From assembly GCF_947488135.1 (NCBI RefSeq), contig NZ_CANKYW010000006.1, positions 124,001-188,000 of the forward strand: DNA of 64,000 nucleotides. The letters run 5' to 3'. A program made the position numbers and the translations under genes. How positions within the stretch are numbered: position 1 is the stretch's first letter; each line of letters begins with the position of its first letter. The DNA is from an uncultured Marivita sp. (GTDB lineage Bacteria > Pseudomonadota > Alphaproteobacteria > Rhodobacterales > Rhodobacteraceae). This document shows positions 1 to 64,000 of the stretch, in pieces. A model generated the notes under the pieces. It ran no database searches and was not told where the DNA came from. It was given only the letters and a program-made list of their open reading frames with translations.

Positions 1-1200
1 GGCCAACTCGCCCATGCGCACGTCACCGTGGTCGAGGATGCGCGGGCTGTCCGGGAACTCGGCCTGATGCGCGTGCTCAATGGCGCGAATGATCTCAAGA
101 TGCCGCGGCAGGATGCGGCCCATCAAATGCTCGCTCCAGCGTTCCAGCGCCTCGGGCAGAAGCGTGTGGTTGGTATAGGCCAGGCACTTGCGCGCCAGCG
201 GAATCGCTTCGTCCATCGGGATGTCGTGCTCATCCACAAGAATGCGCACCAGTTCCGGCCCGGCAATGGCCGGGTGCGTGTCGTTCAACTGGATCGCCAC
301 GTAATCGGGAAGGGCGCGGATGTCGTCGTGAGCCGCCAGATAACGGCGCAGCAGGTCCATGATCGACGCGGCGGTAAAGAAGTATTCCTGCTTGAGCCGG
401 AGTTCCTTGCCGCTTTCGGTGGTGTCGTCGGGATACAGCACGCGGCTGATCGTGCGCGCCAGCGCCTCGGACCGACCGGCGGCGAGGTAATCGCCCCGAT
501 TGAAGCTTTCGAGGTCGAATTCCTTGGCCGGTTCCGCCGACCATAGCCGCAGGGTGTTGCCCCAGTCACCCTTCCACCCGACGATGGGGGTGTCATGCGC
601 CGTTGCCATGACCACTTCGCCGGGATGCCAATAGGCCTTGCCCTCGTGGTGATCGACATGCCCGCCAAAGCCGATGCGATACTGCGCCTCGGGGCGCTCG
701 AATTCCCAGGCGTGGCGTTGGGTCAGCCATGTCTCTGGCTTTTCGACCTGCTGGCCCTGCGCAAAGCTCTGTTCAAACAGTCCGTGTTCATAGCGAATAC
801 CGTACCCAAAGGCCGGAATACCCAGCGTCGCAAGCGAATCCATGAAACACGCAGCAAGACGCCCCAAACCACCGTTGCCAAGCGCCGCATCGGGTTCGTC
901 ATGCACGATCGTGTCGTAGTCCTGACCCAGCTCGGCTATCGCGGTCTTGACCGTGTCCTCGAGCTGAAGGTTCGAGATCATGTCCTCGATCAACCGTCCG
1001 ATCAGAAACTCCATCGACAGATAATACACCCGCTTGGGCGAGGCCGCGTAGGTTTCCTTGGTGGAACGGAACCATGTTTCGACCATCTCGTCGCGCAGGA
1101 CCAGCGACAGCGCGATGCGCCAGTCATAGGTGGACGCATGCTCGGCGTCCTTGCCCAGCGAATATTTCAGGCGGTTCAGAATATCGGTTTTCATGGTCAT
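1..1200 (-). CDS. glgP: Glycogen/alpha-glucan phosphorylase, N-terminal 400 residues (cut by window edge)
   Basis: Phosphorolysis of alpha-1,4-glucan to glucose-1-phosphate in the cytoplasm. The minus strand is open from 1200 to the window edge and gives the N-terminal half of a GT35 phosphorylase: SMEFLIGR at about residues 62-69 and LGNGGLGRLA at about 107-116. The PLP lysine lies in the missing C-terminal half. Start: ATG at 1200 (M-T-M-K) has AGAGGA about 9 nt upstream, so it is preferred over the ATG two codons later. Other glycogen genes may follow outside the window. A LacI-type palindrome lies 58-71 nt upstream (1258-1271). Confidence 0.93.
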   Translation of the reverse strand, partial: MTMKTDILNRLKYSLGKDAEHASTYDWRIALSLVLRDEMVETWFRSTKETYAASPKRVYYLSMEFLIGRLIEDMISNLQLEDTVKTAIAELGQDYDTIVHDEPDAALGNGGLGRLAACFMDSLATLGIPAFGYGIRYEHGLFEQSFAQGQQVEKPETWLTQRHAWEFERPEAQYRIGFGGHVDHHEGKAYWHPGEVVMATAHDTPIVGWKGDWGNTLRLWSAEPAKEFDLESFNRGDYLAAGRSEALARTISRVLYPDDTTESGKELRLKQEYFFTAASIMDLLRRYLAAHDDIRALPDYVAIQLNDTHPAIAGPELVRILVDEHDIPMDEAIPLARKCLAYTNHTLLPEALERWSEHLMGRILPRHLEIIRAIEHAHQAEFPDSPRILDHGDVRMGELA

Positions 1201-1257
1201 CCGGATGCGTCCTCTGGAAGGCTCGATTCAGGGCAAATTGCGGTGCTTCAGTCGTTT

Positions 1258-1271
1258 CGATAGCGCTAACA
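1258..1271. promoter_or_regulatory. Candidate LacI-family operator upstream of glgP
   Basis: On the glgP strand the 14-mer reads TGTTAGCGCTATCG. It has a perfect 8-bp core (1261-1268) and the central CG typical of LacI-family operators. Its half site GCTAACA recurs upstream of sdhC, with close variants between pckA and chvI. The assignment is inference from symmetry and recurrence; it could be a site for a CceR-type regulator of central carbon metabolism. Confidence 0.4.
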
Positions 1272-1441
1272 TCGCCTCTAATAGCGAATTTCGACAGAAA
1301 CACCACTGCACTTTATGCAAACGTGTAGGTCACGGTCAGCATGGCTTCAGCCTTTTTGCGCGGCATATCCCCAACGGCTAGGGCCGATTGCCGAACAGAT
1401 CAAGCGTCTGCGCGGTTCCCAAAGGCCCGCGTTTGGCGGCC

Positions 1442-2152
1442 TCAGATCCGGGCAAGTGACTGGATCTGATACCCTTTGCTATCGAAATTTTCGGGCGCCA
1501 GCCAACGCTCGAAACGAGCCTTCAGTGCGGGCCATTCGCTGTCGAGAATGGAAAACCACGCCGTGTCGCGGTTGCGGCCTTTGTAGTGGGTCGCCTGACG
1601 AAACGTGCCTTCATAGGCAAAACCCAGCCGTTGCGCCGCCTTGCGCGACGGCGCGTTCAGCGCGTCGCATTTCCATTCGTACCGGCGATACCGCAATTCA
1701 TCAAAGGCGCGCGCCATCATCAGGTACTGGAATTCGGTCGCGGCACGGCTGCGTTGCAGCGCGGGGGACAGGTTGATGAAACCAACCTCGATCGAGGCGC
1801 TGGCCGGGGAGATGCGCAGATAGCTGGCATGGCCCAAGGCATGGCCATCGACTTTAATCGCGTGCATCAAAGGATCGCTCCACGTCGCGGCGTCTTGCAC
1901 CCAGGCGCGGAACGCTGCGAAATCGTGGTAAGGCCCGTTTGGCAGGTACGTCCAGATCCGGTCCTCGCTGTCCTGACGAAAGGCCGCGTAAAGGTCGTCT
2001 GAATGGTCCACCGACAGGGGCACGACCGAACAATACCGCCCAACCATCGCGGTGCGGGGAGGCGTTTGACGAGGCGCGGTATCCTCGAGGGGCAAGCCGA
2101 TCGGTTGGCCCAGCGCATTCAAGCGCTGGCCGGTGATCAGGGGATCAGTCAC
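1442..2152 (-). CDS. GNAT-family N-acetyltransferase (RimJ/RimL-like)
   Basis: A 236-residue protein with the layout of a RimJ/RimL-type GNAT acetyltransferase: an N-terminal part naming the substrate range (about 45-110), then a core with VGFINLSPALQRSRAATE near the acetyl-CoA site and a C-terminal N-x-x-S-x-x-x-A-x-x-LGF segment (about 170-185). It begins with GTG at 2152, which overlaps the TGA of the upstream aminotransferase by 4 nt, so translation is probably coupled. The substrate cannot be told from sequence; acetylation of an amine made or used by the aminotransferase is a guess. Confidence 0.8.
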   Translation of the reverse strand: MTDPLITGQRLNALGQPIGLPLEDTAPRQTPPRTAMVGRYCSVVPLSVDHSDDLYAAFRQDSEDRIWTYLPNGPYHDFAAFRAWVQDAATWSDPLMHAIKVDGHALGHASYLRISPASASIEVGFINLSPALQRSRAATEFQYLMMARAFDELRYRRYEWKCDALNAPSRKAAQRLGFAYEGTFRQATHYKGRNRDTAWFSILDSEWPALKARFERWLAPENFDSKGYQIQSLARI

Positions 2153-3537
2153 GCAAATTCGCGACCCAAGGCTTCGTCCACCGAGGCGATGATCTGGTCG
2201 ATGTCATCCTTGGTGGCGATCAGCGCGGGGCTGAAGCACAGCGTGTTGTTCATGCCCGGTAGCGACCGGTTGGTCGCGCCGATGATGATGCCCTGGCTCA
2301 TGCAGTCGGCCACCACCTTCTGAACACGCTTTTCCGCCATCGGTTTGCGGGTGTCCCGATCCTCGACCAACTCGGCACCCAGGAACAGACCCTTGCCGCG
2401 TACGTCGCCGATGACCGTGTGCTTCTCGGCCAGCGCATGAAGCTCGCCCAGCATGTACTCGCCCATCGCCGTGGTGTTTTCGAGCAGGTTCTCGTCTTCG
2501 ATGATCCGCATGTTCTCCAACGCCGCTGCCGGCCCGGCGGTGCAGCCACCAAAGGTCGAGATATCGCGGAAATAGTTCATCGGATCGTCGGCATTGTCCT
2601 TGAACATCGAGAAAACGTCCTCGGTGGTCACCAGACACGCAATCGCGGCATAGCCCGACGCGACACCTTTGGCCATTGTCACCATGTCAGGCTGAACGCC
2701 GTATTGCTGGTAGCCGAACCATGTGCCGGTGCGACCGACGCCGCAAACGACCTCATCGATATGCAGCAGGATGTCGTATTTGCGGCAGATCTCCTGCACG
2801 CGGTCCCAATAGCCCTGCGGCGGGGTGATCACGCCGCCACCTGCCGTCACCGGCTCAAGGCAGAGCGCGCCCACGGTGTCCGGGCCTTCGCGCAGGATCA
2901 CCTGTTCGATCTGGTCTGCTGCCCATTCGCCGTAATTCTCGGTCGGGGCGCCCTGATCGGCGGCGCGGTACTCAAGGCAATGCGGCACGCGCACGAAACC
3001 GGGCGTGAACGGCCCGTACTGCGCGTTGCGCTCGTCCTGACCGCCCGCACTCAGACAGCCGATGGTGGTGCCGTGGTAATCGCGGTCGCGGTAGAGGATC
3101 TTGTGCTTGTTGCCGCCATAGCGCTTGTGCGCGATCTGGCGGACCATCTTGAACGCCTTTTCGTTCGCCTCGGATCCCGAGTTTGTGTAATAGACGCGCG
3201 TCATGCCTGGCATCTTGGCAATCAGCTTTTCCGAGAACAGAGCGCCGGGGATCGACCCTGCCGATCCGGCGAAATAGTTGAGTTTCAAAAGCTGGTCGTA
3301 GACCGCCTTGGCGATGCTTTCGCGGCCGTAGCCCACGTTCACTGTCCAGACGCCACCGGACACGGCATCCAGATGCTCCTTGCCCTTCTGGTCCCAAACC
3401 CGCATGCCCTTGCCTTCGACGATGATCCGCGGATCATTGGTTTCGAACGGCTTGTGCTGGATCAGGTGGTGCCACACATGGGCGCGGTCGGCTTCGACCA
3501 CATGGCTAAGATCGTTTTGGGACAATGTACCGTCCAT
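2149..3537 (-). CDS. Class III PLP aminotransferase, taurine--pyruvate aminotransferase-like
   Basis: A 462-residue fold-type I omega-aminotransferase. Visible are GSEANE (121-126, cofactor phosphate), HIDEV with Asp261 facing the PLP ring nitrogen, and the Schiff-base Lys290 in MAKG. Overall wording (ADRAHVWHHL, LDAVSGGVWTVNVGYGR) is close to taurine-pyruvate aminotransferases as I remember them. Start ATG 3537 is chosen over an upstream in-frame ATG (3600) because GGAGGTGAC lies just before it. No xsc or tau transport genes are nearby, so the substrate (taurine, beta-alanine or another omega-amine) is open. Confidence 0.78.
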   Translation of the reverse strand: MDGTLSQNDLSHVVEADRAHVWHHLIQHKPFETNDPRIIVEGKGMRVWDQKGKEHLDAVSGGVWTVNVGYGRESIAKAVYDQLLKLNYFAGSAGSIPGALFSEKLIAKMPGMTRVYYTNSGSEANEKAFKMVRQIAHKRYGGNKHKILYRDRDYHGTTIGCLSAGGQDERNAQYGPFTPGFVRVPHCLEYRAADQGAPTENYGEWAADQIEQVILREGPDTVGALCLEPVTAGGGVITPPQGYWDRVQEICRKYDILLHIDEVVCGVGRTGTWFGYQQYGVQPDMVTMAKGVASGYAAIACLVTTEDVFSMFKDNADDPMNYFRDISTFGGCTAGPAAALENMRIIEDENLLENTTAMGEYMLGELHALAEKHTVIGDVRGKGLFLGAELVEDRDTRKPMAEKRVQKVVADCMSQGIIIGATNRSLPGMNNTLCFSPALIATKDDIDQIIASVDEALGREFA

Positions 3538-3705
3538 GGTCGTCACCTCCGTCTGAGAATCAATGAACGCCCGACGCGCGCCGCGCTCTGGCAGGTGCAT
3601 CTTGATCAGATCGGCAGGCGCGCGTTAGGGCCAGACCAATATCACAGATAGGTCCAATTTGCACGTCCAGCCGATACGCGCATCGGTCGCCGTATCGTTT
3701 GAGGT

Positions 3706-4566
3706 TCAGCTGCCGTCTGTCGGCGGAGCGTCTGCCGGAGTCCCGCCGAACATCCCGAACAGGGATGCAACCTGTGCATCCAGCCAAAGGCGCAGTTGAT
3801 CGACCAGCGCGGAATAGGTGTCGAGAGGTGCCTTGAGCTGCGGGACGGTGTCCCCAAGCTGGGGCGCAAAGACGTACAACGCTGCAGCAATGGCGAAGAT
3901 CAGGAAGGTAAGCACAAAACCACGCCCGAAACTGCCGGCGTCGTCCTCATCGTCGTCCAGGTCGCCTTGCAGCGTGCGCATCTCACGCCGCTCGGTCGAG
4001 GCGCGCAGGGTCTGGTTGATCTCTTCCACGTCGGGCAGCATATCGCGGCGCGATTTCGGACGATCAGTGACCGCCGAGGCAGCCGCTGCCGCCGCTGCGG
4101 CATCCGGGTCTTCGCCGCGCAGCTTGCGCATCCGGTCCTGTGCCTGGCGCGCACGTTTCGCGGCTTCGTCCTCGGGTTCCTGCAAGCCCAGTTCGGGCTG
4201 CTCTTCCAGGCTTCCGGCCTCGGCCTCGCGGGCACGCGCCTCAAGCTCGGCCTCTTCGCGCAGGATGTCCGCGACCGACGGGTCAAGCTCGCGGCGCTTC
4301 GGCGGCGCGGGTGGGGGTGTGTTTCCGGGGGTGGGTTCCTGGTTGACCGACGGGCGGCTGTCGACGTCGCTTTCAACCTCCGGGTGCCAGACAGCATCCT
4401 TCGGGGCCGCCGCCTCTGCGGCAAGGGCTTCAGGCGTGTTGCTGGTGTCACGTTCCTGGAACCAGGTGTTGCCGCAATTGGAACACTGGACGTCCCGACC
4501 GTCCTCGGGAATGACATCATCGGGGACTTCGTATTGTGCCCCGCAGCTTGGACATGTCAGCCGCAT
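3706..4566 (-). CDS. Zinc-ribbon (MJ0042-type) single-pass membrane protein
   Basis: A 286-residue protein. The N-terminus is a zinc ribbon of the MJ0042 type with CPSC (5-8) and CSNC (28-31). A long acidic, Ala/Glu-rich low-complexity middle follows, with a coiled-coil-prone Glu/Arg stretch. One transmembrane helix lies at about 216-234 and a short amphipathic tail after it, so the ribbon is probably cytoplasmic. The function is unknown. It is transcribed away from ftsE; the roughly 180-bp gap 4567-4749 must hold both promoters. Confidence 0.75.
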   Translation of the reverse strand: MRLTCPSCGAQYEVPDDVIPEDGRDVQCSNCGNTWFQERDTSNTPEALAAEAAAPKDAVWHPEVESDVDSRPSVNQEPTPGNTPPPAPPKRRELDPSVADILREEAELEARAREAEAGSLEEQPELGLQEPEDEAAKRARQAQDRMRKLRGEDPDAAAAAAAASAVTDRPKSRRDMLPDVEEINQTLRASTERREMRTLQGDLDDDEDDAGSFGRGFVLTFLIFAIAAALYVFAPQLGDTVPQLKAPLDTYSALVDQLRLWLDAQVASLFGMFGGTPADAPPTDGS

Positions 4567-4749
4567 ATTGCCTGTTGCCCCTCATCGGCTGGTCTGGATT
4601 TTGCGACCAACCGCCTTGTTCCTCGTTTTAATGCACCATAGGCGCGCGTTTCCGCTTGTAAAACCCTATTCTGAGCCCACCGGCGCATTGAAACCGGCAC
4701 GATGCTCAGGCACAACAACGCCGAACCAAGGGCAGGGAACACCACCACC

Positions 4750-5427
4750 GTGATCGAGCTGGAAAATGTGGCCTACAGTTATGGCGGTGGCGAGTTGCTC
4801 ACGGACATGACCCTCAAAGTTGCGCCGGGGTCGTTTCACTTCCTCACCGGACCGTCGGGATCGGGCAAGACCACGTTCCTCAAACTGTGTTACGGCGCGC
4901 TCCAGGCGACGGCGGGGCATGTGCGCCTGTTCGACCGGGACGTGCGCGGGCTAAGCCGCGATGACGTTGCTGTCCTGCGCCGCAAGATCGGCGTGGTGCA
5001 TCAGGACTGCCAGTTCCTCGACCATCTACCGGTGACCGAAAACGTCGCCCTGCCGCTGGCCGTGTCCGGTCAGGACGCCAGCAGCGCGGACGCGAACCTA
5101 AAGGAATTGCTGGCCTGGGTCGGTCTGACATCGCGCGCCGATGCGCTGCCGCCGGAACTGTCGGGCGGCGAACGCCAGCGCGCGGCTCTGGCGCGGGCCG
5201 TCATCATGTCACCGGATGTGATCCTCGCGGATGAGCCGACGGGCAATATCGACTGGGAGATGTCGCAGCGCCTGCTGACCCTGCTGGTCGAATTGAACCG
5301 CATGGGCAAGACCATCCTCGTGGCGACCCACGATCTTGGGCTGATCCGCGCCGCCAAGGCGCAGGTGCAGACACGGGTTCTGCGGATTTCGAACCGGCGG
5401 CTCCAAATGGCGGGGGCGGACCTGTGA
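4750..5427 (+). CDS. ftsE: Cell-division ATP-binding protein FtsE
   Basis: ABC ATPase that with FtsX links cytokinesis to peptidoglycan hydrolase activation at the septum. 225 residues. Walker A GPSGSGKT at 34-41, a Q-loop with VVHQDCQFLDHL, signature LSGGERQR and Walker B VILADEPTGN. Start: GTG 4750 aligns with the usual FtsE N-terminus (I-E-L-E-N-V) with GGCAGGGAAC upstream; an in-frame ATG at 4702 would add 16 unusual residues. The stop overlaps the ftsX GTG by 4 nt (GTGA). Confidence 0.95.
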   Translation: MIELENVAYSYGGGELLTDMTLKVAPGSFHFLTGPSGSGKTTFLKLCYGALQATAGHVRLFDRDVRGLSRDDVAVLRRKIGVVHQDCQFLDHLPVTENVALPLAVSGQDASSADANLKELLAWVGLTSRADALPPELSGGERQRAALARAVIMSPDVILADEPTGNIDWEMSQRLLTLLVELNRMGKTILVATHDLGLIRAAKAQVQTRVLRISNRRLQMAGADL

Positions 5428-6329
5428 TCCTTGACTGGCGCTCTACCGCGAAAATGCTGCAATTTGATGAAAAAGCGGATCGCGTCGTTCCGCCGACGGG
5501 CTTTACCGCGCGACTGACACTGTTCAGTTCCTTCGCGATGGCCTTCCTCGCTGTCTTCGCGCTGGCCCTGTCGCTCGCGGCGGGGCGCGTCGCGGATCGC
5601 TGGGGCGAGGAACTGGCACAGTCGTCCACCCTTCGTATCTCGGCCCCGGCCGGTGAGGTCGCAACCCAGACCGAAGCCGCGCTGCGCGTGCTGCGCACCA
5701 CGCCCGGTATCGAGGACGCCCGCGCCCTGACCGCCGAGGAGCAGCGCGCGCTCTTGACGCCTTGGTTCGGTCCGGATTTGCCGATCGAAGATCTGCCGCT
5801 GCCACAGCTTATCGACATCACCGAAACCGAAGGTGGCTACGACGCCGCTGGCCTGCGCCTGCGCCTTGCCGCCGAAGCCCCGGCGGCGGTGCTGGACGAT
5901 CACGCCCGCTGGCGACGCCCCTTGGTCGACGCCGCCGCGCGTCTGCGCCTTCTCGGGTGGCTGTCGATCCTGCTGATCGCGTCGGCCACGGCGGCGATGG
6001 TTACGCTGGCCGCCAATGCCGCGCTCGCCGCGAATGCGCAGGTCATCGCGGTGCTCCGGCTGGTTGGCGCAAAGGACACGTATATCGCCAGAGCCTTTGT
6101 CCGGCGGTTCGCGTTGCGGTCGTTGACCGGAGCAGCGGTCGGCACGCTTGTCGGTGTGATCGCGCTGTTCCTGATCCCCGCGGGCAGTGACGAGACCGGC
6201 TTTCTGACCGATCTCAGGCTTCAGGGCATCGGGTGGCTTTGGGCGGTCCTGATCCCGCCGCTTTCGGGACTTGTCGCCTTTGTCGCCACCCGGTTTGCCG
6301 CAGGCCGCGTTTTAGAGGAATTGGCCTGA
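5424..6329 (+). CDS. ftsX: Cell-division protein FtsX
   Basis: Membrane partner of FtsE, 301 residues. A cytoplasmic N-terminus, a first transmembrane helix at about 35-52, a periplasmic domain, then three more helices (about 170-195, 220-245 and 270-292) match the four-helix FtsX/MacB permease layout. GTG start overlaps the ftsE stop, and the ATG of the next gene overlaps its TGA by one base, so ftsE-ftsX-plsC look like one tightly coupled operon. Confidence 0.92.
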   Translation: MILDWRSTAKMLQFDEKADRVVPPTGFTARLTLFSSFAMAFLAVFALALSLAAGRVADRWGEELAQSSTLRISAPAGEVATQTEAALRVLRTTPGIEDARALTAEEQRALLTPWFGPDLPIEDLPLPQLIDITETEGGYDAAGLRLRLAAEAPAAVLDDHARWRRPLVDAAARLRLLGWLSILLIASATAAMVTLAANAALAANAQVIAVLRLVGAKDTYIARAFVRRFALRSLTGAAVGTLVGVIALFLIPAGSDETGFLTDLRLQGIGWLWAVLIPPLSGLVAFVATRFAAGRVLEELA

Positions 6330-7063
6330 TGGCATATGCAATCCAGTGGGTCCGGTCGCTGATCTTCATTATCTCGGTCTATCTTTCCATCGCGGTTGTC
6401 GGTCTCGTGCTGTTTCCCTGGGCGCTGGTGTCGCGCAGGGGGGCGCGGACCGGATGTATGACCGTTTGTCGCTTCGTGCGCTGGGCAGCGCCGTGGATGA
6501 TCGGTCTCAAGACGGAAATCCGTGGCACACCGCCCGATTACGAATGCCTTGTCGCGTCGAAGCATCAGAGCTTTCTTGATGTTTTCCTTGTGTTTTCTGC
6601 GTTGCCAGCTGGCAAGTTCATCATGAAGCGCATCCTGATGTATGCGCCTATCGTGGGGCAGTACGGGCTGCGCATCGGCTGCATCCCGGTCGATCGCGGC
6701 AAACGCGGCGCGGCGATCAAACAGATGGTCGAAGCCGTGCGCAACGGCACCGCGACGCCGGGTCAGTTGATCATCTACCCCCAAGGCACGCGCATCGCAC
6801 CGGGGGTGAAAGCGCCGTACAAAATCGGGACGGCGGTGCTTTACGAACAGTTGGGCCAGCCTTGCGTTCCGGTGGCCGCCAATGTCGGACTTTTCTGGCC
6901 CAAGCGCGGGATCTACCGCAAACAGGGAACGGCCATCGTCGAATTTCTCGATCCCATCCAGCCGGGGCTGGCGCGGGATGAATTTCTGAAACTGCTCGAA
7001 ACGCGGATCGAAACCGCCTCGACCCGTTTGAACGAAGAGGCCGGTTTCCATGCGCCGCATTGA
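6329..7063 (+). CDS. plsC: 1-acyl-sn-glycerol-3-phosphate acyltransferase (PlsC family)
   Basis: Probably adds the second acyl chain in phosphatidic acid synthesis at the inner membrane. 244 residues: N-terminal hydrophobic segment (about 8-33), catalytic HQSFLD (HX4D, His79-Asp84), and YPQGTR at about 150-155, the glycerol-phosphate-binding motif with Q where many members have E. The start overlaps the ftsX stop (TGATG). The 3' end overlaps the next gene by 14 nt. Confidence 0.9.
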   Translation: MAYAIQWVRSLIFIISVYLSIAVVGLVLFPWALVSRRGARTGCMTVCRFVRWAAPWMIGLKTEIRGTPPDYECLVASKHQSFLDVFLVFSALPAGKFIMKRILMYAPIVGQYGLRIGCIPVDRGKRGAAIKQMVEAVRNGTATPGQLIIYPQGTRIAPGVKAPYKIGTAVLYEQLGQPCVPVAANVGLFWPKRGIYRKQGTAIVEFLDPIQPGLARDEFLKLLETRIETASTRLNEEAGFHAPH

Positions 7064-7655
7064 GACGCTTGCGGATCTGGACGCGCTCTATGGCGATCCG
7101 GTGCCTGCCGCGCTGAGCAAAGTGGCAGATCACCTGACCCCGACTTACCGGCGTTGGATCGAGGCGGCGCGGTTCTGCATTCTGTCGACCGTGGGACCGA
7201 ACGGGACGCATGGCACGCCGCGCGGCGATGTCGATCCGGTGGTCCGGGTGGCCGATCCGCACACGATCCTGTTGCCCGATTGGCAGGGGAACAACCGACT
7301 GGATGCGCTGCGCGATCTGATCGCGGATCCGCGCATCGCGTTCCTGTTCATGATCCCCGGTTCGAAAACGACCGTCCGGGTGAATGGCCGCGCGTGGATC
7401 ACCGACGATGCCGACCTGCGCGCGTCCTTTGAGAAGAAGGCCCGCCAACCCGCGACGGTGATCGTCACCGAAGTGGCCGAGGTCTATTCGCAATGCGCCA
7501 AGGCACTCATGCGATCGGGGCTTTGGGACGGTGCCGAGGCGCCTGCCGGGCTGCCCACGATCGGCGAAATCCTGGCCGAAATGACCTCGGGCGAGATCGA
7601 TGGATCCGCCTACGACGAGGGCTACGAAGAGCGGTCGATCCCGAAGCTCTGGTAG
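7050..7655 (+). CDS. PPOX-type FMN-dependent flavoprotein (MSMEG_1061-like)
   Basis: A 201-residue member of the pyridoxamine-phosphate-oxidase-like split-barrel family. The core FCILSTVGPNGTHGTPRGD is followed by a strand with NRLDALRDLIADPRIAFLF and KTTVRVNGRA, the usual FMN-binding arrangement. The C-terminal part (KALMRSGLW ... PTIGEILAEM) matches the subfamily annotated as MSMEG_1061 family. The substrate is unknown; such proteins are usually FMN- or F420-dependent reductases. It starts inside the end of plsC and is presumably cotranscribed with it. Confidence 0.85.
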   Translation: MRRIETLADLDALYGDPVPAALSKVADHLTPTYRRWIEAARFCILSTVGPNGTHGTPRGDVDPVVRVADPHTILLPDWQGNNRLDALRDLIADPRIAFLFMIPGSKTTVRVNGRAWITDDADLRASFEKKARQPATVIVTEVAEVYSQCAKALMRSGLWDGAEAPAGLPTIGEILAEMTSGEIDGSAYDEGYEERSIPKLW

Positions 7656-8014
7656 GGCAGCGTACGGTCGCTTTCGAAAACCTTAACGCGTAGTGCGCAA
7701 GGTGCCCTCACGTTGCGCAACGAGCGGAGAGGGTCACTCCCACACCGCGATCCAATGATGGTTTTCTGATCCGGCGGTGACGCGCCGACCATGAGAAGCC
7801 GGCTTCATCAGGCCCGGAAACGGGCACAGGTCCGGGGGGACACCCCCGATTTCAAGAGAACCGTCAGCCCGACCGGGGGCGGCGCCGCTTCTTTATCTGG
7901 ATATCGGAAGGCTCTTCGAAGAGCCTTGATGCGCGGTTTCGAAACCGCGTGACCAAGCGCGTTGGGACGCGCTTGCGGGACGCCTTTTGACAAGGCGTCC
8001 CGCGTGTTCTGCGT
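7656..8014. other. Intergenic region with palindromes between the ftsEX operon and lpd
   Basis: 359 bases without a credible gene, between two convergent transcription units. It holds a 12-bp palindrome CGTTGCGCAACG (7711-7722) and, next to the lpd stop, an array of four consecutive hairpins (7908-8003, listed separately). Otherwise I see only a GC-rich stretch with no start-codon plus ribosome-site combination. Confidence 0.6.
7908..8003. terminator. Array of four consecutive hairpins downstream of lpd
   Basis: Four adjacent inverted repeats, each different in sequence: 7908-7927 (perfect 20-bp palindrome centred on TTCGAA), 7932-7949 (perfect 18-bp palindrome, also centred on TTCGAA), 7955-7974 (8-bp stem AAGCGCGT, loop TGGG) and 7975-8003 (12-bp stem GCGGGACGCCTT, loop of 5). 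They begin 12 nt after the lpd stop codon. None has a long T-run, so the array is either a bidirectional or Rho-assisted terminator or an RNA 3'-end stabiliser. Confidence 0.6.
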
Positions 8015-9403
8015 TTACATGTGAATGGCGCCGTCACCACAGGCCAATGCGGCTTCGCGCACGGCTTCGGAATAGGTCGGGTGCGCGTGGCAGGTGAGGG
8101 CCAGATCCTCGGCCGAGGCTCCGAATTCCATCGCCACACAAACCTCGTGAATGAGATCGCCCGCCATCGGGCCGATGATATGCGCGCCCAGGATGCGGTC
8201 GGTGTCCTTGTCGGCGAGAATTTTCACAAACCCATCCGCCGCGAAATTCGCCTTGGCGCGGCCGTTGCCCATGAAGCTGAACTTGCCGACCTTGTAGTTG
8301 CGGCCCGCTTCCTTGAGCTGTTCTTCGGTCATGCCGACATTCGCGACTTCGGGATGCGTATAGATCACCCCCGGAATGACGCCGTAATTCACGTGACCAT
8401 GCTTGCCCGCGATAACCTCGGCGCAGGCCATGCCTTCGTCCTCGGCCTTGTGGGCGAGCATCGGGCCATCGATGCAGTCACCGATCGCATAGATGCCTTT
8501 GACATTCGTTTGCCACTGGTCGTTGGTCTTGATCTGGCCACGCTCGGACATCTCGATCCCCAACGCGTCGAGCCCCAGACCGTCGGTATAGGGGCGGCGG
8601 CCAGTGGAGACGAGCACGACGTCCGCGTCCATCTCATGTTCGCTGTCATCCTTGCGCAGCTTGTATGTCACCTTCGCCTTCGTCTTGGACGCATCAACCT
8701 TCTGGACCGCGGCGCCGAGGGTGAATTTGAGGCCTTGCTTGATCAGGATTTTCTGGAAGCTTTTTGCGACCTCGCCGTCCATGCCCGGTGTGATGGTGTC
8801 GAGGAATTCGATCACCTCCACCTCAGTGCCGAGGCGGCTGTAGACCGAGCCCAGTTCCAACCCGATCACGCCCGCACCGATCACGATCATCTTTTTCGGG
8901 ATCTTGCCCAGCTCCAGCGCGCCGGTGGAGGTGACGACGACCTTTTCGTCGATCTCGATCCCCGGCAGGCTGCTGGGTTCCGACCCCGACGCGACGATGA
9001 TGTTCTTGGCGTCATGCACGTCGTCGCCGACCTTGACCTTGCCCACCTCGGGGATGGAGCCCCACCCCTTGAGCCAGTCGATCTTGTTCTTCTTGAACAG
9101 GAACTCGATGCCCTTGGTGTTCTGGCCGATCACGTCGTCCTTGTAGGCCAGCATCTGTTTCCAATCGACAGACGGGCTTTTGCCCTTGAGACCCATCTTG
9201 GCGAAGTTGTGTTCGGCCTCGTGCAACTGATGGCTGGCATGGAGCAACGCCTTGGACGGGATGCAGCCGATGTTGAGACAGGTGCCGCCCAAGGTTTCGC
9301 GGCCCTCGACGCAGGCGGTTTTCAGGCCCAGCTGCGCGCAGCGGATCGCGGCCACGTAGCCGCCGGGGCCGGAGCCGATGACGATGACGTCGTATTGTGC
9401 CAT
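8015..9403 (-). CDS. lpd: Dihydrolipoyl dehydrogenase (E3)
   Basis: Reoxidises dihydrolipoyl groups of the 2-oxoglutarate dehydrogenase complex with NAD+. 462 residues: FAD motif [10 protein letters not shown] at 10-19, redox disulfide GGTCLNIGC with Cys42/Cys47, NAD motif [10 protein letters not shown], and catalytic HAHPTYSE (His439, His441, Glu446). It is downstream of odhA-odhB but separated from odhB by two small genes, so it may be transcribed with them or from its own promoter. A four-hairpin array follows the stop. Confidence 0.96.
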
Positions 9404-9492
9404 TTTGCGGTGTCCTTTGTTTTGGGTGGGGCGGGGGCGCTGCCCCCGTCGCCCGCTGGGCGACTCCCCCGGAGTTTATGGGCAAGATGAAG

Positions 9493-9882
9493 CTATATGA
9501 GCGCCGCGATCAACAGGTAGACCGTGGCCAGGAACCCGACCGCCCAAATGAGCGAGCGCCACGGCACCCAACCGAAGACATAGGCCGGAACGTAAAGCAC
9601 GCGTGCGAGCAGGTAGAGACCGCTGGCCATCGCCGTCGTATCGTTGTTCTGGCCGGAATAGGTGATGACCATGACGGCGATGCCGAAGAGGATCAGCCCT
9701 TCGAAATGGTTGTTCATCGCCCGTTGCAGGCGCCCCGCCTTGCCGGTGAGTTGCACCGGGGTGTCACGCGGGCTAAGCGCCTTGCCGGTGCCGACCTGCA
9801 TCTGTGCGGTGACGGAGTAGGCGACGAATTGCAGGATTTGCAGCAGAGCGGCGAGGGTGAGGGCGGTGAGTTCGGGGGTCAT
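9493..9882 (-). CDS. MAPEG-family membrane protein
   Basis: 129 residues with four predicted transmembrane helices (about 4-24, 58-78, 84-100, 106-127). The motif RxxxxNxxE (RAMNNHFEG) after helix 1 and the sequence ARVLYVPAYVFG are typical of the MAPEG superfamily (membrane glutathione-transferase relatives). Start: ATG 9882 is used; an in-frame TTG at 9894 would overlap the upstream gene, and neither has a strong ribosome site. Function in this organism is unknown. Confidence 0.82.
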   Translation of the reverse strand: MTPELTALTLAALLQILQFVAYSVTAQMQVGTGKALSPRDTPVQLTGKAGRLQRAMNNHFEGLILFGIAVMVITYSGQNNDTTAMASGLYLLARVLYVPAYVFGWVPWRSLIWAVGFLATVYLLIAALI

Positions 9883-9886
9883 TTTG

Positions 9887-10288
9887 TTAACCAAGTGACT
9901 TTATAAACGAGGCGAGTAGGCCGCCAGTAAAGTTTCCTGCTTTGGCGTATTGAGCATTACCAGACTGGACCTCTTGCACCGCTTTGGAAACGGGTTGCGA
10001 AGGAACGCCGGGAAGGTCGACCTCCGCTTCCATGATGCGCATTCCGTAGGAAGTGAGCACTGGGCGGATGACGACACCCGCGGCAACATTGTCCAAGGTT
10101 CTGACGACTTCGTCAGTACGGATAACGCCTTCGTTTTCGAGCCAACTGATACACGCAAAAAAGAAGGGCCGATAGCTCTCGTCCAATTCAAGTTCGTCGA
10201 ATTCTAGATCACATTCCTGAATGCCCCATTCCATCAGAAGACCAAGAATCTTTGATATGACGATCTCTGATTTTTGTATGTCATCCAT
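9887..10288 (-). CDS. Hypothetical acidic protein, 133 aa
   Basis: Not recognised. A soluble, acidic protein (DDIQKSEIVISKILGLL, ECDLEFDELELDESYRPFF) with no signal peptide or transmembrane segment. The N-terminal half looks helical and may form a small winged-helix-like or chaperone-like domain (WLENEGVIRTDE); this is a guess. The surrounding bases look less GC-rich than the TCA genes on either side, and the gene sits between odhB and lpd, where a metabolic gene would be expected. It ends 4 nt before the MAPEG gene. Confidence 0.6.
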   Translation of the reverse strand: MDDIQKSEIVISKILGLLMEWGIQECDLEFDELELDESYRPFFFACISWLENEGVIRTDEVVRTLDNVAAGVVIRPVLTSYGMRIMEAEVDLPGVPSQPVSKAVQEVQSGNAQYAKAGNFTGGLLASFIKSLG

Positions 10289-10302
10289 TGGTCAACTCAA
10301 AT

Positions 10303-10356
10303 GGTGCGTGAGATCACGCACCCTACGACGGTGTAGGGTGCGTGTTCACACGCACC
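10303..10356. terminator. Mutually exclusive hairpins downstream of odhB
   Basis: Three hairpins can form here but not all at once. Outer pair: 10303-10322 (stem GGTGCGTGA/TCACGCACC, loop GA) and 10337-10356 (stem GGTGCGTG/CACGCACC, loop TTCA). Alternative: 10315-10344, a perfect 12-bp stem CACGCACCCTAC/GTAGGGTGCGTG with loop GACGGT, which uses the inner arm of each outer hairpin. It lies 6 nt after the odhB stop. Likely a terminator or processing site; related GTAGGGTGCGTG repeats are, from memory, common in this group. Confidence 0.55.
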
Positions 10357-10362
10357 GTTTCC

Positions 10363-11913
<1,551 letters not shown>

Positions 11914-11916
11914 GTC

Positions 11917-14883
11917 TTACTTCCCTTCGATCGTCAGCGCTTCGTCAACGAGTGCTGCTTGCTGTGCTTTGTGTTGGCTGGCCAGACCTGTGGCAGGTGA
12001 GGCCGATGTGGCGCGACCCACATAGCGCGGGCGTTTGTGAGTGGCCTTGATCCGTCCGAGCACCCATTCGAGGTTCGGCTCCATGAAGGTCCAGCCGCCC
12101 TGGTTCTTCGGTTCTTCCTGGCACCAGATCATCTCGGCCTGCGGGAAGCGTTCCAGCTCCTTCACGGCCGAGATCGCCGGGAAGGGATAGAACTGTTCGA
12201 ACCGTAGGATGTAGATGTCGTCGATGCCGCGGGAATCGCGTTCCTCGAGCAGGTCGTAGTAGACCTTGCCGGAACACATCACGACGCGCTTGATCTTGTC
12301 GTCATCGACCAGTTTGGTGTCCGAGTTGCCATATTGCGCATCGTCCCAGAGCACGCGGTGGAAGCTCGATCCGGTGGTGAACTCATCCGCCTTCGAGACG
12401 GCCATCTTGTGCCGCAGGAGCGATTTCGGCGTCATCAGGATCAGCGGCTTGCGGAACGAGCGGTGCAGCTGACGGCGCAGGATGTGGAAGTAGTTGGCCG
12501 GTGTGGAACAATTGGCCACGATCCAGTTGTCCTGACCGCATTGCTGCAAGAAGCGTTCCAGCCGCGCGGAGGAGTGTTCCGGACCCTGGCCTTCGTAGCC
12601 ATGCGGCAGCAGGCAGACGAGGCCCGACATGCGCAGCCATTTGCTTTCGCCCGAGCTGATGAACTGGTCGAACATGATCTGAGCGCCATTGGCGAAATCG
12701 CCGAACTGGGCTTCCCAGAGCGTCAGGGCATTGGGTTCGGCGAGGCTATAGCCATATTCGAAGCCCAGAACCGCGTATTCCGACAGGGCGCTGTCGATCA
12801 CTTCGTAACGCGACTGACCGTCCCGGACGTGGTTGAGCGGGTAGTAGCGTTCTTCTGTGTCCTGATTGATCAGGCCGGAGTGACGCTGGCTGAACGTGCC
12901 GCGTGTGCTGTCCTGACCGGCAAGGCGCACCGGGTAGCCTTCGGTCAGAAGCGACCCGAAGGCGAGCGCCTCGGCGGTGGCCCAGTCGAACCCTTCGCCC
13001 TTGTCGAACATCTCCTTGCGCGACTCGAGCAGGCGCGAGATCGTCTTGTGCACCGGGAACCCATCCGGGGTCCGGGTGAGGGCGTCGCCGATCTCGGCCA
13101 GGGTTTCCGGTGTGATCGAGGTCTTGCCGCGCTGGTACTTGCCCTGTTTCTGCCGATCCAGGTGCGACCAGCGGCCATCCAGCCAGTCGGCCTTGTTGGG
13201 GCGGTATTCCTTGCCGGCCTCGAACTCTTCGTTCAGGTGCGACTGGAACGCGGCCTTCATGTCCTCGATTTCGCCTTCGGGGATCAGGCCATCCTTCACC
13301 AGACGTTCGGTGTAAAGCGACAGGGTTGTCTTCTGCTGCTTGATCTTCTTGTACATCAACGGGTTGGTGAACATCGGTTCATCCCCCTCGTTGTGACCGA
13401 AGCGGCGGTAGCAGAACATATCGATGACCACGTCCTTGCCGAACTTCTGGCGGAACTCGGTTGCGACCTTGGCGGCGTGCACGACCGCTTCGGGATCGTC
13501 ACCGTTGACGTGGAAGATCGGAGCTTCGACCACCAGCGCGTTGTCCGTCGGGTAGGGCGACGAGCGCGAGAAGTGCGGGGCGGTGGTGAACCCGATCTGG
13601 TTGTTCACGACGATGTGGATCGTCCCGCCGGTGCGGTGACCGCGCAGGCCCGACAGGGCAAAGCATTCGGCTACGACGCCCTGACCGGCAAAGGCCGCGT
13701 CGCCATGCAGCAGGATCGGCATGACCTTACGGCGTTCGGTGTCGCCCATCTGGTCCTGTTTGGCGCGCACCTTACCCAGCACAACCGGGTTCACCGCTTC
13801 GAGGTGCGACGGGTTCGCCGTCAGGGACAGGTGGACCGAGTTGCCGTCAAACTCCCGATCGCTGGAGGCGCCGAGGTGGTATTTCACGTCGCCCGAGCCA
13901 TCGACATCTTCGGGCTTGAAGCTGCCGCCCTGAAATTCATTGAAGATCGCGCGATAGGGTTTGCCCATGACGTTTGCCAGAACCGACAGGCGGCCCCGGT
14001 GCGGCATACCGATGACGATTTCCTTCACCCCGAGGCTGCCGCCGCGCTTGATGATCTGCTCCATCGCCGGGATCAGGCTTTCGCCGCCATCAAGGCCAAA
14101 GCGCTTGGTGCCCATGTATTTGACGTGCAGGAATTTCTCGAAGCCTTCGGCCTCGACCATCTTGTTGAGGATCGCCTTGCGGCCCTCGCGGGTGAAGGCG
14201 ATTTCCTTGCCGAACCCTTCGATCCGTTCCTTGAGCCAAGCGGATTGCTCGGGGTCGGAAATGTGCATGTATTGCAGCGCAAAGGTGCCGCAATAGGTGC
14301 GTTTGACGATATCAAGGATCTCGCGCATCGACGCGATCTGGAGGCCCAGAACGTTGTCGATGAAGATCGGACGATCCATGTCCGACTCGGTAAAGCCGTA
14401 GGACTTGGGGTCCAGCTCCGGGTGCGGCGTCTGTTCGCGCATGCCCAGCGGATCCAGGTCGGCGGCCAAGTGGCCACGGATGCGGTAGGCGCGGATGATC
14501 ATCAGCGCGCGGATGGAGTCGAGCACGGCGCGCTGGATCGCATCATCGGTGACTTCGACACCCTTCTCCTGTGCCTTCGCCTTGATCTTGTCGCCCGCGC
14601 CTTTCGCCTCGGCGGGCGCGACGGGCCATTGGCCGTCAAGGGCTGCCGTCAGATCGTCGTTCGGGACGGGCGGCCAATCGGCGCGTGCCCAGCTTGGACC
14701 CGACGCCTCTTTCTTGACGCTGACATCGTCGTCGCCCAGCTGCTTGAAGAACGCCTGCCACGCCTCATCGACCGCGTTCGGGTCATTGGCATAGCGCGCG
14801 TACATCTGTTCGAGATACGCCGCGTTGTGCCCCTGCATGAAGCTGGAGGCGTGGAAGAGATCGTTGGAGCTCTGATCGGTCAT
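11917..14883 (-). CDS. odhA: 2-oxoglutarate dehydrogenase E1
   Basis: Thiamine-diphosphate-dependent decarboxylase of the TCA cycle, 988 residues, normal length. The N-terminal segment (NAAYLEQMYARYANDPNAVDEAWQAFF) docks onto E2; HRGRLSVLANVMGKP and the GDAAFAGQGVVAE segment belong to the ThDP site; the C-terminal transketolase-like half follows (LLPHGYEGQGPEHSSAR). Start ATG 14883 is preferred over an in-frame codon at 14931 because GGAGG stands 8 nt before it. Followed directly by odhB. Confidence 0.97.
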   Translation of the reverse strand: MTDQSSNDLFHASSFMQGHNAAYLEQMYARYANDPNAVDEAWQAFFKQLGDDDVSVKKEASGPSWARADWPPVPNDDLTAALDGQWPVAPAEAKGAGDKIKAKAQEKGVEVTDDAIQRAVLDSIRALMIIRAYRIRGHLAADLDPLGMREQTPHPELDPKSYGFTESDMDRPIFIDNVLGLQIASMREILDIVKRTYCGTFALQYMHISDPEQSAWLKERIEGFGKEIAFTREGRKAILNKMVEAEGFEKFLHVKYMGTKRFGLDGGESLIPAMEQIIKRGGSLGVKEIVIGMPHRGRLSVLANVMGKPYRAIFNEFQGGSFKPEDVDGSGDVKYHLGASSDREFDGNSVHLSLTANPSHLEAVNPVVLGKVRAKQDQMGDTERRKVMPILLHGDAAFAGQGVVAECFALSGLRGHRTGGTIHIVVNNQIGFTTAPHFSRSSPYPTDNALVVEAPIFHVNGDDPEAVVHAAKVATEFRQKFGKDVVIDMFCYRRFGHNEGDEPMFTNPLMYKKIKQQKTTLSLYTERLVKDGLIPEGEIEDMKAAFQSHLNEEFEAGKEYRPNKADWLDGRWSHLDRQKQGKYQRGKTSITPETLAEIGDALTRTPDGFPVHKTISRLLESRKEMFDKGEGFDWATAEALAFGSLLTEGYPVRLAGQDSTRGTFSQRHSGLINQDTEERYYPLNHVRDGQSRYEVIDSALSEYAVLGFEYGYSLAEPNALTLWEAQFGDFANGAQIMFDQFISSGESKWLRMSGLVCLLPHGYEGQGPEHSSARLERFLQQCGQDNWIVANCSTPANYFHILRRQLHRSFRKPLILMTPKSLLRHKMAVSKADEFTTGSSFHRVLWDDAQYGNSDTKLVDDDKIKRVVMCSGKVYYDLLEERDSRGIDDIYILRFEQFYPFPAISAVKELERFPQAEMIWCQEEPKNQGGWTFMEPNLEWVLGRIKATHKRPRYVGRATSASPATGLASQHKAQQAALVDEALTIEGK

Positions 14884-14955
14884 GTTGGGTCCTCCGACCG
14901 GGTTGGATCTAGCAGCGGGAAAGAGGATCAAGGCGATCCGCCATCGCGCGGCTTT

Positions 14956-14987
14956 GCACAGGGCGCAGTGTTCGGTGCGCCCTGTGC
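14956..14987. terminator. 12-bp hairpin between sucD and odhA
   Basis: Perfect 12-bp stem GCACAGGGCGCA / TGCGCCCTGTGC with an 8-nt loop, starting 6 nt after the sucD stop and ending about 70 nt before the odhA start. No T-run follows. It could reduce read-through from sucCD into odhAB or act as a processing/stability element in a common transcript. Confidence 0.5.
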
Positions 14988-14993
14988 AGGTGT

Positions 14994-15878
14994 TTATTTG
15001 CCAATCGCTTCCAGCACCGCCTCGCCCAAACCCGCCGGGCTTTCGGCGACAACGATCCCAGCGGATTTCATCGCTTCGATCTTGTCTTCGGCACCGCCCT
15101 TGCCACCGGCGACGATCGCGCCAGCGTGGCCCATGCGGCGGCCCGGAGGGGCTGTGCGGCCTGCGATGAAGCCAGCGGTCGGTTTCCAGCGGCCTTTCTT
15201 CTTCTCGTCGGCCAGGAATTGCGCTGCTTCTTCTTCAGCAGAACCACCAATTTCACCGATCATGATGATGCTCTCGGTTTCGTCATCGGCGAGGAACCAT
15301 TCCAGCACGTCGATATGCTCGGTCCCCTTGATAGGGTCGCCGCCGATGCCCACGCAGGTGGACTGGCCAAGGCCAACGTCCGTTGTCTGTTTCACGGCCT
15401 CATAGGTAAGCGTACCCGAGCGGGACACAACCCCGACGCTGCCGCGACGATGGATGTGGCCGGGCATGATGCCGATCTTGCAGGCGTCGGGCGTGATGAC
15501 ACCGGGGCAGTTCGGGCCGATCAGGATGGACTTCGAGGTCTCCAGCGCGCGCTTGACCTTCATCATGTCCATGACCGGGATGCCTTCGGTGATGCAGCAG
15601 ATCACGTCCATCTCGGCGTCGATTGCCTCGAGGATTGAATCCGCAGCGAAGGGGGGCGGCACGTAGATAACGGATGCATTCGCGCCGGTCTGGTGTTTGG
15701 CCTCGTGGACCGAGTTGAAAACCGGCAGGTCGAGATGGGTCTGACCGCCTTTGCCGGGGGTCACGCCGCCGACCATCTTGGTGCCATAGGCGATGGCCTG
15801 TTCGGTGTGGAATGTGCCTTGCGACCCGGTGAGGCCCTGGCAGATGACTTTGGTGTTTTCGTCGATGAGGACGGCCAT
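14994..15878 (-). CDS. sucD: Succinate--CoA ligase, alpha subunit
   Basis: With SucC converts succinyl-CoA to succinate with ATP or GTP formation. 294 residues: N-terminal CoA-binding Rossmann domain ([18 protein letters not shown]), [10 protein letters not shown] and the phosphohistidine loop RRMGHAGAI with His251. It lies 175 nt downstream of sucC, an unusually long spacer for a sucCD pair, and that spacer is highly structured. Confidence 0.96.
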
Positions 15879-15932
15879 GTTGTTGGCTCCCTTATGCGTT
15901 GACGTCCTTGAGAGACGTTGAATTGATGTCCT

Positions 15933-16013
15933 GCCCGGTGAGATCCACCGGGCTGCGCCGACCCGCCCCCACAGGGCGGCGCAACTGCGCCACCCCCCGG
16001 GTCGGCGCAGCCC
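15933..16013. promoter_or_regulatory. Structured spacer between sucC and sucD
   Basis: Two inverted repeats that share bases. 15933-15953: 8-bp stem GCCCGGTG/CACCGGGC with loop AGATC. 15950-16013: perfect 15-bp stem GGGCTGCGCCGACCC / GGGTCGGCGCAGCCC whose loop holds a nested hairpin (15978-15991, GGCGC-AACT-GCGCC). Bases 15950-15953 belong to both, so only one can be fully paired. No T-run is present. Probably an mRNA processing, stability or partial-termination element between cotranscribed genes. Confidence 0.5.
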
Positions 16014-16053
16014 TTTGCGCCCTTTCGCGGCATGTCGGCAAATGTGTCATTCC

Positions 16054-17247
16054 TTACCCCTTGACCGCCTTAACGATCTTCTGGGCACCATCCTTGAGGT
16101 CGTCGGCGGCGATCACGTCAACGTCGCTTTCGTTGATGATCTTCTTGCCCGCTTCGACATTGGTCCCTTCAAGACGCACGACCAGCGGCACCTTCAGGCC
16201 GACTTCCTTGACCGCGGCGACGACGCCCTCGGCGATCACATCGCAGCGCATGATGCCGCCGAAGATGTTGACGAGGATGCCTTTGACCTGCGGATCGGAG
16301 GTGATGATCTTGAACGCTTCGGTCACCTTTTCCTTGGTAGCCCCACCGCCCACGTCGAGGAAGTTGGCGGGCTCGGCCCCGTAGAGCTTGATGATGTCCA
16401 TTGTCGCCATGGCAAGGCCCGCGCCGTTGACCATGCAGCCGATTTCACCGTCGAGCGCGATGTAGTTGAGGTCGTACTTGGACGCCTCGAGCTCTTTGGG
16501 ATCTTCCTCGGTGGTGTCACGCAGTTCCGCGATGTCGGGGTGGCGGTAGATCGCGTTGCCGTCAAAGCCCATCTTGGCGTCGAGGCATTTGAGATCGCCT
16601 TCATCGGTGACGATGAGCGGGTTGATCTCGAGCATCTCCATGTCTTTTTCGGTGAACATCTTGTAAAGCGTGCCCATCAGTTGCACGCATTGCTTCACCT
16701 GCTTGCCTTCAAGGCCGAGGTTGAACGCGATGCGGCGCCCGTGGAACGGCTGATAGCCGGTCGCGGGATCGACTGAGAAGCTGAGGATTTTTTCAGGCGT
16801 GCTTTCGGCCACTTCCTCGATGTCCATGCCGCCTTCGGTGGAGGCGACAAACGACACGCGCGAGGTCTGGCGGTCGACCAGCAGCGCGAGATACATCTCG
16901 GTCTGGATGCCGGAGCCGTCTTCGATATAGATGCGGTTGACCTGCTTGCCGGCATCGCCCGTCTGCTTGGTGACAAGGGTGCGGCCCAGCATCTTCTTGG
17001 CTTCCTCAGCGGCTTCCTCGACCGACTTGGCAAGGCGGACGCCGCCTGCTTCGCCAGCGGACTCTTCCTTGAACTTGCCCTTGCCGCGGCCACCCGCGTG
17101 GATCTGCGCCTTGACCACCCAGAGCGGGCCGTCCATTTCGCCTGCCTTGGTCTTGGCCTCTTCGGCCTTGAGGACCACGCGGCCGTCCGACACCGGGGCG
17201 CCGTAGCTGCGTAGCAGAGCTTTCGCCTGATACTCGTGGATGTTCAT
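16054..17247 (-). CDS. sucC: Succinate--CoA ligase (ADP-forming), beta subunit
   Basis: Nucleotide-binding subunit of succinyl-CoA synthetase, 397 residues. ATP-grasp domain at about 1-240 with [17 protein letters not shown] (nucleotide and Mg contacts) and LEINPLIV; C-terminal ligase domain with [16 protein letters not shown] and [11 protein letters not shown]. The start ATG 17247 aligns with the usual [12 protein letters not shown] start. Upstream are paired TGTGATCACA boxes (17360-17390) about 117-138 nt from the start, identical in layout to those before sdhC. First gene of the sucC-sucD-odhA-odhB run. Confidence 0.96.
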
Positions 17248-17359
17248 CGGTCAACTGTCCCGTCTTTTGCTGCGATTTGTGGCGATATACGATGGTATAC
17301 GATGCCAGTTTAAACGATTTTTTGCCGCACAGCGGCTTAGAAGGCGAAAAAGCGACAAT

Positions 17360-17390
17360 TGTGATCACAGTCAAAAATCGTGTGATCACA
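17360..17390. promoter_or_regulatory. Paired TGTGATCACA operator upstream of sucC
   Basis: Two identical perfect 10-bp palindromes TGTGATCACA at 17360-17369 and 17381-17390, centre-to-centre 21 bp (two helical turns), separated by an 11-bp AT-rich spacer. The same pair with the same spacing precedes sdhC. The palindrome has the form of a GntR/FadR-family site rather than a CRP site, which would need six bases between TGTGA and TCACA. A GntR-family TCA activator (AkgR) is known in Rhodobacter sphaeroides; whether it binds this motif I cannot verify. Confidence 0.6.
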
Positions 17391-17675
17391 AACCGATTGC
17401 AGATCGGAACTCGAATCGGGAGCTCTGTGCGACTTGAGCTATCAAGAGATGCCTTTCAAGGCATGAACGACGCAATGGCTGTGTGCCAGCGACAATTCCG
17501 ACCCTTCCACGGGGTTCAGGATCCTTCGGATGATTTCTTCCGATACCAAGGGACTCAGCATTTCAGAAGGGCGGTCGTCACTATCATTCTCCACAGTCCG
17601 GAATTCGTCGGAGCCGATCCTGATGAGATACGTGACTTTTTCTGGCCATTGCCGAATTAACTTTGAAGAGACGAC

Positions 17676-17704
17676 AAAAAAAGCCCGACAAAAATGCCGG
17701 GCTT
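17676..17704 (-). terminator. Rho-independent terminator of mdh
   Basis: On the minus strand a 7-bp stem AAGCCCG / CGGGCTT (17698-17704 with 17681-17687) extended by one more pair, a loop rich in T, and then seven T residues (17682-17676). It starts 26 nt after the mdh stop and has the classic intrinsic terminator form. Confidence 0.85.
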
Positions 17705-17729
17705 GGTCAGTTCTTCGGTGTGTCGCGCC

Positions 17730-19592
<1,863 letters not shown>

Positions 19593-19596
<4 letters not shown>

Positions 19597-19907
19597 GCGT
19601 CCTCGGCCGGGGTGGGCAGGGTTTCCGTCAGGCGCTCGAATGCCTGGCCGCTGGCAACAAGGCAGGTGAGGCCGGATGCGTTTGTGACGGTGATCGTCCA
19701 TGTGCCGGTTTCGGTCGAAGCGAAAACCTCCACCATCGTGTTGTTCTGTGCGAGGCCAATGGACTGGCGCGCTTCGCCATAGGCGCTGGCCAATCGTTCA
19801 ATCACCAGATCGCGCGGTGCGCAGTTTTGCTGGGCCTGTGTAAATGTCGTGGATGCCGCGAGTGCCCCGATCGCGAGTGCCGTCATCTTCCAGAAAGCCT
19901 GTTTCAT
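19593..19907 (-). CDS. Secreted small protein, function unknown
   Basis: 104 residues with a clear Sec signal peptide (lysines at 2 and 7, hydrophobic core to about 20, cleavage near TQA-QQ at about 25). The mature part has two cysteines (NCAPRD, LTCLVA) that may form a disulfide and an all-beta look (VEVFASTETGTWTITVTNASG). Periplasmic. Similar small proteins occur in related genomes as far as I remember, without a function. Convergent with the TauE-like gene, overlapping by 4 nt. Confidence 0.7.
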
Positions 19908-20005
19908 CGCCTTACCCCTTTTCGGCTGTGATGGGGCAGAGCGTCCGGCGCGGGCCCTTAAATTTGGTTAACGGGGCGCGCGGCGTACAAGTGCGATGCT
20001 TTTTT

Positions 20006-20020
20006 CTGCGTTGCGGCAAA
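20006..20020 (+). promoter_or_regulatory. Shared ethylmalonyl-CoA-pathway motif upstream of mcl2
   Basis: CTGCGTTGCGGCAAA, 78-92 nt before the mcl2 start. Inside it TTGC-G-GCAA is a 9-bp palindrome. Near-identical 13-mers precede ecm (34079-34091), ccr (35727-35739) and mcd (56160-56172). A second box, TTTTTGCAAAA (20034-20044), follows; TTTGCAAA-type sites are recognised by ScfR-family regulators such as RamB and PccR. Confidence 0.5.
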
Positions 20021-20097
20021 TCAGGTGTTGCAGTTTTTGCAAAAGAATGTAGCTCTCTGGCGCAACATTATTTCGCAGACTCGCTCAGGAGACCGCA

Positions 20098-20955
20098 ATG
20101 GACATGCGCAGCCGCCCCTACCGCTCGGTTCTATATATCCCGGGATCGAAGGACCGGGCGCTGGACAAGGCGCGGGGATTGCCGGTCGATGCGATTATCT
20201 TCGATCTCGAGGATGCGGTGGCGGTCGATGAAAAACCAGCCGCGCGGGCGACGCTGAAAAAGGCGTTGGCCGAGGGTGGGTATGGCGCGCGGGTCAAGAT
20301 CGTCAGGATCAACGGGCTGGACACCGACTGGGGCCGGGCCGATGCCGAGGCCGTGGCGCAGATGGATTGCGACGCGGTGCTGTTGCCCAAGGTCGAATCC
20401 GTCGCGCAACTGGATGCGCTGGCCGAGATCACCGGCGACCTGCCGATCTGGGCGATGATGGAAACACCGCGCGGCATGCTGAACGCCGCCGAGATCGCGG
20501 CGCATCCAAAGATGGCTGGAATGGTGATGGGCACCAATGACCTGGCCAAGGAGTTGCAGACCCGGTTCCGTGCCGACCGTTTGCCGCTGCTGACGTCGCT
20601 GGCGATGTGCCTTCTCGCGGCCAAGGCCGAGGGGCTGGTGATCGTAGATGGTGTCTATAACGCGTTCAAGGATGACGAGGGGCTGAAAGCCGAGTGCGCG
20701 CAGGGGCGCGACATGGGCTTCGATGGCAAGACGCTGATCCACCCGGCGCAGGTGGACATCGCAAACACCGCCTTTGCGCCAGCGCCCGAAGAGATCGACC
20801 TTGCGCGCCGCCAGATCGCCGCGTTCGAAGAGGCCGAGGCGGCCGGGCAGGGCGTTGCCGTGGTGGATGGAAAGATCGTCGAAAACCTTCACGTTGCCAC
20901 GGCGCGTGAAATACTGGCAAAAGCAGAGGCAATCGAAACCATCCAAACGGGGTAA
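20098..20955 (+). CDS. mcl2: (3S)-malyl-CoA thioesterase (CitE-like)
   Basis: Hydrolyses (3S)-malyl-CoA to malate and CoA, the last step of the ethylmalonyl-CoA pathway. 285 residues, HpcH/HpaI-CitE TIM barrel: RSVLYIPGSKDRAL, metal ligands in DLEDAVA and METPRGMLNA, VMGTNDLAKEL, and KTLIHPAQV. The length and the position between mdh and mch match mcl2 of R. sphaeroides as I recall it, rather than the longer malyl-CoA lyase Mcl1. Start ATG 20098 has AGGAGA 6 nt upstream. First gene of a four-gene run ending in mch. Confidence 0.82.
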   Translation: MDMRSRPYRSVLYIPGSKDRALDKARGLPVDAIIFDLEDAVAVDEKPAARATLKKALAEGGYGARVKIVRINGLDTDWGRADAEAVAQMDCDAVLLPKVESVAQLDALAEITGDLPIWAMMETPRGMLNAAEIAAHPKMAGMVMGTNDLAKELQTRFRADRLPLLTSLAMCLLAAKAEGLVIVDGVYNAFKDDEGLKAECAQGRDMGFDGKTLIHPAQVDIANTAFAPAPEEIDLARRQIAAFEEAEAAGQGVAVVDGKIVENLHVATAREILAKAEAIETIQTG

Positions 20956-20958
20956 GCC

Positions 20959-21510
20959 ATGATGGGTCTTCTTGTTCTCGGACTGCTGATTTGGGTTGGC
21001 GCCCATATCTTCAAGCGCGTTGCGCCAGAGCAACGCGCTGCGATGGGCGACACCGGCAAGGGCGTGGTGGCCGTTGCGTTGTTGATCAGCCTTGTTCTGA
21101 TGATCTGGGGCTATCGCGGAGCAGAGTTCATCCCTGTCTGGTATCCGCCAGCGTTCCTGACGCATGTGAACAACCTGCTGATGCTGATTGCGGTTTTCGT
21201 TTTCGGGATGAGCGCCACAACGGGGCGTCTACGCGGCAAGATGCGGCATCCGCAGCTGACAGCGGTCAAGATCTGGGCGGTGGCGCACCTTTTGGTGAAC
21301 GGGGATGTGGCGTCGATCATCCTGTTCGGCGGGATGTTGGCCTGGGCGGTGCTCGAGGTGATCTTGATCAATCGCGCAGTGCCGGTCTGGGATCGTCCGC
21401 AGCCGGGTGAGGCGAAGAAGGATGTTCTTCTGGTCGTGATCTCGCTCGTCGCCTACGGCGTCATGACGGCAATCCACGCGTGGCTCGGCGTTTGGCCTTT
21501 TCCGGGGTGA
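20959..21510 (+). CDS. NnrU-family membrane protein
   Basis: 183 residues with five or six predicted transmembrane helices. RHPQLTAVKIWAVAHLLVNGD is the signature of the NnrU family, first linked to nitrite/nitric-oxide metabolism but widespread in bacteria without denitrification. No denitrification gene is visible nearby. Starts 4 nt after mcl2 and is followed after 3 nt by the DUF1737 gene, so it belongs to the mcl2 operon. Confidence 0.85.
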   Translation: MMGLLVLGLLIWVGAHIFKRVAPEQRAAMGDTGKGVVAVALLISLVLMIWGYRGAEFIPVWYPPAFLTHVNNLLMLIAVFVFGMSATTGRLRGKMRHPQLTAVKIWAVAHLLVNGDVASIILFGGMLAWAVLEVILINRAVPVWDRPQPGEAKKDVLLVVISLVAYGVMTAIHAWLGVWPFPG

Positions 21511-21513
21511 GGC

Positions 21514-21717
21514 ATGAAGATTTATAGATTTCTGACCGAAGACGACACGTCGGCCTTTTGCCACAAAGTGTCTCTCGCATTGAGCAAGGGCTGGGAGCTT
21601 TATGGCGATCCGACCTATGCGTTCGATCAGGCCAATGGCGTGATGCGCTGTGGTCAGGCGGTCACGAAAGAGGTCGACACCCCTTACAGTCCGGAGATGA
21701 AACTTGGCGAACAGTGA
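21514..21717 (+). CDS. DUF1737-domain small protein
   Basis: 67 residues. Almost the whole chain (YRFLTEDDTSAFCHKVSLALSKGWELYGDPTYAF) matches the DUF1737 pattern: a short helix with hydrophobic spacing, then GWELYG and a beta strand. Soluble, function unknown. It sits between the NnrU gene and mch in a tight run of four genes. Confidence 0.82.
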   Translation: MKIYRFLTEDDTSAFCHKVSLALSKGWELYGDPTYAFDQANGVMRCGQAVTKEVDTPYSPEMKLGEQ

Positions 21718-21751
21718 CACACTCGAACGAAGCACGGTGCGGGGCGACGCG

Positions 21752-22783
21752 ATGACGAAGACCAATCCGGGCCGCTTTTTCGAAGATTATTCGGTTGGAC
21801 AGGTGATCCGACACGCAGTGCCGCGCACGGTGTCGGGTGGAGAAAGGGCGCTGTACCACGCTTTGTACCCGGCGCGTCATGCGCTGTATTCGTCAGATGT
21901 GTTTGCGCAAAGTTGCGGGCTACCATCTTCGCCGATCGACGATCTGGCGGCGTTTCACGTGGTCTTCGGCAAGTCGGTCCCGGATGTATCGCTGAATGCG
22001 GTGGCCAATCTGGGGTATGCCGAGGGCCGCTGGCTCACTCCGGTTTATGCGGGCGATACCTTGCGGTCTGAATCCGAGGTGATCGGGCTCAAGCAGAACT
22101 CGAACGGCAAGACGGGTGTCGTTTGGGTGCGGACGCGCGGTTTGAACCAGAACGACCAAGTGGTGATGGAGTACGTTCGCTGGGTGATGGTGCGCAAGCG
22201 CGACGCGGAGGCGGCGGCGCCCGAGACCGTGGTCCCCGACCTGAAGCCGGTGCTGGCGATCGAAGACCTGAGCATCCCGCGCGGGCTCGATTTCACGGAT
22301 TACGATTTCGAACTGGCCGGAGAACCGCATCGCTGGGGCGACTACGAGATTGGCGAGACCATCGACCACGTGGACGGTGTGACCATCGAGGAAGCCGAGC
22401 ACATGATGGCGACACGGCTTTGGCAGAATACCGCCAAAGTGCATTTCGACGCCACCTTCCGGCCCGATGGTCAGCGGCTGATATACGGCGGGCATGTGAT
22501 CAGCATGGCGCGGGCGCTGTCCTTCAACGGGCTGGCCAACGCGCAGATGATTATTGGGCTGAACGGCGGGGCGCATGCGAACCCGTGCTTCAGTGGCACC
22601 ACGGTGCGGGCGTGGTCGGAGGTTCTGGACAAGGCGGAAACGTCGGCCCCCGGCGTTGGCGCGGTGCGGCTGCGACTGGTGGCGACGTTGGCTGATGGCG
22701 CGTTCGAACTCAAGGGTGAGGACGGGAAGTACCTGCCTCATGTACTGCTTGATCTCGACTATTGGGCATTGATGCCCGTCTGA
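21752..22783 (+). CDS. mch: Mesaconyl-CoA hydratase (ethylmalonyl-CoA pathway)
   Basis: Hydrates mesaconyl-C1-CoA to beta-methylmalyl-CoA. 343 residues, about the length I recall for R. sphaeroides Mch. Double-hotdog MaoC-like protein: the first half has the degenerate fold (GRFFEDYSVGQVIRH, GNLKYAD-like GYAEGRW), the second a full hydratase domain with HFDATFRPDGQRLIYGGHVISMARALSFNGL. Start ATG 21752 is chosen by length; an in-frame TTG at 21704 has a good GGAG but overlaps the preceding gene. Cotranscribed with mcl2. Confidence 0.88.
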   Translation: MTKTNPGRFFEDYSVGQVIRHAVPRTVSGGERALYHALYPARHALYSSDVFAQSCGLPSSPIDDLAAFHVVFGKSVPDVSLNAVANLGYAEGRWLTPVYAGDTLRSESEVIGLKQNSNGKTGVVWVRTRGLNQNDQVVMEYVRWVMVRKRDAEAAAPETVVPDLKPVLAIEDLSIPRGLDFTDYDFELAGEPHRWGDYEIGETIDHVDGVTIEEAEHMMATRLWQNTAKVHFDATFRPDGQRLIYGGHVISMARALSFNGLANAQMIIGLNGGAHANPCFSGTTVRAWSEVLDKAETSAPGVGAVRLRLVATLADGAFELKGEDGKYLPHVLLDLDYWALMPV

Positions 22784-22834
22784 CACGCGCGCCGGACTAT
22801 TGTCATACAGTGAGCGATCTTCCGCGAAAAATCA

Positions 22835-22848
22835 GGGTTGCGCTAACA
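22835..22848. promoter_or_regulatory. Candidate LacI-family operator upstream of sdhC
   Basis: GGGTTGCGCTAACA: the right half GCTAACA equals the half site before glgP, and the reverse strand reads TTAGCGCAACC, the same 11-mer found twice between pckA and chvI. It lies about 170-183 nt before sdhC and 22 nt upstream of the paired TGTGATCACA boxes. Candidate site for a CceR-like regulator; inference only. Confidence 0.42.
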
Positions 22849-22869
22849 TGATTCTCGGCGCGCACAATC

Positions 22870-22900
22870 TGTGATCACAGCTTTCCGACGTGTGATCACT
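22870..22900. promoter_or_regulatory. Paired TGTGATCACA operator upstream of sdhC
   Basis: TGTGATCACA at 22870-22879 and TGTGATCACT at 22891-22900, 21 bp centre to centre with an 11-bp spacer. Spacing and distance to the start codon (about 118-139 nt) match the pair upstream of sucC. It probably serves the sdhCDAB promoter in the 234-bp gap after mch. Confidence 0.6.
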
Positions 22901-23017
22901 AAATCAGAGAAAACTGGTCGCTTGCGCCAAAAAACCGCGCCTAATGTTGGTGGGTCGGCGTGACACGGCTTAGAAAAGCAATAGAAAGACTGTCAGGAAC
23001 TGGAAAGGACTCAGATC

Positions 23018-23404
23018 ATGGCTGACGTCAATCGGGGCAATCGTCCCCTGTCACCACACCTGCAAGTTTATCGCCCCCAGCTTACATCGATCACATCGAT
23101 CCTGACGCGCATCACTGGCAATGCCCTGATTGTCGCGTCGCTGATGATTGTCTGGTGGTTGCTCGCGGCATCGACCGGGCCGGAATATTTCGCGGTCGCG
23201 AATGGCTTTGTGACAAGCTGGTTCGGCGATATCGTCATGTTCCTGTCGCTTTGGGCGCTGTGGTATCACACGCTCGCCGGTATCCGGCACCTGATCTGGG
23301 ACAACGCGAAGATGCTCGAAATCGACCGGGCCGAGATGCTGGGTTGGATGGTGATCATCGGGTCCGGTGTTCTGACCGTTTTCTCTGTCGTCGTTCTTTG
23401 GTGA
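23018..23404 (+). CDS. sdhC: Succinate dehydrogenase cytochrome b556 subunit
   Basis: Membrane anchor of complex II, 128 residues, three transmembrane helices (about 30-54, 68-90, 105-127). The N-terminus has the family signature RPLSPHLQVYR, and SLWALWYHTLAGIRHLIWD carries the haem-ligand histidine in helix 2. Start ATG 23018 has GGAAAGGA upstream. First gene of sdhC-sdhD-sdhA-lipoprotein-sdhB. Confidence 0.95.
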   Translation: MADVNRGNRPLSPHLQVYRPQLTSITSILTRITGNALIVASLMIVWWLLAASTGPEYFAVANGFVTSWFGDIVMFLSLWALWYHTLAGIRHLIWDNAKMLEIDRAEMLGWMVIIGSGVLTVFSVVVLW

Positions 23405-23414
23405 GGTGCGCAAC

Positions 23415-23786
23415 ATGGCTTTTCTGACTGATCGCAAACGCGCCATCGGATGGGGTGCTGCAAAATCAGGGACCGAGCATTTCTGGTCGATGAAAAAATC
23501 GTCCGTCGCGCTGCTGATCCTGATCCCGTTTTTCGTTTTCACGTTCGGAGGCATTCTCGGGTCCTCCTTTGAAGAGGTGCAGGCCTATTACGCGCGCCCC
23601 TTCCCGGCGATCATCGCGGGTCTGACGCTGATCGTCGGGTTCAAGCACTTCAATGACGGTTTCCAGACACTGATCGAAGACTACGTGCATGGCGTGTGGG
23701 AAAAGATCCTGATCCTTGGCATGACCTGCATCAGCTACGGCGCGGCCGCCGTCGGCGTCTTTGCAATCGCCAAAATGGCCCTTTGA
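23415..23786 (+). CDS. sdhD: Succinate dehydrogenase membrane anchor subunit
   Basis: 123 residues, three transmembrane helices (about 29-49, 59-79, 97-119). The segment ARPFPAIIAGLTLIVGFKHFNDGFQTLIEDYVHG has the histidines and the conserved D-Y-x-H expected for SdhD of alphaproteobacteria. Start ATG 23415 is preferred over GTG 23406 because the GTG falls inside the GAGGTG ribosome site. Confidence 0.93.
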   Translation: MAFLTDRKRAIGWGAAKSGTEHFWSMKKSSVALLILIPFFVFTFGGILGSSFEEVQAYYARPFPAIIAGLTLIVGFKHFNDGFQTLIEDYVHGVWEKILILGMTCISYGAAAVGVFAIAKMAL

Positions 23787-23807
23787 GATATCGGAGCTAA
23801 ACAGACT

Positions 23808-25613
23808 ATGGCTGCTTACGAATACGAGACGCATGAATATGACGTCGTGGTCGTCGGTGCGGGCGGCGCAGGGTTGCGCGCCACGCTGGGGATGGCGGAA
23901 CAGGGTTTACGCACCGCGTGCGTGACCAAGGTGTTCCCGACCCGGTCGCACACGGTGGCGGCACAGGGCGGCATCGCGGCGTCGCTGTCGAACATGGGAC
24001 CGGACCATTGGCAGTGGCATATGTATGACACCGTCAAGGGCTCGGACTGGCTGGGTGACACGGACGCGATGGAGTATCTGGCCCGCGAAGCGCCCAAGGC
24101 GGTGTACGAGCTCGAGCATTACGGCGTGCCGTTCTCGCGGACCGAGGAAGGCAAGATTTACCAGCGTCCGTTTGGCGGGCACACGACCGAGTTCGGTGAA
24201 GGCCCGCCCGTGCAGCGCACCTGTGCCGCCGCCGACCGGACCGGCCACGCGATCCTGCACACGCTCTATGGGCAGTCGCTCAAGAACAACGCGGAATTTT
24301 ATATCGAGTACTTTGCCATTGATCTCATCATGTCAGACGACGGCGCTTGCACCGGCGTTGTCTGCTGGAAGCTGGACGATGGCACGATGCACGTCTTCAA
24401 CGCGAAGATGGTGGTGCTGGCGACGGGTGGCTATGGCCGCGCCTATTTCAGCGCGACGTCAGCGCATACCTGCACCGGTGACGGTGGTGGCATGGTGGCC
24501 CGCGCGGGTCTGCCGCTTCAGGATATGGAGTTCGTGCAGTTCCATCCGACAGGAATCTATGGCTCGGGTTGCCTTATCACCGAGGGCGCGCGCGGGGAGG
24601 GTGGTTACCTCACCAACTCCGAAGGTGAACGGTTCATGGAGCGCTATGCGCCGAACTACAAAGACCTGGCTCCGCGCGATTATGTGAGCCGGTCAATGAC
24701 GATGGAGATCCGCGAAGGCCGTGGTGTTGGTGACGAGGCGGATCACATCCACCTGAACCTGTCGCACCTGCCGAAAGAGGCTTTGGCCGAACGTTTGCCG
24801 GGCATTTCGGAATCGGCCAAGATCTTTGCCGGTGTCGATGTCACCAAGGAACCGATCCCGGTTCTGCCCACGGTGCACTACAACATGGGCGGTATCCCGA
24901 CGAACTATTGGGGCGAAGTGCTGAACCCGACGAAGAAAGACCCGAACGCGGTTGTTCCCGGCCTGATGGCCGTGGGCGAGGCGGGCTGTGCGTCGGTGCA
25001 TGGCGCGAACCGGCTTGGGTCGAATTCGCTGATCGACCTGGTGGTCTTCGGCCGCGCCGCGGCGATCCGTGCGGGCAAGGTTGTGGACCGCGACAGCGCA
25101 GTGCCGTCGACCAACACGGCTTCGGTGGACAAGGCCTTCGACCGCTTCGACGGGTTGCGCAACGCCAAGGGTACTGTGCCGACGGCGGAACTGCGGCTTG
25201 AGATGCAGAAGACGATGCAGGCTGACGCGGCCGTGTTCCGGACCTCAAAGACGATGAAAGAAGGTCTCGACAAAATGGTCGCGATCGCGGGCAAGATGGA
25301 TGATCTTCAGGTCACGGATCGCAGCCTGGTCTGGAACTCCGATCTGATGGAGACATTGGAACTGGCCAACCTGATGCCCAATGCTTTGGCAACAATTGCC
25401 GGGGCCGAGGCGCGCAAGGAAAGCCGCGGCGCCCATGCGCACGAGGATTACACCACACGCGACGATGAGAACTGGCGCGTCCACACGATTGCGCGGGTCG
25501 AGGGCAACAAGACCGATCTCAGCTATCGTCCTGTCGTGACCGATCCGTTGACCACCGAAAAAGAGGGCGGCATCGCTCTCGAAAAGATCAAACCGAAAGA
25601 ACGGACGTTCTGA
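23808..25613 (+). CDS. sdhA: Succinate dehydrogenase flavoprotein subunit
   Basis: Oxidises succinate to fumarate; FAD is held covalently. 601 residues: FAD motif [11 protein letters not shown] at 15-25, His48 in [10 protein letters not shown] as the covalent FAD ligand, HPTGIYGSG and EGARGEGG at the substrate site, and [10 protein letters not shown] near the C-terminal FAD contact. CGGAG 12 nt before the ATG. Its stop overlaps the start of a lipoprotein gene that separates it from sdhB. Confidence 0.97.
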
Positions 25614-25921
25614 TGCGCCTTGCGCTCGCCTCTGCACTGATCCTGGCTGGTTGCACCGTGCAACAGCAGGATCAGCTTGCACGCGACGCAGCGCGATCGG
25701 CAATCACGCCCGTGCTGGTAGACCGGTTCCCCGGTGTTCCGCTTGAGCCAACCTTGAACTGCGTGATCGACAACGCGAGCGCGGTGCAAATCCGCGCGCT
25801 CGCGTTGGACAGTGTGACCGGGCCGACGGAAAGCACAGTTCAGATCGTGACGGACATCGTCTCGCAGCCCGAGACACTCACATGCCTGGCGGCCCAAGGC
25901 TTGCCAGCTTTGCTTCGCTAA
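25613..25921 (+). CDS. Small lipoprotein encoded between sdhA and sdhB
   Basis: 102 residues with a lipoprotein signal peptide ending in the lipobox LAGC (Cys14). The mature part carries two more cysteines (LNCVID, LTCLAA) and a helical N-terminal stretch. The ATG overlaps the sdhA stop (TGATG), and sdhB follows after 10 nt, so it is translated with complex II. I believe such a gene recurs at this place in related genomes. Function unknown; a periplasmic role linked to complex II is only inference. Confidence 0.75.
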
Positions 25922-25931
25922 GGAGAGAACC

Positions 25932-26711
25932 ATGGTTCAACTGACCCTCCCCAAGAATTCGACCATCCGCACGGGCAAGACCTGGCCCAAACCGGAAGGC
26001 GCCACGAATGTTCGGAAGTTCAGCATCTATCGCTGGAACCCGGATGATGGCGAAAACCCACGTGTGGACACGTATCATGTCGACATGGACAAATGCGGGC
26101 CGATGGTTCTGGATGCGCTGATCAAGATCAAGAACGAGATCGATCCGACGTTGACCTTCCGCCGGTCCTGCCGCGAGGGGATCTGCGGGTCCTGCGCGAT
26201 GAATATCGACGGGATCAACACGCTGGCCTGTATTTACGGTCTCGACGAGATCAGCGGTGACGTGAAGATCTATCCGTTGCCGCACATGCCGGTGGTGAAG
26301 GATTTGATCCCCGATCTCACGCATTTCTATGCGCAGCACGCGTCTATCATGCCGTGGCTCGAGACCAAGACGAACCGTCCCGCGAAAGAGTGGCGGCAGT
26401 CCATCGAGGACCGCAAGAAGCTCGACGGTCTGTATGAATGCGTGATGTGTGCGTCCTGTTCGACGGCGTGCCCGTCCTATTGGTGGAACGGCGATCGGTA
26501 TCTTGGACCGGCTGCCTTGCTCCATGCCTATCGCTGGATCATCGACAGCCGGGATGAGGCGACGGGGGAGCGGTTGGACGATCTGGAAGATCCGTTCAAG
26601 CTCTACCGCTGCCACACGATCATGAACTGTGCCAAGACATGCCCGAAAGGTTTGAACCCGGCGAAAGCGATTGCCGAGATCAAGAAGATGATGGTCGAAC
26701 GGCACGTTTGA
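25932..26711 (+). CDS. sdhB: Succinate dehydrogenase iron-sulfur subunit
   Basis: Carries electrons from FAD to ubiquinone. 259 residues: N-terminal ferredoxin domain with the [2Fe-2S] motif CREGICGSC, then [16 protein letters not shown] for [4Fe-4S] and [17 protein letters not shown] for [3Fe-4S], all in normal order and complete. AGGAGAG 6 nt before the ATG. Last gene of the sdh operon; a ZIP-like gene starts 6 nt later and may be cotranscribed. Confidence 0.97.
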
Positions 26712-26717
26712 TCGGCG

Positions 26718-27428
26718 GTGGATGGCTCTGTTCTTGAAGCTGTTCTACTAACGACACTGGCCGGGATCACGATCCCGGCCGGCGCGTTTCTGGCCCGGTT
26801 CGACGGGCTTCTGCCCGGATGGGCCAAAGACGAATTCCGGCACTCGGTGATTGCCTTCGGTGGCGGTGCGCTGTTCTCGGCGATCGCGCTGGTGCTGGTC
26901 CCGGAAGGCATCACCCGGGTCAGTGCGCTTACCGCGCTTGTGGCCTTTGGTGCCGGTGGCTTGGTCTTTGGGTTCCTCGACCACCTCCTGTCCCGCAGTA
27001 CCGGGCGCGTGTCGCAATTCATGGCGATGATGCTCGACTTCATCCCCGAAGCGATGGCGCTTGGTGCCATGCTTGTCGGGCAGGCGGATGTGGCCGTGCT
27101 GCTGGCGGCCCTGATCGCGTTGCAGAACCTGCCTGAGGCGTTCAACGCGTGGCGCGAAATGGCAACAGATGCGGCGCAATCCAGATTGATCTGGGTCTTC
27201 GTGGCGATGGTGCCTCTCGGGCCACTGGCGGCGCTTTTCGGATTATGGGTCCTGGCGGACATGCCTGCGATCCTGGGCACGATTATGTTGTTCTCGTCTG
27301 GCGGCATTCTCTACCTGCTTTTCGAAGACGTGGCGCCGCAGGTGCCTTTGGACCGGAAATGGGGGCCGCCGTTGGGGGCGGTGCTCGGGTTCATGCTTGG
27401 CTTGGGAGGCCATCTTGCGGTCATGTAG
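26718..27428 (+). CDS. ZIP-family-like metal transporter
   Basis: 236 residues, about seven or eight transmembrane helices. Helix 4 has DFIPEAMALGAML and helix 5 QNLPEAFNAW, equal to the ZIP motifs H-N-x-P-E-G and H-N-x-P-E, but the leading histidines are replaced by Asp and Gln, and the glycine after PE by Ala. Metal specificity may therefore differ or be lost. GTG start with no strong ribosome site, 6 nt after sdhB, which suggests coupling to it. Confidence 0.75.
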   Translation: MDGSVLEAVLLTTLAGITIPAGAFLARFDGLLPGWAKDEFRHSVIAFGGGALFSAIALVLVPEGITRVSALTALVAFGAGGLVFGFLDHLLSRSTGRVSQFMAMMLDFIPEAMALGAMLVGQADVAVLLAALIALQNLPEAFNAWREMATDAAQSRLIWVFVAMVPLGPLAALFGLWVLADMPAILGTIMLFSSGGILYLLFEDVAPQVPLDRKWGPPLGAVLGFMLGLGGHLAVM

Positions 27429-27461
27429 CGATTTGCGATCACTTCTGTTAAGCGCGCATCC

Positions 27462-27668
27462 ATGCCGATACTTCTGATCCTCCTATTGCTTGGTGTGCTG
27501 GCCTATCTCTATTGGCAGCACAAGACGACGACCCTGACACGCGAATGCCGATGGCGACGCACGGCACCCGGGCAATGGCGCTGCGCCTATTGCGGGGCGG
27601 AGATGGTGTCGGAGGACAGCCCGATCGTGTGTTTGCGACGAGAAAACGGACCCTCGAAAAAAATGTGA
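27462..27668 (+). CDS. Small membrane-anchored zinc-ribbon-like protein
   Basis: 68 residues. One N-terminal transmembrane helix (about 2-19), then a basic segment (RECRWRR) and a CAYCGAE motif with a further cysteine on each side (REC, VCLRR), so four cysteines may bind zinc or form disulfides. Not recognised. It is 33 nt after the ZIP-like gene with only a weak ribosome site. Confidence 0.6.
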   Translation: MPILLILLLLGVLAYLYWQHKTTTLTRECRWRRTAPGQWRCAYCGAEMVSEDSPIVCLRRENGPSKKM

Positions 27669-27689
27669 GCTCGGCTGATATTTTCTATT

Positions 27690-27870
27690 GCGCCGACTCA
27701 AAATCGACTCCATATGCGCGATTAGTGACGCCAACGCACGCGCCTCTGGCGAGGTGGGCAAGCACAGCGCAAGCGATGCACCCACGCGGTTACGTAGCGA
27801 CGGTAACGTCTCTGAAAGAACTGAGCGGTCTGTGCCGAGCAATCGGAATGGCCGGGTCTATTGGAGATGA
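27690..27870 (+). ncRNA. Possible speF-type leader RNA before the ornithine decarboxylase gene
   Basis: The 205-bp gap before the decarboxylase start has no gene and contains small helices such as CGCC-TCT-GGCG and GACG-GTAA-CGTC, and ends in a TTGGAGATG ribosome site. Alphaproteobacterial ornithine decarboxylase genes are often preceded by the conserved speF leader RNA (an Rfam family). Position and length agree with that, but I did not align it with the family model. Confidence 0.4.
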
Positions 27871-27873
27871 CCA

Positions 27874-29043
27874 ATGAACGCATACGTAACCGGGCTTTCC
27901 GCCCGCGAAGACGCATCTGTATCCCGTGCAGAAGCATTCATCCTGAGCAACCGTTTCGAGCGTCCGACGCTTGTGATCGACACCGAGGCTGTCGCACGCC
28001 AATACGCGGCGCTGGCCCAGGGTCTGGGTCGGGCACGCATTCACTACGCGGTCAAAGCGAACCCGGCTCCGGAAATCCTGCGCACGCTGGTGGAGATGGG
28101 CAGCAATTTCGACGCAGCATCCCGCGTCGAGATCGAGATGTGTCTCGCCGCCGGTGCCGACGTGTCGCGCATCTCCTTCGGCAACACCATCAAACGTGCC
28201 TCTGATATTGCCTGGGCGCATGAGCAGGGGATTACTCATTTCGCCGCCGATTCCGAAGAGGAACTGCACAAGCTGGCTGCACATGCGCCGGGTGCAGAGG
28301 TCTATATCCGCCTCATCGTCGGGTCGCTGCACGCGGATTGGCCGCTGTCGCGCAAGTTCGGCTGTGCGTTGGACAAGACACCGTCGCTTTTCGCGCTCGC
28401 CATCGAACTGGGTTTGAAACCGGTTGGTCTGTCGTTCCACGTTGGCTCGCAGACCCGCCAGGCCGAGATGTGGGGTGAAACGCTCGACCAGGTGGCCGAG
28501 GTTTGGCACGGGCTCAAAGCGCAGGGCTTCGAGCTGTCGCTTCTCAACATCGGTGGTGGTTTCCCTGCGTTCTACGGTCAGGAACTGGACGCGCCTCAGA
28601 ATTACGCTGGTGCCGTGATGCGCCAAATCCACGACCGCTTTGGCGACATCCCTGCCATCATGGCAGAGCCGGGCCGTGGTCTGGTGGCCGAAGCTGGCGC
28701 TATCGCCGCCGAGGTCCTTCTGGTATCGCGCAAGTCGGACAGCGAGTTGCATCGTTGGGTTTACCTCGACATCGGCAAGTTTTCGGGTCTGGCAGAAACA
28801 ATGGATGAAGCGATCCGCTACCAGTTCATCACCGACCGCGATCACGAGCCGACAGGTGCGTGCATTCTGGCCGGCCCGTCCTGCGATAGCGCAGATGTGC
28901 TGTACGAAAAGCAACCCGTGCAATTGCCGCTGGGTTTGCAATCCGGAGACCGTATCGTGATCCGCAACTGCGGGGCCTACACCTCGACCTATGCATCGGT
29001 CGGGTTCAATGGCTTTCCTCCGCTGGACGTGATCGCTATCTGA
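27874..29043 (+). CDS. Ornithine/lysine decarboxylase, alanine-racemase fold (group IV)
   Basis: Makes putrescine (or cadaverine) from ornithine (or lysine). 389 residues: PLP lysine in HYAVKANP (Lys61), HVGSQ, the glycine loop NIGGGFP, EPGRGLVAEAG, and GPSCDSADVL with the active-site cysteine contributed across the dimer. It matches the eukaryote-like ODC family of alphaproteobacteria rather than the large E. coli SpeF. Good TTGGAGATG before the ATG. The gap upstream may hold a leader RNA. Confidence 0.9.
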   Translation: MNAYVTGLSAREDASVSRAEAFILSNRFERPTLVIDTEAVARQYAALAQGLGRARIHYAVKANPAPEILRTLVEMGSNFDAASRVEIEMCLAAGADVSRISFGNTIKRASDIAWAHEQGITHFAADSEEELHKLAAHAPGAEVYIRLIVGSLHADWPLSRKFGCALDKTPSLFALAIELGLKPVGLSFHVGSQTRQAEMWGETLDQVAEVWHGLKAQGFELSLLNIGGGFPAFYGQELDAPQNYAGAVMRQIHDRFGDIPAIMAEPGRGLVAEAGAIAAEVLLVSRKSDSELHRWVYLDIGKFSGLAETMDEAIRYQFITDRDHEPTGACILAGPSCDSADVLYEKQPVQLPLGLQSGDRIVIRNCGAYTSTYASVGFNGFPPLDVIAI

Positions 29044-29087
29044 AGTCTCCTGCCCGCTGCAATCGGGGAGGTGCGCGGCGGGCGTCA

Positions 29088-29115
29088 GTAGGTCGGGCAA
29101 ATTTGTCCGGCCTAC
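29088..29115. repeat. Self-complementary 28-bp repeat-like element
   Basis: GTAGGTCGGGCAAA followed directly by TTTGTCCGGCCTAC: a 14-bp stem with two G-T pairs and no spare loop bases. It starts 45 nt after the decarboxylase stop and could work as a terminator. From memory, GTAGGTCGGGC-type palindromes are dispersed repeats in roseobacter genomes; I see only this copy here. Confidence 0.5.
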
Positions 29116-29168
29116 GGTTGTCTTTCGAACCGACGTGTCGTTCATTGCGAAAAAAAACGGAATTCGCG

Positions 29169-30023
29169 ATGAGCCATGCTGCCCCAGAAGATGCCGAAGC
29201 GCGCCGCGCGGTTGCGCCGGTGATTTGCTATCCCAATGACACGCTGCCCAGTCCGGACCTCGCGCTCTATGCGCGCGCGCTGGCCGGGGCAGAACTCGTC
29301 GAAACAGTTGAGGCCGCTCCGCGTGACGCGTGCAGTTTTCGCGTGCCTGCCGGATCGTTTTTCAGGATCGTGAGTGTGGACGGGCCGCAGGTTGGCGATC
29401 TGAACCTTTGGAACGCGAATGACCTGTCAGAGCGGTTCTATTCCGGCAAGACGCGCGCGCTGCACGGGACGCATGTAACGACCGCAGAGCGACTTTGGTC
29501 GTCTTTCCCGACCCTGCGGCCGATGGCGACGGTTGTTGAGGATACGTTGGATTGGTACGGGATCGACACCTTTGGAGGGTCGGTGCATGACGTGATCGGG
29601 ACGCGGTGCGATCCGTATACCGGCAACTTGTTATCCGGAGTCCAGTACCATCATTGCTGCCATTCGAACCTGACGCGGGCTTTGGCGGATGCGACGGGAC
29701 TGTCGGTGGAAGAGGCGGAACCGCATGTGCATGACGTGTTGAATGTCTTCATGTGCACCGGTTTCACACGAGACACGGGCCAGTATTTCATGAAGGCAAG
29801 CCCGGTCCGGCCAGGTGATCATTTGACATTTTTTGCCGAAATCGACCTGTTGGGCGCGCTGTCAGCCTGTCCCGGCGGAGATTGCTCGGCTGAACATACG
29901 AGCGATGTCGCGGTTTGTTATCCCTTGAGGGTCGAGATTTTGAAGCCTGCACAGGGCGCGCTCACTGGCTGGAGTTCACCACCGGTCAACGGTTACGACC
30001 GCAGCCACGGGCGCGAAACCTAA
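29169..30023 (+). CDS. DUF1989 (urea-carboxylase-associated) family protein
   Basis: 284 residues. The DUF1989 core is visible: FRVPAGSFFRIVSVDGPQVGDLNLWNA, then LTTTDRLWS-like VTTAERLWSSFPTLRPMATVVEDT, GTRCDPY and HCCHSNLTRAL, with the conserved cysteines and histidines that probably bind metal. Members are found with urea carboxylase, amino acid and amine metabolism; the reaction here is unknown. Start ATG 29169 has only a weak GGA; upstream in-frame codons lie in the repeat-like element. Stop overlaps the convergent neighbour. Confidence 0.82.
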   Translation: MSHAAPEDAEARRAVAPVICYPNDTLPSPDLALYARALAGAELVETVEAAPRDACSFRVPAGSFFRIVSVDGPQVGDLNLWNANDLSERFYSGKTRALHGTHVTTAERLWSSFPTLRPMATVVEDTLDWYGIDTFGGSVHDVIGTRCDPYTGNLLSGVQYHHCCHSNLTRALADATGLSVEEAEPHVHDVLNVFMCTGFTRDTGQYFMKASPVRPGDHLTFFAEIDLLGALSACPGGDCSAEHTSDVAVCYPLRVEILKPAQGALTGWSSPPVNGYDRSHGRET

Positions 30024-30643
30024 TCCGACCGCGTGGTCTTGTCATAAGGGTGTGTGGCGAGGATCGTCCAATACATCAGGTAGTGCAGCGCGATCGCCCC
30101 GAGCGTGATCGCGACGATCCAGTCGAAGGCTGTGCCATGTCGCGCCGCGGCTTCGTTTAACAGGATCAACCCCAGCAGGCGAATGACATTCCAGTTGGCA
30201 GCGTTGCGCTGCCCTTCATCCCAATCACGGGCGAACCAGCCAACCTTGCCGCCATCGTCAAAGAGGTAAACGGTCACGACGAAAAGGGCGAGGTAAATGG
30301 CGATCGCCAGTGTCAGCGCAAGCTGCGCCACCGCAAGAGACGGAAGCGCCATGATCCCCGCGTAAGCTGCAAGCCAGATCAGAAGAAGCTTGCCGGAGGC
30401 ATTGGGAATGCCGATCCGGTCAAAGGTTTCGAGCGTGTCCGGCAGCTTGACCGCGACGACGGCGACGTGCCCGAAGAGGGCACACATTACCGGCAGGACA
30501 AGGCCGACCTGTGAGAGTGCTGCGGAATGATGTGCTGTCAGGGTGAAGAGTGACAAGGTCACGACGCTGAAAAGGAACAACATGCGTGGAATTGGCACGC
30601 GGCTTGTCAGCAGGACATAGATATCGATCAACCAATGCGGCAT
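30020..30643 (-). CDS. Multi-pass membrane protein, unknown
   Basis: 207 residues with about five or six transmembrane helices and no motif I recognise. Features are an N-terminal MPHWLIDIYVLL, a short charged loop (DDGGKVGWFARDWDEGQRNAAN) between the last helices, and a C-terminal HYLMYWTILATHPYDKT. Its stop overlaps the stop of the DUF1989 gene. It reads away from deoD's end with 80 nt between. Confidence 0.6.
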   Translation of the reverse strand: MPHWLIDIYVLLTSRVPIPRMLFLFSVVTLSLFTLTAHHSAALSQVGLVLPVMCALFGHVAVVAVKLPDTLETFDRIGIPNASGKLLLIWLAAYAGIMALPSLAVAQLALTLAIAIYLALFVVTVYLFDDGGKVGWFARDWDEGQRNAANWNVIRLLGLILLNEAAARHGTAFDWIVAITLGAIALHYLMYWTILATHPYDKTTRSD

Positions 30644-30724
30644 CAGAATTGTGTCGCAAGAGATTGTGGCGGAAATGGGAACGGGCTGGGAAAATCATGG
30701 GTTTCCCGGCCCGTTGTTTCCAAT

Positions 30725-31429
30725 TCAGGTAAACGCCGCCGTCAGCGCGATTTCTACCATATCGCCGAAGCTGCGTTCGCGATCTTCCGACGGCAAAGCT
30801 TCTCCGGTTTGAAGATGGTCCGAGACGGTCAGAACCGCCAGTGCGCGGACCGAATGGCGCGCGGCGAGGTTGTAGAGTTCCGCGGCTTCCATTTCGACGC
30901 CCAGAATACCGTGCCGTGTCATCTGTTCATTCAGATCCGGGCGTTCATCGTAGAACACGTCAGAGGAATAGATGCCGCCGACATGAGTTTTGGTGCCTTT
31001 CGCCTTTGCGGCCTTGGCGGCTGCGCTCAGCAGGGTCCAGTCGGCGCAAGGTGCGAAGTTCAATTCCTTGAATATGCCGCGCGACGGTGTCGACAGAGTG
31101 CTCGCGGTCATTGCCAGAATGACATCACGAATTCCGACATGGGGCTGCATTCCGCCACACGACCCGATCCGGATCAACGTTTTGGCACCGTAATCCCGGA
31201 TCAATTCATTGGCGTAAATCGACAGCGAGGGCATGCCCATCCCCGAGCCCTGAATCGTGACGCGATGGCCGTTCCATATCCCAGTGAAACCGAGCATTCC
31301 GCGTACTTCGTTGACCAGTTGCGGATCTTCGAGAAACGTTTCCGCAGCCCATTTCGCCCGGTAGGGATCTCCGGGCATGAGGACCGTTTCGGCAATCTCG
31401 CCTTTTTGGGCTCCGATATGGACTGTCAT
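30725..31429 (-). CDS. deoD: Purine-nucleoside phosphorylase, DeoD type
   Basis: Phosphorolysis of purine nucleosides for salvage. 234 residues, usual for the hexameric bacterial enzyme: [29 protein letters not shown] in the phosphate site, VEMEAAELY for ribose binding, and LTVSDHL with the catalytic Asp. The ATG follows the stop of the H-NS-like gene by one base, so both genes are read from one promoter, an unusual pairing. Confidence 0.94.
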
Positions 31430-31430
31430 T

Positions 31431-31742
31431 TCAGATCTTCAGATCTTCCATGGTTTTCCCGGACGCCAGCGCGTCATTGACCCAATTGGGTTTGCGTCCC
31501 TTGCCGGTCCAGGTTTGCTCCGGATTGGCCGGATTGCGATACTTGGGAGCGCTCTTGGAGCCTTTCTTCGGAGCACCTCCCAAAAGGTCGTCCAAGGAGA
31601 AACCATATTCCTTGGCAGCCGATTCGGCGGCTTTCTTGGCTTCTGTCAGACGCCGCGTTTCAATCGTTTTGAGTGCTTTTTCGGCGTCTTTGATGAGCTT
31701 TTTGAGCTCGTCTTTGGACATATTATTCAGATCGATGCTCAT
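31431..31742 (-). CDS. H-NS-like nucleoid protein (HvrA/SPB family)
   Basis: 103 residues. The N-terminal half is a charged coiled coil for oligomerisation ([23 protein letters not shown]), followed by a linker with [10 protein letters not shown] and a C-terminal DNA-binding loop [20 protein letters not shown] with the T-W-x-G-x-G-R-x-P-x-W signature. Such proteins bind AT-rich DNA; HvrA and SPB of Rhodobacter regulate photosynthesis and nitrogen genes. Start ATG 31742 has GGAGGGACG just upstream; a longer in-frame ATG would swallow it. Its own 273-bp upstream region is AT-rich. Confidence 0.9.
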
Positions 31743-32015
31743 TCGTCCCTCCAAGACTTAAATAAGATGCATTTCTTGAATACGCTATTGCAGATCAAGT
31801 CAATTCGAGAGGCGTATTTCACTATTGATGAGCGAATGTTTTGCAAGGTTTGGATGTCAATCGACGCGCAATAGCGTCAGTTTCCCGCCTTGGATTGCAA
31901 CATCGATGCCATGACTCCGGACTCCTCCATCCATTTCATCGTGAACATCTTTAAAAAAAACGAGTGCGTCGAAAGTTCAAGCGTCGCGTCGAGAATGGAT
32001 AAGATGGTTGATGAC

Positions 32016-33992
32016 TTATTCTGCGGCAACCGCCTGCGGGTCGGCCAAAGTCACGATGTCCATCATGATCGCATTCAATTCAAAGTCCTTGGGCGTATAC
32101 ACCTTTGAGACTCCCATAGCGCGCAGGCGTTTGGCGTCTTCGTCTGGAATGATGCCTCCGACGATCACGGGGATGTGCCCGAGGCCAGCATCGCGCATTT
32201 TGGCCATCATGTCCTCGACAAGCGGGATATGGCTGCCTGACAGGATCGAAAGTCCAACGACGTGGACGTCATTGTCGCGCGCTGCGGCGACGATCTGGTC
32301 CGGGGTGAGGCGGATGCCTTCATAGTCGATCTCCATCCCGCAATCGCGGGCGCGGAAGGCGATCTGTTCGGCGCCGTTGGAATGGCCGTCAAGGCCTGGC
32401 TTGCCGACAAGGAACTTGAGGCGGCGGCCAAGGCGATCGCTGACGGCGTTGACCGCCTCGCGGATGTCGTCGAGGCCTTCGGTCTTGTTGGAGACAGATT
32501 TCGACACGCCGGTGGGTCCACGGTATTCGCCGTAAACGGCTCGCATTTCGCCAGCCCATTCTCCGGTGGTGACGCCGGCTTTTGCACAAGCTATGGAGGC
32601 TGGCATGACGTTTGCGCCTTCCTTCGCGGCAGCGCGCAAGTCGGCTAGCGCCTTTTGCACCGCGTCGCTGTCGCGCTCGGATCGCCACGCGTTCAGGCGC
32701 TTGATTTGTTCCTGTTCTACCGCCGGGTCGACAACCATGATGCCACCGTCCTCGGTCTGAAGGGGAGACGGTTCGCCTTCGATCCATTTGTTCACGCCGA
32801 CGACAATGGTTTCGTTGCGTTCGATCTTGTTCAGGCGGTCAGCATTGGAATCGACCAGACGCCCCTTCATGTAGTCAATCGCTCCGATGGCGCCGCCCAT
32901 GGAGGCGAGGTTCGCCAGTTCGGCGCGCGCGCCCTCTTTGAGCTGTTCGACCTTTGCGTCAATGGCTGGGTTGCCGTCGAACAGGTCATCGAACTCCAGA
33001 AGATCGGTTTCATAAGCCAGGATCTGCTGCATCCGCATCGACCATTGCTGGTCCCACGGGCGCGGCAGGCCGAGGGCCTCGTTCCATGCGGGAAGCTGCA
33101 CCGCGCGAGCGCGGGCTTTCTTGGAGAGCGTGACCGCCAGCATTTCGATCAAGATGCGGTAGACGTTGTTTTCGGGCTGCTGTTCGGTCAAGCCAAGGCT
33201 GTTGACCTGCACGCCATAGCGAAAGCGGCGGTACTTGGGGTCGGTGACGTCGTAGCGTTGTTCGAGGATCTCGTCCCAGAGATCGACGAAGGCCCGCATC
33301 TTGCACATTTCGGTGACAAACCGGATGCCCGCGTTGACGAAAAAGCTGATGCGTCCACAGAGTGCCGGGAAGTCTTTGGCGGGGACGCGCGGTTTGAGTT
33401 CGTCAAGCACGGCGATCGCGGTGGCCAAGGCGAAGGACAGTTCCTGTTCCGGCGTCGCGCCAGCCTCTTGCAAGTGATAGGAACACACGTTCATCGGATT
33501 CCATTTGGGAATGTGCGTGTAGCAATATTCGGCCACGTCCCCGATCATCTTGAGCGACGGTTTCGGCGGGCAGATATAGGTGCCGCGCGACAGGTATTCC
33601 TTGATCAAATCGTTCTGCACGGTGCCTTGCAGTTTGGACACATCCGCGCCCTGTTCCTCGGCCACGGCGACATAGAGCGCCAGAAGCCACGGGGCGGTCG
33701 CGTTGATCGTCATGGAGGTGTTCATCTGTTCGAGCGGAATTTGATCGAACAATGTCCGCATGTCGCCAAGATGGCTCACAGGCACGCCCACCTTGCCCAC
33801 CTCGCCACGCGCCAGTATGTGATCGCTGTCATATCCCGTTTGCGTCGGCAGATCGAAGGCCACCGATAGACCGGTCTGACCCTTGGACAGGTTCGACCGG
33901 TAAAGCGCGTTGGACGCTTGCGCAGTCGAGTGGCCTGCATATGTGCGGATCAACCAAGGACGGTCACGGGGCGGGGTCTGGGCGTCTGTCAT
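32016..33992 (-). CDS. ecm: Ethylmalonyl-CoA mutase, B12-dependent
   Basis: Converts (2R)-ethylmalonyl-CoA to (2S)-methylsuccinyl-CoA. 658 residues: N-terminal substrate barrel (GLSVAFDLPTQTGYDSDHI, NTSMTINATAPWLLALYVA) and C-terminal cobalamin domain with DGHSNG (Asp535, His537 as lower cobalt ligand), SILSGSH and GGIIP. The slightly short single-chain form and the linkage with ccr identify the Ecm clade rather than methylmalonyl-CoA mutase. GGAG 6 nt before the ATG. In R. sphaeroides ecm is adjacent to ccr; here a PlsB-like gene lies between them, reading the other way from ecm. Confidence 0.92.
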   Translation of the reverse strand: MTDAQTPPRDRPWLIRTYAGHSTAQASNALYRSNLSKGQTGLSVAFDLPTQTGYDSDHILARGEVGKVGVPVSHLGDMRTLFDQIPLEQMNTSMTINATAPWLLALYVAVAEEQGADVSKLQGTVQNDLIKEYLSRGTYICPPKPSLKMIGDVAEYCYTHIPKWNPMNVCSYHLQEAGATPEQELSFALATAIAVLDELKPRVPAKDFPALCGRISFFVNAGIRFVTEMCKMRAFVDLWDEILEQRYDVTDPKYRRFRYGVQVNSLGLTEQQPENNVYRILIEMLAVTLSKKARARAVQLPAWNEALGLPRPWDQQWSMRMQQILAYETDLLEFDDLFDGNPAIDAKVEQLKEGARAELANLASMGGAIGAIDYMKGRLVDSNADRLNKIERNETIVVGVNKWIEGEPSPLQTEDGGIMVVDPAVEQEQIKRLNAWRSERDSDAVQKALADLRAAAKEGANVMPASIACAKAGVTTGEWAGEMRAVYGEYRGPTGVSKSVSNKTEGLDDIREAVNAVSDRLGRRLKFLVGKPGLDGHSNGAEQIAFRARDCGMEIDYEGIRLTPDQIVAAARDNDVHVVGLSILSGSHIPLVEDMMAKMRDAGLGHIPVIVGGIIPDEDAKRLRAMGVSKVYTPKDFELNAIMMDIVTLADPQAVAAE

Positions 33993-34078
33993 GTCAGCTC
34001 CGTCGAGGGCGAGGTTTACGCGGTAATCTTGTTACGTTTTGCGATGCATACGTGAAACATTATATCGCTGTCAATTCG

Positions 34079-34091
34079 CTGCGTTGCGGCA
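34079..34091 (+). promoter_or_regulatory. Shared ethylmalonyl-CoA-pathway motif upstream of ecm
   Basis: CTGCGTTGCGGCA, identical over 13 bases to the copy before mcl2. Written on the plus strand, thus inverted relative to ecm, whose start lies 87-99 nt away. It is in the 270-bp divergent region shared with the PlsB-like gene (start 34263), which could also be its target. Confidence 0.48.
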
Positions 34092-34262
34092 TCGGTTACT
34101 TTTCTGCGTGACAGCATATCCCAGCTGCCTGGCATTGGAATAGGCAAAGCCGCGTTATCTCAAGCATAGTGGGCCGTGCCCATTTGCAAAAAAGCGGGCA
34201 AGCCGCCCCAAAACCCTGCGTAAGCGGTTTACCCTGTCCGCCTTCGTTGCAAGAGTGGCGGC

Positions 34263-35606
34263 ATGACAAGTCAGGTGACGCTGCCTCTTTGGGCTTTTAT
34301 TTTGATCCTGCTCTTTGCGGCAGTCACCTTTGCGTCGCATTTCCTGTTTCCGTCGGTCCGCTGGTTTTTTCGCAGGCGGATGGAGCGTGCCGTCAAGCGG
34401 CTGAACGAACGGCTTGAACGTCCGATCCAGCCTTTCAAGCTTCTGCGGCGGCAGGACATGATCCAGCGCCTCATCTATGATCCCGAGGTCACGGAAGCGA
34501 TTGTCGAACACGCGCAAGCCGAAGGTGTGCGCGAGGATGTGGCGTTCGAACGTGCGCGCCGCTATGCACGAGAGATTGTGCCGTCGTTTTCGGCTTGGGC
34601 TTATTTCGGCTTCGCCATTCGCGCCGCCCGACTGCTCAGCACGTCCTTGTACCGGGTGCGTATGGTGCATCAGGATGCCGGATTGGCCGGGGTGGACCCC
34701 GAGGCAACCGTGGTGTTCGTCATGAACCATCGGTCGAACATGGATTACGTGCTTGTGACCTATCTCGCGGCCGATCGATCCGCGCTGTCCTACGCGGTCG
34801 GCGAATGGGCGCGGGTCTGGCCACTGTCGCGATTGATCCGGGCCATGGGGGCGTATTTCATCAGGCGCAAATCCCGGAACGATCTCTATCGAAAGGTTCT
34901 GGCGAAATATGTTCAGCAGGCCACCGGAGCCGGGGTCACGCAGGCGGTCTTCCCGGAAGGTGGGTTGAGCCTTGATGGAAGTGTCGGCCGAGCGAAGGTG
35001 GGTATCCTCAAATACATCATCGAAGGCGCGGCATCCGCCAAGCGGGATGTGGTTTTCGTCCCGGTCGCCCTGAATTACGACCGGGTGCTTGAGGACACGA
35101 TACTCATGAAGGCGCAACAGACGGGTGAGCGAAAGTTTCGTGCCAAGATCAGCGTTGTGTTCCGCGCCATTCTGCGACAGCTCTGGCTGCGTGTCAGCGG
35201 GCGGTTTCACCGCTTCGGCTATGCGGCGGTGAGCTTTGGAGAGCCCCTGTTGCTGAGTTCCGTCGAAGGCGGGCATGACCGGCCAGAGGCGATCTCCGCG
35301 ACGATCATGTCGCGGATCTCGTCTTCGGTGCCCGTCCTCCCGGTGCCATTGATTGCGTCCTTGCTGCTTCGGGACGGGCCAATGACGCGCGAGGCGCTAG
35401 AGATCGCATACAGCAAAGAAATGGATCGGCTTAAAGATGCGCAGGTTCATGTCCCTCGAAACAGTCTTGATTACGCGGTCGATTTTGGACTGCGCAATCT
35501 CCTGGAGAGGCGGATCGTGGTCGAGGAAGATGGCGTGGTCAGCATCTCGGACGGAAAGGATGCGCTGGCTGGCTTCTATGCGAATTCGATCAAACACTTG
35601 ATGTAG
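34263..35606 (+). CDS. PlsB-like glycerol-3-phosphate/lysophospholipid acyltransferase
   Basis: 447 residues. One N-terminal transmembrane helix (about 9-29), a helical linker, then the acyltransferase domain with NHRSNMD (HX4D, His156-Asp161), a GAYFIRRKS motif, and FPEGGLSLDG for the phosphate of the acceptor. It is shorter than E. coli PlsB (about 800 residues) but the motifs HRSxMD and GAxFIRR are PlsB-like. Likely adds the first acyl chain of phospholipids. Divergent from ecm. Confidence 0.8.
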   Translation: MTSQVTLPLWAFILILLFAAVTFASHFLFPSVRWFFRRRMERAVKRLNERLERPIQPFKLLRRQDMIQRLIYDPEVTEAIVEHAQAEGVREDVAFERARRYAREIVPSFSAWAYFGFAIRAARLLSTSLYRVRMVHQDAGLAGVDPEATVVFVMNHRSNMDYVLVTYLAADRSALSYAVGEWARVWPLSRLIRAMGAYFIRRKSRNDLYRKVLAKYVQQATGAGVTQAVFPEGGLSLDGSVGRAKVGILKYIIEGAASAKRDVVFVPVALNYDRVLEDTILMKAQQTGERKFRAKISVVFRAILRQLWLRVSGRFHRFGYAAVSFGEPLLLSSVEGGHDRPEAISATIMSRISSSVPVLPVPLIASLLLRDGPMTREALEIAYSKEMDRLKDAQVHVPRNSLDYAVDFGLRNLLERRIVVEEDGVVSISDGKDALAGFYANSIKHLM

Positions 35607-35726
35607 CGAAGTTCTGCATGTGCGAACGAAATGCTGCGCTCGCTCGGTCATAAAATTACAAAATTGACCGAAATCTTATTGCAAAATTTCAATCCTGCAC
35701 ATATTTCAGGATCAGACGCCGCGATT

Positions 35727-35741
35727 CTGCATTGCGGCACA
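35727..35741 (+). promoter_or_regulatory. Shared ethylmalonyl-CoA-pathway motif upstream of ccr
   Basis: CTGCATTGCGGCACA, differing from the mcl2 and ecm copies at one base in the first 13. It is 28-42 nt before the ccr start, so close that it would overlap the promoter or the transcript start. A TTGCAAAA-containing box (ATTGCAAAAT, 35678-35687) lies upstream, as near mcl2. Confidence 0.48.
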
Positions 35742-35768
35742 GATTGGACATCACGGAAGGAGGCTCCG

Positions 35769-37055
35769 ATGGCATTGGATCAGCAGACCGGCATCGCGGC
35801 ATATGACGCGCCCGAGAAGGACTTGTACGAGATCGGCGAAATGCCCCCGTTGGGCTATGTGCCAAAGAAAATGTACGCCTGGGCGATCCGTCGTGAGCGC
35901 CATGGCGAGCCGGAGCAGGCCTTCGAGGTCGAAGTGGTCGACACGTGGGAGATCGACAGCCACGAAGTGCTGGTCCTCGTGATGGCCGCTGGCGTCAATT
36001 ACAACGGCGTCTGGGCCGGTCTTGGCCAGCCCATCAGCCCCTTTGATGGTCATAAGCAGCCGTATCACATCGCGGGCTCCGATGCCTCGGGCATCGTCTG
36101 GAAGGTCGGTGACAAGGTGAAGCGCTGGAAGGTCGGTGACGAGGTCGTCATCCACTGCAACCAGGACGACGGCGACGACGAGGAATGCAACGGCGGCGAC
36201 CCGATGTTCAGCCCGACCCAGCGCATTTGGGGCTATGAAACGCATGACGGTTCTTTTGCCCAGTTCACCCGCGTGCAGGCGCAGCAGTTGATGCCGCGTC
36301 CCAAGCATCTGACTTGGGAAGAAAGCGCGTGCTATACGCTCACACTGGCCACGGCATACCGGATGTTGTTCGGCCACCAGCCGCATGAATTGCGCCCGGG
36401 TCAGAACGTTCTGGTCTGGGGCGCGTCGGGTGGATTGGGGTCCTACGCGATCCAGTTGGCGAACACGGCCGGGGCGAACGCGATCGGCGTCATTTCGGAT
36501 GAAGACAAGCGTGACTTCGTCATGTCGATGGGCGCCAAGGGCGTCATCAATCGCAAGGAATTCAAGTGCTGGGGCCAACTGCCCACGGTGAATACGCCTG
36601 AATATAAGGAGTGGTTCACCGAGGCGCGTAAGTTCGGCAAGGCGATCTGGGACATCACCGGCAAGGGCAAGAACGTCGACATGGTGTTCGAGCATCCGGG
36701 TGAAAGCACGTTCCCCGTTTCCACGCTGGTCTGCAAAAAGGGCGGCATGGTCGTGATTTGCGCCGGCACGACGGGCTTCAACTGTACGTTCGACGTGCGG
36801 TATATGTGGATGCACCAGAAGCGTTTGCAGGGCTCTCACTTCGCGCATCTGAAACAGGCGGCCTCGGCAAACCAGCTTATGGTGGAGCGCCGTCTCGATC
36901 CCTGCATGTCCGAGGTGTTCCCGTGGAACGAAATCCCGCAGGCTCATACCAAGATGCTGCGCAACGAACACAAGCCGGGCAATATGGCCGTCTTGGTCCA
37001 GTCCCCGAAGACCGGGTTGCGCACGTTCGAGGACGCGTTGGCCGCCGGATCGTAA
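35769..37055 (+). CDS. ccr: Crotonyl-CoA carboxylase/reductase
   Basis: NADPH-dependent reductive carboxylation of crotonyl-CoA to (2S)-ethylmalonyl-CoA, the committed step of the ethylmalonyl-CoA pathway. 428 residues, MDR fold: AAGVNYNGVWAGLGQP near the active site, NADPH motif WGASGGLGSYAIQLA, and FNCTFDVRYMWMHQKRLQGSHF, where His is one of the CO2-pocket residues of the family. Start ATG 35769 has a perfect GGAAGGAGG; the in-frame extension to 35631 is unsupported. A terminator follows the stop. Confidence 0.95.
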   Translation: MALDQQTGIAAYDAPEKDLYEIGEMPPLGYVPKKMYAWAIRRERHGEPEQAFEVEVVDTWEIDSHEVLVLVMAAGVNYNGVWAGLGQPISPFDGHKQPYHIAGSDASGIVWKVGDKVKRWKVGDEVVIHCNQDDGDDEECNGGDPMFSPTQRIWGYETHDGSFAQFTRVQAQQLMPRPKHLTWEESACYTLTLATAYRMLFGHQPHELRPGQNVLVWGASGGLGSYAIQLANTAGANAIGVISDEDKRDFVMSMGAKGVINRKEFKCWGQLPTVNTPEYKEWFTEARKFGKAIWDITGKGKNVDMVFEHPGESTFPVSTLVCKKGGMVVICAGTTGFNCTFDVRYMWMHQKRLQGSHFAHLKQAASANQLMVERRLDPCMSEVFPWNEIPQAHTKMLRNEHKPGNMAVLVQSPKTGLRTFEDALAAGS

Positions 37056-37085
37056 CGATCTGATTACCTCTTGAGTGTATCAGAG

Positions 37086-37116
37086 ACCCGCGGACCACAC
37101 CGGTTCGCGGGTTTTT
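37086..37116 (+). terminator. Rho-independent terminator of ccr
   Basis: Stem ACCCGCGGACC with GGTTCGCGGGT (11 pairs including one G-T), loop ACACC, followed by TTTT. It begins 30 nt after the ccr stop on the plus strand. Confidence 0.85.
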
Positions 37117-37267
37117 CTGTGGCATGAGGGCGGTTTTAGGCAAATCAGGATTCTAGAAACCGGCGCCTCGCCAGATCTGGGGAGTTGGAATCAGGGAATT
37201 TGCCAAAAAATTACCACATGCTAGAGTTGAATTAACGTTCTATTAACTATCTGGAGGTGACGCTGAA

Positions 37268-37483
37268 ATGGGACATGATTGGATCATAGACGTGTTGACC
37301 GACCTCAAGACGTTTGCTGTCGCGAACGATCTGGATGCCTTGGCCGCCAAGCTGGATGATACCCAACTGGTGGCACAGGCAGAGCTCGGGTCGCGCGGTA
37401 AAGGGATGGGCCGTGGGCTTCTTGGAGAGAGTGCCTCAGTTGGACGATGTGATAGCGCGTTTGGAACGCGCAGAACGTCTTGA
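37268..37483 (+). CDS. Small protein upstream of and overlapping luxR
   Basis: 71 residues. The first 45 (MGHDWIIDVLTDLKTFAVAN, then DLDALAAKLDDTQLVAQAEL) look like a genuine amphipathic helical protein, and the ATG has an excellent CTGGAGGTGA ribosome site. The last 25 residues lie in the region overlapping luxR in another frame and look random. I believe similar short proteins stand before other roseobacter luxR genes, but cannot confirm it. Function unknown; a partner or translational leader of LuxR is possible. Confidence 0.65.
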   Translation: MGHDWIIDVLTDLKTFAVANDLDALAAKLDDTQLVAQAELGSRGKGMGRGLLGESASVGRCDSAFGTRRTS

Positions 37484-38141
37484 GGAATTACAAAGCATCA
37501 TAGAATGGCTGCGTGATCATTACGCGGTCGACGACATGGTCTATCACTGGGTGTCCAGCAACGGCACGCAATATGGCTGTGGCACTTATGACCCAAAGTG
37601 GGTCGCCCGATATCTTGATCAGGGATATCTTCGGATCGATCCGGTGGTGCTTGGCTGTTACCAGCGGTTTCATCCGGTCGATTGGAAGCGTCTGGATTGG
37701 TCGAGCAAGGCCGCGCGTGCACTCATGAGCGATGCGGTCGCGCATGGGATCGGAAATCAGGGGTATTCGATCCCGATCCGGGGGCCCAACGGTCAGTTCG
37801 CCTTGTTCACGGTCAGTCACACCTGCGACGACGAAACGTGGAAAAGCTTTACCGAATTGAACCGCCGCGATCTCATTTTGCTGGCGCACTACTTCAATCA
37901 GACTGCGCTGAGGCTTGAACCCGGCCGCACGCCTGAACCGACGCAGGCGCTGTCGCCACGTGAGGTTGAGACGATGACACTCCTCGCGGTTGGCTATAGC
38001 CGGGCGCAGGTTGCAGACACGCTCTCCATTTCCGAGCATACCTTGCGCGTTTACATCGAGAGCGCGCGCTTCAAGCTTGGCGCATTGAACACAACCCATG
38101 CGGTGGCGCGCGCGATGGCGCGGGGGTTGATCGTGGTTTGA
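37413..38141 (+). CDS. luxR: LuxR-type quorum-sensing transcription regulator
   Basis: 242 residues. The N-terminal autoinducer domain has the conserved pattern with W and Y in PKWVARYLDQGY, D-P in RIDPVV, and W in HPVDWKRLDW; the C-terminal GerE helix-turn-helix is LSPREVETMTLLAVGYSRAQVADTL then VYIESARFKLGALNTTHAVARAM. Start: GTG 37413, preceded by AAAGGGATGG, overlaps the small upstream gene by 71 nt; GTG 37431 is an alternative. Paired with luxI 123 nt downstream. Confidence 0.9.
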   Translation: MGFLERVPQLDDVIARLERAERLEELQSIIEWLRDHYAVDDMVYHWVSSNGTQYGCGTYDPKWVARYLDQGYLRIDPVVLGCYQRFHPVDWKRLDWSSKAARALMSDAVAHGIGNQGYSIPIRGPNGQFALFTVSHTCDDETWKSFTELNRRDLILLAHYFNQTALRLEPGRTPEPTQALSPREVETMTLLAVGYSRAQVADTLSISEHTLRVYIESARFKLGALNTTHAVARAMARGLIVV

Positions 38142-38233
38142 CGGAACGCGGCGGACTGTTTCCGGGTCGGCGACATTCTGCCAAGCAATAGCCAACGAAC
38201 GGTGTCGAAAGAAACGATTCACCTTTGGATCGC

Positions 38234-38263
38234 AGCCTGAGCTCCTGCAACGGAGATCAGGCT
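38234..38263 (+). promoter_or_regulatory. Hairpin that masks the luxI ribosome-binding site
   Basis: Stem arms AGCCTGA (38234-38240) and TCAGGCT (38257-38263), one G/A mismatch, then CTCC (38242-38245) paired with GGAG (38252-38255), loop TGCAAC. GGAG is the only plausible ribosome site of luxI, and the hairpin ends one base before the ATG at 38265. If formed, it would block translation initiation. Structure seen by eye; function inferred. Confidence 0.55.
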
Positions 38264-38264
38264 C

Positions 38265-38903
38265 ATGATTCGGTATCTATACGGCGACCAACTATCCAAT
38301 TTCCCGGCCCTCGCGCGGTCCATGTTCGAAGACCGCGCGGACCAATTCAAAACCCGGTTGGGGTGGGAGGTCACGGTCAATGCCGATGGACAGGAGCGGG
38401 ATGAATACGACGACCTGAACCCGCTTTACGTGATCTGGGAAAAAGCGAACGGGCTGCACGGTGGGTCGATGCGCTTTTTGCCGACGACGGGCCGCACCAT
38501 GGTGAACGAGCATTTCTTGAACCTCACCGATGGCGTTGCCTTTCAGAGCCCCTTGATCTGGGAATGCACGCGCTTCTGTCTCGCGCGCGAGACCGAGCCT
38601 GGAACGGCTGCGGCGTTGATGCTGGCGGGGGGCGAGATCATGCAGGGCTTTGGCGTGCAACATTTCGTCGGCGTGTTCGACGCGCGCATGGTGCGGATTT
38701 ACAATCGGATCGGCGCGGCCCCGGAAGTGCTCGGCACGCAGGGCGAGGGACGCCAGGCGATCAGTGTCGGTCTGTGGGAGTTCAGCGAGGCCGCGCAAAA
38801 GCAGGTGTCGCGTGTGGCAGGTGTCCCGTTACACGCCTCGCGCTGTTGGTTCGATGCCGCCTTTGGTGACGTGGTGCCGCAACCCGATGTTAGTGCGGCC
38901 TGA
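38265..38903 (+). CDS. luxI: Acyl-homoserine-lactone synthase (LuxI family)
   Basis: Makes the AHL signal from S-adenosylmethionine and an acyl carrier. 212 residues with the family's invariant residues at canonical places: Arg24, Phe28, Trp34, Asp46, Asp49, Arg70 (GGSMRF), Glu100 and Arg103 (IWECTRF). The acyl chain cannot be predicted; Thr or Ser at the usual 3-oxo selectivity position should be checked by alignment. Start ATG 38265 has GGAG 9 nt upstream inside a hairpin. I see no convincing lux box in the 123-nt gap after luxR. Confidence 0.92.
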   Translation: MIRYLYGDQLSNFPALARSMFEDRADQFKTRLGWEVTVNADGQERDEYDDLNPLYVIWEKANGLHGGSMRFLPTTGRTMVNEHFLNLTDGVAFQSPLIWECTRFCLARETEPGTAAALMLAGGEIMQGFGVQHFVGVFDARMVRIYNRIGAAPEVLGTQGEGRQAISVGLWEFSEAAQKQVSRVAGVPLHASRCWFDAAFGDVVPQPDVSAA

Positions 38904-38941
38904 CTCTGGTGCCTCTGAGCGCGGGCCTATAGGGTTCGCGC

Positions 38942-40474
38942 ATGACATTGCCCGCGCTCACGTATTCAGAAGATCAGGCCGCCGCGCATGACGCCGTGGC
39001 CGACATGCTGCGTGAGGCGGGGATCGACCTGGACGACGGAATTTTGCTGCCACCGCGCGACGGCAAGACCAAGATCATGGCGATCACCGGAAAGGCCGGT
39101 TCGGGCAAGACGCTGCTTCTGGCCGAGCTGTGCAAGTCGCTGCAAGCCGCCGGTGTCGATATCGTTTCGGGCGATTATGAGGGTCGCCGCCGCAAGGATC
39201 GCCGCACGCTGGCCGTTTTGGCCCCTACGAACAAGGCGGCATTCGTGTTGCGGATGCGCGGCGTGCCGGCCACCACCATTCACCGCATCCTCTACACGCC
39301 GGTCTATGACCCGGAATATGAACGCATCGCCGAATGGTTGATGGGCAATGGCGACAAGCCCGAGATCGAAGGGCTGACCGAAGAGGCGCTGGCCCGCGCG
39401 CAAATCTCCTTCGAGTCGCACAAGTCGATCCCGGCGGCCTTAGCGGCTGCTGGCTTGCGGGGATCTGACTTCATCACCGGCTGGAAACGCCGTGAAGATC
39501 CGCTTGATATCGGGTTCGTTGACGAAGCGTCGATGCTGGATGAACGGCAGGTCGAGGACCTGCGCGAGATTTTTCCGAATCTGCTTCTGTTCGGCGATCC
39601 GGCGCAGCTCGCCCCGGTCAACCAGTCGGGCAAGATGGTGTTCGAAACCTTGGCACCCAGCCAGGTGCTGAACCTGAGCCGCATCCACCGGCAGGACGCC
39701 GACAATCCGATCCTCGATCTCGCCCATGCGCTTGCCGATCCCCAGCTTGAGTTCGACGGGTTCGAGCGGATGGTCGAGGACATCTCGCGCACCGATGATC
39801 GCGTGGTTCTGGGTCAACGGGTCGAGGTTGACCTGATGGCGCGATCCCCCGTTCTGGTCTGGCGCAATGCGACGCGCATTCGGCTGATCCACGCGTTCCG
39901 TGCGGTGCATGGGGCACCCGAGGATTCGTTGCTCGAAGGGGAGCCGCTGATTTGCGACGGGATCGAATTGCCGCTCAAGCATCGCAAGAAACGACTGGAT
40001 CTCGAGGCGCGGGGGCTGATCAAGGGCGCGCAGGTGATCTATCTCGGGCCGGGGCGCAAGCCGGGGTTTTCACGACTTCACGTGATCGGAGCGGAAGACC
40101 CGCAGGTGTCGGCAGCGTCCATCGTGAAGATCGAGAAGCCTGACGAGGAAGAACCCTTTATCCCCTTTGCCGCGCGTATGGGGGCGACGTTCCTACACGG
40201 CGCGGCGGTGACGATCCACAAGGCGCAGGGGTCGCAATGGGACGAGGTGCAGGTCTTTGCGCCCGATCTTTACGCCGCTGCGCGCATGGGGCGAAGCGAG
40301 GCGGGCCAGCCCTTGTGGAAACGTCTGGCTTATGTCGCGATCACGCGGGCCTCGACGCGGTTACACTGGGTCGTGCGCAACCGGCTGTCGAAGCCGACCG
40401 GACCGCTGCGGGTCGATGACCTGAAGGCCACTCCCGCAGCCCCGCTTGCATTGGAAGTCGAAGCCGATTTCTAA
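38942..40474 (+). CDS. RecD/Pif1-like superfamily 1 DNA helicase
   Basis: 510 residues. Motif I GKAGSGKT (50-57), motif II VDEAS, motif III LFGDPAQLAPV, motif V TIHKAQGSQWDEV and motif VI YVAITRAS are complete, so it should be an active ATP-dependent helicase with a UvrD-C2-like end. It lacks the N-terminal domains of RecD2 and is not next to recB or recC. Role in DNA repair or replication is inferred. Convergent with the next gene, overlapping by 4 nt. Confidence 0.85.
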   Translation: MTLPALTYSEDQAAAHDAVADMLREAGIDLDDGILLPPRDGKTKIMAITGKAGSGKTLLLAELCKSLQAAGVDIVSGDYEGRRRKDRRTLAVLAPTNKAAFVLRMRGVPATTIHRILYTPVYDPEYERIAEWLMGNGDKPEIEGLTEEALARAQISFESHKSIPAALAAAGLRGSDFITGWKRREDPLDIGFVDEASMLDERQVEDLREIFPNLLLFGDPAQLAPVNQSGKMVFETLAPSQVLNLSRIHRQDADNPILDLAHALADPQLEFDGFERMVEDISRTDDRVVLGQRVEVDLMARSPVLVWRNATRIRLIHAFRAVHGAPEDSLLEGEPLICDGIELPLKHRKKRLDLEARGLIKGAQVIYLGPGRKPGFSRLHVIGAEDPQVSAASIVKIEKPDEEEPFIPFAARMGATFLHGAAVTIHKAQGSQWDEVQVFAPDLYAAARMGRSEAGQPLWKRLAYVAITRASTRLHWVVRNRLSKPTGPLRVDDLKATPAAPLALEVEADF

Positions 40475-41490
40475 AGCTTGACGATCTGCTTGCCCGTGTT
40501 GCCGCCTTTCAGCATTGCGATGAAGGCATCCGGCGCGTTTTCGAGACCGGTCGCGACATCTTCGATGTACGTGATTTCACCCGCCGCGACCTTGGGTGCC
40601 ACGTCCTTGAGGAAGGCCGGGTATTGGTCCCAATGGTCGAAGATGATGAAGCCCGACACCTGAAGCCGCTTCACCAGGATATTGCGCCACATGCCGGGAA
40701 GCTGGTTTTCGGTGGCGATGTTCGACCCGCCATACCACGCGACCATGCCGCAGAGCGGAATGCGTCCGTGCACATTCATCAGCGGCATCACAGCCTCGAG
40801 CGTCTTCCCGCCCACGTTCTCCCAGTAGATATCGACCCCGTCCGGTGCGGCATCGGCAATGGCGGCGCGCAGCGACTTCGCGTCGTCGTGCGCGCGGTGG
40901 TCGATGGCTGCATCGAAGCCGAATGTGTCCGTGGCAAGGCGGCATTTCTCGTCACCCCCGGCGATGGCGACGGTGCGCAGTCCCATCTGTTTCGCCAATT
41001 GGCCGACCATCGACCCGACCGGGCCGGTGGCGGCGCCGACAACGAGCGTTTCGCCCTTCTTGGGCTTGCCGAAGCTGTGCAGGCCAACCCAGCCCGTCAG
41101 CCCCGGCATCCCCAGAACGCCAAGCGCGGTGGAAGGCGGCAAAGAGGGATCGAGCTTGCGAAGCTCGGACCCGGGCAGGCAGGCGTGGCTGGCCCAGCCG
41201 GTCATCCCGGTCACGATGTCCCCTTCGGCAAAATCGTCGGCCTTGCTCTCTAGCACGCGCCCGACGCCCTGGCCGGTCATGGTGCCGCCCAGATCGACCG
41301 AAGGGGCATAGCTCTTGGCTTCATCCATGCGGCCTCGCATGTACGGATCAAGCGACAGATGCGTGACCTCGATCAGAACGTCCCCCTCGGCTGGCGAGGG
41401 ACATGCGCCTGTCTCAAGCTTGAAGTCCTCCGGAACCGGGTCTCCTTTCGGGCGGCGGGCCAGAGTGATGCGGGACAGTGTGTCGGACAT
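40471..41490 (-). CDS. NADP-dependent MDR oxidoreductase (CurA / leukotriene B4 dehydrogenase-like)
   Basis: 339 residues, zinc-free medium-chain reductase: LSLDPYMRGRM near the N-terminus, nucleotide motif VVGAATGPVGSMVGQLAK, and DIYWENVGG and MVAWYGG in the C-terminal part are typical of the PTGR/CurA group that reduces alpha,beta-unsaturated ketones or aldehydes. Substrate unknown. Divergent from the acyl-CoA ligase gene with 91 nt between starts. Confidence 0.86.
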   Translation of the reverse strand: MSDTLSRITLARRPKGDPVPEDFKLETGACPSPAEGDVLIEVTHLSLDPYMRGRMDEAKSYAPSVDLGGTMTGQGVGRVLESKADDFAEGDIVTGMTGWASHACLPGSELRKLDPSLPPSTALGVLGMPGLTGWVGLHSFGKPKKGETLVVGAATGPVGSMVGQLAKQMGLRTVAIAGGDEKCRLATDTFGFDAAIDHRAHDDAKSLRAAIADAAPDGVDIYWENVGGKTLEAVMPLMNVHGRIPLCGMVAWYGGSNIATENQLPGMWRNILVKRLQVSGFIIFDHWDQYPAFLKDVAPKVAAGEITYIEDVATGLENAPDAFIAMLKGGNTGKQIVKL

Positions 41491-41581
41491 GAATTCTCTT
41501 CCTCAAGGTTTGGGGTTGCGCGTGTTCGGTCGGATCATCAGTGTATCTGGAAGCACAGCGCAGAAGGCAAGGGAGGGCTTG

Positions 41582-43213
41582 ATGCAGGGAATGATGATGA
41601 ACCGGCCATTGTCGGTGATCGAATTGCTTCGCTACGCGGCGGAAATCCACAGTGCCGGAGAGATCGTGTCCGTGCGCACCGAGGGCGATCTGCACCGTCA
41701 GAGCTACGCCGACACGTTCAAACGCACCGCGCAACTGGCACATGGGTTGAAATCGCTGGGCGTAACCCAAGGCGACCGCATCGCGACATTGGCGTGGAAC
41801 GGCTACCGGCATTTCGAGCTTTACTACGCGATTTCGGGCATGGGCGCCGTCTGTCACACGATCAACCCGCGTCTGTCCGCCGAGCAGATGCTGTATATCA
41901 TCGGTCACGCCGAAGACCGTGTGCTGTTCGTCGACCTGACCTTCGTGCCGATCCTTGAGGCGTTGAAGGACCATCTGCCGAACGATCTCAAGCTGGTGGC
42001 GATGACGGATGCGGCGCATATGCCGGACACGGCGCTGGACCTGCTGTGCTACGAAGACCTGCTAGGCGGTGAACCCACTGACTATGACTGGCCAGACCTG
42101 CCCGAAGATACGGCGGCGGGCCTGTGCTACACATCCGGGACCACCGGCAACCCAAAGGGGTCGCTTTATTCCCATCGCTCGACTGTGTTGCACGCGCTTT
42201 TCATTGCGGTGACATTGCCGCGTTCCCTCCATGAAGGCGCGCGCCTATTACCCGTGGTGCCGATGTTCCACGTCAATTCCTGGGGCATGCCCTATGCCGC
42301 GCCGATTGTCGGCGCGTCGCTGGTCATGCCGGGCGGCAAGCTGGATGGCCCGTCGCTTTACGACCTGATGGAGAGCGAACAGGTCACGGCAAGCTGGGGT
42401 GTTCCCACCGTCTGGCTGGGCTTGCGCGCCGAGATTGAAGCGCGGGGCACGCCACCGTCGAAACTGGATCAGGTGGTAATCGGCGGCTCCGCCGCGCCGC
42501 GCAGCATGATCGAGTTTTTCGAGAAGAAGGGCATCGACGTTTGCCACGCCTGGGGTATGACCGAAATGAGCCCGGTCGGCACAACCGGGCAATTGCCGAA
42601 TTCCATGGACGATGCGCCCTTCGACACGCGCATGGCGAAAAAGGCGCTTCAGGGGCGTCGGATGTTCGGAGTGGACCTGAAGATCGTCGATGAAACTGGC
42701 AAGCGTCTGCCACATGACGGCAAAGCTGTGGGAGAGCTTTACGTGCGCGGCAATGCGGTGATTTCCGGCTATTTCCACAATGATGAGGCGACCGAAGCGG
42801 CGACGGATGCCGAAGGTTGGTTCGGCACCGGAGATGTGGCGAGCATCACGCCCGACGGGTATCTGAGCATTCAGGACCGATCCAAGGACCTGATCAAATC
42901 GGGCGGGGAGTGGATCAGTTCGATCGATCTCGAGAATGTGGCAATGTCCCATCCCGATGTGGCCAATTGTGCGGTGATCGCGATTGCACATCCCAAGTGG
43001 GACGAGCGCCCGGTTCTGGTCGTGGTGCCCAAGGAAGGGTGTGACCCCAAGCTGGCGGATATCCACGCGCTGATGGAGCCGCATTTCGCCAAGTGGCAGT
43101 TGCCGGATGACCTTGTTTGCGTTGAGGCCTTGCCGCTGACCGCCACCGGTAAAGTGTCCAAGCTCACCCTGCGCCAGCAATTCGCGGAGTATGTGCTGCC
43201 GGATGTCCGCTGA
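41582..43213 (+). CDS. Fatty-acyl-CoA synthetase, DmdB-like
   Basis: 543-residue ANL-family ligase that activates a carboxylic acid with ATP and CoA. P-loop YTSGTTGNPKGS (183-194), GMTEMSP, GWFGTGDVA, DRSKDLIKSGGEWIS and the catalytic lysine in TATGKVSKLTL are intact. The MQGMMMNRPL start resembles DmdB (methylmercaptopropionate-CoA ligase of DMSP demethylation), which is part of a larger medium-chain group, so the substrate is uncertain. Start ATG 41582 has GGGAGGG upstream. A MaoC gene overlaps its 3' end by 11 nt. Confidence 0.85.
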   Translation: MQGMMMNRPLSVIELLRYAAEIHSAGEIVSVRTEGDLHRQSYADTFKRTAQLAHGLKSLGVTQGDRIATLAWNGYRHFELYYAISGMGAVCHTINPRLSAEQMLYIIGHAEDRVLFVDLTFVPILEALKDHLPNDLKLVAMTDAAHMPDTALDLLCYEDLLGGEPTDYDWPDLPEDTAAGLCYTSGTTGNPKGSLYSHRSTVLHALFIAVTLPRSLHEGARLLPVVPMFHVNSWGMPYAAPIVGASLVMPGGKLDGPSLYDLMESEQVTASWGVPTVWLGLRAEIEARGTPPSKLDQVVIGGSAAPRSMIEFFEKKGIDVCHAWGMTEMSPVGTTGQLPNSMDDAPFDTRMAKKALQGRRMFGVDLKIVDETGKRLPHDGKAVGELYVRGNAVISGYFHNDEATEAATDAEGWFGTGDVASITPDGYLSIQDRSKDLIKSGGEWISSIDLENVAMSHPDVANCAVIAIAHPKWDERPVLVVVPKEGCDPKLADIHALMEPHFAKWQLPDDLVCVEALPLTATGKVSKLTLRQQFAEYVLPDVR

Positions 43214-43637
43214 AGTCTTGCGCGCCATGCCGCCCGGTCTCTCGCGGTGGTACGAGATCAGTCAGGAGCGGATCAGTGCCTTTGCGGATGTGACCGAGGA
43301 TTGGCAATTCATCCATCTGGATGAAGCGCGCATGGCAGCGCAGGGCGGAACGATGGCACACGGGTTTCTGACGCTGTCGATGCTGTCGGCCATGTCCTAC
43401 GATGTGCAGCCGGATATTCCCGGGCTTGTGCAAGGGTTGAACTACGGCTTTGATCGCATCCGCTTTGTCAGCCCAGTGCGTGCGGGGCAGCGGATACGCG
43501 GACGGTTTAGTGTTGCCGAGGTGACGGAAAAACCGGGGCGGTACGATGTTGTTTGGGACGTTTCGATCGAGATCGAAGGGTCGGCGCGGCCAGCGTTGGT
43601 CGCGCGCTGGATCAATGTTTTCGAAGTCTCAGCCTAA
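43203..43637 (+). CDS. MaoC-family enoyl-CoA hydratase
   Basis: 144 residues, single hotdog domain with the R-hydratase motif: FADVTEDWQFIHLDEARM carries the catalytic Asp and His, followed by GGTMAHGFLTLSML. Likely hydrates an enoyl-CoA. Start ATG 43203 inside the end of the acyl-CoA ligase gene points to coupled translation and a shared substrate path. The stop overlaps the stop of rpe. Confidence 0.87.
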   Translation: MSAEVLRAMPPGLSRWYEISQERISAFADVTEDWQFIHLDEARMAAQGGTMAHGFLTLSMLSAMSYDVQPDIPGLVQGLNYGFDRIRFVSPVRAGQRIRGRFSVAEVTEKPGRYDVVWDVSIEIEGSARPALVARWINVFEVSA

Positions 43638-44311
43638 ACGGAGTCGCGGATCGCCCGGATGTTTTCGCCATAGGGTGCGGGGTTTTCGACCGATCCCCCC
43701 TTGAACACGGCGGAGCCTGCGACCAGCACATCGGCTCCGGCAGCCACGACCAGTGGCGCGGTGCTTGGATCGACGCCGCCGTCGATCTCGATATGCACCT
43801 CGCGGTCGCCGATCATCTCGCGCAGCTCGGTCACTTTCTGCACGCAGGAGTGAATGAACTTCTGTCCGCCAAAGCCGGGATTGACCGTCATCACGCAAAT
43901 CAGGTCCACCATGTCCATCAGGGTTGCCGCCGCCTCAGCGGGGGTCCCGGGATTCAGCGCCAGACCCGCCTTGGCGCCCGTTGCGCGGATGGCCTGTAGG
44001 GTACGGTGGATGTGTGGTCCGGCCTCAACATGGGCGGTGATGATGTCGGCGCCCGCATCGGCGAAGGCCTGGATATAGGGATCGACCGGGGCGATCATCA
44101 GGTGCACGTCCATCACGGTCTTGATATGCGGACGGATCGCGGCGCAGGTGGCCGGGCCGAAGGTGATATTGGGCACGTAGTGACCGTCCATGACATCGAC
44201 ATGGATCCAATCCGCGCCCTGCGCTTCGACCGCCTGAATCTCGGCGCCGAAATTTGCGAAGTCGGCGGACAGGATGGAGGGGGCGATTTTTACCGAACGG
44301 TCAAATTTCAT
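43634..44311 (-). CDS. rpe: Ribulose-phosphate 3-epimerase
   Basis: Interconverts ribulose-5-phosphate and xylulose-5-phosphate. 225 residues, TIM barrel: ILSADFANFG at 13-22 with the catalytic Asp16, DVMDGHYVPNITFG with metal ligands His and Asp, MTVNPGFGGQKF, and EIDGGV. Lies 30 nt after ghrA on the same strand at the distal end of the mre cluster. Confidence 0.96.
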   Translation of the reverse strand: MKFDRSVKIAPSILSADFANFGAEIQAVEAQGADWIHVDVMDGHYVPNITFGPATCAAIRPHIKTVMDVHLMIAPVDPYIQAFADAGADIITAHVEAGPHIHRTLQAIRATGAKAGLALNPGTPAEAAATLMDMVDLICVMTVNPGFGGQKFIHSCVQKVTELREMIGDREVHIEIDGGVDPSTAPLVVAAGADVLVAGSAVFKGGSVENPAPYGENIRAIRDSV

Positions 44312-44341
44312 GGCGGCAGCTCCTGTTGAGGTGATGCGGGC

Positions 44342-45277
44342 TTAGTATCCGGCGTCCCGGTCCACAAGGTGCAAGAACGGCTCACCCGCTTCGCCGCGCC
44401 GGATGTTTTCGGCGATGGCCCGGCTGGCGCTGGGCGGTCGAGTTTCGGACGCGATATGAGGAGTGACCGTGACCTTCGGATGGGCCCAGTAGGGGTGTCC
44501 CGGAGGCAGTGGTTCGACCCGGAAGACATCGAGCGTGGCATGTCCGGCCTGACCGCTGTCCAAAGCCGCGATCAGGGCATCATCGTCGATCAACTGCCCG
44601 CGCCCCGGGTTGATGATGACCGCACCCTTGGGCAAGAGCGACAGTGTCTCGGCGTTCAGGATGTTTTCGGTCGCTGGCGTGCTGGGCAAAAGGAGAATGA
44701 CGATCTCGGAGGTGCTCAGGATTTCGCGTAGGCCGTCGTCGCCGTGATAGGCGGTTATGCCGTCGATCTGCTTCGCGCTGCGCGCCCAGCCCGACACCGG
44801 GAAGCCCAAGGCGGCAAGTGCCTGCCCGCAGGCCGTGCCCAACTCTCCGAGACCCAGGATGCCCACGGGCCGATCCGCTGCCACTGGCGGCGCCTCGGCA
44901 GTCCAGACATGGTCGGGATTCACGATATGCGCGTCCATGCCAAGATGGTGGCGCAGCGTGTGTCCGGTGACCCATTCGACCATGCCCTGGGTCAGACCCT
45001 CGGCATCGACCATGCGCGCGAAGGGAACCTTGAGCGTCGGGTTGTGGACGGCGGTTTCGACCCCTGCCCACAGGTTCAGCACGGCCTTGAGGCGCGTATA
45101 GGGCGTGAAATCCTGCACGTCCGAATTCGGTGCGTAGACGATGTAATCGACGTCCTCGGGCGGATGGCTGGTCGACAGCACGTAGTCGATACCGATGGCG
45201 TCCAAAGCGGTGCGCAACGGTGTTTCGTACTGCGCCCAGCGTTTCTCGTGGGCGGCGAACAGGATGTTGACGGTCAT
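44342..45277 (-). CDS. ghrA: Glyoxylate/hydroxypyruvate reductase A
   Basis: Reduces glyoxylate and hydroxypyruvate with NADPH. 311 residues of the D-2-hydroxyacid dehydrogenase fold: nucleotide motif GILGLGELG, NPGRGQLIDDDALIAALDSG and HIASETRP match the GhrA branch, which lacks the N-terminal signature of the GhrB/PGDH branch. Starts 3 nt after the rodA stop, so it shares the mre transcript. A glyoxylate-clearing role could connect with the ethylmalonyl-CoA pathway. Confidence 0.87.
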   Translation of the reverse strand: MTVNILFAAHEKRWAQYETPLRTALDAIGIDYVLSTSHPPEDVDYIVYAPNSDVQDFTPYTRLKAVLNLWAGVETAVHNPTLKVPFARMVDAEGLTQGMVEWVTGHTLRHHLGMDAHIVNPDHVWTAEAPPVAADRPVGILGLGELGTACGQALAALGFPVSGWARSAKQIDGITAYHGDDGLREILSTSEIVILLLPSTPATENILNAETLSLLPKGAVIINPGRGQLIDDDALIAALDSGQAGHATLDVFRVEPLPPGHPYWAHPKVTVTPHIASETRPPSASRAIAENIRRGEAGEPFLHLVDRDAGY

Positions 45278-45280
45278 GGC

Positions 45281-46420
45281 TTACCTTGGGCGATGGATAT
45301 GGGCGCTTTGTACAAGGCCGAACGCGATCATCAAGACAAGCATTGCCGAACCGCCATAGCTGACCAGAGGAAGGGGCACACCCACAACCGGCGCAAGCCC
45401 CATAACCATGGACATATTCACCGCGAAATAGAGAAAGAAGGTCACGCCGATCCCGAGGATCAGAAGCGAAGAATAGCGGTCGCGGTTCTGCAAGGCCGAC
45501 ACGATGCAGAAGATGAGGATCAGGACGTAGAGCAGCAGCAGGGAAATCCCGCCGATGAAGCCGAATTCCTCGGCCAGCGTGTTGAAGATGAAGTCAGTGT
45601 GTTTTTCCGGCAGGAAGTTCAGCCGCGATTGTGTGCCCTGCATGAAACCGCGCCCGGTCCAGCCTCCGGAGCCCATCGCGATCTTGGCCTGCGTGATGTG
45701 ATACCCCGCGCCAAGCGGGTCGGAGGACGGGTCCAGGAAGGTGTCGATGCGGCGGAATTGGTAGTCTTTGAGCAGTTGCCAATCCGTGCCTCGACTGAGG
45801 AACACCGTGTAGACCCCTGCGATGCCCGCCGCGAGAACCGTTCCGAAATAGGCCCAATGCACCCCGGCTAGGAACATCATCAGTCCGCCTCCGGCCACAA
45901 GAAGGATGGCGGTGCCGAGGTCCGGTTGGGTGAGCACCAGAAACGTTGGCAGTAGGATGATGAACACGGGGATCAGCACCCAGAACGGGTGCGAGATGCG
46001 TTTGATCGGCAGCCAGTCGTAATAGGCCGCCAGAACCATCACCATAGCGATCTTCATCAATTCGGATGGTTGCAGGCGCATGAAGCCCAGATCGATCCAG
46101 CGCTGCGCGCCCATGCCGACGGAGCCGAAGAATTCCACAGCCACCAGAAGCACCATGGCGATCAGATAGGCCATCACCGACATATTGCGCCAAAACCAGA
46201 TCGGCACCATCGCGACCACGAACATGATCGCCAGACCCAGCGCAAACCGCTTCATCTGCGGTTCGGCCCAAGGCGTCATGGAACCGCCGGCAACCGAATA
46301 AAGCATCAGGAGACCGACACCGGCGATGGCCGCAAGCAGAACGACCAGAGGCCAGTTGATGAAGAGCATCTTGCGCCATCCTGCCGGGACGGTTTTGACC
46401 GTATATTCAAGATAACTCAT
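45281..46420 (-). CDS. rodA: Peptidoglycan glycosyltransferase RodA
   Basis: SEDS glycan polymerase of the elongasome. 379 residues with about ten transmembrane helices. The extracellular loop [34 protein letters not shown]-like region ([16 protein letters not shown] and [15 protein letters not shown]) includes the catalytic Asp, and FVVFGLI-type EEFGFIGG follows. ATG overlaps the mrdA stop by 4 nt (ATGA). Confidence 0.95.
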   Translation of the reverse strand: [379 protein letters not shown]

Positions 46421-48360
46421 GCGCGGCTCCGGCCGTCCGGGTCATTGGATTGCAGCACCTGTTGCAAGCGTTCCTGCTGGGTGCGGATGCGTTCGCGATC
46501 CTTCGACGGGTAGGCGTCAAGCGGGGGATCCTCCCCGTAGAGCGCCTGAAGCGTGACATCGCGCGCAATCGGGGCCGCCGCAGCCGATCCGCCGCCGCCG
46601 TGCTCGACCACGACGGATACGGCGATCTTGGGCGCCTCGTACGGGGCGTAATTCACGAAGAGCGCGTGATCGCGCCGGTTCCAGGGCAGGTCTTCGTTCC
46701 GGGTCACGCCACGCGCGCGTTCGGCGGCGGTGATATTGCGCACTTGGCTGGTGCCGGTCTTGCCTGCCATGCGGAACGTCTCTTCGATGATCCGCGACCC
46801 ATAGGCCGTACCGCGGCGGTTGTTGCTCACGGCGTACATCGCGCGACGGATCTGGCGCAGGTGGTTTTCGTTGAAGCCAAGATCCTCACCACCAAGCGCC
46901 TCAGGCTCGGCCGCGCCAATCCGGCGCACGAGGCGAGGGGTGACGTTCTTCCCGGTCGCAAGCCGCGCGGTCATGACGGCAAGCTGGAGCGGAGAGCTTA
47001 GAACGAAGCCCTGGCCGATCGAGGCATTGACGGTATCGCCGATCACCCAATCCGCGCCGCGTTCACGTTTCTTCCATTCCTTGTCCGGCATGAGCCCTTC
47101 GGTGACGGCGGACATGCCAATACCGAACGCCTCACCCAATCCGAGGCGTCGCGCGGTTTCGGAGATGCGTTCGATCCCCACCTTGAGTGCCAAGTCGTAA
47201 TAGTAGACGTCGCAGCTTTCGCGCAGGGACAGTTCGAAGTTCATATGCCCGTGGCCTGCACGTTTCCAGCAGTGGAACCTGCGACCGCTGACCTGCATAT
47301 GGCCGGGGCACCAGACGGTATCGTCGGGCGCGACGACCCCCGCATCCATTGCGGCGAGCGCGGTCACCATCTTGAAGGTCGACCCGGGCGGGTAGGCGTC
47401 CTGCACGGTTTTCGATGCCAGAGGGCGGTGGTCATTATCCCGCAGCACGGCATAATCCGCGACCGAGATCCCACGCACGAATTTGTTTGGATCGTATGAC
47501 GGCGAGGAAGCGATGCCCAAAAGGTCGCCATTGTTCACATCCATCACCACGACCGAGGCGCTTTCTTCGCCGAGGCGGGCCTGAATATAGCTCTGCAACT
47601 TGCTGTCGACCGTCAGCTGCATGTCGGCACCCGGAGTGCCTTCACGGCGATCGAGTTCGCGCATGACGCGACCCACCGCGTTCACTTCGACACGCTTGGC
47701 CCCGGCACGGCCGCGCAGCACCTCTTCGTGGCGGGCTTCGATCCCGACCTTGCCAATCTGGAACCGCGGGATGCGCAGAACGGGGTCGGGCGTCTCGTAC
47801 CGGGCAAGATCCCGTTCGCTGACCGGGCCGACATATCCGACGACATGCGCAAAATCGCCCCGGCGCGGGTAGACGCGTGACAGGCCGACCTCGGGTGTGA
47901 CGCCGGGCAGGGCGGGGGCGTTCACAGCGACGCGGCTGATGTCGTCCCAGGTGACGCGTTCGGCCACGGTGACGGGCAGGAACGGTGCGCTGCGCTGCAT
48001 TTCGGTCAGGGCGCGGTTGAGCTCGTCTTCATCCAGTTCGACCAAGGCGGAGAGCCGACCGATCACATCGTCGATATCGCCCGCGTCCTCCTTGACCATC
48101 GTGATGCGGTACGAGGGTTCGTTCGCGGCAATGAGGATGCCATTCCGATCGAAAATCTGACCGCGCGTCGGCGGGATCAGGCGGATGTTGATGCGGTTCT
48201 CTTCGGCAAGCAGGCGGAATTCATCGGCCTGATCCACCTGGAGATGCTGCATGCGCAAACCAAGCGCACCGGCAAAGGCCAGTTGCGCGCCGCCCAGAAT
48301 GAGGCCGCGGCGCGAGATCTTGCGGACGCTTTCCGCTGTATCCTTTGGCGCTCGTCTCAT
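46417..48360 (-). CDS. mrdA: Penicillin-binding protein 2 (elongation transpeptidase)
   Basis: Crosslinks lateral-wall peptidoglycan. 647 residues: N-terminal membrane anchor at about 18-38, dimerisation domain with PPTRGQIFDRNG (63-74), transpeptidase domain with active-site STFK (Ser327-Lys330), an SCD box (SCDVYYYD) and KTGTS at about 543. Start ATG 48360 overlaps the mreD end by 4 nt; a reading from 48573 is unsupported. Confidence 0.95.
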   Translation of the reverse strand: MRRAPKDTAESVRKISRRGLILGGAQLAFAGALGLRMQHLQVDQADEFRLLAEENRINIRLIPPTRGQIFDRNGILIAANEPSYRITMVKEDAGDIDDVIGRLSALVELDEDELNRALTEMQRSAPFLPVTVAERVTWDDISRVAVNAPALPGVTPEVGLSRVYPRRGDFAHVVGYVGPVSERDLARYETPDPVLRIPRFQIGKVGIEARHEEVLRGRAGAKRVEVNAVGRVMRELDRREGTPGADMQLTVDSKLQSYIQARLGEESASVVVMDVNNGDLLGIASSPSYDPNKFVRGISVADYAVLRDNDHRPLASKTVQDAYPPGSTFKMVTALAAMDAGVVAPDDTVWCPGHMQVSGRRFHCWKRAGHGHMNFELSLRESCDVYYYDLALKVGIERISETARRLGLGEAFGIGMSAVTEGLMPDKEWKKRERGADWVIGDTVNASIGQGFVLSSPLQLAVMTARLATGKNVTPRLVRRIGAAEPEALGGEDLGFNENHLRQIRRAMYAVSNNRRGTAYGSRIIEETFRMAGKTGTSQVRNITAAERARGVTRNEDLPWNRRDHALFVNYAPYEAPKIAVSVVVEHGGGGSAAAAPIARDVTLQALYGEDPPLDAYPSKDRERIRTQQERLQQVLQSNDPDGRSRA

Positions 48361-48893
48361 AGCGTTCGTCCCAAACGGTCCATGTCTCCGGGTGCCGCGC
48401 GGCGGATGCCGAAGAGAAAATAGGATACTCCCACGACCGCAGGATAGGCGGCGATGGTCATGACCACCTGAATAAAGCTCAGTGTGAGCGCTCCGGGGGA
48501 CAGGATAAGGACCATCATCACCGCGCGATAGAGGATCGTGATCACGATCAGGGTACCCGCGAAGGTGAGCCATTCAAGAACAAATGTCGTTTCCCGCTGG
48601 CGGCGTTCCCGCGACTTCAGCCACTCGGCCGCGCAGACCACCAGAACCGACCACAGGCCGGGGGGACGTTGCTGGAGCATGTCCGCGAGCAGCATGACCC
48701 CGGCCAAGAGCAGGATCGGGACATATTCGGGACGCCGCACGGCCCAGGCAAAAACGACCGCGACAAGGATGTCCGGGCTGGCCCATTGGCTCGGCGCCGG
48801 GTTCAGCGGCAGCAGATGGAAGAACAGGATCAGCAGCGCCACGAGGACGAACATGAGCCGCATGCCCCAGATCTGAAGAAGGCCGGAGTCCAT
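48357..48893 (-). CDS. mreD: Rod shape-determining protein MreD
   Basis: 178 residues, five or six transmembrane helices. The pattern PDILVAVVFAWAVRRPEYVPILLLAGVMLLADMLQQRPPGLW is typical of alphaproteobacterial MreD. The ATG overlaps the mreC stop (TAATG) and its stop overlaps the mrdA start. Confidence 0.92.
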   Translation of the reverse strand: MDSGLLQIWGMRLMFVLVALLILFFHLLPLNPAPSQWASPDILVAVVFAWAVRRPEYVPILLLAGVMLLADMLQQRPPGLWSVLVVCAAEWLKSRERRQRETTFVLEWLTFAGTLIVITILYRAVMMVLILSPGALTLSFIQVVMTIAAYPAVVGVSYFLFGIRRAAPGDMDRLGRTL

Positions 48894-49798
48894 TACTGCC
48901 CTGCCTCCACTGCGGTGGGCCCGATCTCGCCGGAGGCGGTTTCGGGCAAGATCAACGCCGACGGGTTCGACACGCGGCGCGCGCCGTGATCGCGCAGGAC
49001 GCGCAAAAATTCCAAACGCTCGTAATCGGCAGCCAGTCGGGTGCGCAGACGGCCACCGGGGTCTTGGGCCACTTGCCCGATCAGAAGCCCGGGCGGGAAC
49101 ACGTCGCCGTCACCGGAGGTCACGATCCGGTCGCCGGGCCGCACCTGATCGGGGTTTTCCAGAAAGTCGATCGGTGGGGCGGAGGTGTTGTCGCCAACGA
49201 TCAAGGCGCGCTGGCCTGAGGGCTGGATCGTCGCCGGAATGCGGCTCGTGGCATCCGTCAGCATGATCACGCGACTGGTGTTCGGCCCGACGCCCGAAAT
49301 TCGCCCGACGAGACCGGTGCCATCCATTGTTGCCCAGCCGTCAACAATACCGTCGCGCGAGCCCACGTTGATGAGAAGCGACTGTCGGAAGGGCGAGCCG
49401 GAATCGGCCAGTACCACCCCGGTGATGTAGGTGAGCCGTGGATCGAGCCGTACGTTGTTCAGGTCGCGCAGCTTAGCGTTTTCCTGTTCAAGTTGCAGGG
49501 CCGCCTCTTTCCACGACGCCATCTGGCGTAGTTCGCGACGGAGTTCCTGGTTCTGTTCGTAGATTCGCTGGTAGCTGCGGAAGTCCCGCGCGAGGTTCAC
49601 CGTTGCTGTCACCGGGGCCATCGCCCAGTCAAAGCTTGGGATCACCGTGTCGATGACGGCAGCGCGGAAGCGTTCGACGCGAGGGCTGTCGATGCGCCAG
49701 ACGAAGAAGAGACCAAGAAGGCACAGAACGACGAACGCCAGCAGCAGTCGCCGCAGCGGTGTCGTGTAGTCTTCGCTATTGGTGCCGTTCTTCGCCAA
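48893..49798 (-). CDS. mreC: Rod shape-determining protein MreC
   Basis: 301 residues: one transmembrane helix (about 18-38), a coiled coil (about 70-105; RIYEQNQELRRELRQMASWKEAALQLEQENAKL) and beta-barrel domains with GDRIVTSGDGDVFPPGLLIG. Start: TTG 49798 is chosen because GAAGGGGAAG stands 5 nt before it; a second TTG at 49813 lies inside that ribosome site. The gap to mreB is 96 nt. Confidence 0.93.
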   Translation of the reverse strand: MAKNGTNSEDYTTPLRRLLLAFVVLCLLGLFFVWRIDSPRVERFRAAVIDTVIPSFDWAMAPVTATVNLARDFRSYQRIYEQNQELRRELRQMASWKEAALQLEQENAKLRDLNNVRLDPRLTYITGVVLADSGSPFRQSLLINVGSRDGIVDGWATMDGTGLVGRISGVGPNTSRVIMLTDATSRIPATIQPSGQRALIVGDNTSAPPIDFLENPDQVRPGDRIVTSGDGDVFPPGLLIGQVAQDPGGRLRTRLAADYERLEFLRVLRDHGARRVSNPSALILPETASGEIGPTAVEAGQ

Positions 49799-49894
49799 AT
49801 CTTCCCCTTCCAAGCGCTACCCGAAAAGTGGGAATTGGTTTTCGGATCAGGTTGCGAGCCCTTTTAGCATAGAGTTCCGCAAATGGGTGTGCGG

Positions 49895-51275
<1,381 letters not shown>

Positions 51276-51686
51276 ATGGTTGTCAAATTTGCTAAAGGAC
51301 TTGCAAAGCTGAGCTTCCTCGGCGCGGGCACGGCTGCCGTCATTGGGCTGTGGGATTACACACAGCAGGCGAAAGCGGCCGACTATGATTTATCCTTCGC
51401 ACAGTATCAGGCCTCGGTCGTCGATCGTTACGGGGATCAGGCTGGCGACGTATTCGCAGTCGCCCATTCCGGCATCGCAAGCGGCTACGCGTGGGCGTCC
51501 CGATCCGGCGTATTGGAACTTGCGGGTCTTACCGAGGATGGCAGCGTGATTGACGAGAGTGATCCGCTTGTGGTCATCGTCGATGATCCTGAAAGTTCCG
51601 TCGAGACAGAAATCGAAGTCGCGGCTGCGGATGGTGGATTGGCACCGGATTCATCGCTCTTGCCGCGGGCGCGCGCTCTTCAATGA
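51276..51686 (+). CDS. Membrane-anchored or secreted protein, unknown
   Basis: 136 residues. A basic N-terminus (KFAKGLAK) and hydrophobic segment (about 12-27) ending near AKAADYD (about 33-36) suggest a signal peptide or anchor. The mature part is acidic (pI low by eye): FAQYQASVVDRYGDQAGDVF and a very acidic tail with VVIVDDPESSVETEIEVAAADGG. TGGAGGG 6 nt before the ATG. No family recognised. Confidence 0.65.
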   Translation: MVVKFAKGLAKLSFLGAGTAAVIGLWDYTQQAKAADYDLSFAQYQASVVDRYGDQAGDVFAVAHSGIASGYAWASRSGVLELAGLTEDGSVIDESDPLVVIVDDPESSVETEIEVAAADGGLAPDSSLLPRARALQ

Positions 51687-51796
51687 CGGCTTGAATCGCC
51701 TGCGCGTCGTTTTCCTGCCGCAACGTGTCGGGAAGGTTTGGCGGCGCGGTCGGCGCAACGGTATTCACGGGGTCAAACGCCTCGGAGTGAATACCC

Positions 51797-54298
51797 ATGA
51801 AAACGCATGTCAAAGCTTTGGTCGTCGGCGGCGGCGCCGTCGGCACCTCGATCGCCTATCACCTCGCGCGTGCGGGCTGGGACGATGTGATGCTGCTCGA
51901 ACGGGACGAACTCACGTCCGGGTCGACATGGCACGCTGCGGGGCTTTTGCCGTATTTCAACATGTCCTACGCGACGACACATATCCACGATTATTCGATC
52001 AAGTATTACAAGACGCTTGAAGAGGAGACCGGGCTGAACGCGGGGTTTTCGGTCGTCGGCAATTTGCGGATGGCGCAAAGCCAGGCGCGCATGGACGAAT
52101 ACATGCTTTACGCCACCACAGCCGAAACCTGCGGCGTGCCCTATGAATGGCTGTCGCCCGCGCAGATCAACGAACGGTATCCGCTGTTGCGCACCGAGGA
52201 TCTGGTTGGCGCGATTTATCACCCTTTGGATGGGTACATTAACCCCGCCGACGTCACGATGGCGATGGCCAAGGGCGCGCGCCAGCGCGGCGTCGTGATC
52301 GAACGCAAGTGGCAGGTAGATTCGTACCACTGGACCGGCGACCACTGGGATGTGACCGTCACAAAGATGGTCGAGAAGGGCGGCAATCTTGTTCCGTCCG
52401 ACGAACAGACGGTGATCCATGCCGAACATGTCGTGACCGCCACCGGCAACCACGCGCAGCGCACGGCAAAACTTCTGGGGATCAAGATCCCGGCGATTCC
52501 GGTGGAACATCAGTATATCGTCACCGAACCCGACCCGGCGCTGGTCGAATGGCGCAAGGCCGGCAATCCGGAGCATCCCGTGCTGCGCGATGCCGATGCC
52601 AAATGGTATGTGCGCGAAGAACGCGGCGGCTGGATCCTTGGCCCCTACGAGCGCAACGCGCCCGCGCGTTTTGAATACGGCGTGCCGGACAGCTTTCGCG
52701 CCGATCTCTTTCCGCTCGATCTGGAGCGGATCGAGGAGGAATACATGAGCATGATCCACCGGATTCCGACCTCGGAAACGGTTGGTCTGAAAGACGATTT
52801 CAACGGTCCGATCTGCTATACGCCGGACGGAAATCCGCTTTTGGGGCCCGCACCGGGATTGCGCAACATGTGGCTGGCCGAAGGGTTTTCCTTCGGGATC
52901 ACGGCTGCGGGCGGTACGGGGTATTATCTTGCGCAGTTGATGGTCGAAGGGGAGGCCGAGATCGACATGGCCTCGCTCGACCCCAAGCGCTACGGGTCGT
53001 GGATGACCACCGAATACGCTGCGCGCAAGAACGAAGAGGCGTATGAGCACGTCTACATCCTGCACCACGCTGACGAGGAACGCCCGGCCTGTCGTCCGCT
53101 TCGTACGGCGCCAGCGTACGATCGACAAAAGGCGCTGGGCGCGCAGTTCGGCTGTGTGAACGGGTGGGAACGTCCGAACTACTACGGGCCTTTGGATGCG
53201 GCGGAAACCTTCGACCACGACGCGCGGTCGTTCCGTCGCGGTGGCTGGTGGCAATATGCCGTCGACGAAGCCAAGGCGATCCGTGAAGGCGTCGGTCTGA
53301 TCGACGCGACGGCGTTCACCAAGCATGTGGTCAAAGGGCCGGGGGTGACCCGGTTTCTGGATTGGTTCACCTGCAACAAGCTGCCCAAAATTGGCCGCAT
53401 CAACCTGACCTATGCGCTGACCGATCACGGCACTACCCGGACGGAATACACCATCGTGCGGTTGGGTGAGGATGAGTATTACCTCGTCTCGGCAGGGGCC
53501 TGGACAGCCTATGACGCCGATTACCTGAAGAAGGCGGCCGAGGATAAAGCAGGTGAGTTCGGCAATATCGAGATTCAGGATGTGACCACGCAATGGGGTG
53601 TGTTTGCCATCGCCGGACCGAAATCTCGTGATGTGCTGAACGAGATCGTCAAGGATGCCGATCCGGCAACGGTTCTCAGCAACAAACGCTTCCCATGGTT
53701 GACCTGCCGCGACATCGAGTTGGGCATGTGCCCGGTGCGGGCGATCCGGGTGGCCTATACGGGCGAACTGGGTTGGGAATTGCATCACCCGATCGAGATG
53801 CAGAACTACCTGTGGGATCAGTTGATGGCGGCGGGGGCCGGGCACGACATGAAACTGGTCGGCGCTCGGGCGCAGAACTGGTTGCGGCAGGAAAAATCCT
53901 ATCGCGCCTTCGGCAACGAGCTGGGCCGCGATGCGACGCCGCTCGAAGCCGATCTGCCGCGTTTTATCGACCTGTCGAAGGACTTTCACGGCAAGGCGGC
54001 GTTGGAAAAGACCGGTATACGGTCGAAGTGCTGCACGTTGCTGATCGACGGACCGGAGGATGCCGATCCCTGGGGGCGCGAGGCGCTCTATGATGGGGAG
54101 ACGCGCGTCGGGCGTCTAACCTCGGGCGGTTATTCGGTGGCGTTCGGGAAATCCATCGGCATGGGATATGTGACGCCCGAACTGGCGGTTCCGGGGACCA
54201 AGCTCAAGGTCAAGATGTTCGATCGGCTTTGGGATGCCGAGGTGGTCGAAGACAGCCCGTACGATCCCAAGAACGAGGCGATCCGACAAGACGGGTGA
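51797..54298 (+). CDS. FAD-dependent dehydrogenase with GcvT domain (dimethylglycine/sarcosine dehydrogenase-like)
   Basis: 833 residues, normal for two-domain demethylating dehydrogenases. N-terminal DAO domain: GGGAVGTSIAYHLARAGW at 11-28 and GSTWHAAGL with His46 at the position of the covalent FAD histidine of dimethylglycine dehydrogenase. A linker (FAO_M type) follows, then a C-terminal GcvT-like tetrahydrofolate-binding domain (about 420-830; GVGLIDATAFTKHVVKGPG, RVAYTGELGWELH, GYSVAFGKSIGMGYV). It probably demethylates an N-methyl amine; which one is unknown. Monocistronic, ending at paired palindromes. Confidence 0.85.
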   Translation: MKTHVKALVVGGGAVGTSIAYHLARAGWDDVMLLERDELTSGSTWHAAGLLPYFNMSYATTHIHDYSIKYYKTLEEETGLNAGFSVVGNLRMAQSQARMDEYMLYATTAETCGVPYEWLSPAQINERYPLLRTEDLVGAIYHPLDGYINPADVTMAMAKGARQRGVVIERKWQVDSYHWTGDHWDVTVTKMVEKGGNLVPSDEQTVIHAEHVVTATGNHAQRTAKLLGIKIPAIPVEHQYIVTEPDPALVEWRKAGNPEHPVLRDADAKWYVREERGGWILGPYERNAPARFEYGVPDSFRADLFPLDLERIEEEYMSMIHRIPTSETVGLKDDFNGPICYTPDGNPLLGPAPGLRNMWLAEGFSFGITAAGGTGYYLAQLMVEGEAEIDMASLDPKRYGSWMTTEYAARKNEEAYEHVYILHHADEERPACRPLRTAPAYDRQKALGAQFGCVNGWERPNYYGPLDAAETFDHDARSFRRGGWWQYAVDEAKAIREGVGLIDATAFTKHVVKGPGVTRFLDWFTCNKLPKIGRINLTYALTDHGTTRTEYTIVRLGEDEYYLVSAGAWTAYDADYLKKAAEDKAGEFGNIEIQDVTTQWGVFAIAGPKSRDVLNEIVKDADPATVLSNKRFPWLTCRDIELGMCPVRAIRVAYTGELGWELHHPIEMQNYLWDQLMAAGAGHDMKLVGARAQNWLRQEKSYRAFGNELGRDATPLEADLPRFIDLSKDFHGKAALEKTGIRSKCCTLLIDGPEDADPWGREALYDGETRVGRLTSGGYSVAFGKSIGMGYVTPELAVPGTKLKVKMFDRLWDAEVVEDSPYDPKNEAIRQDG

Positions 54299-54302
54299 GA
54301 AC

Positions 54303-54344
54303 GCGGATGCGTTAACGCATCCGCAGTTTTCCGTTAACGGAAAA
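54303..54344. terminator. Two tandem perfect palindromes between convergent genes
   Basis: 54303-54324: a perfect 22-bp palindrome with arms GCGGATGCGTT. 54327-54344: a perfect 18-bp palindrome with arms TTTTCCGTT. Both are centred on GTTAAC and separated by two bases. The second has A/T ends on both sides, so it can act as an intrinsic terminator in either direction, for the FAD dehydrogenase gene (stop 54298) and for mcd (stop 54365). Confidence 0.7.
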
Positions 54345-54364
54345 CGGGTCTCTGAAATCCCCGC

Positions 54365-56053
54365 TCAGCCAAGAAGCCGTCGCGCGATGACCTGCGCTTG
54401 AATCTCGGCGGCCCCTTCGAAGATGTTAAGGATACGCGCATCACAGAGGATGCGGCTGATCTTGTATTCCAGCGCAAAGCCGTTTCCGCCGTGGATTTGC
54501 AGCGCGTTGTCGGCAGCCGCCCAGGCCACGCGAGCCCCCAGCAGCTTGGCCATGCCGGCTTCAAGGTCGCAGCGACGCCCCTCGTCTTTCTCGCGGGCCG
54601 AGAAGTAGGTGAGCTGACGCGCGATCATGATTTCGACCGCCATCATCGCGAGTTTCGATGCGACGCGCGGGAAGTGGATCAGCGCTTTGCCGAATTGCTT
54701 GCGGTCCTGTGCGTATTTCATGCCCTCGTCCAGCGCGGATTGCGCGACGCCGATGGCACGGGCGGCGGTCTGGATGCGAGCCGACTCAAACGTCTCCATC
54801 AACTGCTTGAAGCCCTTGCCTTCTTCCATCCCCAGGAGGTTCTCGCCCTTGACCTTGAAGTCGTCGAAGTTGAGCGTGTATTCCTTCATGCCGCGATAGC
54901 CGAGCACCTCGATCTCACCGCCCGAAATGCCCGGGTCCTGCCAAGGCGCTTCGTCGGTGCCGGGTGTCTTTTCGGCAAGGAACATGGACAAGCCGCGATA
55001 ATCGGAGGTGTCCGGCACGGTGCGCGCCAGCACCGTCATCACATGGGTGCGGGCGGCGTGGGTGATCCAGGTCTTGTTGCCGTTGATGATCCAATCGCCG
55101 TTTTCGTCCTTCACGGCTTTGGTGCGGAGCGACCCGAGGTCAGAGCCTGTATTCGGTTCGGTAAACACGGCGGTCGGCAGGATTTCACCTGATGCGAGAC
55201 CGGGAAGCCATTTTGCCTTTTGCTCATCCGTTCCGCCGGCGATGACCAGTTCGGCCGCGATCTCGGACCGAGTGCCAAGGGAACCGACCCCGATATATCC
55301 GCGCGACAGTTCTTCAGAGACAACGCACATGGAATTCTTGGAGAGACCAAAGCCGCCATGCTCTTCGGGGATGGTCAGGCCGAAGACGCCCATCTCGGCC
55401 AGCTCATCGATGATTTCCATCGGGATGAGTTCATCCTTGAGGTGCCATTCGTGCGCGTAGGGCTCGACCTTGTCGAGAGAGAAGCGGCGGAATTGCTCGC
55501 GGATCATTTCGAGCTCTTCGTCCAGACCGCAGGCCCCGACGGTCAGTTCCGCGCTGCGTTCCTGCATCAGCTCGACCAGACGAATGCGCGCCGCCTGTGT
55601 ATTGCCCTCTTGCGTCAGGCGCATGACCTCAGGTGTCATCAGAAGGCGCATATCATCTTGCGAGAGGCCGATGTCCTGAAGGCGGACAATTTCGCCCTGG
55701 TTCATCTGGATGCCGCCGTAGATCTGCCAGAGATATTCGCCGAACGCGATCTGGTGGATAAGCTGCTCGACCTCGCCGAACTTGCCATCGGCATCCAGGC
55801 GCTCGGCCCAACCCTGCATCTGGCGCAGAGATTCGACGTACGTCGCCAACCATGCAAGGCCGTGTGCGGCGGTCTGGTTTTCCTCGATCAGCGCGCCGGA
55901 CACGCGACCCTCGGATTCCACCATGTCGCGGACGCGTGCGGCGGCTTTTTCAAGCACCTTATTGGCGGGGTCCACGGCAGCGCCGGTGAGGCTCAGCAGG
56001 TCGGGCAGGATGGTTTCGGTCGTCAGGGTCAAGTCTTGTCCGTCATGGGCCAT
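54365..56053 (-). CDS. mcd: (2S)-methylsuccinyl-CoA dehydrogenase
   Basis: Oxidises (2S)-methylsuccinyl-CoA to mesaconyl-CoA in the ethylmalonyl-CoA pathway. 562 residues, about 170 more than a normal acyl-CoA dehydrogenase: the extra N-terminal helical domain (about 1-165, HQIAFGEYLWQIYGGIQMNQGEIVRL) is a hallmark of Mcd. The ACAD core has TIPEEHGGFGLS, VFTEPNTGSDLGSLRT for FAD, WITHAA, and ARILNIFEGAAEIQ at the end. AGGA 9 nt before the ATG. Confidence 0.9.
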   Translation of the reverse strand: MAHDGQDLTLTTETILPDLLSLTGAAVDPANKVLEKAAARVRDMVESEGRVSGALIEENQTAAHGLAWLATYVESLRQMQGWAERLDADGKFGEVEQLIHQIAFGEYLWQIYGGIQMNQGEIVRLQDIGLSQDDMRLLMTPEVMRLTQEGNTQAARIRLVELMQERSAELTVGACGLDEELEMIREQFRRFSLDKVEPYAHEWHLKDELIPMEIIDELAEMGVFGLTIPEEHGGFGLSKNSMCVVSEELSRGYIGVGSLGTRSEIAAELVIAGGTDEQKAKWLPGLASGEILPTAVFTEPNTGSDLGSLRTKAVKDENGDWIINGNKTWITHAARTHVMTVLARTVPDTSDYRGLSMFLAEKTPGTDEAPWQDPGISGGEIEVLGYRGMKEYTLNFDDFKVKGENLLGMEEGKGFKQLMETFESARIQTAARAIGVAQSALDEGMKYAQDRKQFGKALIHFPRVASKLAMMAVEIMIARQLTYFSAREKDEGRRCDLEAGMAKLLGARVAWAAADNALQIHGGNGFALEYKISRILCDARILNIFEGAAEIQAQVIARRLLG

Positions 56054-56159
56054 GAATCGTGTCCTTTCAGCTTTGCCGCTGGATATCTACTTTGCAGGTG
56101 CAGCGCAACAAAAATACCCAGCAGGCCTGCGATTTGTTCCAATCTTTCGTGTGAGATTG

Positions 56160-56172
56160 CTGCTTTGCGGCG
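56160..56172 (+). promoter_or_regulatory. Shared ethylmalonyl-CoA-pathway motif upstream of mcd
   Basis: CTGCTTTGCGGCG, two changes from the mcl2/ecm copies over 13 bases. On the plus strand, so inverted relative to mcd, 107-119 nt from its start, within the 215-bp gap between pckA's end and mcd. A weak AGCGCAAC match to the LacI-type motif is at 56102-56109. Confidence 0.4.
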
Positions 56173-56268
56173 AGGTGCCCATTGCAGATGCAGAAAAAAA
56201 CGGGGCGAGTGCACCAGAGTATGGTGCGCGCGCCCCGCTATTTCCAAGCGCCTTTCGACGCAGGCAGC

Positions 56269-57867
56269 TTAGCCGATGGCAGCCGCTTTCACGTCATCGT
56301 CGATATAGGGCACGTATTGCGCGAAGTTGTCGGCGAACATCTGGACCAGCTTGGCTGCCTGTTCATCGTAGGCGTCCTTATCGTTCCAGGTGCGGCGCGG
56401 GTCGAGCAGCATGTCCGGCACGCCTTCGACCTTGACCGGCACTTCGAAGCCGAAATTCGGGTCCTTGCGGAACTCCGCCTCGGCAAGGCTGCCGTCAAGT
56501 GCTGCGGTCAGAAGCGCGCGGGTTGCCTTGATCGGCATTCGCTCGCCCGCGCCGTAGGCGCCGCCGGTCCAGCCGGTGTTGACCAGCCAGCAGGTCGCGC
56601 CGTGCGAGGCGATCTTGTCGCGCAGTAGATTGCCGTACACCTCGGGCCGGCGCGGCATGAAGGGCGCGCCGAAACAGGTGGAGAAGGTCGGCTCCGGTTC
56701 GGTGACACCGCGTTCGGTTCCGGCCACCTTGGAGGTAAAGCCCGACAGGAAGTGATACATGGCCTGCGCAGGCGTCAGACGCGAGATCGGGGGCAGCACG
56801 CCGAACGCGTCACAGGTGAGCATGATGATATTCTTCGGATGCCCACCGAGCGCTGTCGAAGATGCGTTCGAGATATAATCGAGCGGGTAGGCGCAGCGCA
56901 TGTTTGCGGTCAGGCTGTCGTCTTTGAAGTCCAGTTCGAAGGTTTCGGGATCGAAGACCATGTTCTCGATCACGGTGCCGAACTTGGTTGTCGTCGCGTA
57001 GATCTCGGGCTCTGCCTCGGGGGACAGGTTGATCGTCTTCGCGTAGCAGCCACCTTCGAAGTTGAAAGTACCACGATCCGACCAGCCGTGTTCGTCGTCG
57101 CCGATCAGAACGCGGTTCGGGTCGGCGGACAGCGTTGTCTTGCCGGTGCCGGACAGGCCGAAGAAGATCGCTGTATCGACCGGATTGCCAACGGCGTGAT
57201 TGGCCGAGCAGTGCATCGGCATGATGCCTTTTTCCGGCAAAAGGTAGTTCAGCAGCGAGAAGATGGATTTCTTGTTCTCGCCCGCGTATTCTGTCCCGCC
57301 GATCAGGATCAGCTTCCTGTCGAAGTTCATCGCGATCACGGTTTCCGAGCGGCAATCGTGCTTTTTTGGATCGGCCTGGAAGGACGGGCAGTTGATGACC
57401 GTGAAATCCGCCGTGAAGCTGTCGAGGTCTTCCCGTTCGGGGCGGCGCATCATGTGGCGGATGAAAAGATTGTGCCACGCAAGTTCCTGGATGAAGCGCA
57501 CGTCGATGGAATGTTTGGGGTCCGCACCACCGGTCAAATCCTGAACGAAATATTCGCGACCCTTCATGTGCTCGAGCATGTCGGCGTAGAGCGCGTCAAA
57601 GCCTTCGGGCGACATCGGCGCGTTGTTGTCCCACCAGATCGTGTCGGCGACGCTGTCGGTTTTGACGACATGCTTGTCCTTCGGGGACCGGCCTGTGAAC
57701 TTCCCGGTGGTCACGAGGAACGCCCCACCATTGCCCAGCGTGCCTTCACCACGTTTCAGTGCGGCTTCGATCAGAGCCGGCTCTGTGAGGTTGTAATAGA
57801 CATTGCCAAGCCCGTTGATCTGTTGATCTTCCAGCCGGAATTCCGGGTTCACCCGTCCAAATGTCAT
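56269..57867 (-). CDS. pckA: Phosphoenolpyruvate carboxykinase (ATP)
   Basis: Converts oxaloacetate to PEP for gluconeogenesis. 532 residues, normal for the ATP enzyme: [10 protein letters not shown] (substrate), kinase-1a motif [12 protein letters not shown] with the P-loop, kinase-2 [10 protein letters not shown], and [16 protein letters not shown]. Start ATG 57867 with AGGAGC upstream; the in-frame extension to 57972 is unsupported. Divergent from chvI, the usual order in alphaproteobacteria. The upstream region has two LacI-type boxes. Confidence 0.96.
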
Positions 57868-58211
57868 TTGCCAAGCTCCTGTAGCCGCGATGATCTGCGG
57901 CAGTATAACATGGGGGCGCGCAGGCGGCGTCCCACCCGCGACGGGGCGTCGGGGGTACAGGCGTCTTAGCATGTCGCTTCCGAAACTGAACAGGACGCAA
58001 TCGCGCAGTTAGCGCAACCAAAACGAGTTTAGCGCAACCATGGCGCTGCTTCGCCGGCGGGTGTGATGCAAATTAGCCATCCGTAAGGATTTTTCGGTCT
58101 CAATAAAGGCACCGCTGCGGAGTGATTCGCAAAATTGCATTGGCGCAAAGGAAAAAAAGACGCATAATGTCGGAAAAAACATAATTGAGAGCAGTACAAG
58201 GAACACACTCC
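57868..58211. other. 344-bp divergent control region between pckA and chvI
   Basis: No gene. Contents: a 9-bp palindrome CTGCGGCAG (57895-57903) near the pckA start, two direct copies of TTAGCGCAACCA (ending at 58020 and 58040) that form LacI-type boxes, and an AT-rich stretch (about 58140-58190) before chvI with CATAATG at 58162-58168. Promoters of both genes must lie here. Confidence 0.6.
58007..58040. promoter_or_regulatory. Two LacI-type boxes between pckA and chvI
   Basis: AGTTAGCGCAACCA (58007-58020) and GTTTAGCGCAACCA (58027-58040), centre to centre 20 bp, same orientation. The reverse strand reads TGGTTGCGCTAACT and TGGTTGCGCTAAAC, close to the sdhC box GGGTTGCGCTAACA. Distance to pckA start is 140-173 nt and to chvI 172-205 nt. 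A CceR-type LacI regulator activates TCA and gluconeogenic genes in R. sphaeroides; the link is inference. Confidence 0.5.
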
Positions 58212-58916
58212 ATGTCGAAAATCGCCCTTGTGGACGATGACAGGAATATCCTGACATCGGTCGCGATCACCCTTGAGGCAGAGGGTTTCGAGGTTGAAAC
58301 CTACAACGATGGACAGGCCGCGTTGGATGCATTTAACAAGAAAATGCCCGATATGGCCGTCTTTGATATCAAGATGCCAAGGATGGATGGCATGGACCTG
58401 CTTCAGCGGGTGCGTCAGAAATCCAAGATGCCGGTGATCTTTCTCACCTCCAAAGACGATGAGATCGACGAGGTTCTTGGCCTGCGCATGGGAGCGGATG
58501 ACTATGTCAAGAAACCGTTTTCGCAACGTCTTCTGGTCGAACGTATCCGCGCGCTTCTCCGACGTCAGGATGCCATCTCCGGCGATGCTGCCGGGACCGA
58601 GGTTGAAGAAACCAAACTCATGGTGCGCGGCAATCTGACGATGGATCCGCTGCGTCACTCGGTGTCCTGGAAGGGGCAGGATGTATCCCTGACCGTCACC
58701 GAATTCCTTCTGTTGCAGGCCCTTGCGCAGCGTCCCGGTTTCGTCAAGTCGCGGGATCAGTTGATGGATGTGGCCTACGACGATCAGGTTTATGTCGATG
58801 ACCGGACGATCGACAGCCACATCAAACGTCTGCGCAAGAAAATGCGCACCGTCGACAATGATTTCTCGGCGATCGAAACGCTCTACGGGATCGGTTACCG
58901 TTACAACGAAGAGTAA
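58212..58916 (+). CDS. chvI: Two-component response regulator ChvI
   Basis: OmpR-family regulator, 234 residues. Receiver domain with acidic pocket DDD (8-10), phospho-acceptor Asp52 ([11 protein letters not shown]), Thr in FLTSK and Lys in VKKPF; C-terminal winged helix with [16 protein letters not shown] and [18 protein letters not shown]. Start ATG 58212 with AAGGAAC upstream, nine codons inside the longest reading. Forms an operon with chvG; the ChvGI system responds to envelope and acid stress in this class. Confidence 0.94.
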
Positions 58917-58918
58917 CC

Positions 58919-60634
58919 ATGGCACTGGTTGAGGGCGTGACCCACTCAAAAGCCGGCGGGCGCAAGGATGCGGATGTGGTGCTCGGGGACGACTGGGTCG
59001 CCCCCGACAGAACCGTTGAATCCGAAGTGCGCAGCATCCGGGAAAAGCGGGGTCTTTTTGCGCTCAACCGGTCTCCGTTGACCCGGAAGATCATAACCTT
59101 CAACCTCGTCGCCCTCAACTTCCTGGTGGCGGGGATCCTGTTCCTGAACTCCTCGCGCGACACGCTTGCCGAACAGAAAGCGGAGTCGGTGAGGATCGAA
59201 GCAGAACTCATCGCCGACGTTTTTGAGGCGCAGGCCTTGGGAGAACCCACCGTCAACCTTGGCACCGGGGTGGGGATCGATGTCGGCGACACGCTCGACA
59301 ATCTTGAAATGCGGCCCGGTCTGCGGGTGTTCATCTTCGATGCCGCACGGTTCCTTGTCGGCGATATCAATGGCGCGGATCAGACCGGCCAGCCGTTGCC
59401 GGCGTCAGAGAAACCGACGGTCATTTCTGACTTCCTGATGACCGTGTGGAACAGCGTATCGTCGGTCTTCCGGTCTGAAGAAGGGCTGGAAGCTCTCACG
59501 CTCGAAGACATCTTGCGCCGACAGATCGAAGAGACCGACCCGACACTGACGCGGATCGAACGCGCGGAAGGTCCGCTTGGCGAAACCATTTTCACGGCGC
59601 TAAGTCCGATCCAGGTCGAAACCGGTGTTGCCGGTACAATCGCCCTCGTCAGCTACGCGCCCGAGATCGACGCAGCGGTGCGCCTTGAGCGTGAGAACGT
59701 GTTGCAGATGTTCGTCATCGCCACGCTCGTGTCCATCGGCCTGAGCCTTGTCCTGGCCTCCACGATTTCTAACCCGATTTCCAACCTCGCCGACGCGGCC
59801 GAAGTTGGGCGCGACCGAAACCGCCGCAATGTGTCCTCGGGGCGCATCCGCATTCCAGATCTGACGGCCCGTCCGGACGAGATCGGCCGCCTTTCCGGCG
59901 CGTTGCGCGGTATGGTTGCAGCCTTGTACGACCGGATTGATGCGAACGAGCAATTCGCGGCGGACGTCGCACACGAGATCAAGAACCCATTGGCCTCATT
60001 GCGGTCTGCGGTTGGAACGTTGCGCGTTGCGCGCAAACCGGATCAGGTCGACCGATTGCTCGATGTCATCGACCATGATGTCCGTCGTCTGGACCGGCTG
60101 GTCAGCGATATTTCCAACGCATCCCGCCTGGACAGCGAACTGGTAAAAGAGGAAGAGGCCGAATTCAATCTTCTGGACATGCTTGGCAATCTTGCGCAGT
60201 TCCTTGGCGAAGACGCCAAACGCCGGGGCATCGAATTCATCGCCGATTTGCCGGATCGTCCGATCATGTTGCACGGGCTGGAAGCGCGTCTGGCGCAGGT
60301 CTTTGTTAACCTAATCACCAATGCGATCAGCTTTTGCGAAGATGGCGATGCCATCCGCCTTTGGGCGCGCCGCCGCGAGAACAGGGTCCTGATCGTGGTC
60401 GAGGACACTGGCCCGGGCATTCCGGACGAGGCCCTCACCAAGATCTTCAAACGGTTCTATTCGCAGCGCCCTGAAAACGATTTCGGCAACAACTCCGGTC
60501 TGGGCCTCGCGATTTCAAAGCAGATCGTCGAGGCGCATGGCGGCGTGATCTGGGCCGAGAATATCCGTCCGACCGAAGCGGATGCGACCTCCGAACCGCT
60601 AGGTGCGCGGTTCGTCGTCGGCTTGCCTCTCTGA
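58919..60634 (+). CDS. chvG: Sensor histidine kinase ChvG
   Basis: 571 residues: a 55-residue cytoplasmic N-terminus, transmembrane helices at about 57-77 and 262-282 enclosing a periplasmic sensor domain, a HAMP-like segment (NPISNLADAAEVGRDRN), the H-box VAHEIKNPLASL with His352, N-box NLITNAISF, and G-boxes VEDTGPGIP and GLGLAISKQIV. ATG lies 2 nt after the chvI stop. hprK begins 8 nt downstream. Confidence 0.94.
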   Translation: MALVEGVTHSKAGGRKDADVVLGDDWVAPDRTVESEVRSIREKRGLFALNRSPLTRKIITFNLVALNFLVAGILFLNSSRDTLAEQKAESVRIEAELIADVFEAQALGEPTVNLGTGVGIDVGDTLDNLEMRPGLRVFIFDAARFLVGDINGADQTGQPLPASEKPTVISDFLMTVWNSVSSVFRSEEGLEALTLEDILRRQIEETDPTLTRIERAEGPLGETIFTALSPIQVETGVAGTIALVSYAPEIDAAVRLERENVLQMFVIATLVSIGLSLVLASTISNPISNLADAAEVGRDRNRRNVSSGRIRIPDLTARPDEIGRLSGALRGMVAALYDRIDANEQFAADVAHEIKNPLASLRSAVGTLRVARKPDQVDRLLDVIDHDVRRLDRLVSDISNASRLDSELVKEEEAEFNLLDMLGNLAQFLGEDAKRRGIEFIADLPDRPIMLHGLEARLAQVFVNLITNAISFCEDGDAIRLWARRRENRVLIVVEDTGPGIPDEALTKIFKRFYSQRPENDFGNNSGLGLAISKQIVEAHGGVIWAENIRPTEADATSEPLGARFVVGLPL

Positions 60635-60642
60635 GCGTTGCC

Positions 60643-61083
60643 ATGTCCGAAGACGGCGCGCTGACCCTTCACGCCACGGCGGTTGCGGTCGATGGTCAGG
60701 CCGTGCTGCTGAAAGGTGCCTCTGGTTCGGGCAAATCCTCTCTCGCGCTCGAGATGATGGCACGGGGCGCGACGCTCGTCGCGGACGACCGGGTGATTTT
60801 GACCGGTGCCGCTGATAGTGTCGTCCTGACTTGCCCGGAACCGCTTTGCGGATTGATCGAGGCGCGGGGTGTTGGCCTCCTGCATGCGCGATACCTGTCC
60901 CCCGCGAAGTTGTGCGTTGTGGTCGATATGGACCAAATCGAAACGGATAGGCTGCCCCCGGATCGGACGATCACATACCACGCACAAACATTTCCATTGC
61001 TTCACAATGTCGAGTCGCAGCATTTCCCTGCCGCAATTCTGCAATATCTACGTGCGGAAGAAATTCGACGTCAGTCTTCCTGA
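60643..61083 (+). CDS. hprK: HPr kinase/phosphorylase, short alphaproteobacterial form
   Basis: 146 residues, only the C-terminal kinase domain of HprK (about 310 in Firmicutes). P-loop GASGSGKS (25-32), an ADDRV segment (48-52) corresponding to the catalytic region and EARGVGLLHAR, the HprK family signature. It should phosphorylate a serine of the HPr encoded three genes later. In the chvIG-hprK-rapZ-EIIA-ptsH run. Confidence 0.92.
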   Translation: MSEDGALTLHATAVAVDGQAVLLKGASGSGKSSLALEMMARGATLVADDRVILTGAADSVVLTCPEPLCGLIEARGVGLLHARYLSPAKLCVVVDMDQIETDRLPPDRTITYHAQTFPLLHNVESQHFPAAILQYLRAEEIRRQSS

Positions 61084-61099
61084 ATACGGAACAAAACGC

Positions 61100-62023
61100 A
61101 TGTCGATCCAACCGAACGGGAATCGGGTTGTCCTCGTCTCCGGGCCGTCTGGCGCCGGGCGGTCGACTGCGATCAACGTGCTGGAGGACATGGGCTTCGA
61201 AGCGATTGACAACATTCCGTTGCGGATGATCCCGCGCCTGTTCGATGGTGGCCCGATCGACCGACCGCTCGCATTGGGGATCGATGTGAGAAACCGCGAC
61301 TTCTCTGCGGAAAGCCTGATCGAATTGCATGCCGACCTGGTGGGCCGCATCGAAGGGAACGCGGTGCTCTTGTTTCTGGACAGCCGACCGGATGTTCTGT
61401 TGCGCCGCTATTCGGAAACGCGTCGTCGGCATCCCTTGGCGCAGGAGGAAACGCCGGAAATCGGGATCGCCCGCGAGATCGATCTGTTGCGGCCGGTCCT
61501 CGACCGCGCGGATATCGTGATCGATACGTCGTTGCTGTCGCCGCATGACCTCAAGGCCGAATTGCACAAATGGTTCGCCGATACGTCGTCACAGACGCTT
61601 TCCGTGGCGGTTCAGTCCTTTTCCTACAAGCGCGGTATCCCGCACGGGGTCGATATGGTTTTCGATTGCCGGTTCCTGTCGAACCCGCATTGGCAGGATG
61701 ACTTGCGGGACAAGACGGGACTTGCGGATGATGTCAGAGACCATGTGACATCGGATACCCGGTTCGGCCCTTTCGTCGATCGCATCACCAATATGCTGAC
61801 ATTTCTGCTTCCCGAGATGGAAGAGGAAGGCAAAACGCATCTTTCGATTGGCATCGGGTGTACCGGAGGGCAACACAGGTCGGTTGTCGTTACGGAAGAG
61901 ATCGCGAGAACGCTTGCAGAGGACGGCTGGCGGGTGTCAATTGCGCACAAGGAACTGGCCCGACGGGGGATCGTGGCCGCCGGCAGCTCAGATCTGCCGG
62001 ATCGCGAAAAGGTGGCAGAGTGA
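61100..62023 (+). CDS. rapZ: RNase adapter protein RapZ / YvcJ family
   Basis: 307 residues. N-terminal nucleotide-binding domain with GPSGAGRS (15-22), where Arg replaces the usual Walker-A Lys, VLEDMGFEAIDNIP, and VLLFLDSRPDVLLRRYSETRRRHPL. C-terminal domain with SFSYKRGIPHGVDMVFDCRFLSNP and GCTGGQHRSV, the conserved small-molecule or RNA-contact motif. Start ATG 61100 fits the family. The overlap with the EIIA gene is 4 nt (GTGA). Confidence 0.93.
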   Translation: MSIQPNGNRVVLVSGPSGAGRSTAINVLEDMGFEAIDNIPLRMIPRLFDGGPIDRPLALGIDVRNRDFSAESLIELHADLVGRIEGNAVLLFLDSRPDVLLRRYSETRRRHPLAQEETPEIGIAREIDLLRPVLDRADIVIDTSLLSPHDLKAELHKWFADTSSQTLSVAVQSFSYKRGIPHGVDMVFDCRFLSNPHWQDDLRDKTGLADDVRDHVTSDTRFGPFVDRITNMLTFLLPEMEEEGKTHLSIGIGCTGGQHRSVVVTEEIARTLAEDGWRVSIAHKELARRGIVAAGSSDLPDREKVAE

Positions 62024-62421
62024 TTGGGATCGTGATCGTCGCTCACGGTGGTTTGGCGCATGAGTATCTTGCCGCCGTCGAACACGTCGTGGGCCATCAG
62101 CCCGGCATGGCTGCAGTGTCGATTGATGCCGACCACAATCGCGACGCCAAGCAAAACGAAATTTGCACCTTGGCCGACGAGGTCGATACCGGCGACGGCG
62201 TGGTGATCGTGACCGATATGTTCGGAGGATCACCGTCGAACCTTAGCCTTCGGGCGTGCCAGCCGGAGAACCGCCGGATCGTGTACGGCGCCAACCTGCC
62301 GATGCTGATCAAACTTGCCAAAAGTCGGGATAAAACGGTGCCGGAAGCGGTGCGCGCCGCTTTGGATGCAGGCCGGAAATACATTGACAGCCAAGACATA
62401 ACTCTTGATCAGAGCGCCTGA
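62020..62421 (+). CDS. PTS EIIA component, mannose/fructose family
   Basis: 133 residues, EIIA-Man fold: phosphorylatable His9 in IVIVAHGGLA, then TDMFGGSPSNLSLRA and GANLPMLIKLA, matching the family. It lacks the EIIB domain present in E. coli ManX. No EIIC/EIID sugar permease is nearby, so a regulatory role is more likely than sugar uptake. GTG start overlaps the rapZ stop. Confidence 0.92.
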   Translation: MIGIVIVAHGGLAHEYLAAVEHVVGHQPGMAAVSIDADHNRDAKQNEICTLADEVDTGDGVVIVTDMFGGSPSNLSLRACQPENRRIVYGANLPMLIKLAKSRDKTVPEAVRAALDAGRKYIDSQDITLDQSA

Positions 62422-62448
62422 TCACAAGGGTTAGGGAGGCCCGTCTAT

Positions 62449-62727
62449 ATGTCCGCCACGGCGCAGCGCGTTCTTGAAATCGTGAATGAGAAGGGATTGC
62501 ACGCTCGGGCGTCGGCGAAACTGGTCGAGGTTGTCGAAGGTTTCGACGCAACGGCCGAAGTTCGCAAGGACGGGATGAGCGCCTCCGGCGACAGCATCAT
62601 GGGGCTTTTGATGTTGGCAGCCTCCAAAGGAACCTCTATTGAGGTAGTCACCTCAGGGCCGGACGCAGAGGCCCTTGCCACCGCAATCGAGACATTGGTG
62701 GCTGATCGGTTTGGAGAAGGCAACTGA
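62449..62727 (+). CDS. ptsH: Phosphocarrier protein HPr
   Basis: 92 residues. His18 in KGLHARAS is the EI phosphorylation site and Ser49 in SGDSIMGLLML the HprK site (Ser46 in Firmicutes). With HprK and EIIA it makes a regulatory PTS; EI is not in this window. Starts 27 nt after the EIIA gene, TTAGGGAGG upstream. Confidence 0.95.
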   Translation: MSATAQRVLEIVNEKGLHARASAKLVEVVEGFDATAEVRKDGMSASGDSIMGLLMLAASKGTSIEVVTSGPDAEALATAIETLVADRFGEGN

Positions 62728-62775
62728 CCCTCGGGTCGGTATGGGCAACCGGAAAACAGGACGACATACCGCACT

Positions 62776-63657
62776 ATGGTTGATAGCTATCAGCATTCAT
62801 CGACCGACGCGCGCCCTCTGGCGCCGGCAGAGGTGCCCTACGACAAGCGCAAGCTGAGCTACGCCAACACGTTCACCAACCCCTGGAAATCCAACACGAT
62901 CCGCGCGATGGAATGGATGACCGGCAAGATCCCGTTGCTGCGTCTCGTGCGTCGTTTCGAACGGATGGGCCCCGCCGAAGGACAAGCCTTCTGGGGTCAG
63001 GCGCTTGGTCTGATGAAGATCGCCTTGGAAACGCCGCCGGAGCAGATCGCGCGCATTCCGAAGACCGGGCCGGTGATCGTCGTCGCGAACCATCCGCACG
63101 GTCTGGTCGACGGCATGATCCTTGCAGAGCTGATCGGGCGGGTGCGGACCGATTACAAGATCCTTACACGTTCGCTTCTCACGGGTGTGACCGAGATCGA
63201 GGAATTCATGATCCCGGTGCCTTTCCCGCACGAGGAAGATGCCCGCGAGCAAAGTCTCGAGATGCGCAGCCGGGCGATGAGCCATCTCAAAGGCGGCGGT
63301 GTGATCGCACTGTTCCCGTCGGGCGTCGTTGCATCGAGCGACAGTCTTTTCGGCCCGGCGATCGAACGGAACTGGAATCCATTTACGGCAAATCTGATCC
63401 AGAGGTCTGGCGCGACGGTCGTGCCGGTTTTCTTTCCTGGCCAAAACTCCCGGGCCTACCAGATCGCCAATCGCTTATCGGCGACGATCCGGCAGGGTTT
63501 GCTGATCCACGAGGTCATTCACGCCTGTGGCAAACCGCAGGCCCCGATTGTCGGCGAACCCATTCCCGCAGATGCGATCGAAGCCTACGCAGGACGCAGC
63601 CGCGATTTCGTGTCGAGCCTGCGGGAAACGACCATGGCTTTGGGGCAAAGATCCTAG
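62776..63657 (+). CDS. Lysophospholipid acyltransferase family protein
   Basis: 293 residues. [10 protein letters not shown] (about 105-114) supplies the catalytic His-Asp pair in the spacing of the hemolysin/COG3176 and plant-like subfamily, and [12 protein letters not shown] takes the place of the FPEGTR motif. No clear transmembrane helix, so peripheral membrane association is likely. Substrate is uncertain; candidates are lyso-ornithine lipid and lysophosphatidic acid. Last gene on this strand; its stop overlaps the convergent gene. Confidence 0.78.
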
Positions 63658-64000
63658 CGCGTCGGAACCGGGGTTTCGCCTCGGTAGTCATAGAATCCGC
63701 GCTGCGTTTTCCGGCCAAGCCACCCGGCCTCAACGTATTTCGTCAGCAGGGGACAGGGGCGATACTTGGTATCCGCCAAACCGTCGTGCAGCACGTTCAT
63801 GATCGCGAGGCAGGTGTCGAGCCCGATGAAATCGGCAAGTTCGAGCGGACCCATCGGGTGGTTCGCGCCAAGCTTCATCGACTGGTCGATGGAATTCACG
63901 TTTCCGACGCCTTCGTAAAGCGTATACACCGCCTCGTTGATCATCGGCATCAGGATGCGATTGACGATGAAGGCTGGGAAATCCTCGGCTGAGGCTGCCG
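63654..64000 (-). CDS. 3-hydroxybutyryl-CoA dehydrogenase, C-terminal part (cut by window edge)
   Basis: The minus strand reads [20 protein letters not shown] then [42 protein letters not shown] and [12 protein letters not shown], the C-terminal half of a bacterial short 3-hydroxyacyl-CoA dehydrogenase. About 115 residues are inside the window; the NAD domain is beyond the edge. The enzyme would link the polyhydroxybutyrate cycle and crotonyl-CoA supply for Ccr. Confidence 0.9.

Follow-up and report, generated by a model that had tools for sequence, protein, structure and literature searches.

A Probable Operator of the PHB-Granule-Binding Regulator PhaR Precedes Ethylmalonyl-CoA Pathway Genes in a Marivita-like Bacterium and Its Family

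Introduction

In many Alphaproteobacteria, the ethylmalonyl-CoA (EMC) pathway stands in for the glyoxylate cycle. Among the ScfR-type regulators of neighbouring pathways, the PccR operator is a TTTGCAAA-like sequence different from the EMC box described here. In the text of PMC10370305, workers on Paracoccus denitrificans stated in 2023 that the mechanism of EMC upregulation "remains enigmatic"; deletion of the PccR- or MccR-type ScfR genes caused no change in ccr reporters. According to the same text, the ScfR regulators RamB and PccR control adjacent pathways, those for acetate and propionate, in the family studied here, and the RamB operator differs from the EMC box in having paired boxes with an 18-bp spacer.

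A known PhaR system is the AniA/PhaR regulon of Sinorhizobium meliloti, for which the main text of PMC12542648 gives the motif WNWD2NYGCRNYGCRNH2WNW, whose core YGCRNYGCR and AT-rich arms the EMC boxes share, and central-carbon targets such as gltA, ppdK, zwf and others. The words "ethylmalonyl", "crotonyl" and "methylmalonyl" are absent from that main text, as are "ethylmalonyl" and "crotonyl" from the main text on Bradyrhizobium diazoefficiens PhaR (PMC6201568), "ccr", "ecm" and "crotonyl" from that of the M. extorquens phaR transcriptome paper (PMC6520949), and both "phaR" and "ethylmalonyl" from that of an R. sphaeroides network paper (PMC4344238). For phaA/phaB, which encode the shared first steps, a cited M. 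extorquens study found raised expression in a phaR mutant, which PMC6520949, in its main text, did not see. In the open-licence texts consulted, no report was found that ccr, ecm, mcd, mcl or mch are controlled by PhaR.

Results

As shown in Table 1, the EMC genes of the Marivita-like bacterium are scattered over the window, by which the whole 64-kb stretch of analysed DNA is meant. The 13-base motif CTGCNTTGCGGC occurs there four times against 0.11 expected, a number reached in 0/100 shuffles. Each copy is on the + strand and stands before one EMC unit: mcl2 (20006), ecm (34079), ccr (35727) or mcd (56160). For the units of the window, the original prediction that a 13-base motif precedes EMC transcription units is thus confirmed. 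The product of mcl2, named from length and context, is presumably a (3S)-malyl-CoA thioesterase; mcl2 and mch do share a unit, as had been proposed, but mch is its third gene, after mcl2 and the NnrU gene. The start of ccr was set at 35769, where the proteins of relatives begin, and the mechanical ORF extends to 35631.

Table 1. Genes, predicted PhaR-type sites and predicted promoter in the window
Feature	Position	Strand	Basis
PhaR box (predicted) of mcl2	20001..20021		spans motif copy 20006-20018
mcl2, CitE/malyl-CoA lyase-like	20098..20955	+	NCBIfam citE match under cut-off
NnrU-family protein, between mcl2 and mch	20959..21510	+	Pfam PF07298
mch, mesaconyl-CoA hydratase	21704..22783	+	Pfam PF19315
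ecm, of the methylmalonyl-CoA mutase family; named ethylmalonyl-CoA mutase from context	32016..33992	-	NCBIfam TIGR00641/TIGR00640
PhaR box (predicted) of ecm	34074..34094		10.8 bits, published-site matrix; spans motif copy 34079-34091
Second PhaR-like site, ecm/plsB intergenic	34099..34119		11.4 bits, published-site matrix
PlsB-like acyltransferase gene, divergent from ecm	34263..35606	+	NCBIfam plsB match under cut-off
Predicted ccr promoter (TTGCAA, 17 bp, TATTTC)	35679..35707	+	TTGCAA in 42/80 ccr upstreams, 10.5 expected
PhaR box (predicted), in predicted ccr 5' leader	35722..35742		spans motif copy 35727-35739
ccr, crotonyl-CoA carboxylase/reductase	35769..37055	+	NCBIfam TIGR01751, 632.7 bits
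mcd, of the acyl-CoA dehydrogenase family; named methylsuccinyl-CoA dehydrogenase from context	54365..56053	-	NCBIfam acyl-CoA dehydrogenase matches; orthologues in relatives
Conserved PhaR box (predicted) of mcd	56093..56113		16.0 bits, second in window (published-site matrix)
Originally predicted mcd motif copy, weak PhaR-like site	56160..56172		9.0 bits, phaP/phaR matrix

The exact string is not EMC-specific across the genome: 4.47 Mb hold 14 copies, four in the window and ten elsewhere. By a simple ORF call, three of the ten outside copies are intergenic, six lie in coding DNA and one in the lipA start region. In the window, a near match at 1749 also lies inside coding DNA; this site is the third-best window match of the phaP/phaR matrix (16.3 bits), though it stays under 7 when the published-site matrix is applied. 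The loose form CTGCRNYGCRG, with 292 matches over both strands vs 178 in the control, was dropped for finding the regulon across the genome, and CTGCRNYGCRGCA was used in its place (36 vs 15). Some ORFs first considered as targets were discarded, having no family match and better ORFs opposite. Unrelated genes are also preceded by PhaR-like sites.

Among relatives, not all of the original string is conserved. Before ccr, in the best 80 of at least 596 matching loci, which are for that reason close relatives, exact CTGCNTTGCGGC occurs in only 23/80, whereas CTGCNNNGCRG occurs in 76/80; the initial TT and the fixed G of the motif are outside the conserved part. The form CTGCRNYGCRG is likewise found before ccr in 76 of these 80 loci vs 4/229 other promoters of the same loci, these control promoters averaging 176 bp vs 250 for ccr. 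The core YGCRNYGCR lies upstream of ccr in 80/80 of the same best-matching loci within the family (23.4 by shuffle) and in 27/27 outside it (5.4 by shuffle), the latter being the best-matching of 41 genomes with a match among 134 searched. Judged by these counts, a predicted PhaR-type site at ccr is widespread in Alphaproteobacteria.

A matrix was built from 16 S. meliloti PhaR sites in efficiently bound promoters, supported by gel shift (Table 3 of PMC12542648); the four sites of exoH, of which the binding one is not stated, were left out, and the acyP site reads as one of the 16 in reverse. The five best window matches of this published-site matrix lie upstream of mcl2, mcd, ccr, ecm and ecm, and the sixth, with 10.3 bits, is at 58138. 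The mcl2 box is the best (19.4 bits; 18.0 bits with the phaP/phaR matrix), and the ccr box reaches 13.2 and 19.9 bits, respectively. At 9 bits or more, the published-site matrix detects sites upstream of ccr in 67/80 loci of the family (6.2 expected; best 80 of at least 596) and in 25/27 outside it (1.9 expected; best-matching of 41), upstream of ecm in 42/68 (3.4 expected), ecm being present with its start in 68 of the 80 best ccr loci, upstream of mcl2 in 25/30 (1.6 expected) and upstream of mcd in 26/30 (2.6 expected), where each set of 30 is the best of 100 genomes and includes the window's own.

At mcd, a copy is present at 56160 as originally predicted, but the conserved site, which had been overlooked, is the block at 56093-56113. 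In the 30 mcd upstreams (best of 100 genomes, the window's own among them), TTGCRNYGC occurs 30/30 times against 4.0 expected; exact CTGCNTTGCGGC occurs in 1/30, the window's own, and 17% score at least 10 bits with the phaP/phaR matrix. Because of the last two values, 56160 was rejected as the main mcd site and replaced by the block nearer mcd.

The same motif lies before phaP and phaR. PhaR is encoded once in the window's genome (TIGR01848, 150.2 bits; PF07879/PF05233), where the phaP promoter carries two boxes and the phaR promoter one. De novo analysis of 53 phaP/phaR promoters of relatives (phaR in the 30 best of 100 genomes, the window's own included; phaP in 23/30 of the phaR loci) returned T[GT]CTGCAn[TC]GC[AT]GCA, and 80 EMC promoters returned T[GT]CTGC[GA]nTGCGGC, which matches it; the operator core is YGCRNYGCR. 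The motif of the EMC genes is identical with PhaR sites and conserved, and the regulator is present in the genome. The original idea of a dedicated EMC regulator stands in so far as one site is common to scattered EMC units, conserved and rare in other promoters, but "dedicated" is not supported, since the same motif lies at phaP and phaR and was found de novo from their promoters.

Across the family, PhaR is present in 386/395 genomes; the other 9/395 all lack PHB synthase as well. Among the PhaR-less genomes, a true ccr occurs in one genus only (G003, G347), where the aligned ccr box is decayed (6.1 bits, phaP/phaR matrix), whereas 19/20 PhaR-positive genomes keep this box at 10 bits or more; 21 such genomes had been hand-picked before their ccr was seen, and one of them (G107) has no ccr. 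With the published-site matrix, G347 has a 12.3-bit match at another place upstream of ccr and G003 reaches 6.4, while 16/20 PhaR-positive genomes reach 9. In G003, the mcd block has also lost its right half and mcl2 scores 0.5. These data suggest, from a single genus, that the sites decay without PhaR. One genome (G165) has PhaR and PhaC, yet its ccr has no box within 220 bp, and another (G246) has no PhaR, yet a 13.5-bit site precedes its ~50%-identical ccr paralogue; both, and G347 when scored with the published-site matrix, speak against a site that is kept with its regulator and lost without it. Where PhaR is divergent, ccr has a site of the variant type TTGC..GCAA, which scores at least 9 bits in 9/12 genomes and is absent in 3/12 (G008, G017, G083); G093 has a 9.3-bit ccr match without the core. 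Upstream of phaR in divergent-PhaR genomes, the family matrix reaches 10 bits in only 2/11. The ccr sites suggest that operators drift together with PhaR, which the pha promoters do not show.

Predicted promoters place the boxes differently. The ecm promoter reads TTGACA from 34074 leftwards, an 18-bp spacer and TATGCA, with the box abutting TTGACA, and TTGACA..TATC is conserved adjoining the box in relatives; a stricter promoter scan of the ecm region reported none. The ecm box may also serve the PlsB-like gene. For mcl2 the prediction is ambiguous, the better-scoring candidate putting the box just past the start and the weaker one upstream of the -35. The mcd block overlaps both equally scored -35 candidates.

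Discussion

It is considered likely, with good confidence, that the EMC motif serves as an operator for PhaR, a transcription factor that binds PHB granules, and that PhaR regulates the EMC genes, probably as a repressor. Counting against this are the PhaR-like sites before unrelated genes, the divergent-PhaR genomes without a ccr site, and the absence of ccr and ecm from the main text of the M. extorquens phaR transcriptome paper (PMC6520949). We infer that PhaR binds the EMC promoters and which way it acts there, and that PHB serves as the signal. In the Marivita-like bacterium and its family, PhaR would bind the promoters of ccr, ecm, mcd and mcl2-nnrU-mch besides those of phaP and phaR. 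With little PHB, free PhaR would sit on or adjoining the EMC promoters and hold expression low; once PHB forms, with acetyl-CoA and 3-hydroxybutyryl-CoA in ample supply, the granules would titrate PhaR off these promoters. Its removal would turn on the EMC pathway, which starts from the same C4-CoA intermediates as PHB.

That PhaR acts at these boxes mainly as an activator, or in mixed roles, is unlikely. The ecm box just upstream of its predicted -35 and the ambiguous mcl2 promoter, whose weaker candidate gives the same layout, would also fit an activator, and the main text of PMC12542648 describes some S. meliloti protein modules that behave as PhaR-activated. Against this, the ccr box lies past the predicted start and the mcd box over the -35, positions compatible with repression as at phaP; the better mcl2 candidate likewise leaves the box immediately past the start, and the S. 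meliloti motif is concentrated in repressed genes (main text of PMC12542648). It is distinctly unlikely that another factor of overlapping specificity is the binder, such as an uncharacterised regulator or an activator of the CcrR/TetR type known from Methylobacterium. Motif identity does not prove the binder, the EMC boxes favour GCGG where phaP has GCAG, G246 keeps a site without PhaR, and M. extorquens has a known activator of ccr, CcrR (reference title in PMC10370305); however, phaP and phaR carry the same motif, the EMC sites are picked up by an independent matrix of published PhaR sites, and the aligned ccr box is decayed in a genus without PhaR and PhaC.

Recognition by a dedicated ScfR-type regulator (RamB/PccR-like), as originally suggested, is very improbable. 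TTGCAAAA occurs five times in the window against 1.6 expected and, as had been noted, lies near both mcl2 and ccr; in relatives it is found at mcd in 4/30 (1.2 expected) and mcl2 in 3/30 (1.1 expected; 30 best of 100 each), but it is not conserved before ccr (2/80, 1.5 expected; best 80 of at least 596) or ecm (1/68, 1.4 expected). TTTGCAAA is absent upstream of ccr (0/80), ecm (0/68) and mcd (0/30) in these best-matching sets and present in 2/30 mcl2 upstreams (0.5 expected; 30 best of 100). With both elements unconserved at ccr and ecm, an ScfR operator was rejected; TTGCAA in the ccr upstream fits a -35 hexamer. The motif core, with its RNY spacer, occurs at phaP/phaR and matches the published S. 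meliloti PhaR sites, and the unchanged ccr reporters of the PccR- and MccR-type deletions (text of PMC10370305) also argue against ScfR control. That the boxes are due to chance or base composition, or are conserved promoter elements that no regulator binds, can hardly be entertained: the core is degenerate and rich in GC, with YGCRNYGCR by itself present in 50/229 control promoters, and the mcd block partly coincides with a predicted -35, but rates are far lower in shuffled and reversed sequences and in real control promoters, and the distance of the box from the predicted promoter hexamers varies among genes.

Control by PhaR would be one answer to the question of EMC upregulation, coupling carbon storage with acetyl-CoA assimilation, and it predicts that phaC/phaR mutations in PHB and organic-acid engineering also alter ccr expression. 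If true, the role of PhaR would extend beyond storage to the conserved control of a central pathway. We lean slightly towards a broader reading, in which the PHB granule would be the sensor setting EMC expression across Alphaproteobacteria, PhaR titrated by PHB the missing switch, and the ccr-PhaR link ancient, with operators drifting along with PhaR.

Compared with known systems, the conserved mcd site has TTTGTTGCGCTGCAC in common with the S. meliloti phaZ site, itself among the 16 from which the matrix was built. The B. diazoefficiens PhaR consensus is TGCRNYGCASMA, from which TGCATTGCGGCA of ccr and TGCGTTGCGGCA of mcl2 are one base off, and the ppc site of that species, TGCGCTGCGGCA, has the same G as the ccr and mcl2 boxes (main text of PMC6201568). 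Another close counterpart is the PhaR box 5'-CTGCNNNGCAG-3' of Rhodobacter sphaeroides (main text of PMC12542648), a member of the same bacterial family, which has the same half-sites and 3-bp spacer as the EMC box and whose motif also stands before phaP in the window's genome; the EMC boxes differ in usually having G for the A of GCAG (GCGG) and in targeting EMC genes, not phasin genes.

Recurrent Motif Ahead of EMC Genes

As shown in the table, CTGCNTTGCGGC occurs at four places in the window and nowhere else in it, against 0.11 expected, and none of 100 shuffles reaches four copies. The original prediction of a shared motif ahead of scattered units of the ethylmalonyl-CoA (EMC) pathway therefore holds, with copies before mcl2, ecm, ccr and mcd far above expectation. 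In the mcl2 set, mch takes third place, behind an NnrU gene. The window spans C6:124001-188000 of its genome, and its ccr shares 98% identity with the Marivita sp. XM-24bin2 gene.

Motif copies, published-matrix matches and neighbouring features (window positions unless marked host)
Feature	Position	Gene	Score (bits)
Motif copy	20006	upstream of mcl2 (20098+)	
Motif copy	34079	upstream of ecm (33992-)	
Motif copy	35727	upstream of ccr (35769+)	
Motif copy	56160	upstream of mcd (56053-)	
Published matrix, rank 1	20001	mcl2	19.4
Published matrix, rank 2	56093	mcd	16.0
Published matrix, rank 3	35722	ccr	13.2
Published matrix, rank 4	34099	ecm	11.4
Published matrix, rank 5	34074	ecm	10.8
Published matrix, rank 6	58138		10.3
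Element GGTCATAAAATTACAAAA	35646-35669	upstream of ccr	
LuxR-type autoinducer-binding regulator gene	37314-38141	next downstream of ccr	
Paired PhaR-like boxes (locus L303, 1501-1532)	host C1:528741-528772	LysR-family gene downstream	
Palindromic PhaR-like box (locus L306, around 1501)	host C1:637888-637902	64-aa ORF follows	

Identity with PhaR Sites

It has been reported that the site of PhaR, a PHB-granule-binding transcription factor, is CTGCNNNGCAG in R. sphaeroides (PMC12542648), and the Bradyrhizobium consensus is given as TGCRNYGCASMA (PMC6201568). One PhaR gene was found in the host genome (4.47 Mb), where CTGCNTTGCNGC occurs at 28 places, among them the host's own phaP-phaR region; two boxes, TTTTTTGCTGCACCGCAGAAAAA and GAAATGCTGCACTGCGGCATGT, stand at phaP, and the phaR box is GGCTGCAATGCAGCACAG. 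Motif discovery in 23 phaP and 30 phaR promoters, the window genome's own and those of relatives, returned T[GT]CTGCAn[TC]GC[AT]GCA, and an identical run on 80 EMC promoters, a random draw of 20 from each of the ccr, ecm, mcd and mcl2 sets, yielded T[GT]CTGC[GA]nTGCGGC. A matrix of the phaP/phaR sites, built without any EMC gene, gives a match of at least 10 bits no further than 200 bp from the start in 98% of the 80 ccr, 90% of the 30 mcl2 and 72% of the 68 ecm upstream regions, against 0.3 to 2.2% of dinucleotide shuffles; for mcd the figure is only 17% of 30 (shuffles 2%). Among other upstream regions of the same 80 loci, 7 of 229 contain such a match. Ranked by this matrix, the third place in the window, behind mcl2 (18.0) and ahead of ecm (15.7), is 1747 (16.3 bits), which falls in coding DNA.

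As an independent test, a symmetric matrix was derived from Table 3 of PMC12542648, using 16 S. meliloti sites whose promoters are listed there as bound efficiently by His6-PhaR. With a cut-off of 9 bits, it has a match before ccr in 67/80 loci (6.2 expected from shuffles), ecm in 42/68 (3.4), mcl2 in 25/30 (1.6) and mcd in 26/30 (2.6), together with phaP in 23/23 (1.8 expected) and phaR in 23/30 (1.6). In the window the two ecm sites are set only slightly apart, since the sixth place already scores 10.3 bits. The mcd site, placed by the original prediction at 56160, is shifted to 56093-56113, within a block present, allowing a few substitutions, in all 30 mcd upstreams (GTATTTTTGTTGCGCTGCANNTGCRAA); TTTGTTGCGCTGCAC is common to this site and the published phaZ site of S. 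meliloti.

The ccr box proved conserved, and what is conserved differs from the proposed string: the exact string precedes ccr in 23 of 80 loci and CTGCNNNGCRG in 76, with neither found in any of the 80 250-bp coding controls. The alignment reads CGATTCTGC-RNY-GCGGCA, so what is kept is the RNY spacer known from the PhaR consensus, not the TT. Beyond the Rhodobacteraceae, where ccr alone was looked at, YGCRNYGCR precedes it in 27/27 cases (5.4 expected), TTGCRNYGC in 26/27 (2.4 expected), and the published matrix scores 25/27 at 9 bits or above (1.9 expected); many of these boxes carry the flanks seen at rhizobial PhaR sites (e.g., TTGTGCATTGCAAAA). Such variant ccr boxes also occur within the family where PhaR is divergent (36-52% identity), 9 of 12 genomes scoring 9 bits or more by the published matrix; G008, G017 and G083 fall below, and the match in G093 lacks the core. 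This suggests that the operator may drift along with PhaR. At the phaR upstreams of the divergent-PhaR genomes, however, just 2 of 11 come up to 10 bits with the family (phaP/phaR) matrix, and phaP was not located there.

Further elements accompany these genes. The conserved ccr element GGTCATAAAATTACAAAA (72/80 loci) begins about 80 bp ahead of the PhaR box and in the window is an inverted repeat, GGTCA-N14-TGACC; mcl2 upstreams (loci L203-L232) carry GGTTAACG about 55 bp ahead of the box in 26/30, and mcd upstreams (L117-L146) a partly conserved GCGCAA..ATT.GAAC about 30-40 bp ahead of the TTGCGCTGC block.

ScfR Reading and Genomes Without PhaR

The original prediction had a dedicated regulator of the pathway recognise the motif, with an ScfR-type (RamB/PccR-like) protein as the candidate. 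Upstream of ccr, TTGCAA alone is enriched (42/80 against 10.5 expected), and TTGCAAAA precedes mcd in 4/30 (1.2 expected). Before ccr, TTGCAAAA stands in 2/80 (1.5 expected) and TTTGCAAA in 0/80; TTGCAA, followed after 17 bp by TATTTC, is consistent with a promoter, and PMC10370305 reports that P. denitrificans ccr reporters were unchanged after deletion of PccR- and MccR-type genes. An ScfR site at ccr was thus rejected.

Of the 395 near-complete genomes of the family, 386 encode PhaR (PF07879). PhaC_N is absent from all nine PhaR-less genomes and present in 7/7 PhaR-positive ones tested. At E 1e-100, four of the nine give no match to ccr; in three others (G090, G127, G246) the only match is a paralogue of 50-52% identity, and the remaining two, both from one genus (G003 and G347), carry a true ccr, whose aligned box, TGATTCTGCGCCACGGCTTTG, scores 6.1 bits. 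In G003 the mcd block retains GTATTTTTGTTGCGC, including the predicted -35, and has lost the right half-site (6.0 bits, published matrix); no site remains at mcl2 (0.5 bits, same matrix). Among PhaR-positive genomes with true ccr, 19/20 score 10 bits or more by the phaP/phaR matrix, the PhaR-positive G165 lying below. There is evidence on the other side, however: G246, which has no PhaR, carries a 13.5-bit site before its paralogue, and by the published matrix G347 scores 12.3 bits elsewhere upstream of ccr (G003 6.4), while just 16 of the 20 PhaR-positive genomes come up to 9 bits. In G098, an 84% complete assembly in which PhaR was not found, the ccr box scores 10.2 bits (6.8, published matrix). 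Since one genus is one event, decay of the box where PhaR is lost is suggestive only. The second ccr-like type (50-53% identical; G090, G127, G246 and G286, loci L295-L298) is the only match found in three PhaR-less genomes.

Promoter Geometry and Proposed Mechanism

It has been reported that PhaR represses phasin genes and is drawn onto PHB granules as PHB builds up (PMC12542648). Among promoters predicted from hexamers, the host phaP box lies between -35 and -10, the mcd box over both -35 candidates, the ccr box roughly 10 bp downstream of the expected transcription start, and the ecm box immediately upstream of the -35; mcl2 has two candidates, the better-scoring placing the box just downstream of the start and the other upstream of the -35. 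From this arrangement, PhaR would repress EMC promoters, with PHB lifting the repression, a reading that is firmest for ccr and mcd. The EMC pathway and PHB synthesis have acetoacetyl-CoA and 3-hydroxybutyryl-CoA in common, so the PHB level would report the supply of EMC substrate. In P. denitrificans shifted to acetate, Ccr is reported as the first to rise, which fits PHB-lifted repression and is not proof of it.

Comparison with Known Systems

The PhaR operator is of a kind already known, and M. extorquens work cited in PMC6520949 had already connected phaR with acetyl-CoA flux and with the expression of phaA/phaB. PhaR control of ccr, ecm, mcd, mcl or mch was not seen in the open-licence literature searched, subscription journals being mostly outside it. 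The proposed link is of high value as a possible explanation of EMC upregulation, which P. denitrificans workers (PMC10370305) called enigmatic.

Across the host genome, the strict pattern CTGCRNYGCRGCA matches at 36 places and the reversed pattern at 15. A codon-based ORF call puts 21 of the 36 in intergenic DNA, a count made before correction for L302, a place actually inside a cytochrome-c-like ORF, and two of the 21 are both strands of one palindromic site. The intergenic places include phaP (two), phaR, mcl2, ecm and ccr, and also a LysR gene, an NMT1-type binding protein, a PqiA/MFS pair, a TRAP-type gene and others. The boxes before the LysR-family gene, 19 bp apart, resemble the arrangement at host phaP. 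The perfectly palindromic intergenic box, followed only by a short ORF, might, speculatively, be an sRNA promoter like that of S. meliloti mmgR. With PhaR-like boxes before such unrelated genes, PhaR control would reach beyond the EMC pathway, and in this it would resemble the rhizobia, where PhaR control is likewise broader.
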